Shown here: in pieces, positions 1 to 64,000 of the stretch
How the letters are laid out: each line of letters begins with the position of its first letter
Numbering within the stretch: position 1 is the stretch's first letter
Virus record (IMG/VR): IMGVR_UViG_3300033997_000092
Span: 62,001 to 126,000 of that record
Source of the DNA: a virus
Reading direction: 5' to 3' (one strand)
DNA: 64,000 nt
The notes under the pieces: generated by a model
Told to the model about the DNA's origin: nothing
The model's database searches: none
The model's input: only the letters and a program-made list of their open reading frames with translations
Made by a program: the position numbers and the translations under genes

Positions 1-1061
1 TCAGACTCCTCTTCTTCCTCGTCTTCGTCTTCTTCATCACCGTCAGAAGCCTGAGCTTCTAAACGTGCCAATTCGGCATCAAGATCAAAGTCGTCTTCGT
101 CGGATGATTCAGATTCCAACTCACCGTCTTCATCTTCGTCTTCATCCAACTCCAGGCCTTCGAGGTCTTCATCATCACCATCGAGATCCAGGTCAGCGTC
201 TTCGTCGTCACCGTCTTCATCATCAGATGAAACTGAGAAAAGTTCTTCCAGTTTATCCATTTCAGCAGACAGAGAATGTAAGCAACCTGAGTCCTGTGGA
301 TCTAACAGGCCGCCGCCACATGAAGGACATACAGTCACATCAGAACTGGTACTTACGATAACATTACCGCAAGTGTCTGAATGAGAACATAAGTACAGGT
401 GGGCTTCAACTTGTTTACCATCAGAGGCTTCTGCTTGGAACGGAGTCTCTGACTCAACTTGTTCCAGGTCGTCCATACCTTCAACTGGGTCAACATTAAA
501 ATGTACCGAGTTGTGGCTAATGAAAGTACCGCTCTCTGAGGTCAGAGTAACAGTGTCTTCACCGCGACAGGCAGCAGCAAAAGAGTCACGCGCTTCTTCA
601 GCAGTAGGAGCAGCTACGATTACGATTGGCTGGTCGGTAGTACCGGCACCAGTTTCACCTTCATCAGAGCTGAGTGCTTCAATTTCAGAATCGCTTAATT
701 CAGGGATTTGGGTGCTGCACTGTGGACAATATTCTAAGTCAGAAGACTCAGAAAGTAAGTGGGCACCGCAACCATCAGCACAGATGGTGTAATTAACTGT
801 CACTTTGTCACCAACAGAGGCTAATGCTTGGAACGGCATATTACCTGTGTAAGGGGTCAAGTCATTCTGACCTGTAAGCGGGTTGTACGGCTCTGTAGCA
901 GAGGCGTGTGTCACGAAAGTGCGTTTATCGCTGTCTTGAAAAACAGCTACACTACCTTCCTGTGCATACGCTACTGCGGCAAACAGGGCCTGCGCTTCAT
1001 GTTTAGAACGACCAGCGACAACGATACCAGAGTTACCTGGTTCCTTTTTACGCTTGATCAT
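1..1061 (-). CDS. Duplicated zinc-ribbon protein with acidic tail (3' end outside window)
   Basis: The reading frame opens at an ATG at 1061 behind an AAAGGAGAAACC ribosome binding site and runs off the window edge without a stop, so the C-terminus is missing. The visible 353 residues contain two homologous units (about residues 11-119 and 144-252). Each begins with a short beta/alpha segment (IVVAG, IVIVAA), continues through a TFV/TFI-SH motif and an MPFQA/TPFQA-EAS motif, and ends in a four-cysteine zinc ribbon (Cys94, 98, 112, 115; Cys225, 231, 245, 248). From about residue 262 the chain becomes a long Asp/Glu/Ser-rich stretch. The role is unknown. Zinc ribbons plus an acidic tail would suit a nucleic-acid- or protein-binding factor, or a scaffold-like protein, but this is inference. 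It is last in the internal-protein block and has its own leader upstream. Confidence 0.8.
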   Translation of the reverse strand, partial: MIKRKKEPGNSGIVVAGRSKHEAQALFAAVAYAQEGSVAVFQDSDKRTFVTHASATEPYNPLTGQNDLTPYTGNMPFQALASVGDKVTVNYTICADGCGAHLLSESSDLEYCPQCSTQIPELSDSEIEALSSDEGETGAGTTDQPIVIVAAPTAEEARDSFAAACRGEDTVTLTSESGTFISHNSVHFNVDPVEGMDDLEQVESETPFQAEASDGKQVEAHLYLCSHSDTCGNVIVSTSSDVTVCPSCGGGLLDPQDSGCLHSLSAEMDKLEELFSVSSDDEDGDDEDADLDLDGDDEDLEGLELDEDEDEDGELESESSDEDDFDLDAELARLEAQASDGDEEDEDEEEEES

Positions 1062-1226
1062 CGGTTTCTCCTTTCGGATTGTTTAGAACACCACACAGAG
1101 TCTTCTGATTCTGCATATATTAAAATTAAGTTTCGCAGAAAAATATCTACGAAAATACCGGTATTTTTAGCAAATAATTTACCGGTATTTTTCAGCGAAT
1201 TTTCGAGACATTACAGCGTAAAATCA
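1062..1226 (-). promoter_or_regulatory. Leader with palindrome and direct repeat, probable operator/promoter region
   Basis: This 165-base AT-rich gap separates the 156-aa gene from the zinc-ribbon gene. It contains a perfect 16-base palindrome AAAATACCGGTATTTT at 1152-1167, and a second copy of its core, TACCGGTATTTTT, at 1180-1192, 24 bases away. Downstream on the minus strand is an AT-rich stretch (TTAATTTTAATATATG, about 1112-1127) that could hold a -10 element, then the ribosome binding site. The repeated core suggests a dimeric regulator or a phage promoter. No clear -35 box is visible. Confidence 0.45.
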
Positions 1227-1697
1227 TCAGTAAGTTTCGATTGATTTGTAGAATTTTTCAAGTCCTTTTAGATTAGGAGAATATCCATGATCTCCGACCA
1301 TCTTGAAGAACTCTGCATTTTTCAAATCCTTCAAAGGATTGTTTTCGCGTAGCTCACCTTTGGGATGAATATAATCAGCGACGAACGTATCCCAATCGAC
1401 ACCATACGACCGCATTTCTTGAGCAAATATAAAGAACTTTTGCCATTGAGCTTGATCGTCTCCGTTCAGGTCAGTCAACGAATAGTGTTGAATGTCTGAA
1501 TCGGATAGTGGTTTAGGATAAACTACGATGCCGAACCTGTAGCGACTCTCAGGAAGTTTCCTTGTTATCGATTCAGGTATATCAGCAGGAGCTATAAAAC
1601 GTGAGTGACCTTTCGGCTGCGTTCCTAAGCTGAAGGGACGCAAACGCATCCCATACAGGTATTCTTTAGCTTTAGCAATACTGACTAATACGCGCAT
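1227..1697 (-). CDS. Hypothetical protein, 156 aa, in internal-protein cassette
   Basis: I do not recognise this protein with confidence. It starts MRVLVSIAKAKEYLYG; the first six residues loosely resemble the MKxxVxVS beginnings of its upstream neighbours, but it lacks the SES cleavage-like motif. A segment reading YPKPLSDSDIQHYSLTDLN is reminiscent of short modules found in large polyvalent phage proteins, which is only an impression. Its start codon overlaps the stop codon of the 251-aa gene (TAATG), so the two are translationally coupled. It is the last gene before the 1062-1226 regulatory gap. Confidence 0.75.
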   Translation of the reverse strand: MRVLVSIAKAKEYLYGMRLRPFSLGTQPKGHSRFIAPADIPESITRKLPESRYRFGIVVYPKPLSDSDIQHYSLTDLNGDDQAQWQKFFIFAQEMRSYGVDWDTFVADYIHPKGELRENNPLKDLKNAEFFKMVGDHGYSPNLKGLEKFYKSIETY

Positions 1698-2452
1698 TAG
1701 ATTTTATTCGCTATAGTCTTTTTGCGGGCTTTAGAGGCAGCAGCGTCTTTGATTGCTGTTTTAGGATCTGCCTTCAATGCAGCTCTGGCTTTACCTGCTT
1801 CACGTAACTTTTTACTGAAAGCCTTCAACGTACCGAAATTGATTTTAACTGCTTTACCCATAATAGAGCGCATCAGTTTAATCAAACTGTTTTTATGTTT
1901 GATAGGAACTTCTTTACCTGCTATCATTGCTTTCAGAGTATCTTTATCTTGTTTCGTTGCTTCAGGTGCTGCTTTATCTTCAGCAGCAGCTTTGGCGGCT
2001 TTCCCAGGCTTTGTCAAAATAGATGACTTAGAAGGAACTGCCTTAACTGTAACATCGGAGAGCTTCAGTTTTTTATCAGCAGGTAGTGAAAGCTTTTTGA
2101 ATTTAATGGCATCAACAATACCTTTGCGTTCGCCGACAAGTGCAGCAATTGCCTCAGCTATCTCACGGGCCTTCTCATTGTACTGGGCACGTGTGAATTT
2201 AGGTCCGATTTTCTCACGGAGTTTTTGTTTCATAGCAACCAGTTTGGCTTGCTTTTTGATAGTGTCGTTGTATGCTTTAAGTGCCGCAGCAACAACGGCT
2301 TTAGTTTTTGCGTCGGCTTGAGCTTGAACACGTGGATGTACTTTGCGTTTCGCTTTAGGCTTGATACCGCCTTTAACCATACCACTACGCATCTTAGTTT
2401 TTTGTGCTTTTGACGGTCCTGCACTCTCACTAACAAATACTTTGATTTTCAT
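1697..2452 (-). CDS. Putative packaged internal protein with MKIKVFVSES leader, Lys/Ala-rich, 251 aa
   Basis: The protein begins MKIKVFVSESAG, the leader shared by five proteins of this cassette. The remainder is strongly basic and helical in composition, rich in Lys and Ala (for example KKQAKLVAMKQKLREKIG near the middle). It has no recognised enzymatic motif. By analogy with T4 internal proteins, which carry a ~10-residue N-terminal capsid-targeting peptide cleaved after Glu by the prohead protease, I infer packaging into the head and cleavage after Glu9. A basic body would suit DNA binding inside the capsid. A ribosome binding site GGAG lies 7 bases before the ATG at 2452. Confidence 0.8.
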   Translation of the reverse strand: MKIKVFVSESAGPSKAQKTKMRSGMVKGGIKPKAKRKVHPRVQAQADAKTKAVVAAALKAYNDTIKKQAKLVAMKQKLREKIGPKFTRAQYNEKAREIAEAIAALVGERKGIVDAIKFKKLSLPADKKLKLSDVTVKAVPSKSSILTKPGKAAKAAAEDKAAPEATKQDKDTLKAMIAGKEVPIKHKNSLIKLMRSIMGKAVKINFGTLKAFSKKLREAGKARAALKADPKTAIKDAAASKARKKTIANKI

Positions 2453-2476
2453 ACGAAAACTCCTTTAATATGTAGA

Positions 2477-2770
2477 TTATTTCTTGTTTGGTAAAAGGCG
2501 TAGTAATGAACGTACAGCCTCAAGCTCTGCCTTAACTGCTTGTAATTTTTTACCTTTAGGTTTTTCTTCTTCGAGAATATCGAGTAATTCATTTTCTCGG
2601 TCACTTAGCCGTACGAATCCTTTTCCTTCAAGAGAAGGGAATTTGGATAGTATAACTGCTTTCATTGATGCTTTGCGACGTTTCAACATTTCAGCATTAG
2701 TTAATGGCTTAGCTGCTATAGTTGGTTTTTTCGGAGCAGAACTTTCACTCACAAATATTTTGATTTTCAT
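2477..2770 (-). CDS. Putative packaged internal protein with MKIKIFVSES leader, 97 aa
   Basis: This short basic protein starts MKIKIFVSESSAPKK, matching the shared leader except Ile for Val at position 5. The remaining ~85 residues are Lys/Glu/Leu-rich and probably helical, with no recognised domain. The leader matches those of its neighbours at protein level while third codon positions differ (for example GTGAGTGAAAGT against GTTAGTGAGAGT), which argues for selection on the peptide and not a very recent DNA duplication. The small size is typical of T4-type internal proteins. The function after removal of the leader is unknown. Confidence 0.8.
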   Translation of the reverse strand: MKIKIFVSESSAPKKPTIAAKPLTNAEMLKRRKASMKAVILSKFPSLEGKGFVRLSDRENELLDILEEEKPKGKKLQAVKAELEAVRSLLRLLPNKK

Positions 2771-2783
2771 GTTATGCTCCAGT

Positions 2784-3215
2784 TCAACTAAATTTAAGAA
2801 TGTTGTTTATGTGTTCTTCGTAATTGCTGATGCCAACAATTACAAATTCTTCCAATGCGAACGCAGCTTCAGCGAAAGTTTTTACAGGTATTTCTTTGAC
2901 GAATTTCCTGTCTTCGACCAGATACGCTTTTTTGGTATCACTAATGTAAACAATAGCATTCAAAGGATAGACTATATTACCAACAAGAGATTTACCGATG
3001 TAGTATGTTCCTATGACTACTGCTTTACTTCTAATGCCTTTATTAGGACCATCAATTTGAGCCGGGTATTTATGTGCCGCAGTTACTTTGGTTGTAAATT
3101 CGTTTTTAGTATCTAGTGCTTTATCAATAGCAAACTTACGGACCATTTGCATAGCAAGTTGTATTCCTGTCTTTGAAGAACTGGAACTCTCACTCACGAA
3201 TACTTTGATTTTCAT
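2784..3215 (-). CDS. Putative packaged internal protein with MKIKVFVSES leader, 143 aa
   Basis: The protein starts MKIKVFVSESSSSSKTG, so the leader is followed by a Ser-rich linker and then a compact alpha/beta-looking domain of about 120 residues. I recognise no family. The linker straight after the predicted cleavage point (Glu9/Ser10) fits a removable N-terminal tag on an independently folding cargo. It sits between two other leader-bearing genes, with 8- and 13-base gaps, in one transcription unit. Confidence 0.8.
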   Translation of the reverse strand: MKIKVFVSESSSSSKTGIQLAMQMVRKFAIDKALDTKNEFTTKVTAAHKYPAQIDGPNKGIRSKAVVIGTYYIGKSLVGNIVYPLNAIVYISDTKKAYLVEDRKFVKEIPVKTFAEAAFALEEFVIVGISNYEEHINNILKFS

Positions 3216-3223
3216 GCAAACTC

Positions 3224-3952
3224 CTAGTCTAAATTGATAGTTGATTTAATATCAGGGTGCCAACCTTCACGACGAACCATAGCTACAGCATTTACTTCCG
3301 GGTGCCATGCGTATTCGCCTATGTCACCTGTGGTAGGATCGACGTTGTCCCACCGCAGCACTACTTGGTTACCATTAGCCTGTTTACGTACTATGTCTGC
3401 ACTGTACCTTCCAGGATTAATCTTCATCGCAGTCTTTATAGACATAGGGACTTCGATTGTCCTGACATACATTGAAGTGTTCTTACCTATAAGCATCCTT
3501 TCATGTATATAAGGTGAGCTTTCAACATAGATACGAATTGCGTAGTCCGATGCTTGATCTTTCTTGCTTAACAGCAGTTTAAAGATAGTGGCATGTGCTC
3601 CTGCTGTTTTAGGATTAAATACACGTACACCATGTTCGTTCTTACGCAAGTTCTCGACCAGCTTAGCTACGATCTTAGGCATATAGGCAGGTACACTGTG
3701 TTTTTCCACTATACGATTGTACATGGTTTCAGATACCGTGAAGCGCCAAGGAGAAGTTCCAAATAAAACAACAACACCGTATCCTTTATCATCGTTAGCT
3801 AATAAGAATGTGGAACCCTTAGATATTCCATGTACGTGTACGCTGTCTTCGATAGGAATTAGGCGTACTGCTTTGCGGAACATTAAACCGTCAAACTCGT
3901 CCGATTTACGTAATTGGACGGCGCTCTCGCTTACAAACACTTTGATTTTCAT
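3224..3952 (-). CDS. Putative packaged internal protein with MKIKVFVSES leader, 242 aa
   Basis: The protein begins MKIKVFVSESAVQLRK, with the shared leader and predicted cleavage after Glu9. The body has a mixed alpha/beta composition with many Tyr, Val and Arg residues and a Trp-containing C-terminal segment (WDNVDPTTGDIGEYAWHPEV). No catalytic motif or family was recognised. It lies directly downstream of the metalloprotease gene (10-base gap), so the two are probably co-expressed late and packaged together; that is inference from the shared leader and operon. Confidence 0.8.
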   Translation of the reverse strand: MKIKVFVSESAVQLRKSDEFDGLMFRKAVRLIPIEDSVHVHGISKGSTFLLANDDKGYGVVVLFGTSPWRFTVSETMYNRIVEKHSVPAYMPKIVAKLVENLRKNEHGVRVFNPKTAGAHATIFKLLLSKKDQASDYAIRIYVESSPYIHERMLIGKNTSMYVRTIEVPMSIKTAMKINPGRYSADIVRKQANGNQVVLRWDNVDPTTGDIGEYAWHPEVNAVAMVRREGWHPDIKSTINLD

Positions 3953-3962
3953 ACAAGGTTCC

Positions 3963-4946
3963 TTATTTATTCGAGGGCTTACCGTTCTTCAAATAGTTAT
4001 TCTGGAAATACTCTTGAGCTATTTCCCATCCAAGAGGAGTAACGAGTCCACGCGCAGACGTGCCGTGCACCATATACTCACAAAGAACCGCCCACGCTTC
4101 TGACGACCACGGATTGCTATATCCTGGATGTTCAAACTGGTCAGGATGCAATTCTTTATTCTCAGAATACATACGCTTGAATTTTGTTACGTCAGTTTGT
4201 TTGACAATACCTGAGTACCACATATAGTGGGCAAGTTCGTGTGTTATAGCCTGTGCCACAATCTTTGTATCTAACACACCGCCGTTAATCTGAGTAAGTT
4301 GTCCACGATTGATAATCAGGAACGACTTACTACGCATCTGGTTAGCTTGCGTTATAATACTGATCATCGTAGCATAGTCAAAACTTTCAGCTAAATACAA
4401 ACGACTTCCTTTATAAGGAACGATTGATCCAGTATGCTTTAGTGCCTCAGTTACCATATCGAGAATGTCTGGCTGTATCGGATAGATAAGGGCCGTCTTA
4501 CCTGACTTAGATCTGAATCTAGTCGGATTCGGCAGCATCTGTATTGGAATCGGAACGGACGTTTTTCCTACGATAGGGCGATTGTTAATCTTCTTTGGTA
4601 CAGATAGCTTCAATCTTTCACTTGGCGCATTGGCAGGTATTACTGATTTAGGCATAACAGGCAGCGCTGGACTATCTGCTTTATTATCCGGTGTAGCCTC
4701 AGACAACGATTCTTGTTTGATTCGTTCTGTTGTCAGTGTAGGAAGCGTCGGCATATTTGTCATAGGACGTGATTTTGCCAGAATAGATTGCAGTACATCT
4801 TCCTTTATAGGAGTAGGCACTAACTGTCCATCGAGACCTAGACAGAATGCTTTGGCCTTATACAAGGCATAGTAGATTTGTCGTGGATTAAGAGTTACTT
4901 GCCCTACTTTGATAGGCGCAGAGTCTAAATATCTGAAATAAAACAT
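3963..4946 (-). CDS. Putative zinc metalloprotease (HELAH), 327 aa
   Basis: I chose the ATG at 4946 because it follows a GGAAG ribosome binding site and because an in-frame upstream start at 5018 would fall inside the terminator hairpin of the preceding gene. The protein has an N-terminal domain (about 1-55), a Pro-rich linker (about 65-145) and a C-terminal domain carrying HELAH (about residues 236-240), the HExxH signature of zinc-dependent proteases. A Glu in SSEAW about 45 residues later could be the third zinc ligand, as in gluzincins. A possible prohead-protease site, SLSE-A, lies near residue 83, where cleavage would release the catalytic half. It sits among the leader-bearing genes, so it may be a capsid-packaged enzyme delivered to the host. 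The substrate is unknown. Confidence 0.72.
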   Translation of the reverse strand: MFYFRYLDSAPIKVGQVTLNPRQIYYALYKAKAFCLGLDGQLVPTPIKEDVLQSILAKSRPMTNMPTLPTLTTERIKQESLSEATPDNKADSPALPVMPKSVIPANAPSERLKLSVPKKINNRPIVGKTSVPIPIQMLPNPTRFRSKSGKTALIYPIQPDILDMVTEALKHTGSIVPYKGSRLYLAESFDYATMISIITQANQMRSKSFLIINRGQLTQINGGVLDTKIVAQAITHELAHYMWYSGIVKQTDVTKFKRMYSENKELHPDQFEHPGYSNPWSSEAWAVLCEYMVHGTSARGLVTPLGWEIAQEYFQNNYLKNGKPSNK

Positions 4947-5008
4947 GGTTAAAGCTTCCAGAGTGTATTTGCTATAAATTACTGTTCTGTAGGCAATGGA
5001 AATGAAAA

Positions 5009-5029
5009 CGGCTGACAAAATGCCAGCCG
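5009..5029 (-). terminator. Rho-independent-type terminator after 298-aa gene
   Basis: On the minus strand a hairpin with a CGGCTG/CAGCCG stem (5029-5024 with 5014-5009) and a 9-base loop is followed by GTTTTCATTT. It begins 8 bases after the stop of the 298-aa gene and lies 62 bases before the metalloprotease start. Confidence 0.7.
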
Positions 5030-5036
5030 AATCATA

Positions 5037-5933
5037 TTATGCACGTTTGGCTTTAGCAAAAGCCGATGCGTCACTTGGACTGAGTGAAACGTAAGTGTCG
5101 CCCAGTTTGACAATAACTGTAGAGCCGCCCATAACACCTTGAGCTTTAACAACTGCTTTTTCGCCAAGTGTATCAGTGAACCATTTAGCGGCGCTGTCCA
5201 GGGCTGCTTCACGGGAAGCTTTTTGGGCATCCTGAATACCGGAAATGATTTTCTGCTGGGCTGCAATAGATTTGATGTGCTGTTTGATAGCAGATTCGGC
5301 AACCATCATTTCTTTTTCAACGGCAGCCGGTAATACGCCTTTGGCATACACAGGCAGCAACAGGCGAACAGTAGCGCTAAGCTTAGAACGTAATGCAATT
5401 TTAACTGCACGACGAGCTAAGTAAGTAGTGCTTTGGCCTTTCTTGCCTGCTTGTTTTGAAGCATCAAAGTCAACAACCTTTGACTTGGCGGAAACAACAT
5501 AATACTTTTCAGGCTGAGGTTTAAGTGAGCTTGATACCAACGATGTAACTTGTTTGATAATCGCCGAAGCTGCTTTACCTACACCGTTTACAACAACAGT
5601 GATAACCAAAGTCTTTAAGTCAGGGCCAGTTTTGCGTTTCTTCGCTGTAACAGTAGGTTTAGCAGAAGCTATACCTTCAATAGCAGTGATAGCTTTGGCA
5701 ACAACACGGCCTTCTTTCAAACCTAAACCAGGAACTGTATAAACCAATTGGGTAGAAGTTTTAGCTGGCTTGACTTTTGGTTCGTGTGTAAAATCCGACG
5801 CAGCTTTTTCTATCTTTTTGGACAAAGCAGCCAGAGCAGTTTGATTAACGAAGCCGTCCTTTGCAACAACTGACGCACTCGTTGAAACCAAAGCGCCTTG
5901 CAATGGGTCCAAAGCTAATGTCACTTTCATCAT
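5037..5933 (-). CDS. Hypothetical Lys/Ala/Val-rich protein, 298 aa, probable virion or internal protein
   Basis: The ATG at 5933 follows AGGGGAATA; an earlier in-frame start at 5978 would lie upstream of a hairpin and has no ribosome binding site. The protein starts MMKVTLALDPLQGALVSTSA and is rich in Lys, Ala, Val and Ser throughout, with no recognised domain. A MMVAESAIK segment resembles the proposed prohead-protease motif (hydrophobic-V-x-E-S), which is weaker evidence than the exact VSES sites elsewhere. A C-terminal segment (GGSTVIVKLGDTYVSLSP) looks like a short beta hairpin. It lies inside the leader-bearing cassette and is closed by a terminator, so a structural or packaged role is plausible but unproven. 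Confidence 0.75.
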   Translation of the reverse strand: MMKVTLALDPLQGALVSTSASVVAKDGFVNQTALAALSKKIEKAASDFTHEPKVKPAKTSTQLVYTVPGLGLKEGRVVAKAITAIEGIASAKPTVTAKKRKTGPDLKTLVITVVVNGVGKAASAIIKQVTSLVSSSLKPQPEKYYVVSAKSKVVDFDASKQAGKKGQSTTYLARRAVKIALRSKLSATVRLLLPVYAKGVLPAAVEKEMMVAESAIKQHIKSIAAQQKIISGIQDAQKASREAALDSAAKWFTDTLGEKAVVKAQGVMGGSTVIVKLGDTYVSLSPSDASAFAKAKRA

Positions 5934-5952
5934 TATTCCCCTAAGTAGAGAA

Positions 5953-5976
5953 GGGTGAGACTGATGTATCTCACCC
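5953..5976 (-). other. 8-bp hairpin just upstream of the 298-aa gene
   Basis: A perfect inverted repeat GGGTGAGA / TCTCACCC with an 8-base loop lies 20 bases before the ATG at 5933. It is followed on the minus strand by TTCTCTAC, which is not a clean U-tract. It could be a weak terminator, an RNA stability element or an RNase processing site. Confidence 0.55.
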
Positions 5977-5983
5977 AAACAGT

Positions 5984-6040
5984 TTAATTACCACCACCGC
6001 CACCAACACGGCAACGGCGACTATCATATACACCAGGCAT
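5984..6040 (-). CDS. Possible micro-gene, 18 aa (MPGVYDSRRCRVGGGGGN)
   Basis: An 18-codon frame begins at an ATG preceded by TAGGAG at a 7-base spacing, a good ribosome binding site by the standard of this genome, and ends at TAA. The peptide has an Arg/Cys-rich middle and five consecutive glycines. It lies in the otherwise non-coding gap between the 298-aa and 258-aa genes. It may be a real small peptide, a leader peptide, or chance; nothing beyond the ribosome binding site and position supports it. Confidence 0.3.
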   Translation of the reverse strand: MPGVYDSRRCRVGGGGGN

Positions 6041-6170
6041 AGCCAACTCCTATAGTTGCAGTTGAATCGTTACGCTATGTAACGGAGCCCAACGCTCTCC
6101 TACAGTCTTTAACGTGGCGTAGTGTCCACGAGATATGGATCACCTCCTACCTTGTGGAAAATTCAACAGA
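6041..6170 (-). promoter_or_regulatory. Structured leader with an extreme Shine-Dalgarno-like sequence
   Basis: At 6137-6148 the minus strand reads AGGAGGTGATCC, an exact complement to the usual 3' end of bacterial 16S rRNA (GGATCACCTCCT). No long frame follows. The nearest starts are a GTG at 6129 giving a six-codon frame and a GTG inside the motif (6143) giving 22 codons. Further along are an imperfect hairpin and an inverted repeat CGTTAC/GTAACG (about 6064-6080). It may be a translation-control leader or small RNA, but no function can be assigned from sequence. Confidence 0.4.
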
Positions 6171-6947
6171 TTAGCTGTACTTCTTTTCAGCTTCTTTACT
6201 GACGAAGAACCAAGCTTTACCTTTAATCGATTGTTTGGTAATCGGATTTGTCGAAGCAAACGTCATAACGCGAGTTTTCTTTTTACCTTCAACAGCGTAA
6301 ATACTTCCAGATGACGTCAATTGAGGACGGACATTACGCGCTGCTTTCAACGAAGGCTTGACTGTCTTTTCTTCACCTGCACGTAAAGGCTTGGTGACTT
6401 CAACTGAGAAATAAATGCCTTTCTCCGCAAGCTGCATTTCTTTAGCTTTAGTTGATTGTTTTGCCGTGATAGCAGCCTGCTTATTAAGCTTACTTTGTAA
6501 AGCTTCGCGTTTAGATTGCAGCTCCGCTATTTGAGCATCAAGATCGCGGATAGATTTTCTCACATTTACGTCTTGTGCTTTTTCACCAACAGCATCACCA
6601 AAGCGTATAGCGCGTGAAGGCTTACCGTCGGTTGTTTTTGGAATAGGAGCAGCTAAGAGTTTCGCAAGCTGTGTCGGCGTAAACTTAGCTTCTTTTTTAG
6701 ATCCGACAGTTGTTTTCTCACCGCGCTGCATAACATAGGCCCACTCGGTAGAAACTGACTTAATCGAACCTGATTTAGTCAGCTCGACATCAGTTATAGT
6801 GTGTTGTATTTTACTTTTGTAGAATGGTGAGCCGCGTTTAATAAGTTGGCCTACCTTATGCTCAATTAGTTTTGCACCTATCACAATTTTCTTTGTTTGC
6901 GCAGGAGTAAACCCGGCCGATTCGCTGATCATGACATTGATTTTCAT
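6171..6947 (-). CDS. Putative packaged internal protein with MKINVMISES leader, 258 aa
   Basis: The protein starts MKINVMISESAGFTPAQ, the most diverged copy of the shared leader (N for K at 4, M for F at 6, I for V at 7), keeping the S-E-S core. The body contains a predicted coiled coil (DLDAQIAELQSKREALQSKL, around residue 135) between Lys/Thr-rich regions. The AGFTPAQ that follows the leader resembles AGPSKAQ in the 251-aa protein, hinting at common origin of the N-terminal ~20 residues. An AAGGATTAACA ribosome binding site precedes the ATG. The cargo function is unknown. Confidence 0.8.
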   Translation of the reverse strand: MKINVMISESAGFTPAQTKKIVIGAKLIEHKVGQLIKRGSPFYKSKIQHTITDVELTKSGSIKSVSTEWAYVMQRGEKTTVGSKKEAKFTPTQLAKLLAAPIPKTTDGKPSRAIRFGDAVGEKAQDVNVRKSIRDLDAQIAELQSKREALQSKLNKQAAITAKQSTKAKEMQLAEKGIYFSVEVTKPLRAGEEKTVKPSLKAARNVRPQLTSSGSIYAVEGKKKTRVMTFASTNPITKQSIKGKAWFFVSKEAEKKYS

Positions 6948-6963
6948 TGTTAATCCTTAAAGT

Positions 6964-7569
6964 TTATTTCAATGCAGCACTTTTAGTACCTTTTGCCGAT
7001 TTCAATGAAGCCTTCTCGCCAGTCAACAATTTCAGCAAAGCACTGGCAGACATATCCATCAATTCACGTTTACGTGATTTCGGCAAACGCTCGATAACAA
7101 CCTTCTTCAACTTACCTGCAGAAGTTACTTCGATTGAATCGATAGCATATTCATTTTTTATAAGCTGCGGAGTGGATTTATTATCTGATTTACGGACATA
7201 AGCCGACGTCATTGTGATGATAAGCTTTGTTGATTTATCCTGGAGCTTTTTACGTTGAACAGGAGTAAAGCGATCATCGGTCAATTCTGTCTTGCTAGAA
7301 CGTGCGGATTTGGATGGTTTAGATCCAGAAGAACCACGAATACCTGCTTTACGCACTAAGGTAAGTGTAACTGACATTCCTACAGTTGTCTCGCCTAATG
7401 CGCTAGTAAGTTGAGGATAATCAGTTACCTTAACATCGAACTTATCAATGTCATAGGCATCTGAATTCTTCTCAACAAGACCAGATAAAGCTTTTACGGC
7501 CTTAGCCTCAATATCTTTGTGGAGTTGGCGCTGGCCGGCAGCAGAATTTAAAGAAACTAAAACTTTCAT
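6964..7569 (-). CDS. Hypothetical basic protein of the internal-protein cassette, 201 aa
   Basis: The ATG at 7569 follows GAGGTAGGTG (a GTG one codon earlier is possible). The protein starts MKVLVSLNSAAGQRQL, which keeps the hydrophobic MKVxVS pattern of the leader family but lacks S-E-S. The body is Lys/Ser-rich, with a central Gly/Ser/Lys linker (about 88-100), and has no recognised domain. It lies immediately downstream of the candidate prohead protease gene, sharing its transcription unit. Its N-terminus may be a relative of the cleavable leader or just a beta strand. Confidence 0.75.
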   Translation of the reverse strand: MKVLVSLNSAAGQRQLHKDIEAKAVKALSGLVEKNSDAYDIDKFDVKVTDYPQLTSALGETTVGMSVTLTLVRKAGIRGSSGSKPSKSARSSKTELTDDRFTPVQRKKLQDKSTKLIITMTSAYVRKSDNKSTPQLIKNEYAIDSIEVTSAGKLKKVVIERLPKSRKRELMDMSASALLKLLTGEKASLKSAKGTKSAALK

Positions 7570-7572
7570 CAC

Positions 7573-8367
7573 CTACCTCGCCTTCATTATTTGGGAATGT
7601 AAGTGTTGGTTACTTACATAAGCTGGATTGTCCACATGGCTACACTCAAAGCCAGTCGCATCATGGCAACGGCGATACACTAACAAGTCCTGCAACGAGT
7701 AAGGGCGTTTACCCAGTCGAGTATGCTGACAGAAGTGTAATGTATCTTGGGTAGTCACATGGCCACAGAAGCTACAGGTGTATGAAGTGTAATAGAAGCC
7801 AACACTGTGAGTATTCACTTTGTCGGTCAGAATTTCATTACACAGTTTGCTGTCACGCGAACGGTCGTAACCAAGTAACATCATAAGCTTAGCATGTTTA
7901 CCATGAAATCCAGGAAGAGCTTTAACATAACTGTCAAAGATAATACCTTTTGCTTTGGTATAGTCTTTGTTGTCATGTTCTTTGTGTGTAGGTTTGCCTT
8001 TGAATGTTTTATACATCGGCATACCATAACGCGGTTTGAAATCTAGTAATTCCCGCACACTCAAGCTATCGCCGTTTGTGTTAGGAATGTCTGTTATCAG
8101 TGCTGGAACAGGAACCAATATGTAGTCACGTATATCAGGACTGATGTTGTACTTCTCAGCCGCAGAAGGAAGCCATGCGTTAATATCAAGCACGACTCCT
8201 TCACCACCGCCGACCATACTCGGTTTGACCTGAATCTCTTTTGAAGTACGAGAGAACTGGTTTAGCTCTACAGCTTTACCTTCTCCGGCACTACGGTCAT
8301 AAAAACTGCTGATGTCAAATGCAGGAGCAAACAAATCACCATCAGCACTACGAGGAAAGTTCTGCAT
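7573..8367 (-). CDS. Candidate prohead (head maturation) serine protease with zinc motif, 264 aa
   Basis: Several elements match phage prohead proteases of the His-Ser type. NTNGDSLS (residues 96-103) fits the NxNGD entry motif. TFKGKPTHKEHDNKD (121-135) carries the candidate catalytic His128 or His131. GIIFDSY (141-147) fits the following strand. NTHSVGFYY (185-193) places a candidate nucleophile Ser188 in the usual S-[IV]-G-F context. Unusually, a zinc-binding CSFCGH...HFCQH motif (Cys198, Cys201, Cys213, His215) follows directly. Such enzymes cleave scaffold and head proteins in the assembling capsid. The gene is embedded among proteins with repeated VSE-S motifs, the likely substrates. 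The ribosome binding site is weak, and the frame starts two bases after the stop of the 168-aa gene. Family assignment is from motifs only. Confidence 0.6.
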   Translation of the reverse strand: MQNFPRSADGDLFAPAFDISSFYDRSAGEGKAVELNQFSRTSKEIQVKPSMVGGGEGVVLDINAWLPSAAEKYNISPDIRDYILVPVPALITDIPNTNGDSLSVRELLDFKPRYGMPMYKTFKGKPTHKEHDNKDYTKAKGIIFDSYVKALPGFHGKHAKLMMLLGYDRSRDSKLCNEILTDKVNTHSVGFYYTSYTCSFCGHVTTQDTLHFCQHTRLGKRPYSLQDLLVYRRCHDATGFECSHVDNPAYVSNQHLHSQIMKAR

Positions 8368-8369
8368 AA

Positions 8370-8876
8370 TTAGTCCGCCGTTAAATATACCTGACGTTCA
8401 GTAAGGCGCTGACGCTCTGTACGTAAACGGTTGTTAGGAGTATGGTAATTGCCATCAGTGTCTTGTATAAGAGCACCAATATCACGACCACGATATGACT
8501 GCGGGAAGTTATCACGTAAAGCGCACAGGAAATTGTAGAAGCGCTCCACTTCCGACTTCTTCTTGCCTATCCGTGCAAGGAAACGGACTTCAGGCTGCAG
8601 GTTCTCTAACAGCGTGACGATTGCCTGGTAGATATATTGGTGCTGCTGTTCATCAGGACGAGTAACGAAGCGCTCTACAGCAACTTTAAGGTAGTTTACG
8701 TCATTGTTTAAACGGCCAAACACCGTAGACCGTACGTTGTTATTGTATGCACCCGTAGTAGCAAGAATGTCCATGCACTGCTGCACACGCTGGCTTACCA
8801 AGTCCGCAAGCTGAGAATAAGGCATCACTGCGTCCTCAGTCACTACACGTGGATTGATTGTTATTTGGCATTTCAT
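8370..8876 (-). CDS. Hypothetical protein, 168 aa
   Basis: I do not recognise this protein. It begins MKCQITINPRVVTEDAVM, a short strand followed by VVTE-D that could be a variant of the proposed protease site, although the second residue and the residue after Glu differ from VSE-S. The rest is predicted mostly helical, with many Arg, Gln and Leu residues and a C-terminal Arg/Thr-rich segment. It overlaps the end of the 443-aa gene by 4 bases (ATGA-type) and precedes the candidate prohead protease, so a head assembly role is plausible. Confidence 0.75.
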   Translation of the reverse strand: MKCQITINPRVVTEDAVMPYSQLADLVSQRVQQCMDILATTGAYNNNVRSTVFGRLNNDVNYLKVAVERFVTRPDEQQHQYIYQAIVTLLENLQPEVRFLARIGKKKSEVERFYNFLCALRDNFPQSYRGRDIGALIQDTDGNYHTPNNRLRTERQRLTERQVYLTAD

Positions 8877-10204
8877 AAGAATTTCTTCTCCACATTAGCC
8901 CGTACCCAAGAACAACATTCATTGAAAGTCATAGGGACAGGATGTATTAATTGGACACCAGATTCACGAACTAACGTGTATGGCTGATTTTCTATTCTAC
9001 CACTGTGGAAAGCAGATTCATCGAAACCATCACGCAGCAATATATGCCAAGCACGACGATTGAATCCGCCTTTATTGCCGTTAGTGTCAAGTGTGCCGAT
9101 AATACGGTCATTAAAACGTATATCGTATCTTGTACGCTGTGCAAGAGGCAGACGAGCCATAGTTGAATTTACTTTGAATGACAGGCGAGGTCTAACAGCG
9201 GATTCAGACACCATTTCATCTGATTCAACATCGTCACTTTCTTCGTCACCAGTTTCTTCTTCGTTTTCTTGTTGAGCAGCAGCAAGCACTTCATCCAAAT
9301 CTTCTTGGCTGTACTGAGAAGTATCTGGCTTCCAGCCTTCTTCTTGCATTTGATAGATTGCTTGGAAACGAGCAACACGCTCTGCAATGCCATCAAGGTC
9401 TTGGTTACCTGCCCACAAAACGAATTCATCAAGCATAACACTGACTGGGTCATTTTCAGTATCGTTAGATTCTGATACCATGTCGGGATCTGCTACTTCA
9501 TCCAACTGTCCAGTGCCTTCAAGGGCCTCTGAAGGATTTTTGTAACCGAAGAACGCTCCGGCTAACGCACCAGCAACAGGAGCAAGTCCAGCAGCAACAG
9601 CTCCGACAGCAGCAGTACCAAGAAGCGTTTTAGTTGCATAGAAGGTTATCTTGTGTGCCAGATACTTACCACGCTGGTGTTCTTCTGTTACACGGTCTTC
9701 TTTCTTAGCATCGATATAATTGCCTAAAGCTTTTATGTTCTCTGGGCTAAGGCGCTGGCTGATATATTCAGTGGCACCACGTATATTATTTGCTAAAGCT
9801 AAAACGCCTTTGGCCAGACGGCTCTTGACATCAGGCAGCATAGATTCTGCGCGACGGTCTTCTTCCTTTCTGGCCAGCTTTTCATTTATTACTGCAATGA
9901 GGCCGCCGGATATAGGCAAGCCTCCAGTTGACTTACGTTGAATCTTTTTGTCGCGTTTATCCAGAGGAACCTTGTCACGATATTGTTTATTCAGGTCCTC
10001 AAAAGAAACACTCTTGCCTGAACCTGACGGCTTATCGTCATCTTCTTCAGGCTCACCAGAAGCTCCTGGAGGCTTTTGGTAAAGCTTCATCCTAGAGCGT
10101 TTATGTCGCGCTAAGTATGCTTGTTGCTCTTTATACGATTTGCGTCTCCACCACGCAGGAACATCTTCTTGCGATAAGGAGACAAGATCAAGAGTTATTC
10201 GCAT
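8873..10204 (-). CDS. Probable head or scaffold-type protein with two VSES cleavage motifs, 443 aa
   Basis: The ATG at 10204 is preferred because it gives MRITLDLVSLSQEDVP, similar to neighbouring N-termini, behind an AGGAAAA element; a start at 10249 would overlap the upstream gene by 62 bases. Order of regions: a WWRRKSYKEQQAYLARH segment (about 16-32), which resembles motifs in phage head/core proteins, a basic and acidic linker, an Ala/Gly hydrophobic stretch (about 200-225) that could insert in or contact a membrane, an acidic region, and a C-terminal domain of about 110 residues. Two MVSES sites occur, encoded at 9468-9479 and 9200-9211. Cleavage at both would release an acidic ~90-residue peptide and the C-terminal domain. 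Function is inferred from motifs and neighbours. Confidence 0.75.
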   Translation of the reverse strand: MRITLDLVSLSQEDVPAWWRRKSYKEQQAYLARHKRSRMKLYQKPPGASGEPEEDDDKPSGSGKSVSFEDLNKQYRDKVPLDKRDKKIQRKSTGGLPISGGLIAVINEKLARKEEDRRAESMLPDVKSRLAKGVLALANNIRGATEYISQRLSPENIKALGNYIDAKKEDRVTEEHQRGKYLAHKITFYATKTLLGTAAVGAVAAGLAPVAGALAGAFFGYKNPSEALEGTGQLDEVADPDMVSESNDTENDPVSVMLDEFVLWAGNQDLDGIAERVARFQAIYQMQEEGWKPDTSQYSQEDLDEVLAAAQQENEEETGDEESDDVESDEMVSESAVRPRLSFKVNSTMARLPLAQRTRYDIRFNDRIIGTLDTNGNKGGFNRRAWHILLRDGFDESAFHSGRIENQPYTLVRESGVQLIHPVPMTFNECCSWVRANVEKKFL

Positions 10205-11318
10205 TTTGAATGTTTTCCTGTTTACGCAGTTCTTCCAAGAAAAACTCAAGATTCTGCTTTAAACGAGGCTCAGCAGGGTTTTTGCTGTAGGCATGATGTG
10301 CATACTTTAAGGACTCTGCCTTATAGCCAGCATACCACATACACTCGCTCATTAAATCGTGGGCTTTCCACAGGTCGATACATGGGTCTTTGAATAAGAT
10401 TAAATTATTCTCCTCCACGCTAAACAAGACGTACAACTGACCGATAGCAGCAAAATAGTTCTTGCTGTCACGATAGAAAAGGGCCAGGTCAAAGTACAAG
10501 TCCTTGAAGTTTGGATTTAGTGCCAGCGCAGCGTGGAGATAACGTATGTCGGTTGAGCAATAGAACATTGTACGATATACTTCGACCTGTTGAGCATCAA
10601 AGTAACCATGGTCAGCATCAACAGCAGTAGCTAATACATCCAATGCCTCAGAGTATTGACCAGCGTAAAACAGTTCACGGCCATAGTAAAAGACACAACG
10701 GTGATCTTTGGGATCGGCAGTGTAATCTTCCTGCAGCAAGTGCATGTACTTACGTTCTTTGGATTCGTCTTTGTGGTGAAGAAGATTCAACCCAGTTGTA
10801 ACACTCACAACAGATACATTAGCAGACAGAACCTCATGGACCGAGTAACGCCATTCAAAGCCTTCACGACTATGGCCTTTAAGTTGGTTATAGCTTGTTA
10901 CTACATTACCATTTACATCGCACAGGTTCATGGTAGCATATAGAGCGAAGTCGGGAGAGTACGTAGGTGATTGCTTGAATTTCTCCAGTGAGCTATCTAA
11001 CAACTCTCTCCAGTCTTGCTCATAGAACCGTTCGTCCATATCCAAGAATACAAATGCGTCGGCATCTGTCGTAGTTTTGGCATAGTGCATTGCATAATTA
11101 CGGGCAACATTAAAGCGGAACGGCTTGAAGATAGCTTGAACAATTTCAAACTTGTCTTCAAGCCCAAGTAAGGTAGCCTGTTCTACAAACAAATCTATTG
11201 TATTGTCTTCACTTCCAGTGTCAACAACTCTTATATAATCGGCATGTTTGGCACACTCTAAAAATGTGCGTACATTGAATGATTCGTTTTTGCAGATGGC
11301 ATATAGCGCAACTTTCAT
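10188..11318 (-). CDS. Family 2 glycosyltransferase, 376 aa
   Basis: The N-terminal ~180 residues form a GT-A-type glycosyltransferase. ALYAICKNES (4-13) is the first strand, VVDTGSEDNT (31-40) is the nucleotide-binding turn typical of GT2 enzymes, and FLDMDERF (91-98) carries the DxD metal-binding motif. The C-terminal half is helical with TPR-like spacing. Such enzymes transfer a sugar from a nucleotide-sugar to a protein, lipid or modified base. Phages use them to decorate virion proteins or modified DNA; the acceptor here is unknown. The gene overlaps the 443-aa gene by 17 bases and lies in the same operon as the Nudix hydrolase and DNA ligase. Confidence 0.85.
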   Translation of the reverse strand: MKVALYAICKNESFNVRTFLECAKHADYIRVVDTGSEDNTIDLFVEQATLLGLEDKFEIVQAIFKPFRFNVARNYAMHYAKTTTDADAFVFLDMDERFYEQDWRELLDSSLEKFKQSPTYSPDFALYATMNLCDVNGNVVTSYNQLKGHSREGFEWRYSVHEVLSANVSVVSVTTGLNLLHHKDESKERKYMHLLQEDYTADPKDHRCVFYYGRELFYAGQYSEALDVLATAVDADHGYFDAQQVEVYRTMFYCSTDIRYLHAALALNPNFKDLYFDLALFYRDSKNYFAAIGQLYVLFSVEENNLILFKDPCIDLWKAHDLMSECMWYAGYKAESLKYAHHAYSKNPAEPRLKQNLEFFLEELRKQENIQNANNS

Positions 11319-11324
11319 AACTTG

Positions 11325-12254
11325 TTATCCTATTAATATTTTACCTGAGCGTTGCCAGTTGATACCAAAATGGTTTTGAACACGGATTGTTTGACGTTCA
11401 ACATACGAACGGTCAATGTAGCTGTAATATTCGGTGCGTTTAATACGTGGATAGTTGAAATACTCTATCCACAATTCAGGGAACTTGCCTGTTGGAATAT
11501 AAGGAGCGTTTGTACGTTCATCGATACCAACAAGATGTTTGTCATTACGGAATGTACGAGCAGGCAATGTTCTACCGTTGTCGATATAGCTGACGCTGGT
11601 GTAATAAATATATGCCCGTGTCTCATGCAACAGCCGTGTTTTCTGAACAATGTAAGGAACGCCGTCGCGCATTTCCAGTTCAGGACCACGCGTGTACCAC
11701 TTGAATACTTGATAACGTCCATTAACGTAACCAGGAGCATTCGGTATCATGCGTATTGTCATGCTGCTATAGTAGTTGCTATCACGACCAGGATAATACA
11801 CATCCCTTGTAGGAGAGTATATCTTCCATTCAGGTAAAAACGGCTGCTGTATGTTAACAAGCACTTTGCCGTAGTTGGACTTCTGAGTACCGTTAGAAAA
11901 CTGATAGTTGAAACAGTCTTGCTCTGTTGTTCTATCTACGTTTGGAGTGTACACGAAACCATTCTTGTACGTTGATAGTCCAACTATGCCTTTGCGGCCA
12001 GGTATTGCTAGAATAGGATCTAGCAGCCATCCACGCTGTACAGGCATACGGGCAGGAACTATAGTTGGGTCAGGGCTAGTATGATCGGGTACTGCATCTG
12101 GGTCATGGTCGTAATCGTAACGAGCGCCTTGACGCCAATGTTCAACAACAGGTATTTCTACCTTTTGTCCTACAATAACATTGACTTCAAGGTCAGGTGC
12201 GAAGGGTACATGATGACGCCAGTAGTCAGTAGCAATTACATGACTTCCGTACAT
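11325..12254 (-). CDS. Hypothetical virion-like protein with cadherin-like segment, 309 aa
   Basis: The protein is rich in Tyr, Arg, Pro and Asn, typical of beta-structured virion proteins. Around residues 105-140 it reads GFVYTPNVDRTTEQDCFNYQ followed by FSNGT, the pattern of tandem cadherin-like or VCBS Ig-fold domains (YTPN...D.F.Y...DG). The rest is not recognised. It begins behind AGGAGGCGCTTA, and its ATG overlaps the stop of the Nudix gene. A surface or tail role is likely but unproven. Confidence 0.7.
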   Translation of the reverse strand: MYGSHVIATDYWRHHVPFAPDLEVNVIVGQKVEIPVVEHWRQGARYDYDHDPDAVPDHTSPDPTIVPARMPVQRGWLLDPILAIPGRKGIVGLSTYKNGFVYTPNVDRTTEQDCFNYQFSNGTQKSNYGKVLVNIQQPFLPEWKIYSPTRDVYYPGRDSNYYSSMTIRMIPNAPGYVNGRYQVFKWYTRGPELEMRDGVPYIVQKTRLLHETRAYIYYTSVSYIDNGRTLPARTFRNDKHLVGIDERTNAPYIPTGKFPELWIEYFNYPRIKRTEYYSYIDRSYVERQTIRVQNHFGINWQRSGKILIG

Positions 12255-12733
12255 TAAGCGCCTCCTAAACGTGCCTCTAACAGTTTGTGCAGTGCTTCAA
12301 GGAATGGACGCTGCTGCTTAGGAAGACGTTTCATAGCACGTTTGTAATCGAACCACATACGTTCACGCCACTGTTCTGGGAATTCCATATGTACTTCATC
12401 AACACGCATGGCATACACTGTGACTTTTTGAGCCACACCAGTAAAGCCTTTACGGTAGTTGTAGCTGCCCAGCTTGATACTGGCTTTACCTTTAAGTCCG
12501 GCTTCTTCCCAGGCTTCAACTAAGGCACTCTGCTTCTTGCTCATGCCTTTTTCTTTCTTGCCTTTTGGAATACCCCACTTACCACTGTGACTGCTGCCAA
12601 TCAACATATACATGATATGGCCATCTTCAATGCGATAAGGTATCACACCTGTTTGCTTACGCACACGTTCCATCGGGTCAATTTCAACTGCGGAAGTTGA
12701 TTCCAATGTCTTCAAATTTAATACAAGTTTCAT
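12254..12733 (-). CDS. Nudix hydrolase, 159 aa
   Basis: Residues 58-80 match the Nudix box (G-x5-x-x7-xE-x2-EE-x-G-hydrophobic): GKKEKGMSKKQSALVEAWEE then AGL. Glu73, Glu76 and Glu77 are the expected metal ligands. Met replaces the first Glu, and Val the Arg of the RE pair, similar to some diphosphoinositol or diadenosine polyphosphate hydrolases. The preceding GKWGIPKG is also typical of that branch. Nudix enzymes cleave nucleoside diphosphates linked to another group. The substrate here is unknown (NAD-related products, RNA caps, Ap4A or alarmones are possible). The N-terminus MKLVLNLKTLES lies ahead of the domain and resembles the short hydrophobic N-termini of neighbours. The gene ends 1 base into the 309-aa gene. 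Confidence 0.85.
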   Translation of the reverse strand: MKLVLNLKTLESTSAVEIDPMERVRKQTGVIPYRIEDGHIMYMLIGSSHSGKWGIPKGKKEKGMSKKQSALVEAWEEAGLKGKASIKLGSYNYRKGFTGVAQKVTVYAMRVDEVHMEFPEQWRERMWFDYKRAMKRLPKQQRPFLEALHKLLEARLGGA

Positions 12734-12735
12734 AA

Positions 12736-14691
12736 TCAGACCTTATACTTTTTGCGGAATGCTTCCACAGTCATAACAGGGATACCTTGATCTTCTGCTT
12801 TTTCAACAGTGGAACTGGAGAAGCCGAGTTCCTTCACAAGGACAATATTTGTATCTTTACGCATCGATTGAACTACACCACCGTTCTCAGCAATACGTGC
12901 AGTTAAATCGTGGTCACGCACACCAGTGTAAGTAACACGGATGTTTTTCAACTTAGAACTAACAACAGTCTGTTTTACCTTTTTGATTTTAAAGCCGTAC
13001 TTAGTAACAAATTTCTGGAACTTGGGAAGTGACTCAGCGAACGTATTAGCTAACTCGTTGAAGCCATCTAACGCTTTGATTTTTCCACGTATCTGAGCTT
13101 TAGATAAGTCCCATCTGTGGACATCTGGGTAAGCGGCCTCTATATCAGCCAGACGATTACTGAACCCAACAAACATACCACTGGCATTAGCCAGTTTGCT
13201 GAATGTAAGCGAATCCAATGCTTTACGCAGTGAGGTCAGATACTCTTGTCCTTTGCGTTTTCCAAGACCATCGATAGCCTCGAAGTCTTCTATTTGCAGA
13301 TCAAGGAAATCTTGAAGGCGCGTGTAGCCACTATCAAAGAATTTCTTGATTGTGTTCGCTTTGAAACCGTCCACACCTATAGATGTAAAGAAATGCTCAA
13401 ACATCTTGATGCGTTTGGTGCTGTCTTTGGCATCGTCGGCATAGAACTCGACACCTTTTTGTGAATAGTTCATGTTGGGCAAATCAGGCTTTTTAGCACC
13501 TTTCAACACAGACACAACATAAGGTATTACTTGTCCACTACGCACGGCTTGAAGAACAGCGCCTTTACCTATTGGGCGTGGCTTTGTTCTCGCTTTATCT
13601 TCTTTGCTGCCTTTCAGATAGCCGTTCATGATATAGAAGGCATTGTGTCCAGTGAAGTTACTTACAGTAACACCACCGATGCGCGTAGGCTTAATGTTGA
13701 TAACAGGCTTGATTTTACCTGTACGGCTTACTTCCCAAGTCACACCTGTACAAACAACTTCTACCATACTAGCAACGCTGTTCTCTTTAAAGGAGACGGC
13801 GTGCTTTGGATTGGCTACTGTTACAGGGTAATACTTGTCCTGCTCAACAACAAGTCCATCTATTTCAAAACGACTTGCTTTGATTCGCTTGGCAAGATGT
13901 GCGCTGAGTGAAGCTTGGTCAATCGTTTTGAACGTCTTGTATGGAGGTACTTCAAATCCAAGTGACTCAAGATACTTAAACTGTTCGCTGATTGGCTTCT
14001 TGCTGTTTTTACCTTCAAGAATACGGAAAGCCATAACACTAAGATGCTTTGTATAATTGGCATACTCAGCATAATCTTTGCTGGTCGGAAGCTTTAAAAT
14101 AATACCACCGGCTGCATTTCGGACTGCTGTAAATTTGCCCCCAGCATCTTCATGCAAGTGCTTATCGAAAGTGTCAACAGCCGCAAGTATCTCGACACGG
14201 ACAATGAAGCGATCTTTAACGCTGATACGCTTTGGTATTTTTAAGTTAGCCAGCACATGCGAAATGTCTTGACCTTTAGTGCCGTCACCACGAGTGAAAA
14301 CTTGGTTGGGCTTGCCACCGGTATACACAATCTCACCAGCCATTCCATCTTCTTTATCACTGACAAAATAAGGACCTGGGTACTTTTTAGCAAACAAGGC
14401 AATCTTTTGCTCGGTCTTTATTTTAGTCAAGCTGGACATAGGAACAGGCAGAGGAACTTCAGCGCGTTTGTTGCCTACTTTAGCTCCTACTTTTTTGAGT
14501 CTTACTGACTTAGGAAAGCGTTCGCCGTATATTTCCATAACACGGTCAAACACATCATCAGTAAGGGGCTTTTCGCCACTGTTGTAGTATTTCTTGTCAA
14601 TGTAATCCAGTGCTTCATCCAATACTTTACGGGTCAGCGTCCATGCTGATTCTGGATCGCGGGTCAGTTTGTTTACAAGAGCTTTTGACAT
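12736..14691 (-). CDS. ligA: NAD-dependent DNA ligase, 651 aa
   Basis: Seals nicks in DNA using NAD+. Domain order matches bacterial LigA. Domain Ia: YYNSGEKPLTDDVFD (35-49), which binds NMN. Adenylation domain: VSDKEDGMAGE (110-120) with catalytic Lys113 in KxDG form, TRGDGTKGQDIS, and FEIDGLVV. OB fold: VEVVCTGVTWEVSRTGKIKP. Helix-hairpin-helix: FEAIDGLGKRKGQEYL. C-terminal BRCT domain: IRVTYTGVRDHDLTARIAENGG region. The four-cysteine zinc finger of cellular LigA is missing; only one Cys is visible in the relevant half. The length is close to the ~670 residues usual in bacteria. A CTGTAAAT promoter-like motif lies 31 bases upstream of the ATG. It works with the phage polymerase and clamp encoded elsewhere in the window. 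Confidence 0.93.
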   Translation of the reverse strand: MSKALVNKLTRDPESAWTLTRKVLDEALDYIDKKYYNSGEKPLTDDVFDRVMEIYGERFPKSVRLKKVGAKVGNKRAEVPLPVPMSSLTKIKTEQKIALFAKKYPGPYFVSDKEDGMAGEIVYTGGKPNQVFTRGDGTKGQDISHVLANLKIPKRISVKDRFIVRVEILAAVDTFDKHLHEDAGGKFTAVRNAAGGIILKLPTSKDYAEYANYTKHLSVMAFRILEGKNSKKPISEQFKYLESLGFEVPPYKTFKTIDQASLSAHLAKRIKASRFEIDGLVVEQDKYYPVTVANPKHAVSFKENSVASMVEVVCTGVTWEVSRTGKIKPVINIKPTRIGGVTVSNFTGHNAFYIMNGYLKGSKEDKARTKPRPIGKGAVLQAVRSGQVIPYVVSVLKGAKKPDLPNMNYSQKGVEFYADDAKDSTKRIKMFEHFFTSIGVDGFKANTIKKFFDSGYTRLQDFLDLQIEDFEAIDGLGKRKGQEYLTSLRKALDSLTFSKLANASGMFVGFSNRLADIEAAYPDVHRWDLSKAQIRGKIKALDGFNELANTFAESLPKFQKFVTKYGFKIKKVKQTVVSSKLKNIRVTYTGVRDHDLTARIAENGGVVQSMRKDTNIVLVKELGFSSSTVEKAEDQGIPVMTVEAFRKKYKV

Positions 14692-14714
14692 CGCTTCTTT
14701 TCCAAAGGGTTCTT

Positions 14715-14734
14715 TAATACTGATTTACAGTGTC
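14715..14734 (-). promoter_or_regulatory. Candidate phage promoter upstream of DNA ligase
   Basis: The minus strand carries CTGTAAATC (14730-14722) followed by AGTATTAAAG, a near match to the CTGTAAATAC motif found at the same distance (25-31 bases) before three other replication-type genes. No terminator separates it from the 581-aa gene upstream, so it would add a start within a longer transcript. Confidence 0.45.
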
Positions 14735-16480
14735 CTAGCTCACAATAGGATCGGAGGACCGTTTAAACTTAACTACGTCAGCCTGTACGTCTTTGAATTC
14801 CTTAGGAGTAAGTTTCCTGACGATCTTAACAGAGTCAACAAACTTAGCTTTCTTAGTCGTATCAATGCGTACAGTGTGGTACTCGCTAGGTTCATTGGTC
14901 AAGTCATAGACTTTGTACACGGTGACGTTGTTGTTTGCTGGAAGTGGATAGATGTCAAGGACCACGAACTCACGTTGCTCTGTGGTATCTTTGTTGAAGA
15001 CAACCACATCACCTTCCTCTGCTTCTGCTGATTCTTCTTCCTCTTCAGGTTCTTCCTCAACATCAGCATCCTCTAAATCCGCGCCGTCTTCATCGTCCTC
15101 GTCTGAGTCTTCGTCGCCGGCATCTTCTTCATCCGTGTCAGTATCTTCTTCAGATTCTTCATCCTGTTCGTCCGTGTCCTCGTCGGCGCTTTCTTCTTCC
15201 TCTTCCTCAGAGTCGTCAGATTCTTCGTCATCGTATTCCAATTCAGATTCATCTACTTCTTCCTCTTCTTCATCGGAAGCATCGTCCTCTAAATCTTTGA
15301 GGTTAGCCTTACGGGCTTCAGCGCGTTTCTTGTCGATAACTTGATCTAACAAGGACAATGGGTCAACTTCACCATCAGATAAACTGTCCACAGCTGGATC
15401 AAATTGGAATTGTTCAGTAGGACCGGATTGCTCCTGTGGAGTGTCCAAATCAAGGTCTGTATCAAGGGCATCGTCATCAAATTCCACTACTTCTGGAACA
15501 TCACGTTTCAGTTTCTTTTGTTGTTCTTCTTTTTGAGCCTTTAACAGCTCTTTGAGTTTTTCGTCTGTCATAACAATCGGAGTAGATCGGCGCTTGGATT
15601 CCTTGATTGCATAGGCAGCGGCCGATTCTTTTAAACGCTGTTTTTCGTCCAAGCGCTTCTTACGAGCTTCGGCACGGGCCTGTTTAGCAAGTTCGCGTTC
15701 TTTCTCCTGTTGTTTTTCTTTTGCTTCACGATCTTTAGCCGCAGCTATTTCACGTGCCTGACGTCGTTCAGATACGGCCTCACGGTGATTCTGCTTTTTG
15801 TTATTGCGGCGAATCTGTTTGAGTTCTTCGACAGTAAACTTACCTGTAGGCCATTTGGTCTTAGGTAAGACTTCTGTGTTCTCAAGCATCGGGCCCCAAG
15901 TATCAGGATTTATTACCCAACGGCGGCCTTCAGTATCCATATAAATGCCGCCCTTTGTAGGAGCAACATAACGGACACCGAACACATCTCCACGATTAAT
16001 AACGTGGAACAAATCGCGTGTTTTGCCTATCTTCAAAGGCTTGCTGCCAGTGTATTTACGCCACTGATAGTTTGCTAAATCCACACCTTTAGTGCTTTCG
16101 TCGTATAGCTTACGTGCTGGTTTGAAGTAATCAGAGTCCCACGCACGGCGCTCAACAAGTTTAGTTCCTTGTAAGTTTCTTGGAGCACGTTGTCTGCCTT
16201 CACGGACATTAACCAGTTTAGGCTTTTTGATCTCGTCACTGCGAGAAGTCAGGAATTCCATTTCCTCAGGTTCAATTGTGAAATTGACATGATACAGGTC
16301 AGGCAGTATGACGTAAAAACGACCGCCTTTGATAGGCCGAATACCGTACACACTACCATTACTGATCTCAGCAGCAGATCCGTGGGTTACCAACTTACGT
16401 TTGGTACGTCCACTGTACTGATACCAGCTAAACTTATCCAATTCTTCAAATTTGGCTGATAACGCCACGAATCTAAGCAT
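14735..16480 (-). CDS. Repeat-containing charged protein with long acidic tract, 581 aa
   Basis: This protein is not a recognised family. It has two related N-terminal modules: one around 17-67 (FSWYQYSGRTKRKL ... NGSVYGIRPIKGGRFYVILPD) and one around 137-197 (YQWRKYTGSKPLKI ... RGDVFGVRYV ... WVINPD). Then come a Lys/Arg/Glu/Gln-rich helical region likely to be a coiled coil (about 220-320), a very acidic Asp/Glu/Ser stretch (about 390-500), and a small C-terminal domain. A VSE-R site occurs in the basic region. Such highly charged proteins are often scaffold, head-core or inner-body proteins in large phages; that is inference. The ribosome binding site is AGGAG with ATTGAA spacing. Confidence 0.75.
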   Translation of the reverse strand: MLRFVALSAKFEELDKFSWYQYSGRTKRKLVTHGSAAEISNGSVYGIRPIKGGRFYVILPDLYHVNFTIEPEEMEFLTSRSDEIKKPKLVNVREGRQRAPRNLQGTKLVERRAWDSDYFKPARKLYDESTKGVDLANYQWRKYTGSKPLKIGKTRDLFHVINRGDVFGVRYVAPTKGGIYMDTEGRRWVINPDTWGPMLENTEVLPKTKWPTGKFTVEELKQIRRNNKKQNHREAVSERRQAREIAAAKDREAKEKQQEKERELAKQARAEARKKRLDEKQRLKESAAAYAIKESKRRSTPIVMTDEKLKELLKAQKEEQQKKLKRDVPEVVEFDDDALDTDLDLDTPQEQSGPTEQFQFDPAVDSLSDGEVDPLSLLDQVIDKKRAEARKANLKDLEDDASDEEEEEVDESELEYDDEESDDSEEEEEESADEDTDEQDEESEEDTDTDEEDAGDEDSDEDDEDGADLEDADVEEEPEEEEESAEAEEGDVVVFNKDTTEQREFVVLDIYPLPANNNVTVYKVYDLTNEPSEYHTVRIDTTKKAKFVDSVKIVRKLTPKEFKDVQADVVKFKRSSDPIVS

Positions 16481-16492
16481 TTCAATCTCCTA

Positions 16493-19400
16493 TTATCCGC
16501 CGTGAATATAACCTGCTGGCGGGCAATCGTTAGGGTTACACAAGTTGGCGCATTCTATTATCAATGTCCAAGCCCAGCCTTTCTCAGGTACTTGAATAGT
16601 GTAGAATGTTCCGTTAACAGCTCCCCAGGAGTAAGCATCTGCCACAGCATCAGCATGAGAAGCAAAATATCCTGGATGTAGCTGGTTAGGTTGTGGCGTT
16701 CTTTCGTATTGTTTGAGGAAATACTCAACATCAGGAACAGCTAGTTCGTAAGAAGTACCACGAGTATCGTTATCAAAGATGCCGATATTCGCAATTACTT
16801 GATTTGAACCAACAGTCAGATATTCAAGATTACGATCCGCAAATATGGCTGGATTTGGGCCAACCTCATAAACAGGGCCGTCAGCAGTATTCTGTCCAGT
16901 GTCTCCATCATATGGATATTGAGGACATTTAACTAAGTATTCCCATCGTGTACCGTCGCTGCCTGTCATGCGTACCATACAGGCAGTAGGGCGACCGTTT
17001 CCTGGACCCGGATAATAGAAAGCAAACTTGCCTTCATATGATACAGGACCACCAGTTGTTAGAACTAAATTATTGTTATAGAATACTTCCATCTGGTCCG
17101 GAGCACCAAACATATTGTACTCTATTTCAACGTATCCAGGCACTGGGCCTAATTCGTGGTATTTCTCAGTGATACCTGTTCCACCAGAAGCAGAAGATAT
17201 ACCACACGAAATGACTCCTATATCACCAGGATCTGGAAGTACGATGTCACCCTGTTCGATAATAACGAACACACTACGTACACCTTCATGGTATCCTGTA
17301 GCACCAACTTCAACATCACGGACATTGTCTGCGAAATATTCGTTGGATGTACTATGGATAGCTTGATCACGAACAACAGAAAGCTCTTTGCTACCAGCCA
17401 CTATCTCATAGTTTGCATCGTATGATACGGTGGCAGGCTGTTGCTCGTAAACGTATTCTGGTGTAAACACAACTTCCGCAGGAGGAGCAGCCCATTCGTA
17501 TTCAGGAGTATAAAGCACTTCTTTTATAGGAGGGGCAACCTCTACCTCTGGGTTATTTGTAATGAACCACGGATGCGTGTTTGTCTCATACGCAGGCATG
17601 AACGTAGGAGAAGCAGCGTAGTTGAACACTTCTTGTTCACGCATATAAACAGGAGTGTAGCTGACTTCAACAGTAGTGTTCACCAGATAATCAGGAATAT
17701 TAACAGTTACCCAACTATCGGTATAAACTATTACATCTATCGGCAGTGAAGGTACAGGGTCCATCGCAACGGATTCGTAGAATGCGAATGTATGGAACTC
17801 ATACTCACGTGGGTTATTCACAACAATTTCTGAGGACTGTCTGTTGACAATGAACTCAGGCAATTGCGAAAACACAACTTGTCCATTAACAAAAGCATTG
17901 ACTTCGTTGAAATACGTTTGTACTTCATATCCCGAAGTTGGATTTACATAAGCACCTTTGTTAAGGTCAGTGACATACTGGGCATTAGCTGAAACGCCGA
18001 ATGTGTAATTCGGTTCAACTTCAATCAAATTGGACCCAGATGTTTCTACTTCGGAATCAAGTGACGTAACCAGAATATGGGAAGTATCAGCGTATACTTC
18101 GGCTGATGCACTAGATAATACCGGAGCTGAGGTTGTTTCTGCCTGTCTTGGATTGTCTGCGTATAAATACCCAGTTGATCCCACTTCCGCACTTGGAGCT
18201 GTAGTTGTTACAACAGGAGCATTCCAGTTGTCTGCAATGTCGTAATGTTCAGGCAACGTGATTATGTTGTTGGTATAAGTGTACTCATAACCAGAAACGA
18301 TCTCACCTTGCGAATGGCGCACATCGTAACCAACATCTTCTAAGTCATAAGTTTTGATTGTCCAGAAACCTTTACGGGCTCCTATATAAACAGGGAACTT
18401 GTGTAGAGTTCCGTGGTCAGGACGACCAAAACCTTCAAGTTGGATAGTATCGCCTCTACTTACCTCAACAGTGTAATAATTGTCACGCAACAAGACATCA
18501 CGCCAATCAAGTTTATTTGAACTGAAAGGCAAACGTACACCATTTACTATAGCGCGTGTGTTATAAGGCAATCGTAAATCGATTTTGACATTGTTTCCTA
18601 TACCGTTGAACGTAACGACATCAGAAAGCAAACGGTCTTTGATACTCACACCATCGATAAATCCAAAATCAAATTCATCAGGTATGTTATCACCGTCAGT
18701 CCAAGCTATAAAACTGAAGTTGCGTAAACAACTGTGAACAGGTATGTGGTGAGGAGCATCGTAATTGTACGTTGTTTTAACTCGAATCTGTATACCTGTT
18801 GTATTAGGCAACAGGACAACAGATCTACCTAAGTTTTGGCCACTACGAAAGAATGTAGCTTCAAAGATGTCGGGTATAGTTAATTCGATTGGATCGAAGT
18901 AACCGCCAGACATAGTTATGTCACTATAGACATAAGCTCCTAGAGGACAATCAAACTTCTGACCGAACTCTAATGTAGGTAAGTACGGTGGATTCTGTGG
19001 GTCTATTACACTTGGTGTGGATACCATGAATGGAGCTTGAAAGCGTCCTTCAAAATCCAACAGTCCTACTATATTAGAGCAGTCTGTCGGAGGCGTCAAT
19101 ACTTCAAGTGATACAGTCTGTCCATTCTCAAGCAAGTGAGGTTGTGTAACAGGGAACCCATCGATGAATATAGTTGCATTCGGTGAAGTAACCTCTACAG
19201 GCCTATCAAGGCCAGATACAAGAACACCGTTACTCTGAATATAGGTATTTGTCGATCTATTTAACTGAGACTCAAACACCATGTTGAAAGGCACAATCTG
19301 CTGATTATCCGCGTATGCCTCTAAATGGAATACTTGCTGATCTACTACCAACGCTAACACAATAGGTATGTGTAAGTCGTAGTCGTATGTGTAACCTATA

Positions 19401-20836
19401 GATAATACGTCATTGGTGGTTACAGTCGTAGGCGAAGAAACAGGACTACCGTTCTTTAAAAGCGTAGCGTATGTATCTGTAGGAATTAACGATACGTTCA
19501 AAAGCTTATTAGCCGATATTACAGCGATTTCACCAGTGGCGCCAGACGACCCAATAGGAACGTCTTCGACATCAACAAACTCAGTGCTGTCCAATTCGTA
19601 AATCAATGGGTCTGTTGATATTTTGCTAGGTAAATCTGGGTAGATGTTACCTACATAAAGAGAGCCTGTAGCAGCAATACCAAGCGCAGGGAAACCAAGA
19701 TCAATATCGCGGTTTATAGGACCACGAATATGAAGTTTCTTAGTTTCTGTATCAACCAGATACGTGCGTCCATCAGGAAGCATGTACACTGTATCAATAA
19801 ACACTGCATTGGGTATAGTTATTTTAGATACTGCAAACGTGGTCATATTGATCACACTTGCATTACCGGCAATACCATGTGAGGCAAGTACAGTATTGGA
19901 AGTTAGATCATAGTGCATTGACCTGATAGGATCATCAGTAGCAGCAACAACGCTGTCGATAGTATTGACCAAACCAGACTCAGTTGCAAAATAAACATCG
20001 TTTCCTACAGGCACAATACCGAGTATTATCTCTGTTAAGGTGAACTCAGCAGGAGAACTTACCTCAAGTGTCTGTAGGTTGAAGTTGTATCGTGTGTACT
20101 TATTTGAATTCAATGCCGATACATATAAGAAATTGCCGTTATGTGCTATGTGAGCTGGATTAACGAAGTTGAAACTGGATGCGACAGAAAACGTGTCATC
20201 CAAGACAACAACTTGGTTATCTTTATTGAAAGCAATTACTTGGCCGATCTTAATAAAATCGGAGTCGTATACACTCAGCTCAGCACACGGACCACCGCCA
20301 GCAATAGTCTTCAATACTGTGTTTGTGGAAGTGTTAAAAACAGTTACGTTATCACGGTGATAATCAAGGACAACTACAGCATTAGTGGCTTTACCTGATA
20401 CAGGTGCGCTGTCAAGATCGTAAGTGCCTTCAACAACGCCATCAGCATTAAGTTTCACGATAGAGCGATTTGAGCCTGCAATCCAACCGACATCTACCGG
20501 AGGATCAAAGGCAAAACGAGAGTCGTATCGTGTATCATAACTGAAGGTTTGTGTATTCTGTGTGACTACTGCAAAATAACCAACAATCTGGCCATTGCTT
20601 CTAACGATAGCGTGTGCGCTTTGGCCATTATCATTAGGGCTGCTCAACTGTATGCAGATGTTGTCATCAGGGAATACTCTGTGCGAGGTTCCTACAGGAA
20701 CATCGTTTACATATAAAGATCCCCGATCAATAGAAATGACATCACCGTCAATGCCTGTGTTCTCAATAACAATCTTGTTAGATTTTACGGTCTGTCCAGG
20801 AAGTAAATCGGTTCTGGACTCAAAAACTAATAACAT
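16493..20836 (-). CDS. Large tail/adhesin-type virion protein with beta-propeller, 1447 aa
   Basis: The ATG at 20836 follows TTGGAG; a TTG four codons earlier overlaps that ribosome binding site and is less likely. Regions: an N-terminal beta domain (about 1-95), a segment with repeating strand patterns like YVTN or NHL beta-propellers (about 105-400; e.g. VVVLDYHRDNVTVFNTSTN), further domains echoing the N-terminal one (VFESQ near 525 repeats VFESR at the start), an array of short strand repeats at about 880-1230 (e.g. VLYTPEYEWAAPPAEVVFTP), and a C-terminal domain with PDQMEVFYNNN and MTGSDGTRWEYLVKCP, similar to secreted beta-sandwich domains. No catalytic residues were seen. A receptor-binding or fibre role is inferred from architecture and its place in the tail gene block. 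Confidence 0.8.
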   Translation of the reverse strand: MLLVFESRTDLLPGQTVKSNKIVIENTGIDGDVISIDRGSLYVNDVPVGTSHRVFPDDNICIQLSSPNDNGQSAHAIVRSNGQIVGYFAVVTQNTQTFSYDTRYDSRFAFDPPVDVGWIAGSNRSIVKLNADGVVEGTYDLDSAPVSGKATNAVVVLDYHRDNVTVFNTSTNTVLKTIAGGGPCAELSVYDSDFIKIGQVIAFNKDNQVVVLDDTFSVASSFNFVNPAHIAHNGNFLYVSALNSNKYTRYNFNLQTLEVSSPAEFTLTEIILGIVPVGNDVYFATESGLVNTIDSVVAATDDPIRSMHYDLTSNTVLASHGIAGNASVINMTTFAVSKITIPNAVFIDTVYMLPDGRTYLVDTETKKLHIRGPINRDIDLGFPALGIAATGSLYVGNIYPDLPSKISTDPLIYELDSTEFVDVEDVPIGSSGATGEIAVISANKLLNVSLIPTDTYATLLKNGSPVSSPTTVTTNDVLSIGYTYDYDLHIPIVLALVVDQQVFHLEAYADNQQIVPFNMVFESQLNRSTNTYIQSNGVLVSGLDRPVEVTSPNATIFIDGFPVTQPHLLENGQTVSLEVLTPPTDCSNIVGLLDFEGRFQAPFMVSTPSVIDPQNPPYLPTLEFGQKFDCPLGAYVYSDITMSGGYFDPIELTIPDIFEATFFRSGQNLGRSVVLLPNTTGIQIRVKTTYNYDAPHHIPVHSCLRNFSFIAWTDGDNIPDEFDFGFIDGVSIKDRLLSDVVTFNGIGNNVKIDLRLPYNTRAIVNGVRLPFSSNKLDWRDVLLRDNYYTVEVSRGDTIQLEGFGRPDHGTLHKFPVYIGARKGFWTIKTYDLEDVGYDVRHSQGEIVSGYEYTYTNNIITLPEHYDIADNWNAPVVTTTAPSAEVGSTGYLYADNPRQAETTSAPVLSSASAEVYADTSHILVTSLDSEVETSGSNLIEVEPNYTFGVSANAQYVTDLNKGAYVNPTSGYEVQTYFNEVNAFVNGQVVFSQLPEFIVNRQSSEIVVNNPREYEFHTFAFYESVAMDPVPSLPIDVIVYTDSWVTVNIPDYLVNTTVEVSYTPVYMREQEVFNYAASPTFMPAYETNTHPWFITNNPEVEVAPPIKEVLYTPEYEWAAPPAEVVFTPEYVYEQQPATVSYDANYEIVAGSKELSVVRDQAIHSTSNEYFADNVRDVEVGATGYHEGVRSVFVIIEQGDIVLPDPGDIGVISCGISSASGGTGITEKYHELGPVPGYVEIEYNMFGAPDQMEVFYNNNLVLTTGGPVSYEGKFAFYYPGPGNGRPTACMVRMTGSDGTRWEYLVKCPQYPYDGDTGQNTADGPVYEVGPNPAIFADRNLEYLTVGSNQVIANIGIFDNDTRGTSYELAVPDVEYFLKQYERTPQPNQLHPGYFASHADAVADAYSWGAVNGTFYTIQVPEKGWAWTLIIECANLCNPNDCPPAGYIHGG

Positions 20837-20850
20837 AGGCTTCTCCAAGA

Positions 20851-20882
20851 AACAAAATAGGCGCCACTAAGGACGCCTATTT
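20851..20882 (-). terminator. Terminator-like hairpin between 411-aa and 1447-aa genes
   Basis: The minus strand forms AATAGGCG / CGCCTATT (20881-20874 with 20863-20856) followed by TTGTTTCTT. It lies between the 411-aa gene stop and the 1447-aa gene start, which is only 20 bases beyond it. The stem closely resembles the hairpin at 31924-31946 (GGCGTCCTTA...GGCGCC). Confidence 0.7.
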
Positions 20883-20901
20883 ATTGGTAACGGAGCTTGG
20901 G

Positions 20902-22137
20902 TTATGCGCCGATGCCTGCGCCTTTCTGTAACATCAAGATACGCATGCCTTTGTTCTGAGCGTGGTTAGCTTTCAGAGCTTTGAAGCTGCGGTCTTGTGC
21001 TTCACCGTACTGACGCACGTTAATGTCAGCGAACTGACTCACAACGTCGGCCGATACGTAGGCAATCATATCCAATTCGTGAGGATATGCGAAGCGCTGT
21101 GTATTCAGGCCTTTCATCATTTGGATAACCAGCTTGTTAGATTCGCTGATAGAAACCTGCTGTACCATGTTGATGATACGATTGCTATCTGCTGTATCAA
21201 CAGCAGCAGCCACCGGGAATGTAGGAGCATGGACATCGCTTTCACGTACCACGAAGTAGTAAGCATCGTGGTAGCCGGCTACGTTCAAGCTGTCAGTTTC
21301 ACCGCCAGGTAAAGTTTCTTGCGGAGAAGCACCACCACCGACCATAGAGAATACACAGAACAGAGGAGCTTTACCTTTAACGTCTTGGATTTCATTACCG
21401 ATGATAGTAGCGCCGGTGTCTTTGTTAACCATACGCTGAATGTTCCACCAGTGGAAACGGTTACCTGCACTGTCGTATGCTTCAGTCCACAGACAGAACG
21501 CAATGCCGTGGTCGCTGATAGATAAGCGATATGACAGTGGAACTGATTGACGATCCATTTTACCCGGACGCACGTCAAAGCCAAAATGCTCATAGCGCCA
21601 TGAGTAGTGGTTTGTTTCACTTGGCGGATCACCATCGGCTGTATCCATGTGCGGAGTAGTAGGGAACTTGCCCCAAATATAACTACCACGTGCGCCTTCA
21701 TATTGGCTCAATGTAGTCAAGAGGCCAGTCTTACGGACGTTATTGTAAGCAGGATCATTCGCAGGATCAAACGGCTGAAAGAAGCTCGTCGCTACCTGGA
21801 AGTCCTGACCATCAGAGATAATGTTTGTAGGAGTACAAGCATACCAACGGACGGCTTGCTTGTCGTGGTCTATTTCAATAACAAAGCGCCACGGTTGGCG
21901 TAACAAATAGTTTGCATGGCCTGTATCAGTGTCTTCTACAGCGATAGGATCGACATCTGTTGTAGGAGCCATCAATACTTTGGTGATTGTATCGTCAACA
22001 GTCACTGGACCACCTGACGGGTTAGCAGTACCATTCAAGCTAAGGACTTTAAAGCCGTTAGCTTGCATATCTGTAACCAGCGCAGCAGCCAGAGAGTTGA
22101 TTGACGTATAGTTGTGTCTTTCTACGGCGAAACCCAT
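20902..22137 (-). CDS. Virion structural protein, paralogue of the adjacent 379-aa protein, 411 aa
   Basis: Clear full-length paralogue of the next gene upstream. Shared landmarks in order are an N-terminal SxxxLVTDMQANGF (LVTDLKASGF), MAPTTDVDPIAVEDTD (LAPTDEVDPLAVEATD), RQPWRFVI (RQPWRIVI), CTPTNII (CTPTQII), SLDHGIAF-type SISDHGIAFCLW (SVSDHGIAFSMW), PHELDMIAYVSADV (PYQLDMIGYASADV) and a C-terminal KGMRILMLQKGAGI. The family is not recognised by name. The position among tail genes and the absence of enzyme motifs suggest a tail or baseplate component. The ATG at 22137 has the better spacing from AGAGGAA; another ATG lies two codons earlier. Confidence 0.78.
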   Translation of the reverse strand: MGFAVERHNYTSINSLAAALVTDMQANGFKVLSLNGTANPSGGPVTVDDTITKVLMAPTTDVDPIAVEDTDTGHANYLLRQPWRFVIEIDHDKQAVRWYACTPTNIISDGQDFQVATSFFQPFDPANDPAYNNVRKTGLLTTLSQYEGARGSYIWGKFPTTPHMDTADGDPPSETNHYSWRYEHFGFDVRPGKMDRQSVPLSYRLSISDHGIAFCLWTEAYDSAGNRFHWWNIQRMVNKDTGATIIGNEIQDVKGKAPLFCVFSMVGGGASPQETLPGGETDSLNVAGYHDAYYFVVRESDVHAPTFPVAAAVDTADSNRIINMVQQVSISESNKLVIQMMKGLNTQRFAYPHELDMIAYVSADVVSQFADINVRQYGEAQDRSFKALKANHAQNKGMRILMLQKGAGIGA

Positions 22138-22151
22138 AGTCATTTCCTCTA

Positions 22152-23291
22152 TTAATTAATACCAGAACCTTGAACCATTAACAAAACACGCATGCCTTTG
22201 TTATTAAGGCTATTCGCGTTCAACGCACGATACTGCCGCGGCTGTCCGAACATCGTGATTGATTGTACGGATTTATGCGACAACACATCAGCACTTGCAT
22301 AGCCAATCATATCCAGTTGGTACGGGAAATAATGACGTTGCGTATTGATGCCTTTAGGGAAGTGCATGATGTAGTTTCTGTTAGGCATCACACCGACTTG
22401 TTGTATCGGGTTAATGAACGGGAAACTATCAGGCGTAAGAGCAACAGCACTTAATGGAATCGTAGGAGCGTTGATGTCTTCTTCACTTACTACGAAATAC
22501 ATAATGCCGTCAGGTACAACAGTATTTGCATCAGCGGTTCCACCGCCGTTCTGGCTGAAAACACAAATCAAAGGAGACTTGTCTGTTACCAGTACAGTAC
22601 CGTCATCTTTAACCAAACGCTGAACTGCAAACCAGTTAAAGCAATCACCAGAACTGTCGAAGTTCTCCGCCCACATACTAAAAGCAATGCCATGATCTGA
22701 AACAGACAAAGCATAGCTAAGTGGGATTGCTTGTTGGTCCGCTAAAGGCGACCAGCATGACCAAACACTTGCTTCAACCTGAGTTGATGTACGCGCAAAG
22801 AAAGCATGTGGCTTAGTGACGCCTGCAGTAGTTACTTCAGCGATATTGTCTTTTGCTAAGAAGCCAGACTGACGTCCAGGACCGTACTCAGCTACGCGAA
22901 TTTCACCGGACAGGTCTTCGATTATCTGTGTTGGTGTACATACCCAAATACGGATGAAATCACGATTCTTTAATGGGTCTTGCTCGTCAGAACCTGAACC
23001 ATCGAAAGCATGAATCACAATACGCCACGGCTGACGACGGCTGTACTCGGGATGAGAAACATCAGTTGCTTCAACAGCAAGTGGGTCTACTTCATCCGTA
23101 GGAGCAAGCACATAGTAGCTGGTAGAGTTTGTGTGATTTGGTGCTGTGCTATTTGCAAAGACAGGAGACCCGTCAGTAGTAGCACTAAAGGCCTTCAGCA
23201 ATTCAAATCCGCTGGCCTTTAAATCTGTCACAAGCTGGCTTACCATCGATTGAACGTTGGTAAGCCCAGTCCTTAAATAATGACCGGGCAT
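22152..23291 (-). CDS. Virion structural protein, paralogue of the adjacent 411-aa protein, 379 aa
   Basis: Homologous along its length to the 411-aa protein (see motifs LAPTDEVDPLAVEATD, RQPWRIVI, SVSDHGIAFSMW, LDMIGYASADV, NKGMRVLLMVQGSGI). The pair arose by tandem duplication, followed by clear divergence. It starts behind AGGGGAGTAACA at 23291 and ends 15 bases before the 411-aa gene. No enzymatic motifs are visible. A tail or baseplate role is inferred from the neighbouring sheath and Ig-domain proteins. Confidence 0.78.
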   Translation of the reverse strand: MPGHYLRTGLTNVQSMVSQLVTDLKASGFELLKAFSATTDGSPVFANSTAPNHTNSTSYYVLAPTDEVDPLAVEATDVSHPEYSRRQPWRIVIHAFDGSGSDEQDPLKNRDFIRIWVCTPTQIIEDLSGEIRVAEYGPGRQSGFLAKDNIAEVTTAGVTKPHAFFARTSTQVEASVWSCWSPLADQQAIPLSYALSVSDHGIAFSMWAENFDSSGDCFNWFAVQRLVKDDGTVLVTDKSPLICVFSQNGGGTADANTVVPDGIMYFVVSEEDINAPTIPLSAVALTPDSFPFINPIQQVGVMPNRNYIMHFPKGINTQRHYFPYQLDMIGYASADVLSHKSVQSITMFGQPRQYRALNANSLNNKGMRVLLMVQGSGIN

Positions 23292-23303
23292 TGTTACTCC
23301 CCT

Positions 23304-24095
23304 TTACTGTAACGACAAGTACATTATATCCACAGTCGGATTAATGTCTATCGGGCTGAGGTTAGTTATACGGAAATGCTGCAAGCTCGATACAGGTTCT
23401 TCCAAGTTTGCAAGTATAGAAAAGCGACGGAACTTAGTTTCATCACCGTTCTGATACTTGATACCTTCATCGATCAAATGAATTTCATCACTGATAAAAG
23501 TATATGGGTTGTTGTCTGTACGAACAGAAGTAGAAAATCCCTCAAGTTTCATATCAGGAGTATTCACTTCTACATGCAATAAAATTACAGAAGGTGACAT
23601 ATCTAACGAAAAGTCATGTGTGCCACCTGGTGCAATTGGATTGGCTGTTGTATATTGTACAGTCGACCGAGTACCTTGCTTTAAGGGCAGATCTTGCCAT
23701 AAAGGTGTAAGGCTAATCGACGTAGTAAGAACCTGTCCTGCTTTCGTAGGAGGCGGTACTATAAAACGTGGGTCAATCCTCAACAGATTCCCTATAAGTT
23801 GCAGTGGGTTCTCAGGTACAAAATCTATACCACCACCAAAATCTAACTCACTCCAAGTTTCACGATCATCCTCAAGCTTATAAAGCAGTCCAGTTTCAGC
23901 AACAGAACATACCATACCAGGCTTGCGACTATCGTAATCTTCAAAGAAAGCTAGATCTTTTGCAAATTGAGTATAAGCATCACGGTCGGCCAGGGTCGAA
24001 AAGACCCTGAAGCCGCCTTTTAAATACTTATCATCAAGGATATAAGGAATCCACTCAGACGAAGGATTTATAAAATCATCGACTATGAGTGGCAT
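23304..24095 (-). CDS. Hypothetical virion protein, 263 aa
   Basis: Not recognised. The N-terminal ~85 residues (GFRVFSTLADRDAYTQFAKD, then LYKLEDDRETWSEL) resemble small modules found in phage fibre and baseplate proteins that begin with a VFxTxxERD-like motif. A Pro-rich linker (VPPPTKAGQVLTT) leads to a beta-rich C-terminal domain. It lies between the Ig-array protein and the paralogue pair in one operon, with good ribosome binding sites. A tail-fibre or baseplate role is likely. Confidence 0.72.
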   Translation of the reverse strand: MPLIVDDFINPSSEWIPYILDDKYLKGGFRVFSTLADRDAYTQFAKDLAFFEDYDSRKPGMVCSVAETGLLYKLEDDRETWSELDFGGGIDFVPENPLQLIGNLLRIDPRFIVPPPTKAGQVLTTSISLTPLWQDLPLKQGTRSTVQYTTANPIAPGGTHDFSLDMSPSVILLHVEVNTPDMKLEGFSTSVRTDNNPYTFISDEIHLIDEGIKYQNGDETKFRRFSILANLEEPVSSLQHFRITNLSPIDINPTVDIMYLSLQ

Positions 24096-24106
24096 AAATA
24101 CTCCTA

Positions 24107-27100
24107 TTATTGTACGCCAGAGCGTGGATCAGAAGAACCATAGTTAACAGTGTATGTGCGAGTTCCAGTAAACGGGTTACTCTGACGATACACATAATAC
24201 TCGATTCCACCTACCCATGCAGATATTACAGGCTGACCTGTAGCATCGCTTATAGAGATACCTGCACCATCGAACTGGCCAGCTTGACCAGATTGGTTAA
24301 CGATATACAGCCAACCCCACGATGCTGGATACATCATATAAGCATACAGAGTTGTCGGATCATTAGGAGCACCGTTAACTGTAGTAGCGGTAAATTGCTC
24401 ACCGTTTACACCAGTCAGTGGCTTATCCAACAAGTCGTAGAACGATGCGTCTTGGTAGTCAGTAAGTAAATTGACTTTAGGCGCATAACCCCAACGTGGT
24501 GTAATACCAGCAGGAGGAGTAGTGTCTGTGATATTAATCACATACGTTGCATTCACTGTGGTGCCGTTCATTGTCAATGACGCAGCCAAGTTAGTAGTCT
24601 TATTACCTGAGACATCAGGCAACGTGATTGTAACTTTATCAGCGGCCATTGTCACGCCATTAGTAGGAGCAACAACAGAAGCAGTTAGGCCAGAATCAGC
24701 ACTCACGTTGACCCAAGTACCAACAGCATTGCTTAGGCGAGCTTGGTAGATCATTGTGATATTCTGATTCTCGTCGTGTGTACTTGTGTTAGTCCCAGCA
24801 CTTGGGTTAGCTGCCAGACGAATACGCAATTCAAGAGGCGTGATAACAATATTCGTAATGTTGAATATGTAATCTGCCTGCAGTGTTGTGCTACCGAACG
24901 TGAAAGAACCACGCAATGTAGAGCTTACGTTTGCACTTACATCAGGCAACTGGACCTGAGTCTTAGTAGGTAATGTTACACCGTTAGTAGGAGCGACTAT
25001 GGCCGCTGTTACTGCCGGGTTAGCACTAACATCTACCCAAGTGCTTGGAGCATCACTGAACTGTGCTTGATATACAACGGCAATCGTTTGATTCTCGTTG
25101 TGTGTACTTGTGTTAGTCGTAGCGTTAGGAGCCGAAGCTAAACGGATACGGAACGCATTCAAGTAGATTGTTGTGTCACGCATTGTAACTACATAGCTGC
25201 CTGTTTTGGTTACACCGTTGACAGTATAGCTTGCGTTCACAGTTACGTTCTGGTTACCAGTCACATCTGGCAGATTTAACAAGTCTTTGCCTGTCAGTGT
25301 AGCACCATTAGCTGGAGTACCAAGCGATACAATAAGGCCTGTATCTGATACAGCGATAGGAACGAATGTACCTACAGAATCAGTGTAGTCTGCGGTAAAC
25401 ACTAAGCCCAAGCTTTGATTTTCATCTTCCATACTGGCGTTTGTCGCCGCGTTAGGAGCTTTGGCTAAACGTACCTTGATAGAATTCAAGTACACTGTTG
25501 TATCACGGATAGTGATAGTGTATGAGCCAGTTTTGGTCACACCGTTTTCAGTGTAAGTTGCATTCACAGAAACCGTTTTGTTGCCAGTTACATCAGGCAG
25601 AACGATTTGTTTGTTGTTGCTTTGTAATGTAGCGCCATTAGGAGTACCCAACGTCACACCAAGAGCAGAGCCGACTGTATCAGGATCCACAGCTACCCAT
25701 GTACCAACAGCGTTAGTGTAGTCTACGAAGTAAACCAGACCAAGCGTTTGGTTTTCGTCTTCAGTGCTGGACGAGCCTGCTGAACTTGGATCTTTAGCAA
25801 GGCGCACACGCAACGAATTGATATACGGTGTAGTATCAAGAATAGTTACTGTGTAACTAGCGTTCACTGTAGCACCAGCATTGGTTAAAGATGCTGTTAT
25901 GCCCATAGCTTGGTTACCAGTAACAGAACCTAATTGTAAGTCAGCTACACCAGTTAACACTGAACCATGATTAGGAGTACCTAACGCTGCTACTAAGCCA
26001 GGATGGTTAGTGACATTGACCCACGTAGTAGGTGCGTCACTAAACTGAGCTTCATAGTACAGTTCAATATCGGTTTCTTCATTGTGTGAAGAACTGTTGG
26101 CGTTTGGACCGCCTGCAACACGAATGCGTAATGCAGTAGGCTGAGCTTCAACTTGTTTAACAGTGAACTTCAACTCAACTGTAATATCGACAGTGTTCGG
26201 ATCAGCTACAATACCAGATGCTGGATTGTGTTTGATATTCAGACGAAGGAAACCAGCAGTGTCAGCACTCACATTACCTACAACAACAGGAATAGTACCT
26301 GGCATTGTTGAAGGTGTAGTTCCAACAGGAACTGTAGTGGTAGCTGTCTGCAAAGTTATTGAACGCTCAAACAAGTTGATTGTTCCCCAAGCAGCAGGTA
26401 CGTTAGGCGCTGAGATAGGAGCATGTTGCACCCATTCCTGAGTAGCTGCACTGGTAACAGAATCGATTGTCTCTATCTGGAACCAAACACCGACGTTAAC
26501 AGTTGTGTTCTCGTTGTAGTTCAGTGTAGTTGCATCAGCAGGCATAACGAATGTTGCTGGGTCTTGTCCAGCAGGAACAAGTTTAACATCTAACAAACGA
26601 GGCGGATTCACGTAGACATCACGGCTTCCTGTTAAATTGCCTATACCAGGAACTGACTTGGTCGCAGTAACTTGTACGCTACGTCTGTATGGCCAACGAG
26701 CTTTGTGCTGTTCTGTAGTGTAACGTATGTTCGATGCAGGCAACACGTCACCGCGATAAGCAGCATCAATGTTACCGAAGGAACTAGCAGTACCCCAAGA
26801 TACGTCTGTACCAGGAACTGTATCACTTGGATCAACAAGTGTGCCGTCCTCTAACACAATCCATGCGCCAGAATCTGGGTCACCTGTCTCAGCAGGGTCC
26901 TGTGCAACAGCAAGTGTAGATTCACGTACTGCAAGACTGGCTGCAAGATTCAAGTTGACCAAAGTGACTGGATGTGTATCAGTAACAGTAGCTTCGTTCT
27001 CTGTATAAGAGGCGAACAATACACCAGAAGCATCTGCGGTCAGAGCACCAACAGTAGCAACAGATCCAGCAACAGTTAATGAAGCAGGACCAGATTGTTT

Positions 27101-28489
27101 GTTGAATACGTTGACAGAGGTCTTAGTATCTTCGCTATTATCATTGTACACTACGCGGAACGTGTAGGTCTCAGAAGTACGTTCGTTGATAGACGAAGCA
27201 CCGATGATTTCAAGCAACATTGGCTTAGGAAGTTCTTTAGCCAAAGCAACGTCCAGAGTGGCTGAAAGTGTTACGCCATTTATGGTAAACGTGGCAGCTA
27301 ACTGAGTTGTACTGTCCACGAATATTTGGTCCACAACAAGAATCTTCGACGTATCTGTCGATGTGTCTGGATTGCTTGATGTGAAAGTAGCTGGCGTTAC
27401 GTTAACGAAACTACCATCAGAGAAACCTGCCAACACTTGGTACGGAGTAGTTGAACCGCTGGCAACCGAAGTAGGACCTACGATTTCAAGAGAAGTCAGT
27501 TCTGCGATAGCAATAACCTGAACATCCAAGAAAGCACTACGGGTAATACCTTTCTCAGTGTAGCTTGCTTCCATACGAATAGTTGTGCTTGTTTCCACGT
27601 TTGCAGAAGTTAACACACCAGACACTGGGTTCAAACTGGCAGCTTCTGTGTTTTGAGTAACAGCCCAGACCTGTGGATCTACTTTACGTGATTCTCCATC
27701 AGCAAAGATACCCCAAACTTCATAGGTCTTGGTATTCTGTTCCAAGATAGAAGTGTCGCCACGTATTTCAATGTATACCAGTGAACGGTCTACAAATTGA
27801 ATTGAATCCTGTTTAGGATAGCGCCATGATGCAATCCATTCATCTGGATTGTTTGGGTTAACGAAGTCTAAGTGCAGCGTCTGACCAGGCAATAACGGGA
27901 ATGCTCGGTCAACACGCGCCCATTGAGTATCGTTAATCTTGATCATGGTACGTGCATAATCAGGATGTTCGTGGTAGTTCGGATAACGATCATTTGTCAT
28001 GCGGACATCGTCTTCCAGTACACCGATAGGCTGAACTGGGTCAACAACACCTTCATCATCAGGATCGTTTGGCTGCAAATACGCAATACCGATAGCTGAC
28101 GTTGTAGCAACAGGCAGATTCTGATTAGGAGACTCAATGCCTATAACAGACAGGTCTTCCAATACGCTTTGCCAGTACTGCGGCTGCGTGAACAGTCCAT
28201 CATAATCAGCAATTACTTCCCACTCACTGCGGTACGTGAACGATGAATTTTCATGCGATACGCGGCGTAATACTTTACCGTGGTTAACATCAGCTAAGTC
28301 CATCGGTATCCACAGAACATTGTAAGGAATACGCGAGAACGTAGGCTCTGTATAAGAAGCTACCAGCGTCCAGACTTCAGGATTGTCTGTGTCAGGCTGA
28401 ACAACAAAGTCTACTGGGTTAGCAGGGTCGATGCCACGATAAAAGCTGAGCTGAGTATAATTGCTAATAAAATTTTGCAATTCTTCCAT
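24107..28489 (-). CDS. Giant Ig-like repeat tail/adhesin protein, 1460 aa
   Basis: The first ~200 residues are a module shared with the 333-aa and 221-aa proteins (PYNVLWIPMDLAD, LRRVSHENSS, paired with NVLWACFTKSS in the 333-aa protein). Then come Big_2-like Ig domains (about 240-500; e.g. SLEIVGPTSVASGSTTPYQV) and a middle beta region. Five tandem ~110-residue repeats follow (about 785-1325), each with an (R/K)(I/V)RLA, (D/N)ENQ, (D/N)V(T/S)GN and VNA(S/T)Y pattern, plus a unique C-terminal ~120-residue tip. No Cys pairs or catalytic residues stand out. The design of an anchor domain, a repeat stalk and a tip suggests a virion surface fibre or decoration that binds the host; that is inference. 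Confidence 0.82.
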   Translation of the reverse strand: MEELQNFISNYTQLSFYRGIDPANPVDFVVQPDTDNPEVWTLVASYTEPTFSRIPYNVLWIPMDLADVNHGKVLRRVSHENSSFTYRSEWEVIADYDGLFTQPQYWQSVLEDLSVIGIESPNQNLPVATTSAIGIAYLQPNDPDDEGVVDPVQPIGVLEDDVRMTNDRYPNYHEHPDYARTMIKINDTQWARVDRAFPLLPGQTLHLDFVNPNNPDEWIASWRYPKQDSIQFVDRSLVYIEIRGDTSILEQNTKTYEVWGIFADGESRKVDPQVWAVTQNTEAASLNPVSGVLTSANVETSTTIRMEASYTEKGITRSAFLDVQVIAIAELTSLEIVGPTSVASGSTTPYQVLAGFSDGSFVNVTPATFTSSNPDTSTDTSKILVVDQIFVDSTTQLAATFTINGVTLSATLDVALAKELPKPMLLEIIGASSINERTSETYTFRVVYNDNSEDTKTSVNVFNKQSGPASLTVAGSVATVGALTADASGVLFASYTENEATVTDTHPVTLVNLNLAASLAVRESTLAVAQDPAETGDPDSGAWIVLEDGTLVDPSDTVPGTDVSWGTASSFGNIDAAYRGDVLPASNIRYTTEQHKARWPYRRSVQVTATKSVPGIGNLTGSRDVYVNPPRLLDVKLVPAGQDPATFVMPADATTLNYNENTTVNVGVWFQIETIDSVTSAATQEWVQHAPISAPNVPAAWGTINLFERSITLQTATTTVPVGTTPSTMPGTIPVVVGNVSADTAGFLRLNIKHNPASGIVADPNTVDITVELKFTVKQVEAQPTALRIRVAGGPNANSSSHNEETDIELYYEAQFSDAPTTWVNVTNHPGLVAALGTPNHGSVLTGVADLQLGSVTGNQAMGITASLTNAGATVNASYTVTILDTTPYINSLRVRLAKDPSSAGSSSTEDENQTLGLVYFVDYTNAVGTWVAVDPDTVGSALGVTLGTPNGATLQSNNKQIVLPDVTGNKTVSVNATYTENGVTKTGSYTITIRDTTVYLNSIKVRLAKAPNAATNASMEDENQSLGLVFTADYTDSVGTFVPIAVSDTGLIVSLGTPANGATLTGKDLLNLPDVTGNQNVTVNASYTVNGVTKTGSYVVTMRDTTIYLNAFRIRLASAPNATTNTSTHNENQTIAVVYQAQFSDAPSTWVDVSANPAVTAAIVAPTNGVTLPTKTQVQLPDVSANVSSTLRGSFTFGSTTLQADYIFNITNIVITPLELRIRLAANPSAGTNTSTHDENQNITMIYQARLSNAVGTWVNVSADSGLTASVVAPTNGVTMAADKVTITLPDVSGNKTTNLAASLTMNGTTVNATYVINITDTTPPAGITPRWGYAPKVNLLTDYQDASFYDLLDKPLTGVNGEQFTATTVNGAPNDPTTLYAYMMYPASWGWLYIVNQSGQAGQFDGAGISISDATGQPVISAWVGGIEYYVYRQSNPFTGTRTYTVNYGSSDPRSGVQ
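24530..26140 (-). repeat. Five tandem Ig-like repeat units encoded in the 1460-aa gene
   Basis: Five consecutive ~110-residue (~330-base) units with conserved framework sequences, differing enough that the DNA has not been homogenised completely. Neighbouring units 2 and 3 are most alike (NGVTKTGSY in both). Expansion and contraction by recombination would change fibre length. Confidence 0.75.
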
Positions 28490-28492
28490 CTG

Positions 28493-29494
28493 TTATACTC
28501 CTACCAACGTGCCGCGTACAGTTACTGTGGCAGTGCCTGCAGCATCACGCAAGTCAGCAAAAATTTGATGTGAACCAACAGCACCAACAGTATAAGTGTA
28601 ACCTGTCAATGTCTGAGTCTCACCATCACGTTGAACACGGACAGTGTTAGGGCGATAATAACCCAAGAAATTACGGAAGCCTGTGTCAGTATCTACAACA
28701 CCGTAAGCACGTACCAGAATCGTAAACTCTTTAGGACCAACTGAAACACCGTTTATGTATTCCATATTCGTTAGTTCAGGAATAAACAGTTCACAAGTCT
28801 CAGGTTCGTAATCGAGTGTTGCTGGGTCACGTGGAGGACCTACGTAAGCTGGAGCTGTCTCATGTATTTCACTTGCAGACAGTTTACGATACTCGCTTTC
28901 TTCCAGTGAACGGCCAATAGGTAAATAACCGTCAACAACATCACCGAAATTCATAGTCACGTTAGGGCCGCGGGTCTTCACAGACACAAGAGGCTTCTCT
29001 GGGTGCATACTATCATGCAGCAAAGGATAACGTGGATCGGTGTTACGTGGGTCTTCTGCAACTACTACAGTAGGCAAATCAGGATCATCACTGTCGTTAG
29101 AGATAGTCATAATACCGCGACGTTCTACTGATGCGATCGGAGGAGCAGCACTCGGGTCAGGCTCTTGGCCTGGCTCGTACACTTGGTCTTCCCAAATGTC
29201 TTCAATATGATTCACACGTACCCAAGTGTTCTGTGTTCCATTAGCTGGATCTGTGTCGCGTGTAGTACGCTTGTACAGCTTGCGATACATATGACTTGAC
29301 TTAGTAAAACAGGCCCACAGAACATTCAGTGGTATATTCTGTACATCATGTGGTTCTTCGTGGCTAACGATAATCAATACCGTTTTACCTAAGACTGAAT
29401 TTGTGCGGCGTACAAAAGTAGCCGACTGAGGAACTATGTCCTCAATACGCGAAGCAGTAGCAAGTGCTTCTACGAAATCATAGATTGTACTCAT
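28493..29494 (-). CDS. Virion protein sharing N-terminal module with 221- and 1460-aa proteins, 333 aa
   Basis: The N-terminal ~210 residues align with the 221-aa protein just upstream and the start of the 1460-aa protein just downstream (NVLWACFTKSSHMYRKLYKR against NVVWINFNRSSEFYKQALKR; later DPRYPLLHDSMHPEKP against DPLPHLEQHPEKP). The extra C-terminal ~110 residues look like an Ig-like or beta-sandwich domain (EFTILVRAYGVVDTDTGFRN; TVTVRGTLV at the end). Its ATG overlaps the stop of the 221-aa gene. It probably forms part of the tail or baseplate, with the shared module as a common attachment domain. Confidence 0.75.
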   Translation of the reverse strand: MSTIYDFVEALATASRIEDIVPQSATFVRRTNSVLGKTVLIIVSHEEPHDVQNIPLNVLWACFTKSSHMYRKLYKRTTRDTDPANGTQNTWVRVNHIEDIWEDQVYEPGQEPDPSAAPPIASVERRGIMTISNDSDDPDLPTVVVAEDPRNTDPRYPLLHDSMHPEKPLVSVKTRGPNVTMNFGDVVDGYLPIGRSLEESEYRKLSASEIHETAPAYVGPPRDPATLDYEPETCELFIPELTNMEYINGVSVGPKEFTILVRAYGVVDTDTGFRNFLGYYRPNTVRVQRDGETQTLTGYTYTVGAVGSHQIFADLRDAAGTATVTVRGTLVGV

Positions 29495-30159
29495 TACGCC
29501 TCCATATCAATATCGGCTTCAGTAAGCTTGCGCCACTGGGCAGTTCCATCAGAATTCAATAGCAGCATCATGTCCTTAAGAGGATTAGGCTGATCGATGA
29601 TACTAACAACAGTTCCTTCTACATCCAAAATCGTAGCAGGCTTTTCAGGGTGCTGCTCCAAGTGAGGTAGTGGATCACGGTTGTTAATCAGGCTCTTGTG
29701 TCCTTCGCTTATCACACGAGGTGACATAGCGGAAGCAGGTGCAAGATTCAAACGAACCATACCTAGCTCTGGGACAGTAGCAGGCCCTACTGGGTCACCC
29801 AAGTTGCCTAAATCTTCAGGGTCATAATACTGAGACTCGAAAACGTCCTCGTAAAAATACAACAGACGCCAGGACTGATTAAATTCTGGCGTCTCCACGT
29901 TGCTTTCTTTTGAGGTGCGTTTTAAAGCCTGCTTATAGAACTCACTGGAGCGGTTGAAGTTGATCCACACTACGTTTGCAGGTAATACCATGCGAGTAGG
30001 TTCAACTGTAGCACATACCACAGTGATTGTTTCGTTATTGGCTTGGCTACGTAAACGCATAACAATAGGCGTTTCGTCGTTAAGGTCATCAATACCTGCA
30101 AGAATATGCAACGAATCAATGAATTCTTCCAAGCGCAGTTCCATAGTTGGTGTAGGCAT
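29494..30159 (-). CDS. Virion protein, minimal member of the shared-module family, 221 aa
   Basis: This protein consists almost entirely of the module shared with the next two genes, so it may represent the basic form (for example a tail or baseplate anchor) from which the larger versions were built by C-terminal addition. Landmarks are LPANVVWINFNRSSEFYKQ near 54, SWRLLYFYEDVFESQYYDPEDL near 95, and the C-terminal KLTEADIDMEA. It starts 14 bases after the sheath gene and ends in a TAATG overlap with the 333-aa gene. Confidence 0.75.
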   Translation of the reverse strand: MPTPTMELRLEEFIDSLHILAGIDDLNDETPIVMRLRSQANNETITVVCATVEPTRMVLPANVVWINFNRSSEFYKQALKRTSKESNVETPEFNQSWRLLYFYEDVFESQYYDPEDLGNLGDPVGPATVPELGMVRLNLAPASAMSPRVISEGHKSLINNRDPLPHLEQHPEKPATILDVEGTVVSIIDQPNPLKDMMLLLNSDGTAQWRKLTEADIDMEA

Positions 30160-30172
30160 AAAACGCTCCCAG

Positions 30173-31822
30173 TTATGCTGCGGTTACATCCGTCATACGG
30201 CTGCCTTTCGGATTCAAGTTAAAGCGAACATGAATACGCTTGGTAGCTATAACAGGATCGTAAATCATATCAAGGACCAAATCGTTGTTGGCGATAATGT
30301 CCGGGGTATTATTACGCTCGTCGCAGATGTTGCTGTACTCATAAACACCACGATTGTTCTGAATCGGCGTCATAAAGTCATCTGCGGCTGTTTTAACCTG
30401 TGCCCGTAAGAAACGGTCCTGCGGGTCAAACAGCTTGTTGGTAGTGAACCGCTTGCTGGCTTTGAGAATGTACAGTGACAAACGAACCACGTTACAATCC
30501 TGGAACGAACTGGCACGGTTATACAGTGTGTACTGTGACCAAACGCAGTAGCCCAATCCTTGAGGCAGTTTACGCACATGGTTAACCTGAGCTTCGGATA
30601 AGGCATCACGCGCACCTTGGTCGTAGCTGTGGCGTAAGCCAAGTACATTGAGGATACCCACGTTGATACCAGCAGGAGCAAACCACAGGAATTTAGTATT
30701 GTCAGTGTACGCCATAACAGTAGCAATGTAGCCGCTGATAGGAACATAAATCTGACGATCCGTAAATTCATCGTAGATAAGTACGTCAGGAGCATAAATG
30801 CCGCCGTAGAAAGTATTGGCATTCAATGTCTGACGACGGTAAGTGATTGCATCTGCAACTTGTTGCTTGTCGCTTGGCATATCCAGAATAGCGTAAGCAT
30901 CGCCACGCTGTTCAGCTACCTGCAGCATCTTGTGGTGGATGTTGTGGTTAGTGTAGCCAGAGTTTACCAAAATACTAACTTCAATACGCTCAGGGTCATT
31001 AAACTTATCCCAAGCTTGGATGATTTGTGCGTCAGTAGCACGGGCACCATCTAAACCGCCGTTCATTGTCTCACTGGCACTTGTAACGATGTCGAATACA
31101 GGACACAGTTCGTTGTTTTTGAAGCGGATATAACGAGAACGTGAATTGATTACGTCTTCGATATACATTTGATTGCCGTTTTCATCAACTTCGTAGTTAC
31201 GAGATACTACAAAGCGTTCGGTTGCACCAACGCCAGCGATTAACGCACCGTACCATACACTCACAACAAAGTGGCGAGGATTGTGGCCGTTACCGCGCAG
31301 AGCAACACCTTGAGGATTAGATGGAGCAACAGATATAGTGATATTGTTGTTCCATTTACCAGGGTTAGCTGCACAGAAATAGCCCATGATGTTTGCAACA
31401 CCTGGCTGAGTAGGCAAGAAGCCAACTGTATTCAGTGGATCGTCAACACCTTGAGGAGTATTGGTTCCCTGGATAGTGTTGTTTACAAGTCGAATAACAG
31501 GATTTTGTGCAGCGGTATCGTCAACAGTAAGGTAACTTAGTGCTGTTTTTGCACCGTTGACAACACGTAAGAAGTAAGCACGGTTCGCTACTTTCAAAAA
31601 CTGATTTAAGCTGTAACCAGCGAAGCCGTAGCGTTGTGGATTCAATGTTCCAAACTTGGCCTGCCTGTCACCGGTGTCAGTAACCAGAACAGGTACCCCG
31701 ACTTCACCCATTTCCGCTTCACCCACAAAGGCAGCCACAGAACTGCTCACGTTGGGTATACGTTCGCTCAAATCAATTATTTTACCGTAGACGCCCGCGG
31801 AGGGATTGGATGGATTAAGCAT
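30173..31822 (-). CDS. Tail sheath protein, 549 aa
   Basis: Forms the contractile outer tube of the tail. The N-terminus reads LNPSNPSAGVYGKIIDLSER, then a strand with VSSSVAAFVGEAEMGEVGVP and DTGDRQAKFGTLN, the classic sheath N-terminal pattern. The middle has DRQIYVPISGYIATVMAYTD and FAPAGINVGILNV, near the universal W(K)APAG motif. The C-terminus contains TNKLFDPQDRFLRAQVK and NNTPDIIANNDLVLDMIYDP, again typical. I chose the ATG at 31822 because it follows CCTTTAGGAGAC, rather than a start 15 codons earlier inside the leader inverted repeat. Its presence shows the phage is a myovirus. It heads the tail gene series. Confidence 0.92.
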   Translation of the reverse strand: MLNPSNPSAGVYGKIIDLSERIPNVSSSVAAFVGEAEMGEVGVPVLVTDTGDRQAKFGTLNPQRYGFAGYSLNQFLKVANRAYFLRVVNGAKTALSYLTVDDTAAQNPVIRLVNNTIQGTNTPQGVDDPLNTVGFLPTQPGVANIMGYFCAANPGKWNNNITISVAPSNPQGVALRGNGHNPRHFVVSVWYGALIAGVGATERFVVSRNYEVDENGNQMYIEDVINSRSRYIRFKNNELCPVFDIVTSASETMNGGLDGARATDAQIIQAWDKFNDPERIEVSILVNSGYTNHNIHHKMLQVAEQRGDAYAILDMPSDKQQVADAITYRRQTLNANTFYGGIYAPDVLIYDEFTDRQIYVPISGYIATVMAYTDNTKFLWFAPAGINVGILNVLGLRHSYDQGARDALSEAQVNHVRKLPQGLGYCVWSQYTLYNRASSFQDCNVVRLSLYILKASKRFTTNKLFDPQDRFLRAQVKTAADDFMTPIQNNRGVYEYSNICDERNNTPDIIANNDLVLDMIYDPVIATKRIHVRFNLNPKGSRMTDVTAA

Positions 31823-31850
31823 CGATAGTCTCCTAAAGGTCAGTGAAACA

Positions 31851-31871
31851 GTATTTGAAACTGTCAAATAC
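31851..31871 (-). promoter_or_regulatory. Perfect inverted repeat in the tail sheath leader
   Basis: GTATTTGA and TCAAATAC flank a 5-base spacer, 29 bases upstream of the sheath ATG. It could be an operator, part of a promoter, or a 5' stem-loop stabilising an abundant mRNA. Confidence 0.45.
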
Positions 31872-31923
31872 CATTACACAAAAATTATCGATGCAAGATG
31901 TTTAAGATGGGCATTAGAAAAGG

Positions 31924-31946
31924 AAAAGGCGCCCATAAGGACGCCT
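31924..31946 (-). terminator. Terminator between J-domain gene and tail sheath
   Basis: The minus strand reads AGGCG, TCCTTATGGG, CGCCT and then TTTCCTTTTC, starting 4 bases after the stop of the J-domain gene. The stem can extend with inner CC/GG pairs. Over 100 bases lie between it and the sheath start, leaving room for a new promoter. Confidence 0.75.
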
Positions 31947-31950
31947 AATA

Positions 31951-32763
31951 TCAATCAAAATCGTGCATAGTGAAAAACGAGTAACCGCCGTTCCTGCTTG
32001 ATTTCATATGGTTGATTTCCATTTTTACTTTATGCAATGTTTGGTACATATTATGACAAGCATTGCGGACAGCAGCATCCATCGAAGAACACATATGCCG
32101 TAGCATCATCAACTGGAATCCACCTTGAGATTGGATAGCCTCAATTTCTTGCTGTAACTGGGCTACACGCAATTTGGCGCTGTTGATAGCGTTAATTAAA
32201 TGGGCACGGGCATCTTCACGGCGAGACTTGACCTTTGAGTTGACATCTTTAATACTCTCATACAGGTCGACTAGGCCTTGATAGTCCGACGCTTCGTACA
32301 TTTGTACAATTGTAGGCATAAGCTCAATCAAGTACGGATTGCGAGTTCTGTCCGGATGACACAACAGAGACAGCTTTTTGAACAAAGCCTTTAAGGCGCG
32401 TTTGGTTGCAGTTGTCTCAGGCTGTTCCATCGCAACAGGTTCTTCTTCAGGAAGATCCTCATGTTCAAAATCCATTTCATCTTCGCCTGCACCAGCATTG
32501 AGACTATCCATCTCCTGCTGTTCTTTAAGTATGGCAAGTTCAGACAAAGCAAGCTGGAGTTGAGCATCAGCATCGATAAATTCAGGATATTCCCTGTATG
32601 CCTCTATGGTCTTCGTCACCGCTTCTTTTAGATTTTCAGTGTGCGCCTTCAATTGCTTTTCTTCGTTTAGGAGACGCTGTAATGTTTCCTGTGTATATTC
32701 ATCGTTGGTTTCACCTTCGAACAAAACTGGAAGGTATTTCACAGGAATGAGTTGAGTCATCAT
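31951..32763 (-). CDS. J-domain-like (DnaJ-type) protein, 270 aa
   Basis: Residues ~121-172 look like a J domain: helix II ALKALFKKLSLLC, the diagnostic HPD tripeptide at 136-138 (CHPDRT), and a helix III-like LIELMPTIVQMYEASDY. J domains stimulate Hsp70 (DnaK) ATPase activity. It is flanked by an N-terminal coiled coil (about 24-85) with an acidic linker and a C-terminal coiled coil (about 185-235), which would supply client binding or dimerisation. I start at the ATG-ATG at 32763, behind AAAGGTG, rather than the GTG at 32787 overlapping the upstream gene. It may recruit host DnaK to tail or replication assembly. It could also be a J-like fold used otherwise. Confidence 0.65.
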   Translation of the reverse strand: MMTQLIPVKYLPVLFEGETNDEYTQETLQRLLNEEKQLKAHTENLKEAVTKTIEAYREYPEFIDADAQLQLALSELAILKEQQEMDSLNAGAGEDEMDFEHEDLPEEEPVAMEQPETTATKRALKALFKKLSLLCHPDRTRNPYLIELMPTIVQMYEASDYQGLVDLYESIKDVNSKVKSRREDARAHLINAINSAKLRVAQLQQEIEAIQSQGGFQLMMLRHMCSSMDAAVRNACHNMYQTLHKVKMEINHMKSSRNGGYSFFTMHDFD

Positions 32764-32786
32764 AGGACACCTTTGTAATAGGGGCA

Positions 32787-32981
32787 CTAGGCCCCTGCAT
32801 ATGGTTCTTTCAGTTGCGCCACGTTCATGTCAAGAAGGTAGTGCATACGTTGGTCAATAGCAGTACGGTCAACATGCTTTTTAACCCAGCTTAAATTGCG
32901 CCCGTTAAGTTCAACTACTTTACGGTGATTAGGCAAATTTAATTTTGCAAGTAAGCTGTTCAGTGCTTCGATATTAGTCAT
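32787..32981 (-). CDS. Hypothetical small protein, 64 aa
   Basis: The ATG at 32981 is chosen because it follows AAGGAAAAC and overlaps the 239-aa gene by only 8 bases. The protein is helical and basic (MTNIEALNSLLAKLNLPNHR start) with no recognised family. It sits between the 239-aa gene and the J-domain gene in one operon. Confidence 0.65.
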   Translation of the reverse strand: MTNIEALNSLLAKLNLPNHRKVVELNGRNLSWVKKHVDRTAIDQRMHYLLDMNVAQLKEPYAGA

Positions 32982-33693
32982 TGTTTTCCTTAACTTCGAT
33001 ACGATAAGTTTCACCTAAGTAGTCGATCCAGATACCATCAGCATTCAACGTCACTTTGATATTGTTGGTTTCCCACATTTCATTGAAAGCAAGCACACAG
33101 GTCTTCAGTGTCTGTGGACCTACATTACCAAGTGTGCCAAAGTCACGGACATGCTGTAGCAGTGTACGACCAGACAAAGCAGTTACAGGGAAAGCTGTAG
33201 CTATCCAAGAATGCAAAGCGTCTTCTACTAAAGAAAGGTCAAAGTCAGATGCAGCACCTTCTACCTGTCCTTTGTTGTATTTGAGATTGATAGGACCGTA
33301 AGCTGCCACTAACTCAACACAAATATCTTTTATCGATTTACCAGAAAGAACTTCCAGTACCTGAACAGGAGTACGGCTTTTGTTGAACAAGCGCTTGGCC
33401 GTGTCTTTTGACGCATCAGGCATAGTGAACACATCAACGTCATATTTAAAGCTAAGCAGACCACTAAGCTCAGCGTAGAACTCTGAAAAGCGTTGGTCAC
33501 TTGTTTGGATAATCGTAGTGATTTCGCGGCGCTGGTTAGTAATCTGCATTTCCCAGTAATGCTCAAACCAAATTTTAGTGCGCTTGGTGTGCTTAACGCC
33601 GCGAATTACTTCAGGCTGTTCTTCACGATATACAGGAAGCCATGCAAACTTACGTTTCCAACTACCGATCGGAGTCAATATTGTTGTAATCAA
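32974..33693 (-). CDS. Hypothetical protein, 239 aa
   Basis: Not recognised. The frame appears to start at a TTG (33693) preceded by GAGGAC; no ATG lies near a ribosome binding site until far inside. It is alpha/beta in composition with several Trp residues in the first 50 positions and at the C-terminus (DGIWIDYLGETYRIEVKE). No enzyme motif was seen. It is downstream of the 167- and 228-aa genes and probably belongs with them. Confidence 0.7.
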   Translation of the reverse strand: MITTILTPIGSWKRKFAWLPVYREEQPEVIRGVKHTKRTKIWFEHYWEMQITNQRREITTIIQTSDQRFSEFYAELSGLLSFKYDVDVFTMPDASKDTAKRLFNKSRTPVQVLEVLSGKSIKDICVELVAAYGPINLKYNKGQVEGAASDFDLSLVEDALHSWIATAFPVTALSGRTLLQHVRDFGTLGNVGPQTLKTCVLAFNEMWETNNIKVTLNADGIWIDYLGETYRIEVKENND

Positions 33694-33703
33694 AACTATG
33701 TCC

Positions 33704-34207
33704 TCATGTTGTTAATACTTGGAACCTAGATTCTACAGTTGATTCGCCTACCATATTTCTTATGGCGTCCAATATAGAATGATCGGTATATTGAAAGAAA
33801 TAGAATGCCATCAGTAGAGGATTGTGGCATCCACGATTTAAACATTTGCGTACATGATTGTAAATCTGCTGGCGCAATTCACCTGAAGCAAGTTCATCTT
33901 TGAAAGCGAACATTTCATCAGGACCAAGAGCGTGGTTAGATACAAACAGCACGTACAAGGAACAGCTACGTGTCAGCATACGAAGCAGAGCATGATAATC
34001 AACATCATGCTGTCCAGCAAAGAAAGTTGTTATGCGTGGGAGTCGTTGCGAATATTCCGTGATAGCGCACGACTCAATTGCGTGGTGTGAAGAATACACA
34101 TTGACTATACCAAAATCCAAAGCGGACTGCACAAGAAGATGAGGCTGCGCGGGCATTCCAATCTTCTTGAATGTACGTGAAAGTGTCACGTTTGAATAAC
34201 CAAACAT
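33704..34207 (-). CDS. Hypothetical protein, 167 aa
   Basis: The ATG at 34207 lies directly after the stop of the 228-aa gene (TAATATG) and follows GGAAATG; an earlier start at 34264 would overlap that gene by 56 bases. The protein begins MFGYSNVTLSRTFKKIG and contains several Cys and His residues, including CLNRGCHNPLL near the C-terminus, but no ordered zinc motif. I recognise no family. It is coupled to the degenerate ATPase-like 228-aa protein. Confidence 0.7.
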   Translation of the reverse strand: MFGYSNVTLSRTFKKIGMPAQPHLLVQSALDFGIVNVYSSHHAIESCAITEYSQRLPRITTFFAGQHDVDYHALLRMLTRSCSLYVLFVSNHALGPDEMFAFKDELASGELRQQIYNHVRKCLNRGCHNPLLMAFYFFQYTDHSILDAIRNMVGESTVESRFQVLTT

Positions 34208-34208
34208 A

Positions 34209-34895
34209 TTACATTTCCATAATGTTGATGCGATTATCGGAACCCAAACGCACAGCTCCATCAATAGGATAAAACACGCGGCGCATCATAAATGATATTG
34301 GGTCCTCACCAGCAGTAACTACAATACGAGGTATGTTATCAAACACATCCAAAATATCACGAAGCCTTTCAGCTTTATGCTGTGACGATTCATCATTTAT
34401 GTTTGATATGACGAGCATACACGGATTGGAGTCTTTTATTGTTTTGATTTGGTCGAAATCGCCAGAGCCAAGTATTCGTACCCACAAAGGTAATGAACGA
34501 CCACGGCGTTGTTGAGCTGTTAAATCAGACCAATCGATAGATGCTTGTGCCATGAGGCCGGCTGCATACATCTTGGCGCGAGTGTCAGTAGGAAACGAAT
34601 TTACTACAAACACTCCATTTTTCTTCAACGGATTCTTAAACAGCTTGTGAGTCACATCAATTTGTTTTTGAGTACCATGGCGCCGGGTAACAACGTCTTT
34701 TACTGTAGGTTTGAAATGGGTAACCACTTCATCCACAAGGAAAGTGGCACGCTTGTTAGCAAGCACAAGTCTGTCCATACCACGTGTAAGAAGCAGCTTC
34801 TCCAAATCTTTGTCGAAATTGGTCGATATTTCTATAGGAGGACGGCCTTTACTATCTAAGCCATCCTCTTCTATTTCTTTGGCTTTCTTTGTCAT
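34209..34895 (-). CDS. Hypothetical protein with AAA+-like C-terminal half lacking a P-loop, 228 aa
   Basis: The C-terminal half (about 135-225) has the order of a DnaC or IstB-type AAA+ core after the Walker A: a strand and acidic residues NPCMLVISNINDES in the place of Walker B, then RLRDILDVFDNIPRIVVTAG as the sensor-1 strand, then a final RRVFYPIDGAVRL. No GxxGxGK[ST] P-loop exists, so it would not bind ATP conventionally. It could be an inactive loader or adaptor; this is a fold impression only. A CTGTAAATAC promoter-like motif lies 25 bases upstream of its ATG, the same signal as the polymerase and clamp loader, which supports a replication-related role. Confidence 0.65.
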   Translation of the reverse strand: MTKKAKEIEEDGLDSKGRPPIEISTNFDKDLEKLLLTRGMDRLVLANKRATFLVDEVVTHFKPTVKDVVTRRHGTQKQIDVTHKLFKNPLKKNGVFVVNSFPTDTRAKMYAAGLMAQASIDWSDLTAQQRRGRSLPLWVRILGSGDFDQIKTIKDSNPCMLVISNINDESSQHKAERLRDILDVFDNIPRIVVTAGEDPISFMMRRVFYPIDGAVRLGSDNRINIMEM

Positions 34896-34904
34896 AGTGC
34901 ATAT

Positions 34905-34931
34905 CCAGTTGATATACTATGTATTTACAGT
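34905..34931 (-). promoter_or_regulatory. Candidate phage promoter upstream of the 228-aa gene
   Basis: The minus strand reads AACTGTAAATACATAGTATA, with CTGTAAATAC at 34930-34921. The identical 10-mer occurs at matching distances upstream of the polymerase and clamp loader genes. It starts one base after the stop of the helicase gene, with no terminator in between. Confidence 0.6.
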
Positions 34932-36569
34932 TTAACCCCACCCACTAGCAAATATGCCTTTTGGACGATTGGCCTTAGGCTTAGCTTTCTTGCTTCGGTC
35001 ATTGCGTTCAGAGCGATAAATATCACTATCATCGTCATCACGATCACGTGGACTAGAACCTGTAGCACCAAGAGCAACTGCCTTCAAGTGTGATTTCTCT
35101 GTAGGTTGATGGCCTTCTGCAAGACTGAATTTCCACGTATTACGGAAACATCCCATACTGAGTCCCATACTGGGGTCAACAAAGAATCTGATAAGTGGAT
35201 CGTTTTTGTCATCGCTTGGGGTACAAATACGTCGGGATTCCTGTTGCCAGTTAGGCTCATTACTCATAGGCATGATGTAATAGAGAGTGTCCCACTTAGG
35301 CACGTTAAGACCCAACTGCATCAAACTCTTGATACCAACTACAACACGTACTTTACCAGCACGTGCATCATCGATTATCTGTTTACGGATAGCTTTATTC
35401 TTTTTAGTGCCGCCGCCTGTAAAGGCAACAGCTACCTTTTTACCAAATCGCTGATTAACTTGGTCTACAAGGAAAGCAACGTGTTCACGGTAATAAGTAG
35501 TTAAGAGAATAGAGCGTCCTTTCTTCAAATCCTTGATGATGTGATCGAGAATGAGCTTGTTGCGTTTGTTGTCCTTAGACAGTGCTTTAGTGGCGTACAC
35601 AAAGCCTGCAGGACCACTGTATTTGGCACGCGATTTGAACTCAGTCTCATGCACAACCATCTTAGGAACCATAGATGGAGCTTCGACTTCGGCTACAACA
35701 GGACCGATCAAATGTGCTGCTCTATAGTGCATCCCGTCTTTACGTTTATCGGTTGCAGTACATCCGCCTTTGAATTTCATTCGACAACGATGAATCAACT
35801 TAGAGAATTCTCGTGCGGAACTCCTATGTACTTCATCAATCCAGAGCGTCCCAAAGTTCTTTTGCAGCAACTTTAGTCGGCGTTTGCCATTTGTGTCACT
35901 GATGAATGATTGGTAGGTAGCAAAGCCGATCTGGAAGTTCTCGTAGTCTTCTGGCTTGTTCAGGAAACCAAACAACTTTTTACCGTACTTCTCTTCCAGT
36001 TTTGGTAAATTGGTATGAGCAGCAATTTCTTCCATGAAGTTTTCAAGGAAGTCTACTTGGTTAGCCATAATAACTACACGCTGGCCAAGTTCGATACAGA
36101 TTGCAATACTTGTTATCGTTTTACCTGTACGTGGAGGCGCTTTAATCAAGCCATGCTTGAATTTAACCCACTTCTTGAGTAGGTCAACTTGGTAATCACG
36201 CAGTTTACCAATAAATTTCACTTTATAATCGAACGGTGCTTTTGTACGCATGTCTTTGATTTTAAAATCGGACAAATCGATACGTAGCCTGCGTTCGATA
36301 TTAAGACGGTCACCTATAGGGAAAGCCAAATGCTTCTTACCGTCGATAATCTTCTCTTTTGCGAAAACAGTAGCGCCTTTATATCCACCTTTCTCACATT
36401 CTCCACAAATATCAGAGTAACGGTCGCGCTTGTAGTCACACATGCGGCAGATTTTTTCATCGTAATCGTGGACAGTATATTCCGCTACTGCATCCTCTGG
36501 ATCCATCGGAAGCATCTTAATAGGAATATACATCTTGTCACGCACGTAAAGCGTAGGTTTTTTAGCCAT
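34932..36569 (-). CDS. Superfamily 2 DNA helicase, UvsW-like, 545 aa
   Basis: An ATP-driven helicase or branch-migration enzyme. A four-cysteine zinc knuckle is near the N-terminus (Cys41, 44, 55, 58). The Q-like KLRDYQVDLLKKW precedes Walker A APPRTGKT (about 143-150). Motif II is IDEVH (about 245), motif III-like GGCTATDKRKDG, and the second RecA domain has ILLTTYYREHVAFLVDQV, VVVGIKSLMQLGLNVP, and a motif VI region NWQQESRRICTP. T4 UvsW, which processes recombination and replication intermediates, has this architecture. The C-terminus is a Lys/Arg/Asp-rich tail. It starts without a clear ribosome binding site, 1 base after the stop of the 177-aa gene, suggesting translational coupling. Confidence 0.88.
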   Translation of the reverse strand: MAKKPTLYVRDKMYIPIKMLPMDPEDAVAEYTVHDYDEKICRMCDYKRDRYSDICGECEKGGYKGATVFAKEKIIDGKKHLAFPIGDRLNIERRLRIDLSDFKIKDMRTKAPFDYKVKFIGKLRDYQVDLLKKWVKFKHGLIKAPPRTGKTITSIAICIELGQRVVIMANQVDFLENFMEEIAAHTNLPKLEEKYGKKLFGFLNKPEDYENFQIGFATYQSFISDTNGKRRLKLLQKNFGTLWIDEVHRSSAREFSKLIHRCRMKFKGGCTATDKRKDGMHYRAAHLIGPVVAEVEAPSMVPKMVVHETEFKSRAKYSGPAGFVYATKALSKDNKRNKLILDHIIKDLKKGRSILLTTYYREHVAFLVDQVNQRFGKKVAVAFTGGGTKKNKAIRKQIIDDARAGKVRVVVGIKSLMQLGLNVPKWDTLYYIMPMSNEPNWQQESRRICTPSDDKNDPLIRFFVDPSMGLSMGCFRNTWKFSLAEGHQPTEKSHLKAVALGATGSSPRDRDDDDSDIYRSERNDRSKKAKPKANRPKGIFASGWG

Positions 36570-36570
36570 G

Positions 36571-37104
36571 TTATGTAGGATCGAATTTTGAGATTATTTT
36601 TAAGGATTCCACAAGTTCACGGACTGCGTATCCACCCTTATCTATATTATCGATATACAGGCGACAGATTTCAACCATCTCCTCAGCATCGGCCAGATAT
36701 GTATAGAATGGATCTAAAGCAACACGGACAAATGTTTTACGTTCGTCTTTGGTCCTGAGTGACTTCATATCGTTAGAGTATTCGTGGGTGACGTAGTTCT
36801 CAAATGCTTCAAGCATCTTACTCAAAGAACTACGAACCTTAGCACACTCAGTTAATATTTCAGTTGCTCTGGAACGGAAAGCGTGGTCGTTGATTATTGA
36901 TGTGTGGAGCTTTTTAACAAAGTTAGGTGAACCAGCTTTTAGGGTACCTAAAGTACGCTGTTTGTGCATTAAAGCCAGTTCGTCCTTGAATTCATCAAAA
37001 GGAAGACGGAAATGCGGAAACTTACGGAACGCCTCAGCTATCCTGATATACCGTTCATCTTTAACAAGTTTACGATTTAAGCGATCACGTAATTGCTTTT
37101 CCAT
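36571..37104 (-). CDS. Hypothetical helical protein, 177 aa
   Basis: Not recognised. Predicted almost entirely helical, rich in Lys, Arg, Glu, Phe and Leu (MEKQLRDRLNRKLVKDERYI at the start). It is tightly coupled to the downstream helicase and follows the clamp and 136-aa genes, so it may be an accessory replication protein. The ribosome binding site GGAG lies 5 bases from the ATG. Confidence 0.7.
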   Translation of the reverse strand: MEKQLRDRLNRKLVKDERYIRIAEAFRKFPHFRLPFDEFKDELALMHKQRTLGTLKAGSPNFVKKLHTSIINDHAFRSRATEILTECAKVRSSLSKMLEAFENYVTHEYSNDMKSLRTKDERKTFVRVALDPFYTYLADAEEMVEICRLYIDNIDKGGYAVRELVESLKIISKFDPT

Positions 37105-37106
37105 AT

Positions 37107-37517
37107 CTACTCCACGACAACAAGATTTGTTAAAGGAGGATGTGCAGGTATAACTACAATACCACCTTCATCATCAGAATAAATGAATACACCACCAAGC
37201 CCTTCGGTTTGATGGCCACACATCGTTTCAAGTTTGACATTCTCACGCACATAGAAATGCGTAGGATTGAAGTTCATCTTCTTATTATTTACAATAAACA
37301 GGCTACCAATAACATCACCTACAAGGTTGTTTAAAAGGTAGTGATGGCATTCAGCGCTGTAGGCTTTTAAACTATCTTTGTCCACATGCACTTCGCCCAC
37401 AGGAGAAGAACGCAAGAACAGAATAGCGCTTCTGTTCTTGGTATGATCACGTAGGACAAATTGTCCTACGGTCATGTTGTTAGGCAGATTGAAGTCTGCT
37501 CCGTTGATTGGTATCAT
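37107..37517 (-). CDS. Hypothetical protein, 136 aa
   Basis: Not recognised. A beta-rich composition with three His residues in short motifs (ECHHYLL near 56, MCGHQTEG near 99) but no ordered metal site. Its ATG overlaps the stop of the 398-aa clamp-like gene (ATGA), so production is likely coupled with that protein. Confidence 0.7.
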   Translation of the reverse strand: MIPINGADFNLPNNMTVGQFVLRDHTKNRSAILFLRSSPVGEVHVDKDSLKAYSAECHHYLLNNLVGDVIGSLFIVNNKKMNFNPTHFYVRENVKLETMCGHQTEGLGGVFIYSDDEGGIVVIPAHPPLTNLVVVE

Positions 37518-38710
37518 GCTGTAATGAATCCCACAACAGTAATGTCACCACTATCACAGGAACCTACCATGCGGTAAATCGATGGAGAACCTGCTTCGTT
37601 ATTGAACACAGAGAACTGAGAAGTGGGTGCATTCTTGATACACTGGAAAGTATCAAAGAATATACGTGGGTCCAACTTGACAGACAATTCTTTGCCGCGG
37701 AAGTTCTTTGCTTTGAACTTCTCTGACAATGTTCCACGGTCAGACGAGTGACCGAATTTGATTTTCTCACTGGTGATACCCAGGTCAATAACAGCATTGT
37801 CCTTGCCTTTAGTTACCGCAATCAGGTTCGTAAGAATATCACGAATGGCATCAGATGCAGTAAACTCTACAACAGGCTTTTTGAGACTTTCCAGTAACTG
37901 GAACACGTGGTCAGTAGCAGTGTCCTGTAAGGGAGGTAAGCTAACAACGATGTCGTCACCGATTATATAAAAGTTCTCACTGTCCATAGCAAAGGCCAAG
38001 TCGCCGTTTATAACACGATCCAACATACTGAAAACAGAAGTTGAAACACTGATTGAAAACGGTTTGATGTCACGACGTTCTTCTTTCGTAGGTTTGTAAC
38101 TTGAGACAACATGATGAATATGCCAGTCATCAGAAGACACAACACGTAAACAAGAACCGTCGTAGGTAATAGTAGCAACACTGACAAAGTTGTCAACGAA
38201 GGCACACTTAAGGCGTGTGATACGGACACTTTCTGCGATAGCTCCAAACAACGTATCGTTTACCTTGATACCAGAAGCGGCACGTGCCTCACGATTAGAG
38301 TCAATGCTTTCCATAGTAGAAAGGAAACGAGTAGAGTGTCGGTCGGCCATATCCTGCGATACTTTAATCTCACCAGAGAAACGACCAGACTTAAATTTCA
38401 ACGCGGCTGGAACAGGAGTGAATGTAAGTTCACCACGACCTTTAACCATTGACTTAAGGAAGTCCAAGTCGTCAAAAGTGAAGATTTCGTTAGTGCCTGT
38501 ACCTGCACCTAAGTCAATACGACAGAAAGAATCGTCACCTTGAGCAGCAAGTGAAAGTGTCTTGCCATTGAACAATACATAGCGACAGCCACTCTGTTTA
38601 ACTGGTACTACTTGCAACACACGATCTATTGCTTTAACCAGCTTGGCAGCATCAACAATAAATCCGTCACCGGAAGCGGGCTTCTTGGCCTTTTCTTTAT
38701 TCTTTGCCAT
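37514..38710 (-). CDS. Probable DNA polymerase sliding clamp (beta/DnaN-like), 398 aa
   Basis: Length (398 against ~370 for bacterial DnaN) and the pattern of three beta-rich repeats fit a ring-forming clamp. FIVDAAKLVKAIDRVLQVVP begins domain 1, with ALKFKSGRFSGEIKV in place of the L..(S).....G.F.I strand. A second unit carries VATITYDGSCLRVVSSDDWH, matching the V-L....g..L.l.atD.hr segment of DnaN domain 2. The end, MVGSCDSGDITVVGFITA, corresponds to the C-terminal strand where DnaN ends in MPMR. Context supports this: polymerase upstream in the same operon, clamp loader ATPase elsewhere in the window. Sequence similarity is low, so another trimeric clamp type cannot be ruled out. Confidence 0.62.
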   Translation of the reverse strand: MAKNKEKAKKPASGDGFIVDAAKLVKAIDRVLQVVPVKQSGCRYVLFNGKTLSLAAQGDDSFCRIDLGAGTGTNEIFTFDDLDFLKSMVKGRGELTFTPVPAALKFKSGRFSGEIKVSQDMADRHSTRFLSTMESIDSNREARAASGIKVNDTLFGAIAESVRITRLKCAFVDNFVSVATITYDGSCLRVVSSDDWHIHHVVSSYKPTKEERRDIKPFSISVSTSVFSMLDRVINGDLAFAMDSENFYIIGDDIVVSLPPLQDTATDHVFQLLESLKKPVVEFTASDAIRDILTNLIAVTKGKDNAVIDLGITSEKIKFGHSSDRGTLSEKFKAKNFRGKELSVKLDPRIFFDTFQCIKNAPTSQFSVFNNEAGSPSIYRMVGSCDSGDITVVGFITA

Positions 38711-39131
38711 TTGCTTTTCCTAAAACTACGTTGTCTGTATCTTTCTTTACAGCAATGGTATAACCAACAAGAGGCAAAGAATAAACCTTTCCTGCTGCTG
38801 TAATATTGTTGTTGCTGTCTAAGATTGGAATGATACGTACCTGCGATTCTGGAAACAATCCGTTGATTACTCCAAGTAAGCCTATGTAGCTTAATTTGCC
38901 GCTGAGTGCAATTACCTCAGCCGACGATTGTGCCAAAGCGGGACTACACATGAGAAGGTCAGTTGTCAAGGCTGACATTGTAGCTGGGTCAGCCTCGTAC
39001 ATTACGTTGAGTAAGTTTGCAGCCGTGTAAGTTTGTGTATTAACGGTACTGCGTAAATCAGCTTTGAACGCATCACGCAAATGCTCAGGCAAATGCGTGG
39101 CGTACTTGTCGAATATTTCCTGTAAAAGCAT
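38697..39131 (-). CDS. Hypothetical protein, 144 aa
   Basis: Not recognised. The N-terminal half is helical (MLLQEIFDKYATHLPEHLRD) and the C-terminal half is beta-rich (RIIPILDSNNNITAAGKVY). It lies between polymerase and clamp genes and overlaps the clamp gene by 14 bases, suggesting a coupled accessory factor, but nothing in the sequence names a function. Confidence 0.7.
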   Translation of the reverse strand: MLLQEIFDKYATHLPEHLRDAFKADLRSTVNTQTYTAANLLNVMYEADPATMSALTTDLLMCSPALAQSSAEVIALSGKLSYIGLLGVINGLFPESQVRIIPILDSNNNITAAGKVYSLPLVGYTIAVKKDTDNVVLGKANGKE

Positions 39132-39134
39132 AAA

Positions 39135-42100
39135 TTACCTCGCAGCCAATGCGGCTTTTTTAGCTTTCTCTACCTTAGAGCTTTTTGAGGATTTCTCTTG
39201 TGCTTCACGTTCACGCTGGGCAAGTTCTTCCTTATAAGCAGCTAAGGATTTGAGATTCTTAGGCTTCTCACTGTGGTAACGGTCGATGACTTTCAATTCC
39301 TGTTTAGACAGAGGGTTCTTCTTCATGCCAGGAATTTCAATATCGTTTGCCCACAATTGTTTTTGTAACCACTCAGGCATCAGATGGTACTGTTTACGCA
39401 TAATGAGTTTGGTTACCTTATCCTCATTAACGTCGTAGCCAAGTTCCTCTTTCTGCATTTTAAGAGCAGCGCGAACCAGAGGTTCCATATCGTTGTATGC
39501 CCAGCTCCACTTCTCAACATCACGTTCGGTAGCACCGACTTCAATATCGATTTCAGGAGCACTCATAATGTGGTAGCCGTAGGTCTTCTCAACGAATTCC
39601 TTACAACCAACAGTCATAGCGTGTTCAATAAACTGAACAGCTAACCAGAACCATTCGTAGTCCACTTCAACTGTCAAGCTGTCGTGTACAGATACGTTTA
39701 GGTTCATCTGTGGATATACACCTGTCTTCAGGAAATAGTCGTATTTGTATTTGTCGATTAGACGAATAGCCAACATCATCAAATCAGAACCAAAGCCTTG
39801 TACAGGACTGTTAACAGACTGACGCAAGCACTTATTGATTACACTGCGAATCTGTTTGTCCAGCATAGACATACTGGTAATCTGCTTCAGGTGACCTTCG
39901 AACATCAACGGCCATAATGTACGACGACGACCTACAGGAGATTCAACATAATAGTTATCACGGGCACCGTTCTTAACAATATCGAACCACTTCAAGCCTA
40001 CTGGGAAACGATCAAGGAACTGGCCTTTAATCTTGCCGATTTCTTTCACACTACGGCCAGTAGAGTTTGCGAGACCTTCATCGCCCTGCTGGTAAATCAA
40101 TCCGAATATTACCGTCTTAACGGCATCACGAATCGATTTGGTTACTTGCTCGATTGGAAGACCGAAGAAGTATGCAGCGTTGATTTTGTGAACGTCACCA
40201 TCTAACTCAATACGTTGCGCTATCCAAGGATCAGGAACAATCTTGAACCTGTCACGCAGTTGTTTACCTACATCAAATACGTCAGCAACGCCTTTGTCAC
40301 CAGAAATAATTGACCAGCCACGGACTTCGTGTGCAGAGTAGTCGACCTTGATTAACAGTGAACCAGGACGGCTTATCAACAAACGCTTGATGTATTTGGA
40401 CAATGCACCACGGCTAGGAATCTGCTGTAGATTTGGATCCGATGCAGATGTACGACCAGTAACAACGTCCTGATATGAATATGTCGGACGCATACGGAAC
40501 GTAGTTTTAAAGTCAAGGTCTTCGCTGTACTTAGTGATAAAGCTGTTCACATAAGCATTGCGAATCTTGTAGGCTTTCTGCAAGTCAGTGTAAGCTGCAA
40601 CTACTTCGTTGTCGGCATACTTCTTCTGGAAAGCTTTATCAATCTTGCCTTCAGGTAAACCGTTCTTGCGAATCTTCTTGCCTTCTTCGACAGGCTTCAG
40701 GCCAAGAACATCAAAGAACAGTATTTGCTTGTGTTCACTCTGGCTCAGGTCAAAGTGTTTGATGTTAACACTGCCGTAAAGGCCTGACTGAGGAACAGAA
40801 CGACCTGCACTGATAACTTTGTTGGCCTTAGCTACAGCAGAACTGCTAAGAATCTTGTGTTCTTTCTCGTCGATGATTTTATTGATAGGACTATCAGGCA
40901 TCTTGAGTGAGAACAGGTAATCGATGTCACACAATGCTCCAGTCGTTTCAAGAATGGAGAACGAATGTATCTGGTTACCTACCATATCACGGACCATCTT
41001 GACGTATTTGTCGTAATGGATGTCTTTGGCGCGCTTCTTCTGTTTAAAGAAGATTGCTAACGGTATCAGGACGTCGAGACTACAGTATTGCAGTACAGGT
41101 TCCGTTAAAGGATTGTCTGCTATGAATGCACGGTTCTCTTTACCGAATGGGTTGTCGTAGAAGGCAAAACAGCCGTACTGGACAGCAAGGTTACCTAAGT
41201 TGTAATAACCACTACCAGTAGCAGTATGGAGCAGCTTCATGTTTTCATCGAGAGCAAACTCGCCAGCACACACGTCCCAAACAGGCGCCTTGTAGTACCT
41301 GATGTTGAAATTGGTACGCATTACGTTCAAGTCGAACTTAGCGTTGGTATAGATTTGGCATTTATTATTGTTTGCTTGCTCGAAGTAATCACGCAACATA
41401 TCCGAAATCTTCAACAACTCACTGCCAGTAAATGGGCTGTCTTTGTGAAAGATTGGAATAATGTATGCCTCAGACAAGTCACAGGCAAATTGTATTGTCT
41501 GTATCTTGTTGTTTATCCTGTACAGGTTTTGCGTTTCCGTATCTATCGACACGTACTTTTGTTTCGACATATACTTCAGGAGCTTGCGTACTTCTTTGAG
41601 CTCCGTAATGTAGTGCGTTTCATAGAAAGGCTTGTAAGCACCTTTTTTAGATACTTTGTACAGGTCAGGTATTTTGTAACGCATCTGGCCACGCTCGAAA
41701 GCAGTGACCAAGTTACGTGCTACGTAACCAGACAGATAAATGCCTTCCTTTGCTTTACCAAACAGCGAATTCAGTGAGAGCGTAGGGACAACGGTGCACG
41801 TATGCTCTTTATCTTTGTAGGAAAAAGTAGTCTCTACTGATGTACCCAAGTAGTTGGTAAAGTTGCCTTTAGTACGCATCAAAGCCGATGAACACATACT
41901 CTGGAACGGCTGCTTGCCAAACATAACTACAACAGTTGGTTTGTAATCAAGGACTGTTTTACGCAAGTGTTTGGCAAAGCTTTCGTTGGCATCAGCACGA
42001 ATTGAATCAAGCTCTTTGCCGTATGTTTTGAATTGGTTGAAAGGTACTGCCATCCAATCCAAATCTTCTTCACCGAACTCAGCACCGTAATACTGTTTAG

Positions 42101-42311
42101 CCAGATTACACAGTAAGAAGAAACGCTCACCGTTGCTATCGTGGAACAGCTTCTTGGCAGCTAGATCTTCTGTCGAAATGTGATCCAAAACAAACAAAAC
42201 CCTGAATGGGGCTTTTTTGTTGCGTTGGACCACAGAGCGTACCCCATAAAGAGGTATTCTCTTGAATTGCTTTGGTGGACGATATGTATTGTCGAGATAG
42301 GTAAGACCCAT
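39135..42311 (-). CDS. Family A DNA polymerase with UDG-like N-terminal domain and 3'-5' exonuclease, 1058 aa
   Basis: The replicative polymerase of the phage. About residues 37-210 resemble the uracil-DNA-glycosylase-type domain found at the N-terminus of SPO1-like phage polymerases (VLFVLDHIS; LDYKPTVVVMFGKQPF near 121-136) but lack glycosylase catalytic motifs. The DnaQ-like proofreading domain starts at YVSIDTETQNL (Asp257, Glu259). The polymerase core shows motif A KVDYSAHEVRGW (about 653), motif B RDAVKTVIFGLIYQQG (about 725), and motif C VHDSL (about 875), where Ser replaces the Glu of the usual VHDE. The C-terminal ~130 residues are a charged extension. It begins 30 bases downstream of a CTGTAAATAC motif and heads the operon containing the clamp and helicase. 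Confidence 0.93.
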   Translation of the reverse strand: MGLTYLDNTYRPPKQFKRIPLYGVRSVVQRNKKAPFRVLFVLDHISTEDLAAKKLFHDSNGERFFLLCNLAKQYYGAEFGEEDLDWMAVPFNQFKTYGKELDSIRADANESFAKHLRKTVLDYKPTVVVMFGKQPFQSMCSSALMRTKGNFTNYLGTSVETTFSYKDKEHTCTVVPTLSLNSLFGKAKEGIYLSGYVARNLVTAFERGQMRYKIPDLYKVSKKGAYKPFYETHYITELKEVRKLLKYMSKQKYVSIDTETQNLYRINNKIQTIQFACDLSEAYIIPIFHKDSPFTGSELLKISDMLRDYFEQANNNKCQIYTNAKFDLNVMRTNFNIRYYKAPVWDVCAGEFALDENMKLLHTATGSGYYNLGNLAVQYGCFAFYDNPFGKENRAFIADNPLTEPVLQYCSLDVLIPLAIFFKQKKRAKDIHYDKYVKMVRDMVGNQIHSFSILETTGALCDIDYLFSLKMPDSPINKIIDEKEHKILSSSAVAKANKVISAGRSVPQSGLYGSVNIKHFDLSQSEHKQILFFDVLGLKPVEEGKKIRKNGLPEGKIDKAFQKKYADNEVVAAYTDLQKAYKIRNAYVNSFITKYSEDLDFKTTFRMRPTYSYQDVVTGRTSASDPNLQQIPSRGALSKYIKRLLISRPGSLLIKVDYSAHEVRGWSIISGDKGVADVFDVGKQLRDRFKIVPDPWIAQRIELDGDVHKINAAYFFGLPIEQVTKSIRDAVKTVIFGLIYQQGDEGLANSTGRSVKEIGKIKGQFLDRFPVGLKWFDIVKNGARDNYYVESPVGRRRTLWPLMFEGHLKQITSMSMLDKQIRSVINKCLRQSVNSPVQGFGSDLMMLAIRLIDKYKYDYFLKTGVYPQMNLNVSVHDSLTVEVDYEWFWLAVQFIEHAMTVGCKEFVEKTYGYHIMSAPEIDIEVGATERDVEKWSWAYNDMEPLVRAALKMQKEELGYDVNEDKVTKLIMRKQYHLMPEWLQKQLWANDIEIPGMKKNPLSKQELKVIDRYHSEKPKNLKSLAAYKEELAQREREAQEKSSKSSKVEKAKKAALAAR

Positions 42312-42324
42312 GCCCTAATACTCC

Positions 42325-42354
42325 TGTTGACGAACTACATAGTATTTACAGAAA
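42325..42354 (-). promoter_or_regulatory. Candidate phage promoter upstream of DNA polymerase
   Basis: The minus strand reads TTTCTGTAAATACTATGTAG, with CTGTAAATAC at 42351-42342. It begins right after a terminator hairpin and 30 bases before the ATG, exactly the arrangement seen before the clamp loader gene. The TTTCTGTAAATAC 13-mer is identical at both sites. Confidence 0.65.
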
Positions 42355-42357
42355 TAG

Positions 42358-42384
42358 AAAAGGCAGCTTGTTAGGCTGCCTTTT
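42358..42384 (-). terminator. Terminator after the peptidoglycan-binding gene
   Basis: AAAAGGCAGC / GCTGCCTTTT pair around a 7-base loop on the minus strand, followed by CTATTTCTG. It lies 6 bases after the 171-aa gene stop and immediately before the polymerase promoter motif. The paired A and U runs would also let it work on the other strand. Confidence 0.8.
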
Positions 42385-42390
42385 GGGTTC

Positions 42391-42906
42391 TTACGTCGGA
42401 CGCTTGTGTCCATTTTGGTGGTGATTACGATGTTGATTTTGTTGTTGGTTCTGCTGATTGGTAGTCTGGGCAGGAGCAGGTTCTTTGTTTTCAACCTTGG
42501 CTTCTTGTACAGGCTGTTCAACAGCAGGTGCAGCAGGTGCGACCTCTTTAACAGGTTCTTGCTGAGCAGGCTTAACTTCTTCCTGCACAGGGTGAGGATC
42601 GTAAGTGTCTTTACACACTGACAATTCACCAATCTTACCTTTGATGTAATCTTCAGTAAGATCAACGTGTGTGATATAACCACGTTTATTCCAGTCACGC
42701 ATAATGCCATCAGGGAACGGACCGTCGTAGCTAAAGGGCATCCCATTATTGGGATACCCAGGATTGAATTTACCACTACATTCAAACCGTTGTTTAGCTT
42801 TGACAGTTGCCGGACCCCAAATGCCATCACACTTGCCGTTGTAGTAGCCTAACAGAGCCAGAATTATCTGCTGGCGTTGCAAGACTTCAGGGCTAAATGA
42901 GTGCAT
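42391..42906 (-). CDS. Peptidoglycan-binding domain protein with Pro/Gln-rich tail, 171 aa
   Basis: Residues ~7-43 match the PG_binding_1 fold: VLQRQQIILALLGYYNGKCD then GIWGPATVKAKQRFE, with the typical L..LGYY.G..DG.WG..T..A...F pattern. The domain binds cell-wall peptidoglycan, usually on lysins or virion-associated hydrolases. Here no catalytic domain follows. A Cys- and Trp-containing stretch leads to a Pro/Glu/Val-rich linker (about 105-145) and a Gln/Asn/His-rich C-terminus. There is no signal peptide. It could be a lysis accessory, a virion adhesin, or a regulator of a separate lysin. It ends the operon at a strong terminator. Confidence 0.75.
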   Translation of the reverse strand: MHSFSPEVLQRQQIILALLGYYNGKCDGIWGPATVKAKQRFECSGKFNPGYPNNGMPFSYDGPFPDGIMRDWNKRGYITHVDLTEDYIKGKIGELSVCKDTYDPHPVQEEVKPAQQEPVKEVAPAAPAVEQPVQEAKVENKEPAPAQTTNQQNQQQNQHRNHHQNGHKRPT

Positions 42907-42918
42907 TTGGTTTCTCCG

Positions 42919-45900
42919 TTAACGAATTGAATCAAGCGCTTCAACTACAGACTCGACGTTCGTAATAACGTAGCCGGCTTTAGTCAGTTCACGCAGTTTG
43001 TCTTTGGCTTGGCGCTTGGTAGCAGCAAAGAACACTGTCATACCTGGATGCAACTGCCACTTAGCAGTAGTGCCAGGAATAGTGTTACCCAATACCTTAC
43101 GTACAACTGGGTTAGTTGCCAAATCAACTACTATACGCAGGCGGTCATGTAACACGACAGGATATGCCTTGAAGGATTTCTTGTCGGTTGCTTCTTGCTT
43201 GCGAGTACGGAAGAAGTTAGGCAGCTTGCTTTGTACTTCCAGAGCCTGTTTAGCATCGAAGCCCATACGACCTGAATCTTCAAACACGTCCATAACCTTT
43301 TCTATGCGTTTTTCCGTGTCAGGAGTGACTTGGAATTTAGCTTCGATAAAGTCGATGAACTTGTCGAAGTGACGGTAGTTCTTGAAGTCACAGTAAGCGA
43401 ACTCACCGTGTGGGATAAACCCAAACTTCTTGAGGTCTAACGAATCAGGATCGTTGTTGGTAGCATGAATACTAATGAAGCCGTTGTATACAGACGGATG
43501 TAACTTGAGTTTCATGTCTTTGGTAGGCACAGTTTTGGTTGCGCCTTTTTGTCCAGCAACAGGAACTACTTTATTCACAGCTACAGTACCATCTTTAACA
43601 GGTTTCACACGTTTTACTTTTTCGACTCCATCATTCACAGGCTTGCCTGCAACTTTATTGGACTTACGAATTGTCTTACGTTGTGAAGTACGTACAACTT
43701 GTTCGCCTGTCTCTTTGTTTGACTTGCGTTTGGTTGCACGGGCCTCGGCCATATCCGTGACTTCCTTCTCCTCACGTTCAGCGGACTTCTCGATACGTTT
43801 CTTGGACTTGTCATCCTTGTACGGATCTTCCGCAGTGAAGAAGCGGTCGTAATTTGACGGATTGGCTTTAGTAGCCACAAATACGTTGTCGATACGGTGA
43901 CGTAATTCTTCATCGTTGGCACGGTAACGTATCTTCACGTTGCTGATTGGGTCAACAGGATCAGGAACACGCTCACCATCAATAGTGACGTAGTTGATAG
44001 TGTAACCTGTAACGACACCTGTACCAAAGCCTGTACGCACAGGAAGCAAGTTCATCAACTCGTCCATACGCTCTACAAAGCCTTTAGTGTTTTTAACCCA
44101 TTCACGGAAACGCACAAGACCCCAACCATCAGGATCAGGAATACGTTGGTTAGGCATAATCGGGAACTGTTCCATGCGTTTGAAGTCACTTGGAATAGCT
44201 GGTACGTTCAGATCAATCATCTGCGCTACCGTAGTACGGCGCATTTCAGTGAATTCCTGACGTTCGATAGTTGCCAATGTAGCCTTCGCTTGGAAGTAAT
44301 CCATGAAGTCGCCCATTGTGTTTAAGTCACGCAGAGTTTCCAAGCTCATTGGGATACGATCAAGTACAATGCCGTTAATAGGCTCGTAGCGTGGATTACC
44401 CTTTTCATCGAACTTGGTCTTGTCTACTGTCTTCCACATCAGACGCGCAACTTTCGCTACTTCAGTTGTGTTGTTTGTCATCAGCCAATCGTTGTAGATT
44501 ACTTCACGTGCCATGTCACCAGGCTTGCCGTTTTCTACCTTAGCTGCTTTAGGATCTGGACGGAAAATACGTGCACCAGATTGCTCTAAGTCACCAGGAG
44601 ACCACGGAGTATCACTACGAATAATACGGCTACCCATCTGCAGGTTGTGACCTTCAGCGATTGCCTGTTCGTTGGCGACAAGAATATCCACATTCGGATC
44701 GTTAGCGAAGTCATCTAAATTCTGCCACTTGTTCTCACCGTAACGACCTACTTCACCGTGGAAGCGGCGAGCGCGGGCTTTGTACTTCGGAGGCAAGTGT
44801 TCAAAGATTGCATCCACACAACGAGTGTAACGGCAGAAAACGATAACTTTGCCGCGCATTTCAGGCTTCCAGTTCTCAGTATCTTTATCTGGAGATACAT
44901 CAGAAGGAGGAGTTTCCTTACGTGCAAGTTGTGCAGTTTCATCGGCAGCTATCGGTAGAGGACGACGCATGTAGTAAGCACCGTTATACCGTACAACATC
45001 GTACTCACGGGCAATCATACCGCGTTCCCAATCCACAACAGCACCAGGAGCAATGTTTGTTCCAGCAGTGTACTTACCAACAGTAAAATGTGTATCAAGA
45101 CGCTCAATCACTTTGCCGATCTTAGCAGGCATGAAGTCAAACTTCTTAATGCCGGCAGCGTCAGCAGCAATCCGGAATGCAGATTCACCCCAAGGGTCAG
45201 TAACAAGTTGTTCTACTGCTTGTAAGTAGGTTTGCAGACCAATAGAACCCAATGATGCAAGTTCATCATTGTCATCCATGTCAAGGTCACCGCCACCTTC
45301 TTCACCATCAGAAGTTTCGTCATCAGTTTCATCATCACCATCTTCAGAAGAAGTCTTACGCTTGTTCTTAACAGCGTTTTCCAAGTCTTCCAATGTCTGC
45401 TTTAACAGAGCTTGGTAAACTTCGCTATGAAGCAAGTTACCTGCGTGACCACCTTCATCCAAATCAAAATCAATAAAGATGTCGATTGGATTAGGCAACA
45501 TGAATGCCCACTCTTTACGCTTCAGAGTAATAACCGCAGCATATTTGGACAGCTTACTACGAACCACAAGTGGACCGTCTTCGGCTTTCATATCGATGCC
45601 TGATGTCTTCGGTGTTTTGTAGATATACGATGTCAACAGTGCGGATTGGCCAACAACGTCAGTTAATACGTCATGTACCAATGTACCTGTTGCCAGACGT
45701 GCAAACTGAATGCCGTCCATCGTAAAGACTTCTTTGACTGCTTTGTGTACAACTGATACGTGGTTGGACTCTGGGTCAAACTTCTTAGCTTTGTGCGATT
45801 CGTCCATCAAAACATAGTTCGGGTTGAACTGTTTGATAAACTCTACACCGCCAAGTGCTTTAACACGACGAGGTCCGTACATTACACTGTAAGGTTTCGA

Positions 45901-48705
45901 CTTCAGGAAGTTTATACCAACAGCAAGGAATGTGTTACGTGGTGCATTCTTGATCAGGTCTGTCAGACGTTCAGGACCCCATTCTTCAAAGGTCACTGTG
46001 GTAATAGGAATTACGTTCCAATTACCGTTAGTCAACATAGCAGTATCTTCTGCCCAGTTTTTACACAGCTTGTCAGGAGCAACTACAACAGCAAACAGGC
46101 GTTGACCCATTGCATGTAATTCTTCCGAACAGGCTAAGATGTCAAGAATACCTGTCGCTGTTTTACCGCCACCAGGATGTACGTCAAGGATAGCGTACTT
46201 AGGACGACGGCGCAGTGATTTGTGAGCTTTGACTTGGTGAGGGAACACTTTAGCGCCTGACACGATACCAGGAGCAACAATGTTATCCACATCAATAGAT
46301 TCGTCAGGCATATTGCTTTCGTAAATCTGCTCAGCACGGCTAAAATATTCCAAGTAATTCGGAATGTATTTGCTAAACATTACTGCCAACGGCATGACGT
46401 CCTGTGACAGTGAACTGAACGAAGGCAACAAGTTGTTTTCCACATCAGCAGCAGAACGCTTAGGGAAGAACAGGCTCTTTGTATCGACAGTCAAGATAGC
46501 CGCGCACATATTACGGAACAGACGACCACCGAAGTAGTTGTACACGTTACCGAAGTCTGCCATACGCGATGTCTTATCATTGATATACAGGTAAGCTGGG
46601 TGATCTTGTACCTCAGCGCCAGCATTATCAGCACCGACGTTTTCAGCTACTACACGGAACAAGTTTGAACCGCGATGACCTGTAGCATCAGACAAAGCAG
46701 CAAGCAAGGCACCCATAACAACGTGGCCTTCATGCAAACCGCCATCGAAGCCGCCAATCAGACCAGGAAGCAAAGCCATCTGTTCATCGAACATTGTACG
46801 GTAGATGCCGACATCAAGAGGACCAAGCAACGAGCCTGATTCGTTCTCTTGTTTTTGTTGCTCAAGTGTCTGACCAACCAACTCACCAAGTGAAGGCAAT
46901 TTGCCTTTACGTGCATAGTAGGCATATGTGTCGAACAGTTTTAAGAAGCGACGACCGGCGATCATGCTTACTGGAGCAAAACGTGCTGTTCCTGTAGGCA
47001 GTATCATATCAAGCACACGGCCTATCAGCGACTCGGATGATATTTCATCACGGCCATCCATACCACTTTCGTGCATGAATTGTTTGATTGTCTTCTGTTG
47101 GCTGCGCTCGCCTTCTTCTTTGAAGTCAAAGCCTAAAGCATCTGCGATAATCAAATCGTCAGGAGGCGTTGCACCTAACAAGTCATCGAAGGCAACGGAT
47201 GTACCACTACACGACAGGATAGTGTTGTAGTCCCAGCTGAATGATAACAAGGCACCAGAGTAGGCAGCAACTTCATCTTTGAACAGCTTGACATCAGAGT
47301 CAACTGTCAGGTTTTCGTTGTGCATGATCAGGTACTTACTGTTCAGCGTGTCGGTGTCCAACAGCGGAGCATCGGCTTCGTAGATTTTACGCAATAAGGC
47401 ATCGACAGCGTTTTCGTAATCCTTAGCAACGTCCAAGTTCTCAGACTCAGGACCTGTAGGCATGTAGATAATACGGCCTTTAGGATCTACAGTCAAGCCA
47501 GCATCATTGACACGGCCTTCATCAACGTGCATACCTGAATCCAAGCGGGCACGCTTTAAAGCTGCTACTTTGTGTGTAGGGATAACGAAGCGAGGCATAC
47601 GTGCGTAGTTACCACGACCTTTCTTCTCAGACCCACGCAAGCCTTTAGGACGAACGTAGATACGGGCCCACTGACGAATCATCGTGTCGATGCAGTAATG
47701 GATCAGTTCCAGTTGTTCGCTTTGGCAGATGTACTGACAAACTTCTTTGCGGAAGTTAAGAGCGAATGAGAACGATACTGATGTACCTAAGTACAGGCCT
47801 TCAGGACTGATCAATTCTTCATTGTTTGGCTTATCAGCATTCGGATTGTCTTTCTTGGCTACCAAGTAACGGCGCCATGCAGCGTAAAGATCCTGCATAG
47901 GTTCGATGCAGATCAACACGCTATAGAATTCACCGATAACACTTACGTTATTTGGAAGATTCTTGAAGCCAAGATCGATATTAAGACCTGACTCGGTCTT
48001 AAATATGGTATTCAGTTCTTCAAAATTGAACAACAGAGGTAACTGAACAAACTGACGCTTGTGGGCAGTTTTGTAGGATATTTTGTTGTCCAGCAATTTA
48101 GACATAACGGCACGTACAGCTTTCATCAAACGAAGCGATAAAGGTGTCTGGTAATTAGACATAGCCTCTTCTTCATATAATGAGTTTGTACGATCAATAA
48201 CGATTGAAGCATTGCGGATTGGACGGATGCTTGCACCGCCAGCATGGGGCAGGCCACAGAACATCACATCATAACCGCCTTTGTAGCGAGTAGATGGTTT
48301 AATAACGTGTTCGGTACCTGCACACATGGCACCCATAGCGTTATCTAAAATCGTCTGGACATCATTACCCAGTGCAACAGACTCTTGAATCTGTTTGAAG
48401 ATTGATTTGATTTCTGCCTGTTGTGCGTCTTCAGGCATATCTTCCAGACGAGCGCCCCGGTCCAACAGTATGCGAGTAAGGCTCAACATAGCATTTACAG
48501 GACCCGACAGCATCATTATGTTTTGGATTACCTGCTTGAGACCGTTAGCGCCGCCTACGCCCTGCTTGCTTGTAGTTGGAAATACAGAAGTTTGGTACGC
48601 ATCGTGGATCTCTTTTTTCAAAGAGATAGGAGCAATACGACTCGTCATAAAATTTTCTGTATCTTCAACCACAGATGACGCAGAATATAATTGTGGTGTT
48701 TTCAT
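42919..48705 (-). CDS. Giant SNF2-type superfamily 2 helicase protein, 1928 aa
   Basis: About residues 830-1400 form a two-lobed SF2 ATPase: FPHQVKAHKSL, Walker A HPGGGKTAT (about 842-850), motif II MDESHKAKK (about 970), then ATGTLVHDVLTD (motif III), VIVFCRYTRCVDAI (motif IV), NEQAIAEGHNLQ (motif V) and GARIFRPDP (motif VI). The first ~830 residues are a large unrecognised domain with no methyltransferase or nuclease motif seen, and the last ~400 include a Lys/Arg/Glu-rich stretch. A long acidic insert (DGDDETDDETSDGEEGG) splits the ATPase lobes. Very large helicase-containing proteins in other phages can be virion-carried (for example DarB of P1), so packaging is possible, but replication or transcription roles are equally plausible. 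Confidence 0.88.
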   Translation of the reverse strand: MKTPQLYSASSVVEDTENFMTSRIAPISLKKEIHDAYQTSVFPTTSKQGVGGANGLKQVIQNIMMLSGPVNAMLSLTRILLDRGARLEDMPEDAQQAEIKSIFKQIQESVALGNDVQTILDNAMGAMCAGTEHVIKPSTRYKGGYDVMFCGLPHAGGASIRPIRNASIVIDRTNSLYEEEAMSNYQTPLSLRLMKAVRAVMSKLLDNKISYKTAHKRQFVQLPLLFNFEELNTIFKTESGLNIDLGFKNLPNNVSVIGEFYSVLICIEPMQDLYAAWRRYLVAKKDNPNADKPNNEELISPEGLYLGTSVSFSFALNFRKEVCQYICQSEQLELIHYCIDTMIRQWARIYVRPKGLRGSEKKGRGNYARMPRFVIPTHKVAALKRARLDSGMHVDEGRVNDAGLTVDPKGRIIYMPTGPESENLDVAKDYENAVDALLRKIYEADAPLLDTDTLNSKYLIMHNENLTVDSDVKLFKDEVAAYSGALLSFSWDYNTILSCSGTSVAFDDLLGATPPDDLIIADALGFDFKEEGERSQQKTIKQFMHESGMDGRDEISSESLIGRVLDMILPTGTARFAPVSMIAGRRFLKLFDTYAYYARKGKLPSLGELVGQTLEQQKQENESGSLLGPLDVGIYRTMFDEQMALLPGLIGGFDGGLHEGHVVMGALLAALSDATGHRGSNLFRVVAENVGADNAGAEVQDHPAYLYINDKTSRMADFGNVYNYFGGRLFRNMCAAILTVDTKSLFFPKRSAADVENNLLPSFSSLSQDVMPLAVMFSKYIPNYLEYFSRAEQIYESNMPDESIDVDNIVAPGIVSGAKVFPHQVKAHKSLRRRPKYAILDVHPGGGKTATGILDILACSEELHAMGQRLFAVVVAPDKLCKNWAEDTAMLTNGNWNVIPITTVTFEEWGPERLTDLIKNAPRNTFLAVGINFLKSKPYSVMYGPRRVKALGGVEFIKQFNPNYVLMDESHKAKKFDPESNHVSVVHKAVKEVFTMDGIQFARLATGTLVHDVLTDVVGQSALLTSYIYKTPKTSGIDMKAEDGPLVVRSKLSKYAAVITLKRKEWAFMLPNPIDIFIDFDLDEGGHAGNLLHSEVYQALLKQTLEDLENAVKNKRKTSSEDGDDETDDETSDGEEGGGDLDMDDNDELASLGSIGLQTYLQAVEQLVTDPWGESAFRIAADAAGIKKFDFMPAKIGKVIERLDTHFTVGKYTAGTNIAPGAVVDWERGMIAREYDVVRYNGAYYMRRPLPIAADETAQLARKETPPSDVSPDKDTENWKPEMRGKVIVFCRYTRCVDAIFEHLPPKYKARARRFHGEVGRYGENKWQNLDDFANDPNVDILVANEQAIAEGHNLQMGSRIIRSDTPWSPGDLEQSGARIFRPDPKAAKVENGKPGDMAREVIYNDWLMTNNTTEVAKVARLMWKTVDKTKFDEKGNPRYEPINGIVLDRIPMSLETLRDLNTMGDFMDYFQAKATLATIERQEFTEMRRTTVAQMIDLNVPAIPSDFKRMEQFPIMPNQRIPDPDGWGLVRFREWVKNTKGFVERMDELMNLLPVRTGFGTGVVTGYTINYVTIDGERVPDPVDPISNVKIRYRANDEELRHRIDNVFVATKANPSNYDRFFTAEDPYKDDKSKKRIEKSAEREEKEVTDMAEARATKRKSNKETGEQVVRTSQRKTIRKSNKVAGKPVNDGVEKVKRVKPVKDGTVAVNKVVPVAGQKGATKTVPTKDMKLKLHPSVYNGFISIHATNNDPDSLDLKKFGFIPHGEFAYCDFKNYRHFDKFIDFIEAKFQVTPDTEKRIEKVMDVFEDSGRMGFDAKQALEVQSKLPNFFRTRKQEATDKKSFKAYPVVLHDRLRIVVDLATNPVVRKVLGNTIPGTTAKWQLHPGMTVFFAATKRQAKDKLRELTKAGYVITNVESVVEALDSIR

Positions 48706-48715
48706 TTGCTTCCCT

Positions 48716-49231
48716 TTACATATAATGCTGAGACCAGAGTGGAATAGGCGTCAATTCATTGGACGTAGCCCAATCGATAAGATGGCGTCCATAGATACGG
48801 CGCTTCTGGACAGAGTACGTTGACCAACGATCACTGTCTCCGTAGAAAGACAAGACTGTCGCACTATCCATCTTATCTAATGTATTTACAATTTCCTCGC
48901 GGATACGGTTTTCAGCATCAGCTTCAGATATTGTAACCATAGGGTCAGCAGGCACATCCACTTCAGAATTGCCTCTGTCTAATAGTTCAGCAATAACCTC
49001 TACTAAGCTATCTACAGTAGTTAGGTCTTCATACGACCTGCCTAAACGGACAGGCGAAACACCGTGCTTAACAAGAGCAGCAACAATGTCCTGAGACTCA
49101 CTGCTTTCACTTACCATGCTGGGACTGTCGAGTGCCTGACGTGCCAGCATTCCAGCAAGTCCAGGTTTCTCAGACAGAGTTTGCAAAGCAGAGACAGGAG
49201 CCGTACCTAATGTAATGGTCGTCTTCTTCAT
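48716..49231 (-). CDS. Hypothetical protein with VSES and ISEA protease-like sites, 171 aa
   Basis: No family recognised. The N-terminal ~40 residues end in SMVSESSES (VSES encoded at 49103-49114), the same MVSES core as in the 443-aa protein and similar to the shared leader. A second possible site is VTISEADAE near residue 102. Cleavage would give a ~65-residue central fragment and a C-terminal domain ending in WATSNELTPIPLWSQHYM. The match suggests it is processed by the same protease and therefore assembled in the head. It immediately precedes the giant helicase gene. Confidence 0.75.
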   Translation of the reverse strand: MKKTTITLGTAPVSALQTLSEKPGLAGMLARQALDSPSMVSESSESQDIVAALVKHGVSPVRLGRSYEDLTTVDSLVEVIAELLDRGNSEVDVPADPMVTISEADAENRIREEIVNTLDKMDSATVLSFYGDSDRWSTYSVQKRRIYGRHLIDWATSNELTPIPLWSQHYM

Positions 49232-49232
49232 G

Positions 49233-49973
49233 CTACACTCCGAATTTAATGTTCTTCAACATTTTGATAATACGCAATTCCATAACCCGCTTAGGTTCAT
49301 TGCCTTGTGTGAGGATGAACGGCAGGTCGAATTCAAGACGCAATGCAAGCACATTTTTATCGTAACGATATAAGAAGAACTTGATGCCTGATATTGTCGT
49401 GAAGTATGTCCAATTGTATATAGGCAACGTAGTTAGGTTTTTCGCTGCTACTTTAAAATTAGATGTTTTCAGCTTAGATGGGTCCAACTTTGAATAATGT
49501 TTAATCGCAGATAAGGCCTGATCTAAATTGCCGTTGACCGTAAGCATCTGTACCACAGTCACGTTTGGATAAATGTGACTATTTAAAAACTTATTGTAAC
49601 CTGATGTGACGCGGACAAATCGGTTGCCAAACAATAGCTTATTGAAAAGCATTTTCTTCAATGTAGGACCAAGCAACTTAGGGAAGGTAGTTGCAAAGTA
49701 TTTCAGAAGTAAGATAGAGAATTCTTCAGGCCTGTATGGAGGCAATGAGGAAGTCGGATTGGACTTCAACGTATGCAGGTGACTTATAAATAAGGCAGCA
49801 GTTACTACTTGTGCCTGCATAGGATCCTTGTACACGGATTTAATCGATTTAGCTACAAGGGTTTTTATAAATGCGTCCCATAGTGGGTAATACTCAGGCT
49901 TGACGATAGTTGGCATACCAAGTTTATCAAGTTTGAGTATCTTTTTGAATTTCTTGTAGATTGGATTATTCAT
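49233..49973 (-). CDS. Hypothetical protein, 246 aa
   Basis: The ATG at 49973 follows GGAGAAAAC and overlaps the HNH gene by 8 bases; a start six codons earlier has no such site. The protein is Lys/Leu/Phe-rich and alpha/beta, with no recognised domain (MNNPIYKKFKKILKLDK at the start). It lies between an HNH nuclease and a putative head protein. Confidence 0.72.
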   Translation of the reverse strand: MNNPIYKKFKKILKLDKLGMPTIVKPEYYPLWDAFIKTLVAKSIKSVYKDPMQAQVVTAALFISHLHTLKSNPTSSLPPYRPEEFSILLLKYFATTFPKLLGPTLKKMLFNKLLFGNRFVRVTSGYNKFLNSHIYPNVTVVQMLTVNGNLDQALSAIKHYSKLDPSKLKTSNFKVAAKNLTTLPIYNWTYFTTISGIKFFLYRYDKNVLALRLEFDLPFILTQGNEPKRVMELRIIKMLKNIKFGV

Positions 49974-50373
49974 GTTTTCTCCATGAGTCACCCCAACCAG
50001 ACTTACTGGATGAAGAAGCGTTTCCTTTCATCGAGCGTAGACCTGCTGCACCACGTTGATGCACTTTGCCTATTACCTTTGAATGGCAATCCGAACAAAG
50101 CGTTGTCAAATTGCTTAGGATATTTTTACCTCCCTTAGCAATCGCTATTATGTGGTGTACAGTCAAAACTACATCTGTTGGGTTGGACGGATGGTTGTGG
50201 TTACCGCATTTCTGACAACAATAGTTATCTCGTTTAAGTACAATTGGACGTAATCTGGCGAATTCGTCTCCACGCAGATCATTGTCCTTTTTATTTATAG
50301 TGCCACGTAATCTCTGTTGGGTAGATGGTCTGCCACCGAACTTGTTTTTCTTTCCCAGCTTAGCGAGTCCCAT
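49966..50373 (-). CDS. HNH endonuclease, 135 aa
   Basis: The HNH core is clear: CCQKCG (Cys53, Cys56) for zinc, TVHHIIAIAKGG (His73, His74) for metal and catalysis, NILSNLTTLC (Asn88) and CSDCHSK (Cys93, Cys96, His97). A basic N-terminus (about 1-30) could bind DNA. HNH enzymes nick or cut double-stranded DNA. In phages they act as homing endonucleases or with the terminase in packaging. The start is 3 bases after the stop of the 236-aa gene, and its end overlaps the next gene, so it is integrated in the operon rather than inserted. Packaging is one reading; no terminase is in the window to support it. Confidence 0.88.
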   Translation of the reverse strand: MGLAKLGKKNKFGGRPSTQQRLRGTINKKDNDLRGDEFARLRPIVLKRDNYCCQKCGNHNHPSNPTDVVLTVHHIIAIAKGGKNILSNLTTLCSDCHSKVIGKVHQRGAAGLRSMKGNASSSSKSGWGDSWRKHE

Positions 50374-50376
50374 ACG

Positions 50377-51087
50377 TTACCCCACAAGAATCATGCGTGT
50401 GTTTTCAAGGCTAGTTTTGTAAGCCAAGTCAGCTTCTATACCAGCAGTTGAACCTTGAGACCTGATATATCGCTCTAATGAATCCGCGACTTCAGGTGTG
50501 AATGTTTTACGTGAGTGGTCGATTACACCACGAACCAAGTTCATAAGTATCTGAGCAAAAGTCATACTCAATGGACGAAGTACGTTTATATCAATTTGGT
50601 CGATATACTCACCCACATCCTGCAATGCCTTCATATCAGCAATTACTTCCCGCAAGGATTCGTATGTCTTGAGTAAAGGGTAGATGTCTTTACTTGAATG
50701 CGAATCACGGTACTTCTTCATGGCCTCACGGGATATGTACACAAGGCTATCGAACATAGCTGTGTATTCATCGATGTGTTCGCGGTTCTTATCAAATGCG
50801 GAATCTTGCAAGCGTTCGATTTGGGCACGACCAGCTTGAATCAATTGCTGTGCTTGTACATCCATATTATCCCGTGTTACTTTAGCAGGCAATGTGTCTG
50901 TTTTCTTTTTCTTTTTCTTAACGACTTTTCTAACTGGAGGACTGTCTTTCACTGCTTTAGATTTCTTTGCAGGTTCAACGGTCTTTGCTTTAGGCTTAAC
51001 TGTTTTTGTGTCAGGTGTAGGCGCTGACTTTAGTTTTTTCTTAGCAGGCTTCTTTTTTGTGAAGTCCGATATTTCTCTTGCTGCCAT
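50377..51087 (-). CDS. Hypothetical protein with Lys-rich N-terminus, 236 aa
   Basis: The first ~65 residues are Lys/Pro/Val-rich (KPKAKTVEPAKKSKAVKD; KKVKKKKKKT-type run) and probably disordered and nucleic-acid binding. Residues ~75-236 are helical (AGRAQIERLQDSAFDKNREH; LLKTYESLREVIADMKAL). No family is recognised. The place next to an HNH nuclease suggests a DNA-handling role. Its ATG is 17 bases after a terminator hairpin, leaving no room for a separate promoter, so expression must come from read-through. Confidence 0.72.
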   Translation of the reverse strand: MAAREISDFTKKKPAKKKLKSAPTPDTKTVKPKAKTVEPAKKSKAVKDSPPVRKVVKKKKKKTDTLPAKVTRDNMDVQAQQLIQAGRAQIERLQDSAFDKNREHIDEYTAMFDSLVYISREAMKKYRDSHSSKDIYPLLKTYESLREVIADMKALQDVGEYIDQIDINVLRPLSMTFAQILMNLVRGVIDHSRKTFTPEVADSLERYIRSQGSTAGIEADLAYKTSLENTRMILVG

Positions 51088-51104
51088 AAAAACCCCTGGA
51101 AATG

Positions 51105-51130
51105 AAAAAGGGAGACCCTTAGGCCTCCCT
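51105..51130 (-). terminator. Terminator-like hairpin between 271-aa and 236-aa genes
   Basis: AGGGAG / CTCCCT (51130-51125 with 51114-51109) around a 10-base loop, followed by TTTTCATTTCC on the minus strand. It starts 9 bases after the 271-aa gene stop and ends 17 bases before the next ATG. Confidence 0.75.
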
Positions 51131-51138
51131 CGTTGGTT

Positions 51139-51954
51139 TTACGCGAAAGAATGGCCGCGGATTATTGCTTCCAGCTTACCGAAGTAAGTAGGATTGAAGC
51201 CATAGACTTTCTGCCAGAATGTTAACAGGTCTTGGGCCAGGTTACTGCTGGACAGAGAAGCGAGTTCATCTGGAACAACAAGTTCAACGCCTTCGACTTT
51301 TGTTGTGCCGATAGTTACACCATCGATCAACTGGTCGCGGCCAATCGCATCAACATTGTCATTACCAGCAACTACATACAGTGTTTCGTTTTCGTTTTCG
51401 TCGATAACAGAGGCCGCAGCCACACCAAAACGCAGTTCGCCGCCTTGTACATAAGAGACATAATCGCCAGACTGGATGTTGTCGATAGTCTCAGCAGTGC
51501 GTGATAGCGACTGGAAGTAATGGTTGTCAGAACCAACACGTACAGTCGAGCAGCAGGCTTTCATCAATTCCTGAATTTCAGCAGGATTGTCAACGCCGTT
51601 AGCACGGACCAGGAAGTTGCCGTCTTCGCTCTGACGCAGAGACCACAGATTGTCTTCGTCGTCACGGTACATATTACGGCTAACGCTTACCATACCGTCA
51701 ATGTTACCTGACTGAGGAACAGGGATCGCATCGCGTGTAGGAGTAACGTGACCCACTAACAATGTGCGGATAGGGCTCATGTCGATAGTACGGAACGAAC
51801 CAGCAACAGCAATCATTTTGTTTTTAAACGCATTACGCACGCCAGTATGTACATGCTCAGCGCTTACTTTTTCAGTTACACCGTGAGTTACTGAAACTAC
51901 AACACGGGCGCCGCCAGGAATACCAGTGGCTTGAGTTATCTTAGTGTTGATCAT
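51139..51954 (-). CDS. Hypothetical virion-type protein, 271 aa
   Basis: The ATG at 51954 follows TTGGAGAAGATC; an upstream in-frame start at 52029 lies inside the previous gene. The protein begins MINTKITQATGIPGGARVVV and is rich in Val, Asp, Asn and Gly, with a segment DNLWSLRQSEDGNFLVRAN and a C-terminal helix FWQKVYGFNPTYFGKLEAII. I recognise no family. The strong terminator after it and its place downstream of the 391- and 379-aa structural-looking genes suggest a late virion component. Confidence 0.72.
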   Translation of the reverse strand: MINTKITQATGIPGGARVVVSVTHGVTEKVSAEHVHTGVRNAFKNKMIAVAGSFRTIDMSPIRTLLVGHVTPTRDAIPVPQSGNIDGMVSVSRNMYRDDEDNLWSLRQSEDGNFLVRANGVDNPAEIQELMKACCSTVRVGSDNHYFQSLSRTAETIDNIQSGDYVSYVQGGELRFGVAAASVIDENENETLYVVAGNDNVDAIGRDQLIDGVTIGTTKVEGVELVVPDELASLSSSNLAQDLLTFWQKVYGFNPTYFGKLEAIIRGHSFA

Positions 51955-51989
51955 CGATCTTCTCCAAAAAGTGTTTACACATGAATAAA

Positions 51990-53165
51990 TTATCGTACCT
52001 GACCACGAATACCAACAGAACGTATCCATGGGCCAGGTCCACGGAATACTTTTGTTGTAGGAGCAAGCAGTACGCGAGTAGCACCAAATGCAGCACCACG
52101 CGTAGGAGCTTTCGATCCGATAGAGCCGTCACCTGTCGTGTTACCAGTAGCGGCTAGTTGTTTTTTGTAGGGTTTGACTGTGTTCTCTAAGTCTGTTTCC
52201 AGACGACCCAAAGCAGCTTCGATTGATGGAGTACGGTCTACGTTTAAGTTGACGTCCTGACCAGCAAAGTCAAAAGCATGTGCACCTTCTGCAAGCAACT
52301 GTGCGCTTAGGATACTATGTGAAGCACAAATCAGCCAACACTCTAACAGTGTACCTTGCATATTCGTGCCGGTGAAAGCAGATAAATGCGGAGGATAACT
52401 GTTGAATTTCTGGAGTCCTCTATACAGATAGTTAACCATGTCACCTGCCGTGTATTGCAATGCAGGTATCACGTTGTCTAACTTGGCTCTGTCTATAAAC
52501 TGCTCAAGCATGTTCATAGCAACACCTATCTGCGGAGTGATTATCCACAAGTTGTAATTGAGTAGTTTGGGAATCATACGATTGCCATCAAAATACTCAA
52601 CTGATATAAGAACAGGCTCCAACCGAATCACAGATGAATCAACAGCAATCTGCATTTTAACCACAACTTGAGTGTTCGTGATTGTTAACGTAGCGTTGTT
52701 TGCATCATTCAGATTGACATTTTCAAGTATTGGTTCGTTGGATAACGACATATCTAAATGCAATGTGTCGGTCGTAGGATTAAAGCGTACAGGCAACACA
52801 AAAGTTATTGTTGTGTTTGCTCCACGAGCCATAGTAACAATGTCGGACTGTCGGTTCTCTGTAGATGGAAGTGCCGCAATCGATGAAGTATGGACATGGT
52901 GAATGCCCTCTTCGTCAAACAATTCCCAACGCAAATCCAGATATACTTCATCAGCAAGGTTCATGTACGGGATAGGCAAATTGATTTGCCACTCACCAGG
53001 AACCGTAGTGGGACTTCCTACTGCTTGGTATATGATAGATTTATCTGCATCGTACAATGAAACAAGTGGTCCTGTAGAACCGCTATCGGGCACAAGAGGA
53101 ACGCCGTATTCATCAACAATAGAAGCCGTAACAGGACGTGATGTACCTTCAACAATACGAAACAT
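51990..53165 (-). CDS. Probable virion structural protein, 391 aa
   Basis: N-terminal ~110 residues form a beta-sandwich-like domain (PLVSLYDADKSIIYQAVGSP; WQINLPIPYMNLADEVYLD) typical of phage baseplate or tail accessory proteins, followed by a second beta domain and a helical part (AMNMLEQFIDRAKLDNVIPA). The C-terminus is Gly/Thr/Arg-rich (GDGSIGSKAPTRGAAFGATR). No catalytic motif was seen. It lies 10 bases after the 379-aa gene, in a series of four structural-looking genes. Confidence 0.75.
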   Translation of the reverse strand: MFRIVEGTSRPVTASIVDEYGVPLVPDSGSTGPLVSLYDADKSIIYQAVGSPTTVPGEWQINLPIPYMNLADEVYLDLRWELFDEEGIHHVHTSSIAALPSTENRQSDIVTMARGANTTITFVLPVRFNPTTDTLHLDMSLSNEPILENVNLNDANNATLTITNTQVVVKMQIAVDSSVIRLEPVLISVEYFDGNRMIPKLLNYNLWIITPQIGVAMNMLEQFIDRAKLDNVIPALQYTAGDMVNYLYRGLQKFNSYPPHLSAFTGTNMQGTLLECWLICASHSILSAQLLAEGAHAFDFAGQDVNLNVDRTPSIEAALGRLETDLENTVKPYKKQLAATGNTTGDGSIGSKAPTRGAAFGATRVLLAPTTKVFRGPGPWIRSVGIRGQVR

Positions 53166-53175
53166 CTTTCTTTCC

Positions 53176-54315
53176 TTACGGTGCGTAAATCATACTGGTA
53201 CCCCACTGAATGACTTTAGCTGTCTGTTGATCTTGCCTTAAAAGCATAAGAGCCAAACGCTGTGGGTCATTAAAGAGTTCCAACATAACTTTGAATTGTG
53301 GATATTCGGTCTTGTCAACGGACTTTGTATACTGTACGTTTAAGTGCATCAAAAAATCGTCAGCACCAGAAGATTTTGGATTCAGTCCAAACGAACCAGG
53401 CTCAATTGCTCCGTACAACAAATACAAAGCACAGAATAACTGGTTATCTTCAACACGTAAAGTGCCGTTGCTGAAAGTCCGAATTAAATGGATTGCTTTA
53501 CGTAGACCTGTAGCAACATATTGAACCAAACCTTCAGGCTCCTCAGGGTCGTACATCCAAGATACGTTCGAGTCGGAGGGGTCAACATACGTCAACAGAT
53601 TCATTATGAAGTACAGGTAAAAGTCAGGAGTAACCAAACGTGGAACAATCAAGTTACTGTAGTCTGTCCACACGTACTTGTTGTATATCCAATATCCGAT
53701 TGGTACATCACGGAACAATATTGTCGGAGCTTTCATCATGTACAGAGAACGAAGCAGCGTAACCGACCGATCATAATAAATATCGGAATTGTACCAGCCT
53801 CGTGGATGCAAAACAAAACTCTTTGTACACATACCGACAATGTTATAAAGCTTAGTCAAGTCCCGTGTAGTGTTGAAGTCCAGACCAAAATCAGAAGCTT
53901 GTTGGAATGTAAGTGAAATAGTCATGTAGTCTCCATCGACTTCACGGCTACCCCATATAAAATCATAACCAAGCAACTTCATCATTCCGGACGGAGAACG
54001 CAATCTTGCTTTAACATTTGGTCGAGGCGTTATACTGAACGTAAATACAATAACTGCCGCACTCGGTATATTTGCCTTACTAACATCGACATCAGAATAA
54101 CCAACGCTAAAGCCTTGCTTCACACTTGTAATGTTGACAAGGCTAAACATCTGATTACGGACAATAGCAAAGCTGTAGTCTTCCAGAAGATTATACAGGT
54201 AGTCAAGCAAGCGCCCGGTACCTGTACTCTGAGAAGCAAACGTACTGGGTTTCACCCCTCCAACAAGTCCTGCGGTGGGGTTAACCTTGAAATTTGTTCC
54301 GAAGGACTGGTGCAT
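53176..54315 (-). CDS. Probable virion structural protein, 379 aa
   Basis: Not recognised by name. The N-terminus (MHQSFGTNFKVNPTAGLVGG) is followed by a mixed alpha/beta body with many Tyr and Trp residues (GYWIYNKYVWTDYSNLIVP). Such compositions and the genetic position between the 427- and 391-aa proteins suggest a tail, neck or baseplate component. Its ATG overlaps the stop of the 427-aa gene by one base (TAATG), so translation is coupled. Confidence 0.75.
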   Translation of the reverse strand: MHQSFGTNFKVNPTAGLVGGVKPSTFASQSTGTGRLLDYLYNLLEDYSFAIVRNQMFSLVNITSVKQGFSVGYSDVDVSKANIPSAAVIVFTFSITPRPNVKARLRSPSGMMKLLGYDFIWGSREVDGDYMTISLTFQQASDFGLDFNTTRDLTKLYNIVGMCTKSFVLHPRGWYNSDIYYDRSVTLLRSLYMMKAPTILFRDVPIGYWIYNKYVWTDYSNLIVPRLVTPDFYLYFIMNLLTYVDPSDSNVSWMYDPEEPEGLVQYVATGLRKAIHLIRTFSNGTLRVEDNQLFCALYLLYGAIEPGSFGLNPKSSGADDFLMHLNVQYTKSVDKTEYPQFKVMLELFNDPQRLALMLLRQDQQTAKVIQWGTSMIYAP

Positions 54316-55598
54316 TACAAACTCTGCTTAATAGAAGCGATTTGCTGTGGAGTAAGTTCCAATACGTCAGCAATTTGACGCAACTTGTTCGCATTGATTT
54401 CTGCTTTGTCACGTTTGCCTTGTGCCGTAATATAGAAGCGATAAACAGGACGACCGTCACGGCGACTGATAGCACGGATGCGCTGGATGCTGTTACGCGA
54501 ACCTTGTAACTTGCTGCGGAATATAGTAGACAAAGAACCCATAATAGATTCCAGTGCAGACTTTTCTTCGGCATCAGTTAAACCAGGAACTAAACTTACC
54601 CAAACTTCATCGTTACGGACACCAACGCTCTTGATTGAAGAGGATGATTCTGGCAAAGAAGAATTTTTCAGGTGCTTAGTCGTGTGCTTCAACACTTTGC
54701 GATCCTGATGTGCACGGAAGCTATCCACAGCCAACAACGTATTAATACGGCGTTTGAGTTCTGAGGAATTCTCAACAGTCTTACCGACAGCGAATGATCC
54801 AGGAACCATGTGGTCTTTAACAGCGGTAAGTGCGTGGTGCAACTCACCTGTGTCCATGTCCAGAATACCTGTAAGCACGAAAGCATAGCTGTCGTACACA
54901 TGGCCTTCTTCATTCATAAAATCGTTGATGAAGATGTAAGTCTGGTAATGGATAACTGAACTATCAGCGCCAGCAGGGTAGATGAATGTTTTAGATTCGA
55001 TGCCACTATAGCTTCCTTTATCCAAAATAGATTCAAGGTGCTTAATACAAGCTGCAACAATACCTGTATGTGGCTTCGGCTTTGTCTTCTTAGCAATTTT
55101 AGCCATAGCAGCAAGCTGCTTGTCTAGCGCATCTTTTGCCTGTTTCTTCAAGGCTTGAATAGATTTCAATGCGGCAGAACGGCCAGACATATCTGATAGA
55201 CTACCAGACATCAGGACCTGCTCAGCTACTTCAAGCTCAGCTATATCCTGAGACAAACGATCAAGTGCTTTACTATCACGTTGTAAGTGTTTCAGATCAG
55301 GAGCTTCAAAGTTTTCAAGTACGGCACGCATAGATGGAATACGTGCACCAGAACGGCGTGAAGTAGGAGCTGCATCATCTAACAGATCACCAAGCTCACG
55401 CGCATTTGAAAGAGATTGCATGTCCAGTTTAATGCTGACAGTACGGACACTGGAAACACTCTTTAAAAGGGCTTCAGCATTTTCTTCAATTTCTTCAACG
55501 GAATCAGCCACAGGAGCCAATATATCCAAAAGCTGTTTGATACTGCGGGCTTCTCTCAGCTTTTTGATTACGGTAGAGTTTTTATTTGGTTTAGCCAT
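54315..55598 (-). CDS. Hypothetical protein, 427 aa
   Basis: Not recognised. The N-terminal ~180 residues are helical and charged with coiled-coil potential (DSVEEIEENAEALLKSV; ALDRLSQDIAELEVAEQVLM). The central part has a beta-rich domain (TGIVAACIKHLESILDKGS; YQTYIFINDFMNEEGHVYDS) and the C-terminus is basic and helical, ending TPQQIASIKQSL. It opens the 55.6-51.1 kb structural unit directly downstream of a bidirectional-looking hairpin. The start follows TAGGACCC. Confidence 0.72.
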   Translation of the reverse strand: MAKPNKNSTVIKKLREARSIKQLLDILAPVADSVEEIEENAEALLKSVSSVRTVSIKLDMQSLSNARELGDLLDDAAPTSRRSGARIPSMRAVLENFEAPDLKHLQRDSKALDRLSQDIAELEVAEQVLMSGSLSDMSGRSAALKSIQALKKQAKDALDKQLAAMAKIAKKTKPKPHTGIVAACIKHLESILDKGSYSGIESKTFIYPAGADSSVIHYQTYIFINDFMNEEGHVYDSYAFVLTGILDMDTGELHHALTAVKDHMVPGSFAVGKTVENSSELKRRINTLLAVDSFRAHQDRKVLKHTTKHLKNSSLPESSSSIKSVGVRNDEVWVSLVPGLTDAEEKSALESIMGSLSTIFRSKLQGSRNSIQRIRAISRRDGRPVYRFYITAQGKRDKAEINANKLRQIADVLELTPQQIASIKQSL

Positions 55599-55616
55599 GA
55601 TTGGGTCCTAGAAAAC

Positions 55617-55645
55617 AAAAAAGGGCCAGTAGTTAGCTGGCCCTT
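55617..55645 (-). terminator. Terminator after the histone-like gene, likely bidirectional
   Basis: AAGGGCCAG / CTGGCCCTT (55645-55637 with 55629-55621) around a 7-base loop, with T-runs on the minus side (TTTTTTGTTTTC) and TTTT on the other. It lies 58 bases after the 235-aa gene stop and 19 bases before the 427-aa gene. Confidence 0.82.
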
Positions 55646-55702
55646 TTAGGGATAATAACTACAATTCACTTGCAGTTAAATTATCAAATCGGCTGACTAA
55701 TA

Positions 55703-56410
55703 TTAGGCAGCTTTAGCTTTCTTTGTTCTGCGAGGTTTCTTCGCAGCAGGAGCAGCGGCTGGAGCAGCGGCAGCAACTGGTTTAGCTTTCTTCACGCGGG
55801 TCTTTTTCGCAGCAGGAGCGGCACCACCGGCAGAAGCAGCTTTAGCTTTCTTTTTGCGAACTGGCGCTTTGTAGCCCTTAGGAGCTTTTGCCATTTTCGC
55901 TTTCAGAGCAGCGGCCTGTTTCTTCTTCAGTGCAACACCAGCTTTAGCAACTGCGGAAGCAGCTTTCTTCTTAGCAGCAGCCATTGCTTTCTGGTAAGCA
56001 GCACGTTGCTTAACCTTCAGTGCTTTCAGGCCAGCTTTAAACGCAGCAACTTTTTTCTTCAGTGCAGCGGTCTGAGCCGGGGTACGTTTAACAGTACCTG
56101 CTTTGCCTTCACGTTTTTCACGCAGGAACTTAGCACGGGCTGCGCGTTTTTTCTTTTCAGCCGGGGTCATTGTGCGTTCGCGGGCTTTGCGCTCTTTGTT
56201 TGCCTTTGCTTTTTCAGCGGCCGTCATTTTTTTCTTTGGACGACCAGCATCGGCAGCTTTCTGAGCAGCGGTACGTTTTTTCACAGGGTCTTTAACACCG
56301 ACCGGCTTTTTGGTTTTCTTTGCAACTGGTGCCTTAGCAGCAGTTGATTTTTTCGCTTTGGTTTTCTTTGCAGCAGGTTTAGCCGCGGAAGTTTTTTTCT
56401 TGATAGCCAT
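55703..56410 (-). CDS. Histone H1-like Lys/Ala-rich DNA-binding protein, 235 aa
   Basis: About a third of the residues are Lys or Arg and nearly as many are Ala, in AAKK/KKAK-type repeats (AAKPAAKKTKAKKSTAAK), closely resembling the C-terminal tail of histone H1 and bacterial AlgP/Hc1-like proteins. GRPKKK near 56 is an AT-hook-like core. Such proteins bind DNA non-specifically and could condense phage DNA in the head or coat host DNA. It forms its own transcription unit, with a ~115-base leader and a strong terminator, suggesting separate, high-level expression. Low complexity makes homology unreliable. Confidence 0.82.
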   Translation of the reverse strand: MAIKKKTSAAKPAAKKTKAKKSTAAKAPVAKKTKKPVGVKDPVKKRTAAQKAADAGRPKKKMTAAEKAKANKERKARERTMTPAEKKKRAARAKFLREKREGKAGTVKRTPAQTAALKKKVAAFKAGLKALKVKQRAAYQKAMAAAKKKAASAVAKAGVALKKKQAAALKAKMAKAPKGYKAPVRKKKAKAASAGGAAPAAKKTRVKKAKPVAAAAPAAAPAAKKPRRTKKAKAA

Positions 56411-56524
56411 GATGGGCTCTCCTAAACAAGTGACAATTGAACTTTAGTCTGCCTCTCCAGATGAAGTCCTCTCACAAACTTCATACTAAAAAATTACTAT
56501 AGTAATCGTAGCAAATAAAAAATT
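56411..56524 (-). promoter_or_regulatory. Leader of the histone-like gene: palindrome and stem-loop
   Basis: The gap after the SbcD-like gene contains a perfect 14-base palindrome ATTACTATAGTAAT (56493-56506) followed on the minus strand by six T residues, which could act as a weak terminator for the upstream operon or as an operator. Downstream, ATGAAGT / ACTTCAT (56461-56467 with 56478-56484) forms a stem-loop in the probable 5' leader. An AGGAG ribosome binding site precedes the ATG. No convincing sigma-70-type promoter pair was seen. Confidence 0.45.
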
Positions 56525-57577
56525 CTATACTTGTTGTGAAAAAATTTTATCTAAAGATTTGTTAACAATTTTTGTTGCTTGCTTACGGAGATCTTTACTT
56601 AAACCTTTTTGTTTTAGGAAAGCACTTAGTCCTTCAACAGGATTTATTTTTGGAATTTCCGAAATAGTTTCACGGAAAGAATCAACGTCATCGGTGACAA
56701 CACGATTGTCTTTTGTCTCAACAATCTTATCGATGTTAGGAATATCCTTGCGGAGATTCTTTGGAACTATTACATCTTTGTCGATGAACAAACGGTAACG
56801 GACTCGCTTGTCTGCTTTGAGATCGGCAAACTGTTTTTGTTTTGTGATAATAACTGTTTCAAGAACAAAGTTAGGAAATGACTCGATGTAATCCCATTTA
56901 ACTTTTAACTTACCGTCTTTATACTTAGCGCGGAACTCAACGAATCCTTTAGGACCTGACTCGCCGAAATTCTTTTGATACAAATTGCCGACTAACACAA
57001 CACGGCGCGACTTCAAGTATTGATGCTTATGAATATGACCGCCGAATGTGAAACTTCCTTCAGCCAGCTCGACATCTTCACGTACTTTAAGTGGTCGCCC
57101 GTTGTCACCAACAGCACCAGACACGTTAGCATGGATGAAGTTGATACAAGGCTTAGACTGAGAATCTGGACTACGAAATGGAAATGGGCAGAAGTTTAGT
57201 AAGACACCGCCAAGCTTCATAGTTGTCTTAGAGCTAACGATCTTAACGGTTTTCAACATTGAGAATTCAGCGAAGGATTCAAACAGGTCCATAGAAGACA
57301 TTTTGTTATCGCCGAAGTCGTGATTGCCTTTCATATAGATTGTTGTTATCAGGCCATCGTAGTGTGCCCAAATAGAAAGTAGTTCACGACAGCTTTCAGC
57401 GGTCATCTTATAGCTATCGGATATATCACCAGGAACTATAACGTACTTGATGCCGCTCTTAACAGCGTACTCATAAACTTTACGGACTTCGGCACCGACC
57501 ATCTTAGCATGATCGTCAGGGAAATGATTTATCAATCCGTCGAAATGCCAATCACTTGTAACAAGGGCGTGTAACAT
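56525..57577 (-). CDS. SbcD/Mre11-type nuclease subunit (T4 gp47-like), 350 aa
   Basis: A calcineurin-like metallophosphoesterase with all core motifs: TSDWHFDG (DxH), VPGDISDSY (GDxxD), MKGNHDFGD (GNHD), NFIHANVSG, and TFGGHIHKHQ (GHxH). It pairs with the SbcC/Rad50-like ATPase encoded at 60129-62513 to process DNA ends during recombination-dependent replication. The ATG at 57577 follows TTTGAGGAC; an upstream TTG at 57589 overlaps the ribosome binding site. The C-terminal ~130 residues would be the capping domain and the ATPase-binding helices. Confidence 0.9.
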   Translation of the reverse strand: MLHALVTSDWHFDGLINHFPDDHAKMVGAEVRKVYEYAVKSGIKYVIVPGDISDSYKMTAESCRELLSIWAHYDGLITTIYMKGNHDFGDNKMSSMDLFESFAEFSMLKTVKIVSSKTTMKLGGVLLNFCPFPFRSPDSQSKPCINFIHANVSGAVGDNGRPLKVREDVELAEGSFTFGGHIHKHQYLKSRRVVLVGNLYQKNFGESGPKGFVEFRAKYKDGKLKVKWDYIESFPNFVLETVIITKQKQFADLKADKRVRYRLFIDKDVIVPKNLRKDIPNIDKIVETKDNRVVTDDVDSFRETISEIPKINPVEGLSAFLKQKGLSKDLRKQATKIVNKSLDKIFSQQV

Positions 57578-57585
57578 AGAGGTCC

Positions 57586-57852
57586 TCAAACAAAAACAAT
57601 ACAGGAGATCAGTTCATCAATAGCTTGTTGTTTAATCCTAGATGGAACTTTGATGTCAGGACGTTTTATAGTAGCAAGACATTCCGTAGCAGGATCCCAC
57701 TGTGCGACATTCTGCCACTTACCATCAACAAGTTTACGAAGACGATAGGAGACCAGTGTCATTTCAACACGGTCTCCGTAACGAAGTAAGCAGAACTCAA
57801 ACATCCGCTCTTTAGTTTTCTTCTTCGACAGTTCTTTGATTACTATTGTCAT
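57586..57852 (-). CDS. Hypothetical small protein, 88 aa
   Basis: Not recognised. It lies between the 207-aa gene, which it overlaps by 41 bases, and the SbcD-like gene. The ATG at 57852 is 13 bases from GGAG, while a TTG three codons earlier has a 4-base spacing, so the start is uncertain. Beta-rich with several basic residues (MTLVSYRLRKLVDGKWQNV). Confidence 0.65.
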   Translation of the reverse strand: MTIVIKELSKKKTKERMFEFCLLRYGDRVEMTLVSYRLRKLVDGKWQNVAQWDPATECLATIKRPDIKVPSRIKQQAIDELISCIVFV

Positions 57853-58435
57853 TTGAATCAATGATCTCCAACATCACTTTGCCTAAGTGTGTTAAAAACG
57901 TAGGAGTAAAACGAATTGCCGTAGTATTGCCTGTTCCCATATTATAGGATTGCAGGTCAACAATGTGTTTTGATATTATTCCGGCTTGCTCAAACGGAAG
58001 AATCAAATTGCGTAACGCTCTGATAGTGGACTGCTTGTCATTGCATGGAAGAAACGCAGGCGTATCTTTGAACTTTTTGAAAGTAGGCAACTGCCCGTAG
58101 TTTTGTCTAACAGACAGATACATCTTGGCCAGCTCAACAAGTACAGAACATGAATCACCTGCATCCGCTGGAATGCGGCGATTGTCACGAACAAAATAGG
58201 CGAAGTCAAACATATCTTTAAGATTGTTGACACACAACAAATAAATAAAATCGCGCATGTGCTTTGTGATAGTTGCTTTAGTTGACAGCTCCTGAGAGAT
58301 CAGGCTAACAAACAAAGGTTCACAAACAACATTACCTTCTTCGGTACTTACACGTTGAGCATGATGCAAAACAGCAATAACATTCGCAGCAATTTCTTCA
58401 CGCAGATTTAGGTTTACGCTTTCTTGATTTATCAT
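57812..58435 (-). CDS. Hypothetical protein, 207 aa
   Basis: Not recognised. Predicted helical, with a central segment FIYLLCVNNLKDMFDFAYFV and a C-terminal segment FTPTFLTHLGKVMLEIID that resembles a winged-helix C-terminal half, only as an impression. The ATG at 58435 is taken because it has a weak GGAT before it; an earlier start at 58480 would overlap the 277-aa gene by 83 bases. It belongs to the recombination operon. Confidence 0.65.
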   Translation of the reverse strand: MINQESVNLNLREEIAANVIAVLHHAQRVSTEEGNVVCEPLFVSLISQELSTKATITKHMRDFIYLLCVNNLKDMFDFAYFVRDNRRIPADAGDSCSVLVELAKMYLSVRQNYGQLPTFKKFKDTPAFLPCNDKQSTIRALRNLILPFEQAGIISKHIVDLQSYNMGTGNTTAIRFTPTFLTHLGKVMLEIIDSNDNSNQRTVEEEN

Positions 58436-59231
58436 TTGATTTATCCATGTATTGGTCAACGTCGATTTTCTTCTCGACATCGTTTTTCAATGACTGTAGT
58501 AAGTAGCGCATTTCATAGGCGCTGACTTCATGTTTCTTGGCAACAACATCAGCATCTTCCATTGATTTGGATTCTGCGAAAGCTTGCTGGAGCCTTAGTG
58601 AAACAGGATTTGATAAGATAGGTAACAGGTTGTCACGCATCTTTTTAGTAATGGTTAAAGTCTCGTTCAAGGCGTCAAGTTTAGCGAGGAGCTTTTTACT
58701 GGACCATCCTTCGATGAAGAACCGTGCACACAAAATACGTACTGGCTTTTGGTGTGTCTTAGGAGGAAGCATGTATATGAATGTCATTAAGGCATTCAGA
58801 ACAGATCCTTTGCGTGTGTCTTCTATAAGACTATTTACATAATTGGTCTTCCTGCGTTTTACAGGCCGTTCTTTAGCACGGTCTATAACAGTCAAATCCA
58901 AGAAATCCAGAAATTCCAATTCGGTTAAATCGTTAGCTGTCTTTGTACGGACCAAATCAAGATAACGAATACCTGTATAGTCAAGGAGAGTAGGATGACC
59001 GTCAAACAGGAAAATATTCTTGTTGCGGGTAATCGGATGATTGAAAGCTCTCCAGTTCTTTGAAATGTCTGGAGAGCCAACTATCAATATATTTGGTTTG
59101 CGGATTTTCTTATCTAATGAAATCAAAGCACCTGGAGCAAGGATATGAAAATCTGCCTTGCGTCCTGAGGCATGCAGGTCACGGATTAATTCATCGGGGC
59201 TATGACAGCACACCCCAAAAATTCTAGCCAT
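58398..59231 (-). CDS. Hypothetical protein, 277 aa
   Basis: No family recognised. The N-terminal ~115 residues look alpha/beta with Rossmann-like strands (FHILAPGALISLD; NILIVGSPDISKNW), the rest helical and basic, ending KSNDKSRKRKPKSA. It overlaps the DHH-like gene by 8 bases and follows the SbcC-like gene, so it may be a replication or recombination accessory factor. Confidence 0.7.
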   Translation of the reverse strand: MARIFGVCCHSPDELIRDLHASGRKADFHILAPGALISLDKKIRKPNILIVGSPDISKNWRAFNHPITRNKNIFLFDGHPTLLDYTGIRYLDLVRTKTANDLTELEFLDFLDLTVIDRAKERPVKRRKTNYVNSLIEDTRKGSVLNALMTFIYMLPPKTHQKPVRILCARFFIEGWSSKKLLAKLDALNETLTITKKMRDNLLPILSNPVSLRLQQAFAESKSMEDADVVAKKHEVSAYEMRYLLQSLKNDVEKKIDVDQYMDKSNDKSRKRKPKSA

Positions 59232-60123
59232 TCAATCTCTCCATTATGTCAGAGAATGTAATGTCCTCTGTCGTGATAAATCCAGCTATCCTGTCATTAC
59301 CGAAACCGCCAAAACGATCTGCTATACGGCTGGCGGCTACAGCAGTACCGTAGTTTGTAAGCACAGACCAAGTACGTATTGGTTTAGGAGAACAAGCAGG
59401 ACGGGTTATATCAAACAACACGTAAATATCGTGTTCCTGTTTGTTCGCACAATTGTAGAAACTGGCATTCAATTTACGTGGACAGTTTACAACACCTACA
59501 CTGAACGTATTGTTGTCCAGCGTCAGTGTGTAGGTAGCCATGTCTTGGCCTAACAAAGAGCCGAATATGTTCTTGAAGTTGAAGTAGTGGAAACCATCAG
59601 TAACAATGTTAGGCAACTGAGCCGGATCCAAGAACAACTGAGCATGATTAAAGATGTCTTCGTCACTGAGTCCAACAACAACACTAGCTATACCGTAATA
59701 AGCATACAGACTGTTTTGGATAATGGACTTTGACTTAATAACATCCTCGATGTACTCGAACACAGTCGGTATAATACGCGCAGGATGAAACAAGCCCCAC
59801 GTAGAGACACAACAACTGCGGTCCTCTATTGTCTTACATTGAAACTTTGTTCCACTATATTCAAAATCATCGAAACGGTTAAGTCCTATAACAATAACAG
59901 TGGACGCATAGAGTGCCAACTGCCTTAACTGATCGATTGAAAAGTCCAGGCCCAAAATATATAGGCGATCAAGCTTCTCTGGTATAGTAGATCCCAACAA
60001 ACAAATAGTTGGATAATCTATTTCGCGGTAGACTGCACGGCTACGCAAAGCAGTACGTGCAGCAACGGCAGCAGCAACACCATCTAAAGTGTGGCGGTTA
60101 AATAAAACAAGTGTAGATTCCAT
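59224..60123 (-). CDS. DHH-family-like phosphoesterase with degraded catalytic motifs, 299 aa
   Basis: The outline matches DHH/DHHA1 phosphoesterases (RecJ, NrnA, oligoribonuclease-type): N-terminal LFNRHTLDGVAAAVAARTAL mirrors the fHxDxDGxxAAxi motif, LYILGLDFS mirrors motif II, VIVIGLNRFDDF sits where the DHH motif should be, and the C-terminal RFGGFGNDRIAGF matches the DHHA1 GGGHPxAAGF signature. However, the Asp between His and LDG and the DHH triad itself are replaced, so metal-dependent catalysis is doubtful. It may be a binding protein or pseudoenzyme in the SbcCD operon. Confidence 0.68.
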   Translation of the reverse strand: MESTLVLFNRHTLDGVAAAVAARTALRSRAVYREIDYPTICLLGSTIPEKLDRLYILGLDFSIDQLRQLALYASTVIVIGLNRFDDFEYSGTKFQCKTIEDRSCCVSTWGLFHPARIIPTVFEYIEDVIKSKSIIQNSLYAYYGIASVVVGLSDEDIFNHAQLFLDPAQLPNIVTDGFHYFNFKNIFGSLLGQDMATYTLTLDNNTFSVGVVNCPRKLNASFYNCANKQEHDIYVLFDITRPACSPKPIRTWSVLTNYGTAVAASRIADRFGGFGNDRIAGFITTEDITFSDIMERLNG

Positions 60124-60128
60124 GCAAT

Positions 60129-62513
60129 TTACTCCTCATTGGAAATAATGCTTACGTTACTTACACCTGATCGTTTTTCAATCTTAATGAATGTACAATC
60201 ATCGAATCCATCAATAGTCTTCGGTGTAATCCAAAAGATATGAGGAACGACTGTGCGTAACTTAGGCAAAAATTCACGAATCAAATGATCGCGAACTGGA
60301 TCACTACAGTTACTATCAGGTTCGTCCAACACAAGGAAATTAGTGCGGCGATTTTCAGGAAGCAGTGGAAGTAAACTCATTGCAAATAGCAAACGGAAAC
60401 AGTTTGTCTCTGCACCAGATAAGTGGACTATATCACTACGTTCACCATTAGAACGAATCACCTCGGCACGTATACCATCTTTCTGGGTACGAATCTCAAA
60501 ACGCATAGGCTCCAAGAAAGCCAAATGACTGAAAGCGTTTAGGCTATCTTCCAAGAATCCAACAATGCGGTCGGCTGCTTGCAACTTCAAGTTGTTTGGA
60601 TTGTACGCTTCTTGAAGTGCTTTATATAAATCCTGTTCGGCAAGTAACGGTCCTATTGCTTCAAGCTTTTTACTCAGCTTGGCAATGTTGGAATTTAATA
60701 TGTCGGTTTCGTACTCACGCAGTTTGAGTTTACGAATCTTGTTGTCAAGAGTCTTCGTCTCCTCAACAAGGTTAGCAATCTCAGACTTGATTTTCTTCAA
60801 CCGTTTCTTTGCATCGCCAACACCATCGACATTACCCAAGTCAGATATACGTGATTTGATCTCCAATACACTTTGTATGTTTTCAATCATTGATTCACAT
60901 TCATCATAACCAAGCGTAGGCTTGTCGCAAGGTTTCTTGGGTTTATCAAGAGACTGTAAGGATTCTTCAAGGTCGATGTACTTGGAAAGAACAGAGTGCC
61001 GTTCTTCGAGGGATTCCATTTTGGATTTTATTTTAGATATGCGTTTATCCAATTTAGATATGTTGCCATCTGGCTGCTCAGGCTCCTCGGCATTTGAGAA
61101 GTCACGCAAAGCAAAAGCATATTCTTCAATAACTTCACGGTCAGCAATCAAACTACGTGCGTTAGCAAGGTTGCGTTTCAGTGACTTACTGTTAAAGCTT
61201 CCACTATTACAAACAGGACAAACGCCATCTGTGTCATGACCATCGAGCCTGTCACAGAGATCCACAGTAACGCGGGCCAAGTCAGTAACAGGTCTGATGG
61301 TAGAATTGATTTCTTTGTAGCCATGTGATTTTTTAAGTCCAACTGTTTTAGCTAGGCCAGTACCAAGAGCTTTGTCCCGTAGTTTTTGTACACGGTCTTT
61401 AAGCTTGGTAAACTTGGCTAACTGGTTTTCATAATCACGTAACGCAGATTGCAATGCGCTACGTTTTGATTTTAAGGAATCGAACTCGTCCGACAAGGAG
61501 TCATGTTCTTTTTCAACAGACTTTAATTCGTGTGCAGGACTAGCAATAGAGCCAAGTTCTTCCAACCGAGCAACGATTTTTGCTTTCTGCTTCTTATACG
61601 AATCCAAGGCGGCTGTATACTTTTCCCACAAGCGAATGTCTTTGAGTTTGCGTTTAAGCTTGTCCAGAGTCTTTTCGTTTGCAGATAGGTCACCAATTTG
61701 CCCTAATGCAGCATCCAGTTTTGACTGCAACTGTTCCAAACGATCAGCTTTGCCTACGATAGAACTTAAATCGGCTTGACTTGCATAAAGTTCCTGCAGC
61801 CTGTCCGATACTTTAATCAGGGACTTGGTTAACTTACGCAGCTTAGATTTATCTTTTGCTGTAAATGCCAATTCCTTTAATTTGGTTTCGGCTTCTACAA
61901 GTTCGTTGGCAAGTACACCGTGCTCTGTTTTAGCATTGGCTAGTGTACGCAGGTGAGCGCTGTATTCCTTACGGAGAAGATCGTACACATGCAGATCAAA
62001 CAACTCCGTTATAAAATCAAGCCGCTCTTTTGGTTTAGCGCGTTGGAAAGAACAGTCACGCTGCATCTGAATGTAACAGGTAGCATAGAACATATTTTCC
62101 CTTATAGGAAACATCTGCGCTATGCGTGAACGTGCTACCTCCAGTTTAATAGCTTTAGTGTCCTCGAAGTCACCTTTAGCATTAGCATCGTAGATAAAGA
62201 TCTTGGACGCAGTTTGCTTTATACGGACAACTTTACCTGAATGCGTGGCAATGTCAAGAAATGTCGAGCTGGTAGCTGTCTTCAACAGCTCCTTTTTATT
62301 TTTCTTAACAAGTGACATCGGATCGTTTTCATAGATCGTTGTTGCAATCGGAGAAAACAAACGTGTTTTACCAACAGCGTTAGTGTTGTCACGGACCGAA
62401 CTATCAAAGTTCTCACCAGTAACAACATACAAGCCGTGGCTATTGCTAAGATTAATCGCGGTGTCGCTGAATGTAGCGAAGTCACTAACACCCCAACCTT
62501 TCAATTGAATCAT
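60129..62513 (-). CDS. SbcC/Rad50-type ATPase subunit (T4 gp46-like), 794 aa
   Basis: An ABC-type ATPase with a long coiled coil that works with the SbcD-like nuclease. The Walker A region has an expanded loop, VVTGENF...NTNAVGKTRL (about 34-53), in place of the compact GxNGxGKS. The Q-loop is YIQMQRD (about 146-152). Coiled-coil arms run from about 180 to 650, with a zinc hook CPVCNSG at about 433-439. The signature motif is HLSGAETN (about 699-706) and Walker B is FLVLDEPDSN (about 724-733). The coiled coils are shorter than cellular Rad50, as usual in phages. It ends 5 bases before the 299-aa gene. Confidence 0.92.
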   Translation of the reverse strand: MIQLKGWGVSDFATFSDTAINLSNSHGLYVVTGENFDSSVRDNTNAVGKTRLFSPIATTIYENDPMSLVKKNKKELLKTATSSTFLDIATHSGKVVRIKQTASKIFIYDANAKGDFEDTKAIKLEVARSRIAQMFPIRENMFYATCYIQMQRDCSFQRAKPKERLDFITELFDLHVYDLLRKEYSAHLRTLANAKTEHGVLANELVEAETKLKELAFTAKDKSKLRKLTKSLIKVSDRLQELYASQADLSSIVGKADRLEQLQSKLDAALGQIGDLSANEKTLDKLKRKLKDIRLWEKYTAALDSYKKQKAKIVARLEELGSIASPAHELKSVEKEHDSLSDEFDSLKSKRSALQSALRDYENQLAKFTKLKDRVQKLRDKALGTGLAKTVGLKKSHGYKEINSTIRPVTDLARVTVDLCDRLDGHDTDGVCPVCNSGSFNSKSLKRNLANARSLIADREVIEEYAFALRDFSNAEEPEQPDGNISKLDKRISKIKSKMESLEERHSVLSKYIDLEESLQSLDKPKKPCDKPTLGYDECESMIENIQSVLEIKSRISDLGNVDGVGDAKKRLKKIKSEIANLVEETKTLDNKIRKLKLREYETDILNSNIAKLSKKLEAIGPLLAEQDLYKALQEAYNPNNLKLQAADRIVGFLEDSLNAFSHLAFLEPMRFEIRTQKDGIRAEVIRSNGERSDIVHLSGAETNCFRLLFAMSLLPLLPENRRTNFLVLDEPDSNCSDPVRDHLIREFLPKLRTVVPHIFWITPKTIDGFDDCTFIKIEKRSGVSNVSIISNEE

Positions 62514-62515
62514 CG

Positions 62516-63748
62516 TTACGCCTTATCTTTTTTCTTACTTTTGGATCCTGCACTGTCAGGGTCTTTACCTTGCACAGTAAGGAAATAACGGTCAATACTT
62601 AAATCAGCCAGTGCAACATAAAGTGCAGTGTTGCCTGAGAACGCAGGTGTTGTCAGAATACGGTAATCGACTTCTTGCAATGTAGAAAGGATTTTAATCA
62701 GTGAAGCAGTAGATACTTCAATTGGCTGATTTGCTTTTTCCTGTTTAGCAAGTGCAGTGTTCCAGATCTTACCAATAGCAGGAGTGTATGGTACAATACC
62801 CAAATTGCTTTCGATAATCCAGTCAATCAGGTAACTGATCTTCATAATGAGTTTGCGGGGATCGTTTGCCTTCTTAACGAAAGACACAGTGTTATTCAGA
62901 TTGTTGCGTAATATCGCAGCCAATACCTGAACAGCATAAGTGTCAAAGTCTTTGTCGGTTAACGAAGAAGCAACCATCTGTACAGTAGAAGAGGAGAATT
63001 TGTTACCATCAGCAACAAGGCTCAACAAAGAATCCAACTGGCTTAATGCACTACGCATTTGGCCTTCGGATTGGGCTGCAATTGCCTTCAATGCTTTCTG
63101 GGCCTTTTCATCGTCTTTGACTTTGTGGCCTTCAAGCTTACATACCTGAGTCAGGCGTTTGACAATAACGTCTTCAGGAATAGGACGAATGGCAATCTGC
63201 GTACAGCGGTTACGCATAGTGTCTTTCATCTTCTGCGGGTCAGTAGTACAGAATATAAATATGGTGTCCTTGCTAGGACTTTCGGTAGGCATCAGCAAGT
63301 TGCTTTCTGCCTTGTCGGTAAGCAAATGCGATTCGTCGATCAATATGATACGACGGCGGAAACGTGGTTTTTGTTTAGCGGCACGTAACACATCATCAAT
63401 GTTCTCTACTTTACCGTGAGTACCAGCATTGACTTCAACTACATCAGGCAAGTCTTCGGTATCATGCGAACAATAGCTACACTTGCCGCAGGCGTTCATC
63501 GTTTCACAGTTAACAACACGGGCAATCAAACGGCCGAATGTTGTTTTACCGCTACCAGTAGTTCCATGCAGTAGTATTGTCTGAGGGAAGCGTTTTTGTT
63601 TGATGAATCCACGGACAACACCAACAGCGGCTTCTTGTCCTACGAAATCGTCAAGTGTTACAGGACGATATTTGGCTGCCAAGTTGTAAGATGATAAATC
63701 ATCAGGTGACATAACGGGTTGTTTTTTGGTTTTTGATTTGGAGGACAT
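62516..63748 (-). CDS. DnaX-like clamp loader ATPase, 410 aa
   Basis: AAA+ ATPase that would open the sliding clamp and load it on primed DNA. YNLAAKYRPVTLDDFVGQE (about 21-39) is the N-terminal signature of clamp loader subunits. Walker A is HGTTGSGKTT (61-70). A zinc module follows with Cys81, 87, 90 and 93, as in bacterial DnaX gamma/tau. Walker B is IILIDESH (134-141), sensor 1 is FCTTDPQK, and the RNRC motif (179-182) carries the arginine finger. The C-terminal ~40% would be the collar domain. It probably acts with the 398-aa clamp-like protein. A CTGTAAATAC motif lies 30 bases before its ATG. Confidence 0.9.
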   Translation of the reverse strand: MSSKSKTKKQPVMSPDDLSSYNLAAKYRPVTLDDFVGQEAAVGVVRGFIKQKRFPQTILLHGTTGSGKTTFGRLIARVVNCETMNACGKCSYCSHDTEDLPDVVEVNAGTHGKVENIDDVLRAAKQKPRFRRRIILIDESHLLTDKAESNLLMPTESPSKDTIFIFCTTDPQKMKDTMRNRCTQIAIRPIPEDVIVKRLTQVCKLEGHKVKDDEKAQKALKAIAAQSEGQMRSALSQLDSLLSLVADGNKFSSSTVQMVASSLTDKDFDTYAVQVLAAILRNNLNNTVSFVKKANDPRKLIMKISYLIDWIIESNLGIVPYTPAIGKIWNTALAKQEKANQPIEVSTASLIKILSTLQEVDYRILTTPAFSGNTALYVALADLSIDRYFLTVQGKDPDSAGSKSKKKDKA

Positions 63749-63762
63749 AAGAGTATTCCAGT

Positions 63763-63791
63763 TAAGAACATTACTCTTGTATTTACAGAAA
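63763..63791 (-). promoter_or_regulatory. Candidate phage promoter upstream of the clamp loader gene
   Basis: The minus strand reads TTTCTGTAAATACAAGAGTA with CTGTAAATAC at 63788-63779. It shares 13 bases with the polymerase promoter motif, lies the same distance (30 bases) from the ATG, and follows a terminator hairpin in the same way. Confidence 0.65.
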
Positions 63792-63813
63792 TGGGGTCGA
63801 TGAGGAAAAAGAA

Positions 63814-63844
63814 AAGGCAGTGGACTGTTAAATCACACTGCCTT
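63814..63844 (-). terminator. Terminator upstream of the clamp loader unit
   Basis: AAGGCAGTG / CACTGCCTT (63844-63836 with 63822-63814) around a 13-base loop, followed by TTCTTTTTCC on the minus strand. It ends a transcript entering from outside the window. Confidence 0.78.
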
Positions 63845-63860
63845 CGAGAATAGAAAAATT

Positions 63861-63907
63861 GGCAACGTCGGTAAACAGTTGCGCCTGACAAGAAACCCGA
63901 CGTTGCC
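63861..63907 (-). other. 11-bp perfect hairpin in the non-coding entry region
   Basis: GGCAACGTCGG and CCGACGTTGCC pair around a 25-base loop and are followed on the minus strand by AATTTTTCT, so this is either a second terminator or the 3' end of a structured RNA. The remaining bases to 64000 contain no supported gene. A frame covering 63658-63999 overlaps the clamp loader start and both hairpins and has no coding character. Confidence 0.55.
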
Positions 63908-64000
63908 TTGTGACAAACCCTTAACCAGGTTACATAAAGGTATGCGTCACTACTAGGGACATTTCCACATCCATTGGAAAGGTGGAGAGTGGGGAACATT

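Follow-up and report, generated by a model that had tools for sequence, protein, structure and literature searches.

A ten-residue leader shared by unrelated proteins beside a prohead protease gene: a probable capsid-targeting tag in a jumbo-phage lineage

In phage T4, the internal proteins and Alt carry a capsid-targeting sequence (CTS) that is removed by gp21 (Mullaney and Black; PMC5694885). DarA of phage P1 is a processed internal head protein whose N-terminus is removed by the prohead protease, and an N-terminal packaging signal of between 9 and 30 residues has been demonstrated for one P1 protein, DarB (PMC9024508, PMC12810830). In jumbo phages, gp245 of SPN3US and gp175 of phiKZ cut the N-terminal propeptides of ejected proteins (PMC10052503, PMC5694885); in SPN3US, Ser is favoured at P1' and Val at P4, and the paralogs gp53 and gp54 have an identical 15-residue N-terminus (PMC10052503). 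DarA was also among the starting exemplars of the polyvalent proteins, which are predicted to be injected and are encoded among virion genes (Iyer et al. 2017, PMC5512222).

Five unrelated proteins with a common N-terminus

We analysed a 64,000-nucleotide stretch of viral DNA (the window; positions 62,001 to 126,000 of IMG/VR record IMGVR_UViG_3300033997_000092). An earlier note on this DNA had reported five otherwise unrelated genes that begin with MKIKVFVSES or close variants, and we found all of these ORFs, with the lengths that it gave. The leader gene cluster adjoins the gene of a head maturation protease.

1697..2452, minus strand, leader protein g251 (251 aa; MKIKVFVSES-AGPSKAQK...; basic, lysine/alanine-rich; ATG start)
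2477..2770, minus strand, leader protein g97 (97 aa; MKIKIFVSES-SAPKK...; ATG start)
2784..3215, minus strand, leader protein g143 (143 aa; MKIKVFVSES-SSSSKTG...; ATG start)
3224..3952, minus strand, leader protein g242 (242 aa; MKIKVFVSES-AVQLRK...; ATG start)
6171..6947, minus strand, leader protein g258 (258 aa; MKINVMISES-AGFTPAQ...; ATG start)
7573..8367, minus strand, prohead (head maturation) protease, the predicted processing enzyme (phrog_18299, E 1.4e-86)

Four of the five leaders read MKIK[V/I]FVSES and the fifth, in g258, reads MKINVMISES; immediately past the leader the five proteins are dissimilar. A purine-rich sequence of the GGAG/AAGGA type lies directly 5' of each ORF. Comparison of the five proteins with Pfam and PHROG gave no family above the curated cut-off and no usable match. 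The strict leader pattern was present at 3 of 624 candidate starts compared with 0.007 in shuffled N-termini, which is an undercount, as the gene caller overlooked g97 and g143; a chance origin of the shared leader is excluded. In the AF2 model of g258, which is of low confidence as a whole (mean pLDDT 56), residues 1-10 are without secondary structure and have a mean pLDDT of 26, lending weak support to an unstructured leader in this protein.

The earlier note had held that the peptide, and not the DNA, is conserved, and this was mostly borne out. Mean pairwise nucleotide identity among the five genes was 0.78 over codons 1-10, compared with 0.31 for the 30 nt before the start codon and 0.32 over codons 11-30, and the upstream and downstream DNA could not be aligned. 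However, the synonymous codon was identical in 42 of 74 comparisons of identical leader residues, against 27.7 expected from codon usage, and some common DNA ancestry therefore persists.

Looser leaders were found on further genes of the same genome (MRVLVSIAKAKEY, MKVLVSLNSAAG, MRIFVSLSAEQ, MRIFVSLSKAD, MSIKLLMLSLSASKK and MTLLSQSAVSS). Variant leaders and other genes of interest are as follows.

1227..1697, minus strand, g156, variant leader MRVLVSIAK with a DarA_C domain immediately after it
3963..5018, minus strand, g327, HELAH motif, metallopeptidase-like by eye; without the leader in this copy
5037..5933, minus strand, g298, variant N-terminus MKVTLALDPLQGALVSTSASVV; a weaker case
6964..7569, minus strand, g202, variant leader MKVLVSLNSAAG
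14735..16480, minus strand, 581-aa KMPT-N domain protein, variant leader MLRFVALSAKF

The DarA_C domain of g156 spans residues 11-77 (E 2.8e-12); the AlphaFold model of this protein is of low confidence (mean pLDDT 44), and its orthologs start with MLISISLGK, MKLLISLSNQ or MEIFISLSAPQ. Residues 96-202 of g202 match a leader protein of the relatives L019/L020 (56%), and residues 32-76 the C-terminal end of a second such protein, revealing domain shuffling behind the leader, which we count in favour of a packaging tag. The g327 gene is kept beside the protease gene in relatives.

Leaders in related phages and comparison with described systems

The pattern M-K-h-x-h-x-h, followed by S-x-S-A, was present on many unrelated proteins of metagenomic contigs, Phage NCTB and Erwinia and Dickeya jumbo phages, and more weakly in PaBG and Lu11. 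Leaders of the same shape occurred on several unrelated genes each in L019, L021, L022, L023 and NCTB, with six strict-pattern proteins in L019. The g258 ortholog in L019/L020 keeps MKIQVMLSESA at 34% identity, and a weak relative of g242 in L022 is likewise leader-initiated (MKINLLESSSATK). When the exact leader was searched as degenerate DNA in public viral contigs, only this genome with its fragments and one related genome (two contigs) matched; the exact wording is therefore clade-specific, and the wider pattern had to come from synteny. About 150 kb of PaBG yielded a single loose and doubtful match, and Lu11 gave only the looser A-x-A form (MKVYLAIAASP). Among PaBG virion proteins, the N-terminus of gp83 (MLIKINLLEAVAAK) is loosely similar to the leader, and gp202 contains LNSLSAA near its N-terminus. 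Day et al. 2018 holds no virion mass spectrometry for the Dickeya relatives.

In relatives the leader lies outside the recognised domains (DarA_C, KMPT-N and topoisomerase IB), and in leader proteins the DarA_C domain starts at residue 11, the KMPT-N domain at residues 17-20. Membership of the leader in a conserved folded domain, which the earlier note had named in advance as something that would refute its reading, was thus not seen. A KMPT-N gene with a leader-shaped start sits among tail-tube genes, and the tag may therefore not be exclusive to head-interior proteins. Orthologs of this gene read SESA, STSA, SASA, SVSA or SLSA, and in relatives generally, even in close orthologs, S-x-S-A is kept with Q, S, T, L, V, A or N in place of Glu. 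Because of this variation, we rejected strict Glu-dependent cleavage as a universal rule for the group, and the previously proposed cut after Glu9 is one candidate: the protease might instead cut behind Ser10, or have no strict need of Glu.

Of the T4 arrangement, this phage shows a short N-terminal tag shared by unrelated proteins and an encoded prohead protease (phrog_18299). The leader would resemble the T4 CTS as a tag of 10-20 residues that opens otherwise dissimilar internal head proteins and closes with a putative protease site, and Glu-bearing leaders have a hydrophobic P3 before x-E (V/I-S-E in the five window leaders). In contrast to the CTS, the leader has a beta-type sequence, M-K-I-x-V-x-V and then S-x-S-A, with a Glu that is non-obligatory in relatives, and its cargo is variable and uncharacterised and in some cases carries DarA_C or topoisomerase IB.

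The likeness to the P1 Dar system lies in the putative N-terminal targeting of head-interior proteins and in the DarA_C domain directly after the leader in g156 and its orthologs, whereas in P1 this domain is at the C-terminus. Kinship of the leader to the N-termini of P1 DarA, DarB, DdrB, DdrA, Hdf and Ulx was rejected on inspection, as no MKIxVxVSES-like motif was seen, and none of 34 ORFs in 40 kb of P1 had the leader pattern. As in SPN3US and phiKZ, putative jumbo-phage head proteins would have an N-terminal piece that serves as prohead protease substrate. However, those proteases cut after A-x-E (SPN3US) or S/A/G-x-E (phiKZ), and neither was found at P3-P2-P1 of the leaders, P3 being V/I/L or R/K here. 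The phiKZ match suggested earlier fails because P3 of V-S-E is Val and not S/A/G; the leader is nearer to the L/I-x-E of T4. Additionally, the SPN3US propeptides are mostly >100 residues long, whereas the leader has about 10 residues and stands on many unrelated proteins. With the polyvalent proteins it shares an association with putative injected proteins encoded among virion genes, but there the activities are fused in one polypeptide and here separate small proteins have a common tag.

The S-E-S motif at candidate processing sites

The motif [VIL]SES[AS] was found at eight distinct places in the whole predicted proteome compared with 0.87 in shuffles (nine were counted, one being a duplicate from overlapping pieces). 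These were the five leaders and three further proteins, which look head-related.

1..1061, minus strand, acidic 700-aa protein, N-terminal half (the gene extends beyond the window); immediately upstream of the capsid gene
8873..10204, minus strand, g441, leader-like start MRITLDLVSLSQED; MVSES twice
48716..49231, minus strand, 171-aa protein, MVSESS at residues 39-44; adjoins a 1928-aa helicase-like gene

Over its full length the acidic protein contains three LLSESS and ELESESS repeats, and SES occurs in it 5 times against 0.48 expected; it is a candidate scaffold or core protein and protease substrate. The second MVSES of g441 directly precedes the conserved C-terminal domain. In the g441 family, S[ED]S[AGS] or SLSA lies just before this domain in all 23 distinct sequence windows (0.5 expected), and the next 12 residues upstream are free of S-x-S in 20 of them. 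This comparison supports S-E-S-(A/S) as a putative processing motif. At P3 the leaders have Val or Ile, and the internal sites have mostly Val, Leu, Glu, Arg or Lys.

VSES also stands at residues ~64-67 of the capsid-protein homologs of Dickeya JA29 and Yersinia Yen9-02, where Erwinia phages have HSxS, and this phage's own capsid protein has VNEG, not VSES, at the presumed junction. Since the linker is Ser/Ala-rich and the window phage reads VNEG, we downgraded this junction as proof of the motif. The PaBG capsid protein loses ~20% of its mass on maturation (PMC7412058). Relatives of the protease show S-x-[SA] immediately before a conserved FD near the N-terminus, and the window protease shows APA-FD. 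The VNEG and APA-FD of this phage, together with a pattern that is barely visible in PaBG and takes only the looser A-x-A form in Lu11, count against the reading favoured below.

Competing explanations and the meaning of the tag

The analysis shows directly that unrelated proteins have the leader as a common module, that relatives conserve it, that it falls outside known domains and that the genes with it lie next to that of the protease. We consider it probable that this module is a capsid-targeting leader that is cut off by the prohead protease, with the cargo retained in the head. This reading is favoured by the SES enrichment and the internal site in the g441 family, and sorting to the head followed by removal appears most likely because the tail tetrapeptide of the tag recurs at other candidate protease sites inside head-gene products and similar tags occur in relatives. 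Also in its favour we count VSES in the capsid-protein homologs, the mass loss of the PaBG capsid protein, the DarA_C domain known from P1 DarA, and the PaBG virion proteins gp83 and gp202. The reading of the earlier note is upheld in part: the tag is an N-terminal module encoded beside a prohead protease, and a cleavable packaging leader explains it best.

We infer docking onto the core, cleavage, virion retention and ejection as follows. The alternating hydrophobic strand M-K-I-x-V-x-V would dock the protein on the scaffold or core, or on the capsid-protein propeptide, inside the assembling prohead, and S-E-S-(A/S) after the strand would be the recognition site of the neighbouring protease. 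At head maturation the protease would take off the leader, either after Glu9 (V-S-E, then S) or after Ser10 (S-x-S, then A), and the cargo would stay inside the head, probably to be ejected together with the DNA. Glu-free leaders in many relatives fit poorly with the Glu-specific cutting in T4, phiKZ and SPN3US and count against this favoured view. Leader proteins may be injected and may serve host takeover; what points to this is that some leader-type proteins have a DarA_C or topoisomerase domain, and that the PaBG virion protein gp83 has an N-terminus of related shape.

It is unlikely, though worth weighing, that the leader is a packaging signal that stays uncut, or is cut only in its Glu forms, with S-x-S-A as a flexible docking element. 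Such a signal would explain why the x of S-x-S-A varies freely even in close orthologs of the tail-region KMPT-N gene and why Glu-free leaders are common in relatives, and ~80% of SPN3US head proteins stay uncleaved (PMC10052503). However, S-E-S-A at the domain boundary of g441 orthologs, far from Met1, and the several copies in the acidic candidate scaffold protein are as expected of a protease site. We give little credence to the leader as only a protease-maturation site or activation propeptide, which would keep the cargo inactive until the head matures and would not target it to the prohead. SES does occur at non-leader sites of the presumed scaffold, g441 and capsid proteins, but a pure cleavage site has no need of the hydrophobic strand conserved over unrelated cargo, and the loss of ten residues would hardly unmask several unrelated proteins.

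It is more improbable still that the leader has no role in packaging and arose by recent copying of a 5' coding segment that aids the initiation of translation, or is a common beta-strand start (MKIxVxV) met by chance. MKIxV starts are common among ordinary proteins, and DNA identity in codons 1-10 is somewhat above the codon-usage prediction; but the upstream DNA is unshared (0.31 identity), the peptide pattern survives in relatives whose proteins have about 34-62% identity, and head-related genes and internal sites show an excess of the SES tail. A short export signal that the signal peptidase of the host would remove can practically be set aside: Lys2, the hydrophobic stretch and S-x-S or A-x-A before Ala (Lu11 MKVYLAIAASP, PaBG NLAEAAN) recall the -3/-1 rule as [SA]-x-[SA], but the motif also lies inside g441 and the presumed scaffold, and the stretch has about five residues and is broken by Lys4, whereas a Sec signal peptide needs a continuous hydrophobic core of roughly 7-15 residues.

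Returning to the cleaved capsid-targeting leader, it would give a packaging handle in a lineage for which we found none described, and it predicts where the group's capsid, scaffold and protease proteins would be processed. A bolder and rather doubtful extension is that M-K-h-x-h-x-h-S-x-S-A is a lineage-wide exchangeable cargo tag that loads any protein into the head, where a protease trims it, the P3-x-P1 rule of this protease having moved from x-x-Glu to [S/A]-x-[S/A]; if this is true, a scan for the tag would list every effector that the group delivers. The sequences of most proteins that reach the host with a jumbo phage are unrecognisable, and a tag that can be read from the genome would turn many unknown late genes into candidates, open to testing, for an early role in anti-defence or takeover.

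Tagged genes and their neighbourhood

The five genes carrying the ten-residue leader (MKIKVFVSES or close variants; g251, g97, g143, g242 and g258, named for their lengths in residues) were confirmed as real open reading frames, each with a purine-rich sequence upstream. Identity among them was 0.78 in codons 1-10, 0.31 upstream and 0.32 past the leader, which bears out the divergence of the proteins behind it, and no known-family match was found for the five proteins. The peptide was indeed the conserved entity, as the earlier note had claimed, but not to the exclusion of the DNA: synonymous codons within the leader agreed in 42 of 74 comparisons versus 27.7 expected, indicating that the DNA, too, retains some shared ancestry.

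The window belongs to a virus record of 261,032 bases, in which it spans 62001-126000, and the nearest phages by head genes were Phage NCTB, Lu11, PaBG and the Dickeya/Erwinia jumbo phages, named the 'Lupandier group' (PMC7412058). The tagged cluster is flanked on one side by the prohead protease and on the other by head-shell genes. These encode the acidic protein listed below and, just beyond the window, the capsid protein and a structural protein.

7573-8367 (-), prohead protease (phrog_18299, E 1.4e-86)
3963-5018 (-), HELAH-containing metallopeptidase-like protein with a W[FY]RYLG-type N-terminus resembling KMPT-N
1-1061 (-), continuing outside (genome 60959-63061), acidic 700-aa protein with three DEDEDGELESESS repeats

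Nine genes lie between the protease and the acidic-protein gene here, versus one before its homolog in annotated Dickeya, Erwinia and Yersinia relatives. The acidic protein occupies the expected position of a scaffold/core gene; the same-position gene is annotated 'ATPase' in Lu11 and the Erwinia/Dickeya/Yersinia relatives. The protease is annotated 'endolysin' in Phage NCTB (L002:11947-12729) and Yoloswag (KY448244), and the conserved HELAH protein immediately follows it in nearly all relatives. Upstream of the protease in Yersinia fHe-Yen9-02, the gene at L003:10291-11334 probably has its start annotated too far downstream (10516); the longer ORF begins MKMLISLSQTPVWW, like that of Yoloswag (L047).

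Leaders in related phages

In the related sequence L019, whose protease is 62% identical to that of the window, six separate genes at the corresponding location begin MKIKVFVSQSS, MKIQVMLSESA, MKIKVFISSSN, MKVNILISESA, MKIRVFTSTSA and MKIRVFISESS; shorter leaders (e.g. MKVFLSES, MKIFISQSG, MYIQILSESA, MKIVSISA) were found in L021, L022, L023 and NCTB. The g258 ortholog retains the leader as MKIQVMLSESA at 34% overall protein identity. Residues 96-202 of g202 (6964-7569, -) match residues 26-132 of one leader protein in the related genome, and residues 32-76 correspond to the C-terminal end of a second one, a pattern that shows shuffling of sequence behind the tag.

Several otherwise different proteins share a 'WWKK(L)S...YI(K/E)xHPxSKYA' motif after the leader (L019:7718-9415, L019:12977-13579, L021:8122-9294, L022:7318-8715 and L002:9503-10954), which may be a second docking element. 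Distant from the head cluster, two adjacent small genes (genome 233049-233336 and 233347-233766) both start MRIFVSLS and then diverge.

A candidate protease site

The proteases known from jumbo phages and T4 cleave after Glu and follow a rule at P3. With Val at P3, the proposed cut after Glu9 in V-S-E-S agrees with a T4-like rule but not with the phiKZ S/A/G-x-E rule. The Glu position was variable even among close orthologs within a single family (SESA, STSA, SASA, SVSA, SLSA), while the flanking Ser/Ala were kept, and A-x-A is used in PaBG (NLAEAAN) and Lu11 (LAIAAS). A rule of [S/A]-x-[S/A] at P3-x-P1, placing the cut after Ser10, would fit this at least as well.

The end of the tag has the appearance of a protease site. 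[VIL]SES[AS] occurred in 8 distinct places in the predicted proteome versus 0.87 in shuffled proteins: the five leaders, g441, a 171-aa gene (48716-49231, -) and the acidic protein, whose gene precedes that of the capsid protein and in which ELESESS is also repeated three times. The g441 gene (8873-10204, -), two genes upstream of the protease, allows the cleanest check, since homology rather than Met1 fixes the position of its site; S-E-S, S-D-S or S-L-S followed by A/S/G directly precedes the conserved C-terminal domain in 23 of 23 distinct windows of the family (0.5 expected), and the 12 residues preceding the site contained S-x-S in 0 of 20. Homologs of the capsid protein have VSES in Dickeya JA29 and Yersinia Yen9-02, and HSxS in Erwinia, at the expected propeptide junction; the PaBG capsid protein loses ~20% of its mass on maturation (PMC7412058). 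Several relatives' proteases have S-x-S just before a conserved FD near the N-terminus. The capsid and protease sites are supportive, not decisive, since the window phage has VNEG at the capsid junction and APA at the protease site.

Candidate cargo and comparison with known systems

Looser leaders were found on a DarA_C protein (g156; 1227-1697, -), a KMPT-N protein and a topoisomerase IB.

Genome 33956-35605 (L007:13956-15605) (-), topoisomerase IB-like protein (Pfam Topoisom_I, E 3e-16)

DarA_C starts at residue 11 of g156, i.e. past the leader, KMPT-N at residues 17-20 of leader proteins, and the topoisomerase domain roughly at residue 300 of the protein just listed, whose start MTLLSQSAVSS is leader-like. 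The tag thus falls outside all three recognised domains. NCTB and L023 likewise encode proteins of topoisomerase IB type close to the protease.

DarA of phage P1 is an internal head protein that undergoes proteolytic processing and belongs to an anti-restriction system. PaBG gp83, a virion protein of unknown function, begins MLIKINLLEAVAAK; LNSLSAA lies close to the N-terminus of another PaBG virion protein, the 221-kDa gp202. These observations make packaging of the tagged proteins likely and injection plausible.

The tag would work like the T4 capsid-targeting sequence, a short tag with a maturation site common to unrelated internal proteins, and is a candidate for that class; it differs from the P1 DarB signal, and so do the long propeptides of SPN3US and phiKZ from it. 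The non-subscription papers searched contained no account of a tag of this kind in the lineage. The shared leader itself stands, and its interpretation as a packaging tag is partly supported and extended. The most useful correction to the earlier note is that the motif reads S-x-S-A behind a short hydrophobic strand, is common to a phage group and has an optional Glu.

Follow-up and report, generated by a model that had tools for sequence, protein, structure and literature searches.

The question raised by this locus is whether a short Ser-Glu-Ser motif, present at the N-termini of several neighboring gene products and inside others, outlines the substrate set of one maturation protease, and which of its residues matter. 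The window (the whole analyzed stretch of 64,000 nucleotides) belongs to the record of a 261-kb PaBG/NCTB-like jumbo myophage. A preliminary description had located MVSES twice in a 443-aa protein and once in a 171-aa protein. Searching the window with a degenerate DNA pattern recovered exactly these three loci (9201–9214, 9468–9481 and 49104–49117), all on the minus strand, against 0.22 expected, and none of 100 shuffles reached three. The comparison of the genome-wide [FM][VI]SES count with shuffled proteomes that it had proposed gave a result far above chance: nine matches in the whole record against 0.26 in within-protein shuffles, tests of this type ignoring shared ancestry and Erwinia phages being over-sampled. 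The nine comprise five N-terminal leaders, the two copies in the 443-aa protein, the one in the 171-aa protein and an FVSES in the portal protein, which is encoded outside the window. In NCTB, JA29, Yoloswag and PaBG the same pattern occurs 0–1 times each, without clear enrichment.

N-terminal tags on unrelated proteins

Five minus-strand genes of the window start with a closely similar leader: MKIKVFVSESA (2420–2452, gene 1697–2452), MKIKIFVSESS (2738–2770, gene 2477–2770), MKIKVFVSESS (3183–3215, gene 2784–3215), MKIKVFVSESA (3920–3952, gene 3224–3952) and MKINVMISESA (6915–6947, gene 6171–6947). The start codons of the analyzed genes were assigned automatically. The leaders agree at the protein level but show 2–5 synonymous codon differences and have dissimilar upstream DNA, which argues for selection on the leader peptide and disfavors their origin as recent DNA duplications. 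Tag-like N-termini also occur on the minus strand in a 298-aa protein (5037–5933; MMKVTLALDPLQGALVSTSA, with Thr at the middle position x of the S-x-S core), in a NUDIX-type hydrolase, so assigned from reading its sequence (12254–12733; MKLVLNLKTLESTSA), and in a 581-aa protein (14735–16480; MLRFVALSAKF). The first 12 residues of one tag read MKIKVFVSESAG.

Matches to [VILFM]S.S are concentrated at protein starts, with 112 in the first six-residue bin against 5–29 in each later bin. When the tag was removed, the tagged proteins fell into 38 similarity clusters, i.e. the same short peptide is carried by otherwise unrelated proteins. Among 119 tags the residue at x was Leu in 33, Glu in 20, Val in 16 and Thr in 10, and Ala directly followed the motif in 42% as compared to a background of 6.9%. 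The enrichment of the motif in the head set is partly circular, the leaders having helped to define that set, and the weight is instead carried by the orthologue tests described below.

Two PaBG virion proteins have tag-like N-termini, gp83 (MLIKINLLEAVAAK) and gp202 (NSLSAA), both detected in virions (for gp202, PMC7412058 Table 1). The homologue of gp202 in the window is a helicase-like protein of 1928 aa (42919–48705, minus strand; 30% identity along almost the entire length) with QLYSASS at its N-terminus. The gene for the 171-aa protein lies beside it (48716–49231, minus strand); its MVSES, found with the degenerate DNA pattern, occupies residues 39–43 (49103–49117), and no homologue of the protein was found in NCTB, JA29, Yoloswag or PaBG. 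We found no description of the tag or the consensus in the open-access literature.

Since tags occur on many unrelated proteins, the N-terminal element could be a sorting tag that directs proteins to the core of the prohead or to some other compartment of the phage, bound yet uncut, with its resemblance to internal sites being secondary. Uncut capsid-targeting signals are conceivable; for the N-terminal packaging signal of P1 DarB the excerpted text of PMC9024508 mentions no cut. The distribution of the motif inside other proteins bears directly on this explanation.

Internal sites in head proteins

In the 443-aa multi-domain head-cluster protein (8873–10204, minus strand), whose homologues were aligned, the N-terminus bears a tag, MRITLDLVSLSQ, and two sites lie further inside. 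Both sites were located on the minus strand with the degenerate DNA pattern. Site 1 (DMVSES-ND, residues 242–246, 9467–9481) falls within a linker at residues 230–249 and site 2 (EMVSES-AV, residues 331–335, 9200–9214) within a linker at residues 319–336, both of low confidence in AlphaFold2 (pLDDT <50) and predicted to be disordered. Counterparts of site 1 in homologues are ESKS, TSES, SLSA or VSLS at roughly the same place. At linker 2, 14 of the 15 fused homologues in the non-redundant set have S-x-S-[ASG] against 2.1 expected, with Glu over-represented at x (10/15). The C-terminal domain that follows site 2 (residues 336–443, 8876–9199, minus strand) is a separate gene of ~113 aa in PaBG-type phages (PaBG, L091, L092, L106, L115, L117 and L135), and the free-standing PaBG-type gene begins just downstream of the position of site 2. 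The proposal that MVSES marks a domain or linker boundary thus holds up for the 443-aa protein, with both copies in predicted linkers and site 2 ending where the separate gene starts.

The preliminary description further named a motif in the major capsid and scaffold proteins outside the window as something that would support its proposal. Sites of this kind occur in the portal and in a scaffold-like acidic protein; VSES is absent from the capsid protein of this phage. Of 44 non-redundant portals, 30 have [S/A]-x-[S/A] on the portal arm, where 5.6 would be expected, and the remaining 14 lack the strict pattern; variants among orthologues include FVSESN, FVSQSA, FRSTSS, LKSLSA, FEATAG and WQATAG. 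The acidic protein is a putative scaffold encoded near the capsid gene. Across its acidic region, SxS[SA] occurs 15 times in a set of five homologues, where 0.98 would be expected, a count reached in 0 of 2000 shuffles. Two further matches in this protein, HLLSESS and VIVSTSS, are zinc-ribbon-like and were set aside as probably structural.

The propeptide of the capsid protein follows [S/A]-x-[S/A] less regularly; the site region is highly variable and some members fit loosely. In this phage FASMS ends at residue 82 of 370. Maturation reduces the mass of the PaBG capsid protein by about 20% (PMC7412058); cleavage behind RAPS, at residue 71 of 368, would take away 19%. The gp27 protein of phage G, annotated without a propeptide, begins in the same region as this candidate cut. 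A conserved ALSxSTGEINA near residue 36 was rejected as the cut position, the PaBG mass loss being better matched by a cut at ~71–82.

A pure sorting tag would leave the interdomain linkers, the acidic scaffold-like region and the expected vicinity of the capsid-protein cut unexplained, and we regard this explanation as unlikely.

Conserved residues and the head maturation protease

The presumed enzyme is a head maturation protease of 264 aa (7573–8367, minus strand; phrog_18299, E 1.4e-86), whose gene lies beside those of the 443-aa protein and the leaders in the same cluster. The order glycosyltransferase, 443-aa gene, small gene(s), protease is kept in five named phages. The protein shares 49.6% identity with its NCTB counterpart, and H131 (in EHxNKD) and S188, which are invariant in 24 sequences, could form the active site. 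Its AlphaFold2 model (pLDDT 82) matches prohead serine proteases in BFVD, a set of predicted models only, with E values of 7e-7 and weaker, and neither sequence nor fold searches gave a match in the PDB. The N-terminus of the protease itself reads A-P-A-F-D-I-S here and S-x-S-F-D in relatives. Among 34 sequences Ser or Ala occupies P3 in 31 and P1 in 30, with 13 different residues at P2.

A HELAH metalloprotease-like head-cluster protein (3963–5018, minus strand; HExxH in all homologues listed) was also considered as the maturation enzyme and set aside, the head maturation protease being present and better supported. In the metalloprotease-like protein SLSEA separates the N-terminal and catalytic parts; SLSE is inconsistently conserved among homologues, and its use as a site is only suggestive. 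The other weaker variants proposed as sites, MVAE-S, VTE-D and TISE-A, did not gain ground, resemblance being all that speaks for them.

The preliminary description had formulated the consensus as hydrophobic-[VI]-S-E|S, with the cut after Glu. A T4- or phiKZ-like protease of this specificity would agree with the head proteases of T4, phiKZ and SPN3US, which are known to cut after Glu (PMC9026906, PMC5694885), and with the preference of the SPN3US enzyme for Ser at P1' (PMC10052503). Glu is also found at most candidate sites of this phage, where it is over-represented at x. Orthologues, however, keep both Ser (or Ala) residues, and L, T, Q, V, K, H or D frequently stands in for Glu. This pattern is seen on the portal arm, at the N-terminus of the protease, in both linkers of the 443-aa protein and in the tags with which dozens of unrelated proteins begin. 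Even in this phage the capsid protein (FASMS), the protease (FAPAF) and several tags (VSLSA, VSTSA) are without Glu. P1 is usually the main specificity position of proteases, yet Glu at that position is unconserved. The upstream hydrophobic residue is likewise dispensable in the linkers (PRSESA, DSESA, QSLSAA). We consequently rejected the Glu-dependent consensus and consider a cut after Glu at [FM][VI]-S-E|S improbable. The best reading of the comparisons is that the true signature is small-any-small, [S/A]-x-[S/A], possibly with a preference for Glu at x.

It is very unlikely that the matches are a coincidence of composition, arising from disordered linkers rich in Ser and Glu together with a single, recently duplicated family of leader genes: the acidic linkers are of low complexity and the zinc-ribbon-like matches do look structural, but shuffles that keep composition yield far fewer matches and the tagged genes, besides their codon and upstream differences, are mostly unrelated downstream of the leader.

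The idea of one protease substrate set is well supported with the revised signature, since the motif occurs in leaders, portal, interdomain linkers and the acidic scaffold-like protein, with a head maturation protease gene in the same cluster. Most likely the signature marks proteins bound for the shell and the places where the phage's own protease would trim them. We judge it probable that an N-terminal head-targeting tag operates together with [S/A]-x-[S/A] maturation sites cut by the 7573–8367 protease. A protein destined for the prohead would carry a tag that runs roughly M-K/Q-hydrophobic strand, [S/A]-x-[S/A], small residue, and the same signature would lie at propeptide ends or in linkers of the portal and capsid protein, the acidic scaffold-like protein, the 443-aa protein and the protease. 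The protease would recognize [S/A]-x-[S/A], and the likely cut is behind its second small residue (S-x-S|A), one residue beyond the cut proposed earlier. Such cleavage would remove tags and propeptides and split the 443-aa protein into parts; in this phage VSES would be the form whose middle residue, free to vary, is Glu. The sequences show the motif, where it lies, how it is conserved and that it falls in predicted linkers; from this we infer the cleavage, the bond cut, the enzyme and the tag-driven targeting.

A broader generalization is about as likely to fail as to hold. Throughout a clade of jumbo myophages (PaBG, NCTB, Yoloswag, JA29 and metagenomic relatives), one N-terminal address tag of ~10 residues ending in a small-x-small cut site would load dozens of unrelated proteins into the capsid, including a helicase-like protein and in some members a DNA ligase, and a head protease not needing Glu at P1 would then trim them.

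Comparison with known head maturation systems

If correct, the signature would provide a sequence rule that predicts, among hundreds of uncharacterized proteins of these phages, those that travel in the capsid and are probably injected, which otherwise needs virion proteomics. It would also mean that Glu at P1 is not universal in the specificity of giant-phage head proteases, and a phage lineage other than that of T4 would have supplied a short cargo-loading tag that can be tested.

Prohead maturation in T4, with the gp21 protease and the capsid targeting sequence (CTS) of internal proteins, is similar in the short propeptides at the N-termini of internal proteins not related to each other, the multiply cut scaffold and the removal of a capsid-protein propeptide (PMC9026906), features that are here predicted from sequence, and in the location of the protease gene close to the scaffold and capsid genes. 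T4 differs in cutting at L/I-X-E|, whereas here the small residues are conserved and Glu is not, and profile comparison with gp21, as a single sequence, detected no similarity between the proteases (hhalign probability 0.5%). In the giant phages phiKZ, 201phi2-1 and SPN3US, as in the model proposed here, head proteolysis has numerous substrates, the portal and internal proteins among them (PMC5694885, PMC10052503), with a small residue at P3 (S/A/G-X-E; A-X-E) and, in SPN3US, Ser preferred at P1'. Cleavage there is after Glu, whereas P1 here appears to be Ser or Ala, and most SPN3US propeptides have 111–254 residues as compared to tags of about 10–15 residues on many proteins here.

Among phage prohead serine proteases of the HK97/XkdF/COG3740 kind, the predicted fold of the enzyme matches proteins annotated as prohead protease, COG3740 or XkdF; this structural similarity is distant (TM about 0.35–0.5) and no shared substrate motif is known. 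As for targeting, the first 30 residues of P1 DarB suffice to bring a foreign protein into the capsid, and in that system no N-terminal consensus was found among the Dar proteins (PMC9024508), whereas here one short consensus recurs widely. Since the proteases of T4, phiKZ and SPN3US all cut after Glu, a cut of the S/A type would be a new specificity in a known kind of system.

Motif frequency and conserved residues in head proteins

The window covers positions 62001-126000 of a viral record of 261,032 bases, from a jumbo myophage with NCTB, PaBG, JA29 and Yoloswag among its relatives. The preliminary description compared MVSES with the FVSES and MISES leaders and derived from them and from weaker variants the consensus hydrophobic-[VI]-S-E|S for one maturation protease. 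A DNA pattern for MVSES gave three matches, two in the 443-aa protein (8873-10204, minus strand) and one in the 171-aa protein (48716-49231, minus strand), each within one or two bases of where it had been placed. Genome-wide, [FM][VI]SES occurs nine times in the phage proteome versus 0.26 in shuffled sequences that ignore ancestry (7 versus 0.17 in a gene selection lacking two leaders); genes and their starts were called automatically. When the rest of the record was read, the sole copy outside the window was found in the portal protein, at residues 37-41. The exact motif was not clearly enriched in the related phages NCTB, JA29, Yoloswag or PaBG (0-1 copies each), a first hint of a wider motif of which this is the local form.

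The portal arm reads FVSESN in the window phage, FVSQSA, FRSTSS, LKSLSA or FESLSA in relatives, and FEATAG, WQATAG or WEAVAG in PaBG-type phages. The pattern [FWML]x[SA]x[SA][AGSND] was present in 30 of 44 non-redundant portals (5.6 expected; maximum 16 in 500 shuffles), a count that overstates the evidence somewhat because the pattern was written after viewing the sequences. The relatives sampled are predominantly Erwinia phages, and none of the shuffles takes ancestry into account. SxS[SA] occurs 15 times in five homologues of an acidic, scaffold-like protein encoded close to the capsid gene (0.98 expected; 0 of 2000 shuffles). The capsid protein is the least regular context, with HSQSA, HSTSA, HSHSG and HSESS around residues 70-82 in Erwinia phages, VSES in JA29, VATAS and KALSA elsewhere, and FASMSN in the window phage. 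As read from these sequences, Glu is not the conserved part of the motif: the Ser/Ala positions of the proposed consensus are kept in relatives, whereas its Glu varies across portal, protease, linkers and tags. The 171-aa site and the weaker variants listed with it found no individual support.

The protein at 60959-63061 of the whole record (window 1-1061 and upstream) and its homologues, encoded near the capsid gene, are annotated as ATPase in PHROGs. The protein is largely acidic and of low complexity, with interspersed SxSS sites and two zinc-ribbon-like stretches, and looks more like a scaffold. The genome also encodes two tail-sheath-like paralogues (window 30173-31867 and record 55853-57475), both matching the same sheath proteins of relatives.

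The maturation protease and N-terminal tags

The head maturation protease (7573-8367; phrog_18299, E 1.4e-86) is 39-61% identical to its relatives, with His131 and Ser188 invariant. Its AlphaFold2 model (mean pLDDT 82) matches predicted prohead serine proteases; nothing in the PDB matched the model, and profile comparison with T4 gp21 failed. The protease N-terminus is [S/A]-x-[S/A]-F, with S/A at P3 in 31 and at P1 in 30 of 34 sequences and 13 different residues between; the window protease reads A-P-A-F. The 443-aa gene lies just upstream, and the order glycosyltransferase, 443-aa gene, small gene(s), protease is conserved. The major capsid gene is outside the window, beyond the downstream end of the leader cluster.

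Short N-terminal tags end in [S/A]-x-[S/A]. Of 119 strict tags, 33 have L in the middle position, 20 have E, 16 V, 10 T and 10 G, with other residues in the rest; Ala comes next in 42%, versus 6.9% elsewhere. One orthologous protein carries LSTSA, VSVSA, LSESA or ISASA across relatives, and its apparent counterpart in the window phage LSLSA. The tagged gene sets differ by relative (MKIKVFVSQSS, MKIRVFTSTSA, MKIFVSQSAE, MKIKISLSA and others), many lying in the protease region; grouped by similarity, the sequences beyond the tags form 38 clusters. Any two of the five window tags differ by 2-5 synonymous codons, and their upstream DNA is dissimilar. The PaBG virion proteins gp83 and gp202 (PMC7412058) begin with MLIKINLLEAVAAK and MGSLFTLNSLSAA, respectively; the 1928-aa helicase-like protein of the window is a homologue of gp202. 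No description of the tag turned up in the open-access papers searched, which include few subscription journals.

Tag-like N-termini (MKVRLSISASVS, KIMISLSSSG) also occur on DNA-ligase-like genes of relatives (L116:4627-6597, L119:4604-6583, L132:2814-4862), which suggests possible packaging of ligase into the head in some of them; the window counterpart (12736-14691) has no such N-terminus. Outside the window, record 129511-129732 encodes a 73-aa protein in which a tag (MKVTLHLDKLVSES) is joined to a highly basic peptide. In the 253-aa family phrog_31583, this peptide matches the C-terminal 60 residues and nothing else. Many tagged proteins contain a small domain starting W[YF]xYxG (e.g. FSWYQYSGRTK, CDWYRFEGKR), possibly a small beta-barrel (14735-16480, 3963-5018, record 54240-54929, and L020:21812-22480 in a relative).

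Linkers and gene fission in the 443-aa protein

Both MVSES sites of the 443-aa protein (site 1, residues 242-246; site 2, 331-335) fall in low-confidence predicted linkers, at 230-249 and 319-336. Linker 1 reads VSESN in the window phage and ESKSS, ESKSN or TSESS in the nearest relatives. For linker 2, 14 of 15 non-redundant homologues of the fused form have S-x-S-[ASG] versus 2.1 expected, again a somewhat overstated count for a pattern written with the sequences in view; x is E in ten and otherwise L, D, N or T. The domain starting immediately after site 2 is a separate gene of ~113 aa in PaBG and in relatives L091, L092, L106, L115, L117 and L135, and a cut at site 2 would yield the same product. 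This gene fission is an indirect argument, and the strongest single one, for processing of the 443-aa protein.

A second motif, roughly W[WF]xxL...YIxxHPxSKYAK, stands right after the tag in many tagged proteins and may serve as a further module for targeting or binding (8873-10204; in relatives L084:12977-13579, L086:15228-15848, L086:17265-17648 and L088:16902-17879).

Proposed position of the cut and known maturation systems

The simpler reading would place the cut behind the second Ser/Ala (S-x-S|A), because the Glu proposed as P1 varies freely and is followed by S/A and then a small residue. In the 368-residue PaBG capsid protein, cleavage at residue 71 (by count on the sequence), just after RAPS, would remove 19%, which fits the reported loss of ~20% (PMC7412058). 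Since Glu is over-represented at x in the window phage, the protease may prefer Glu at P2 or, with lower probability, at P1.

In its way of working the proposed system would resemble the maturation of T4, with its capsid targeting sequences (PMC9026906), and the head proteolysis of phiKZ and SPN3US (PMC5694885, PMC10052503). A jumbo-phage review, where it treats head proteolysis, gives the phiKZ consensus as S/A/G-X-E. The T4 and phiKZ/SPN3US proteases cut after Glu, whereas the sequence motif of the window phage and its relatives has no conserved Glu, and on specificity the system should not be classed as T4/phiKZ-type.
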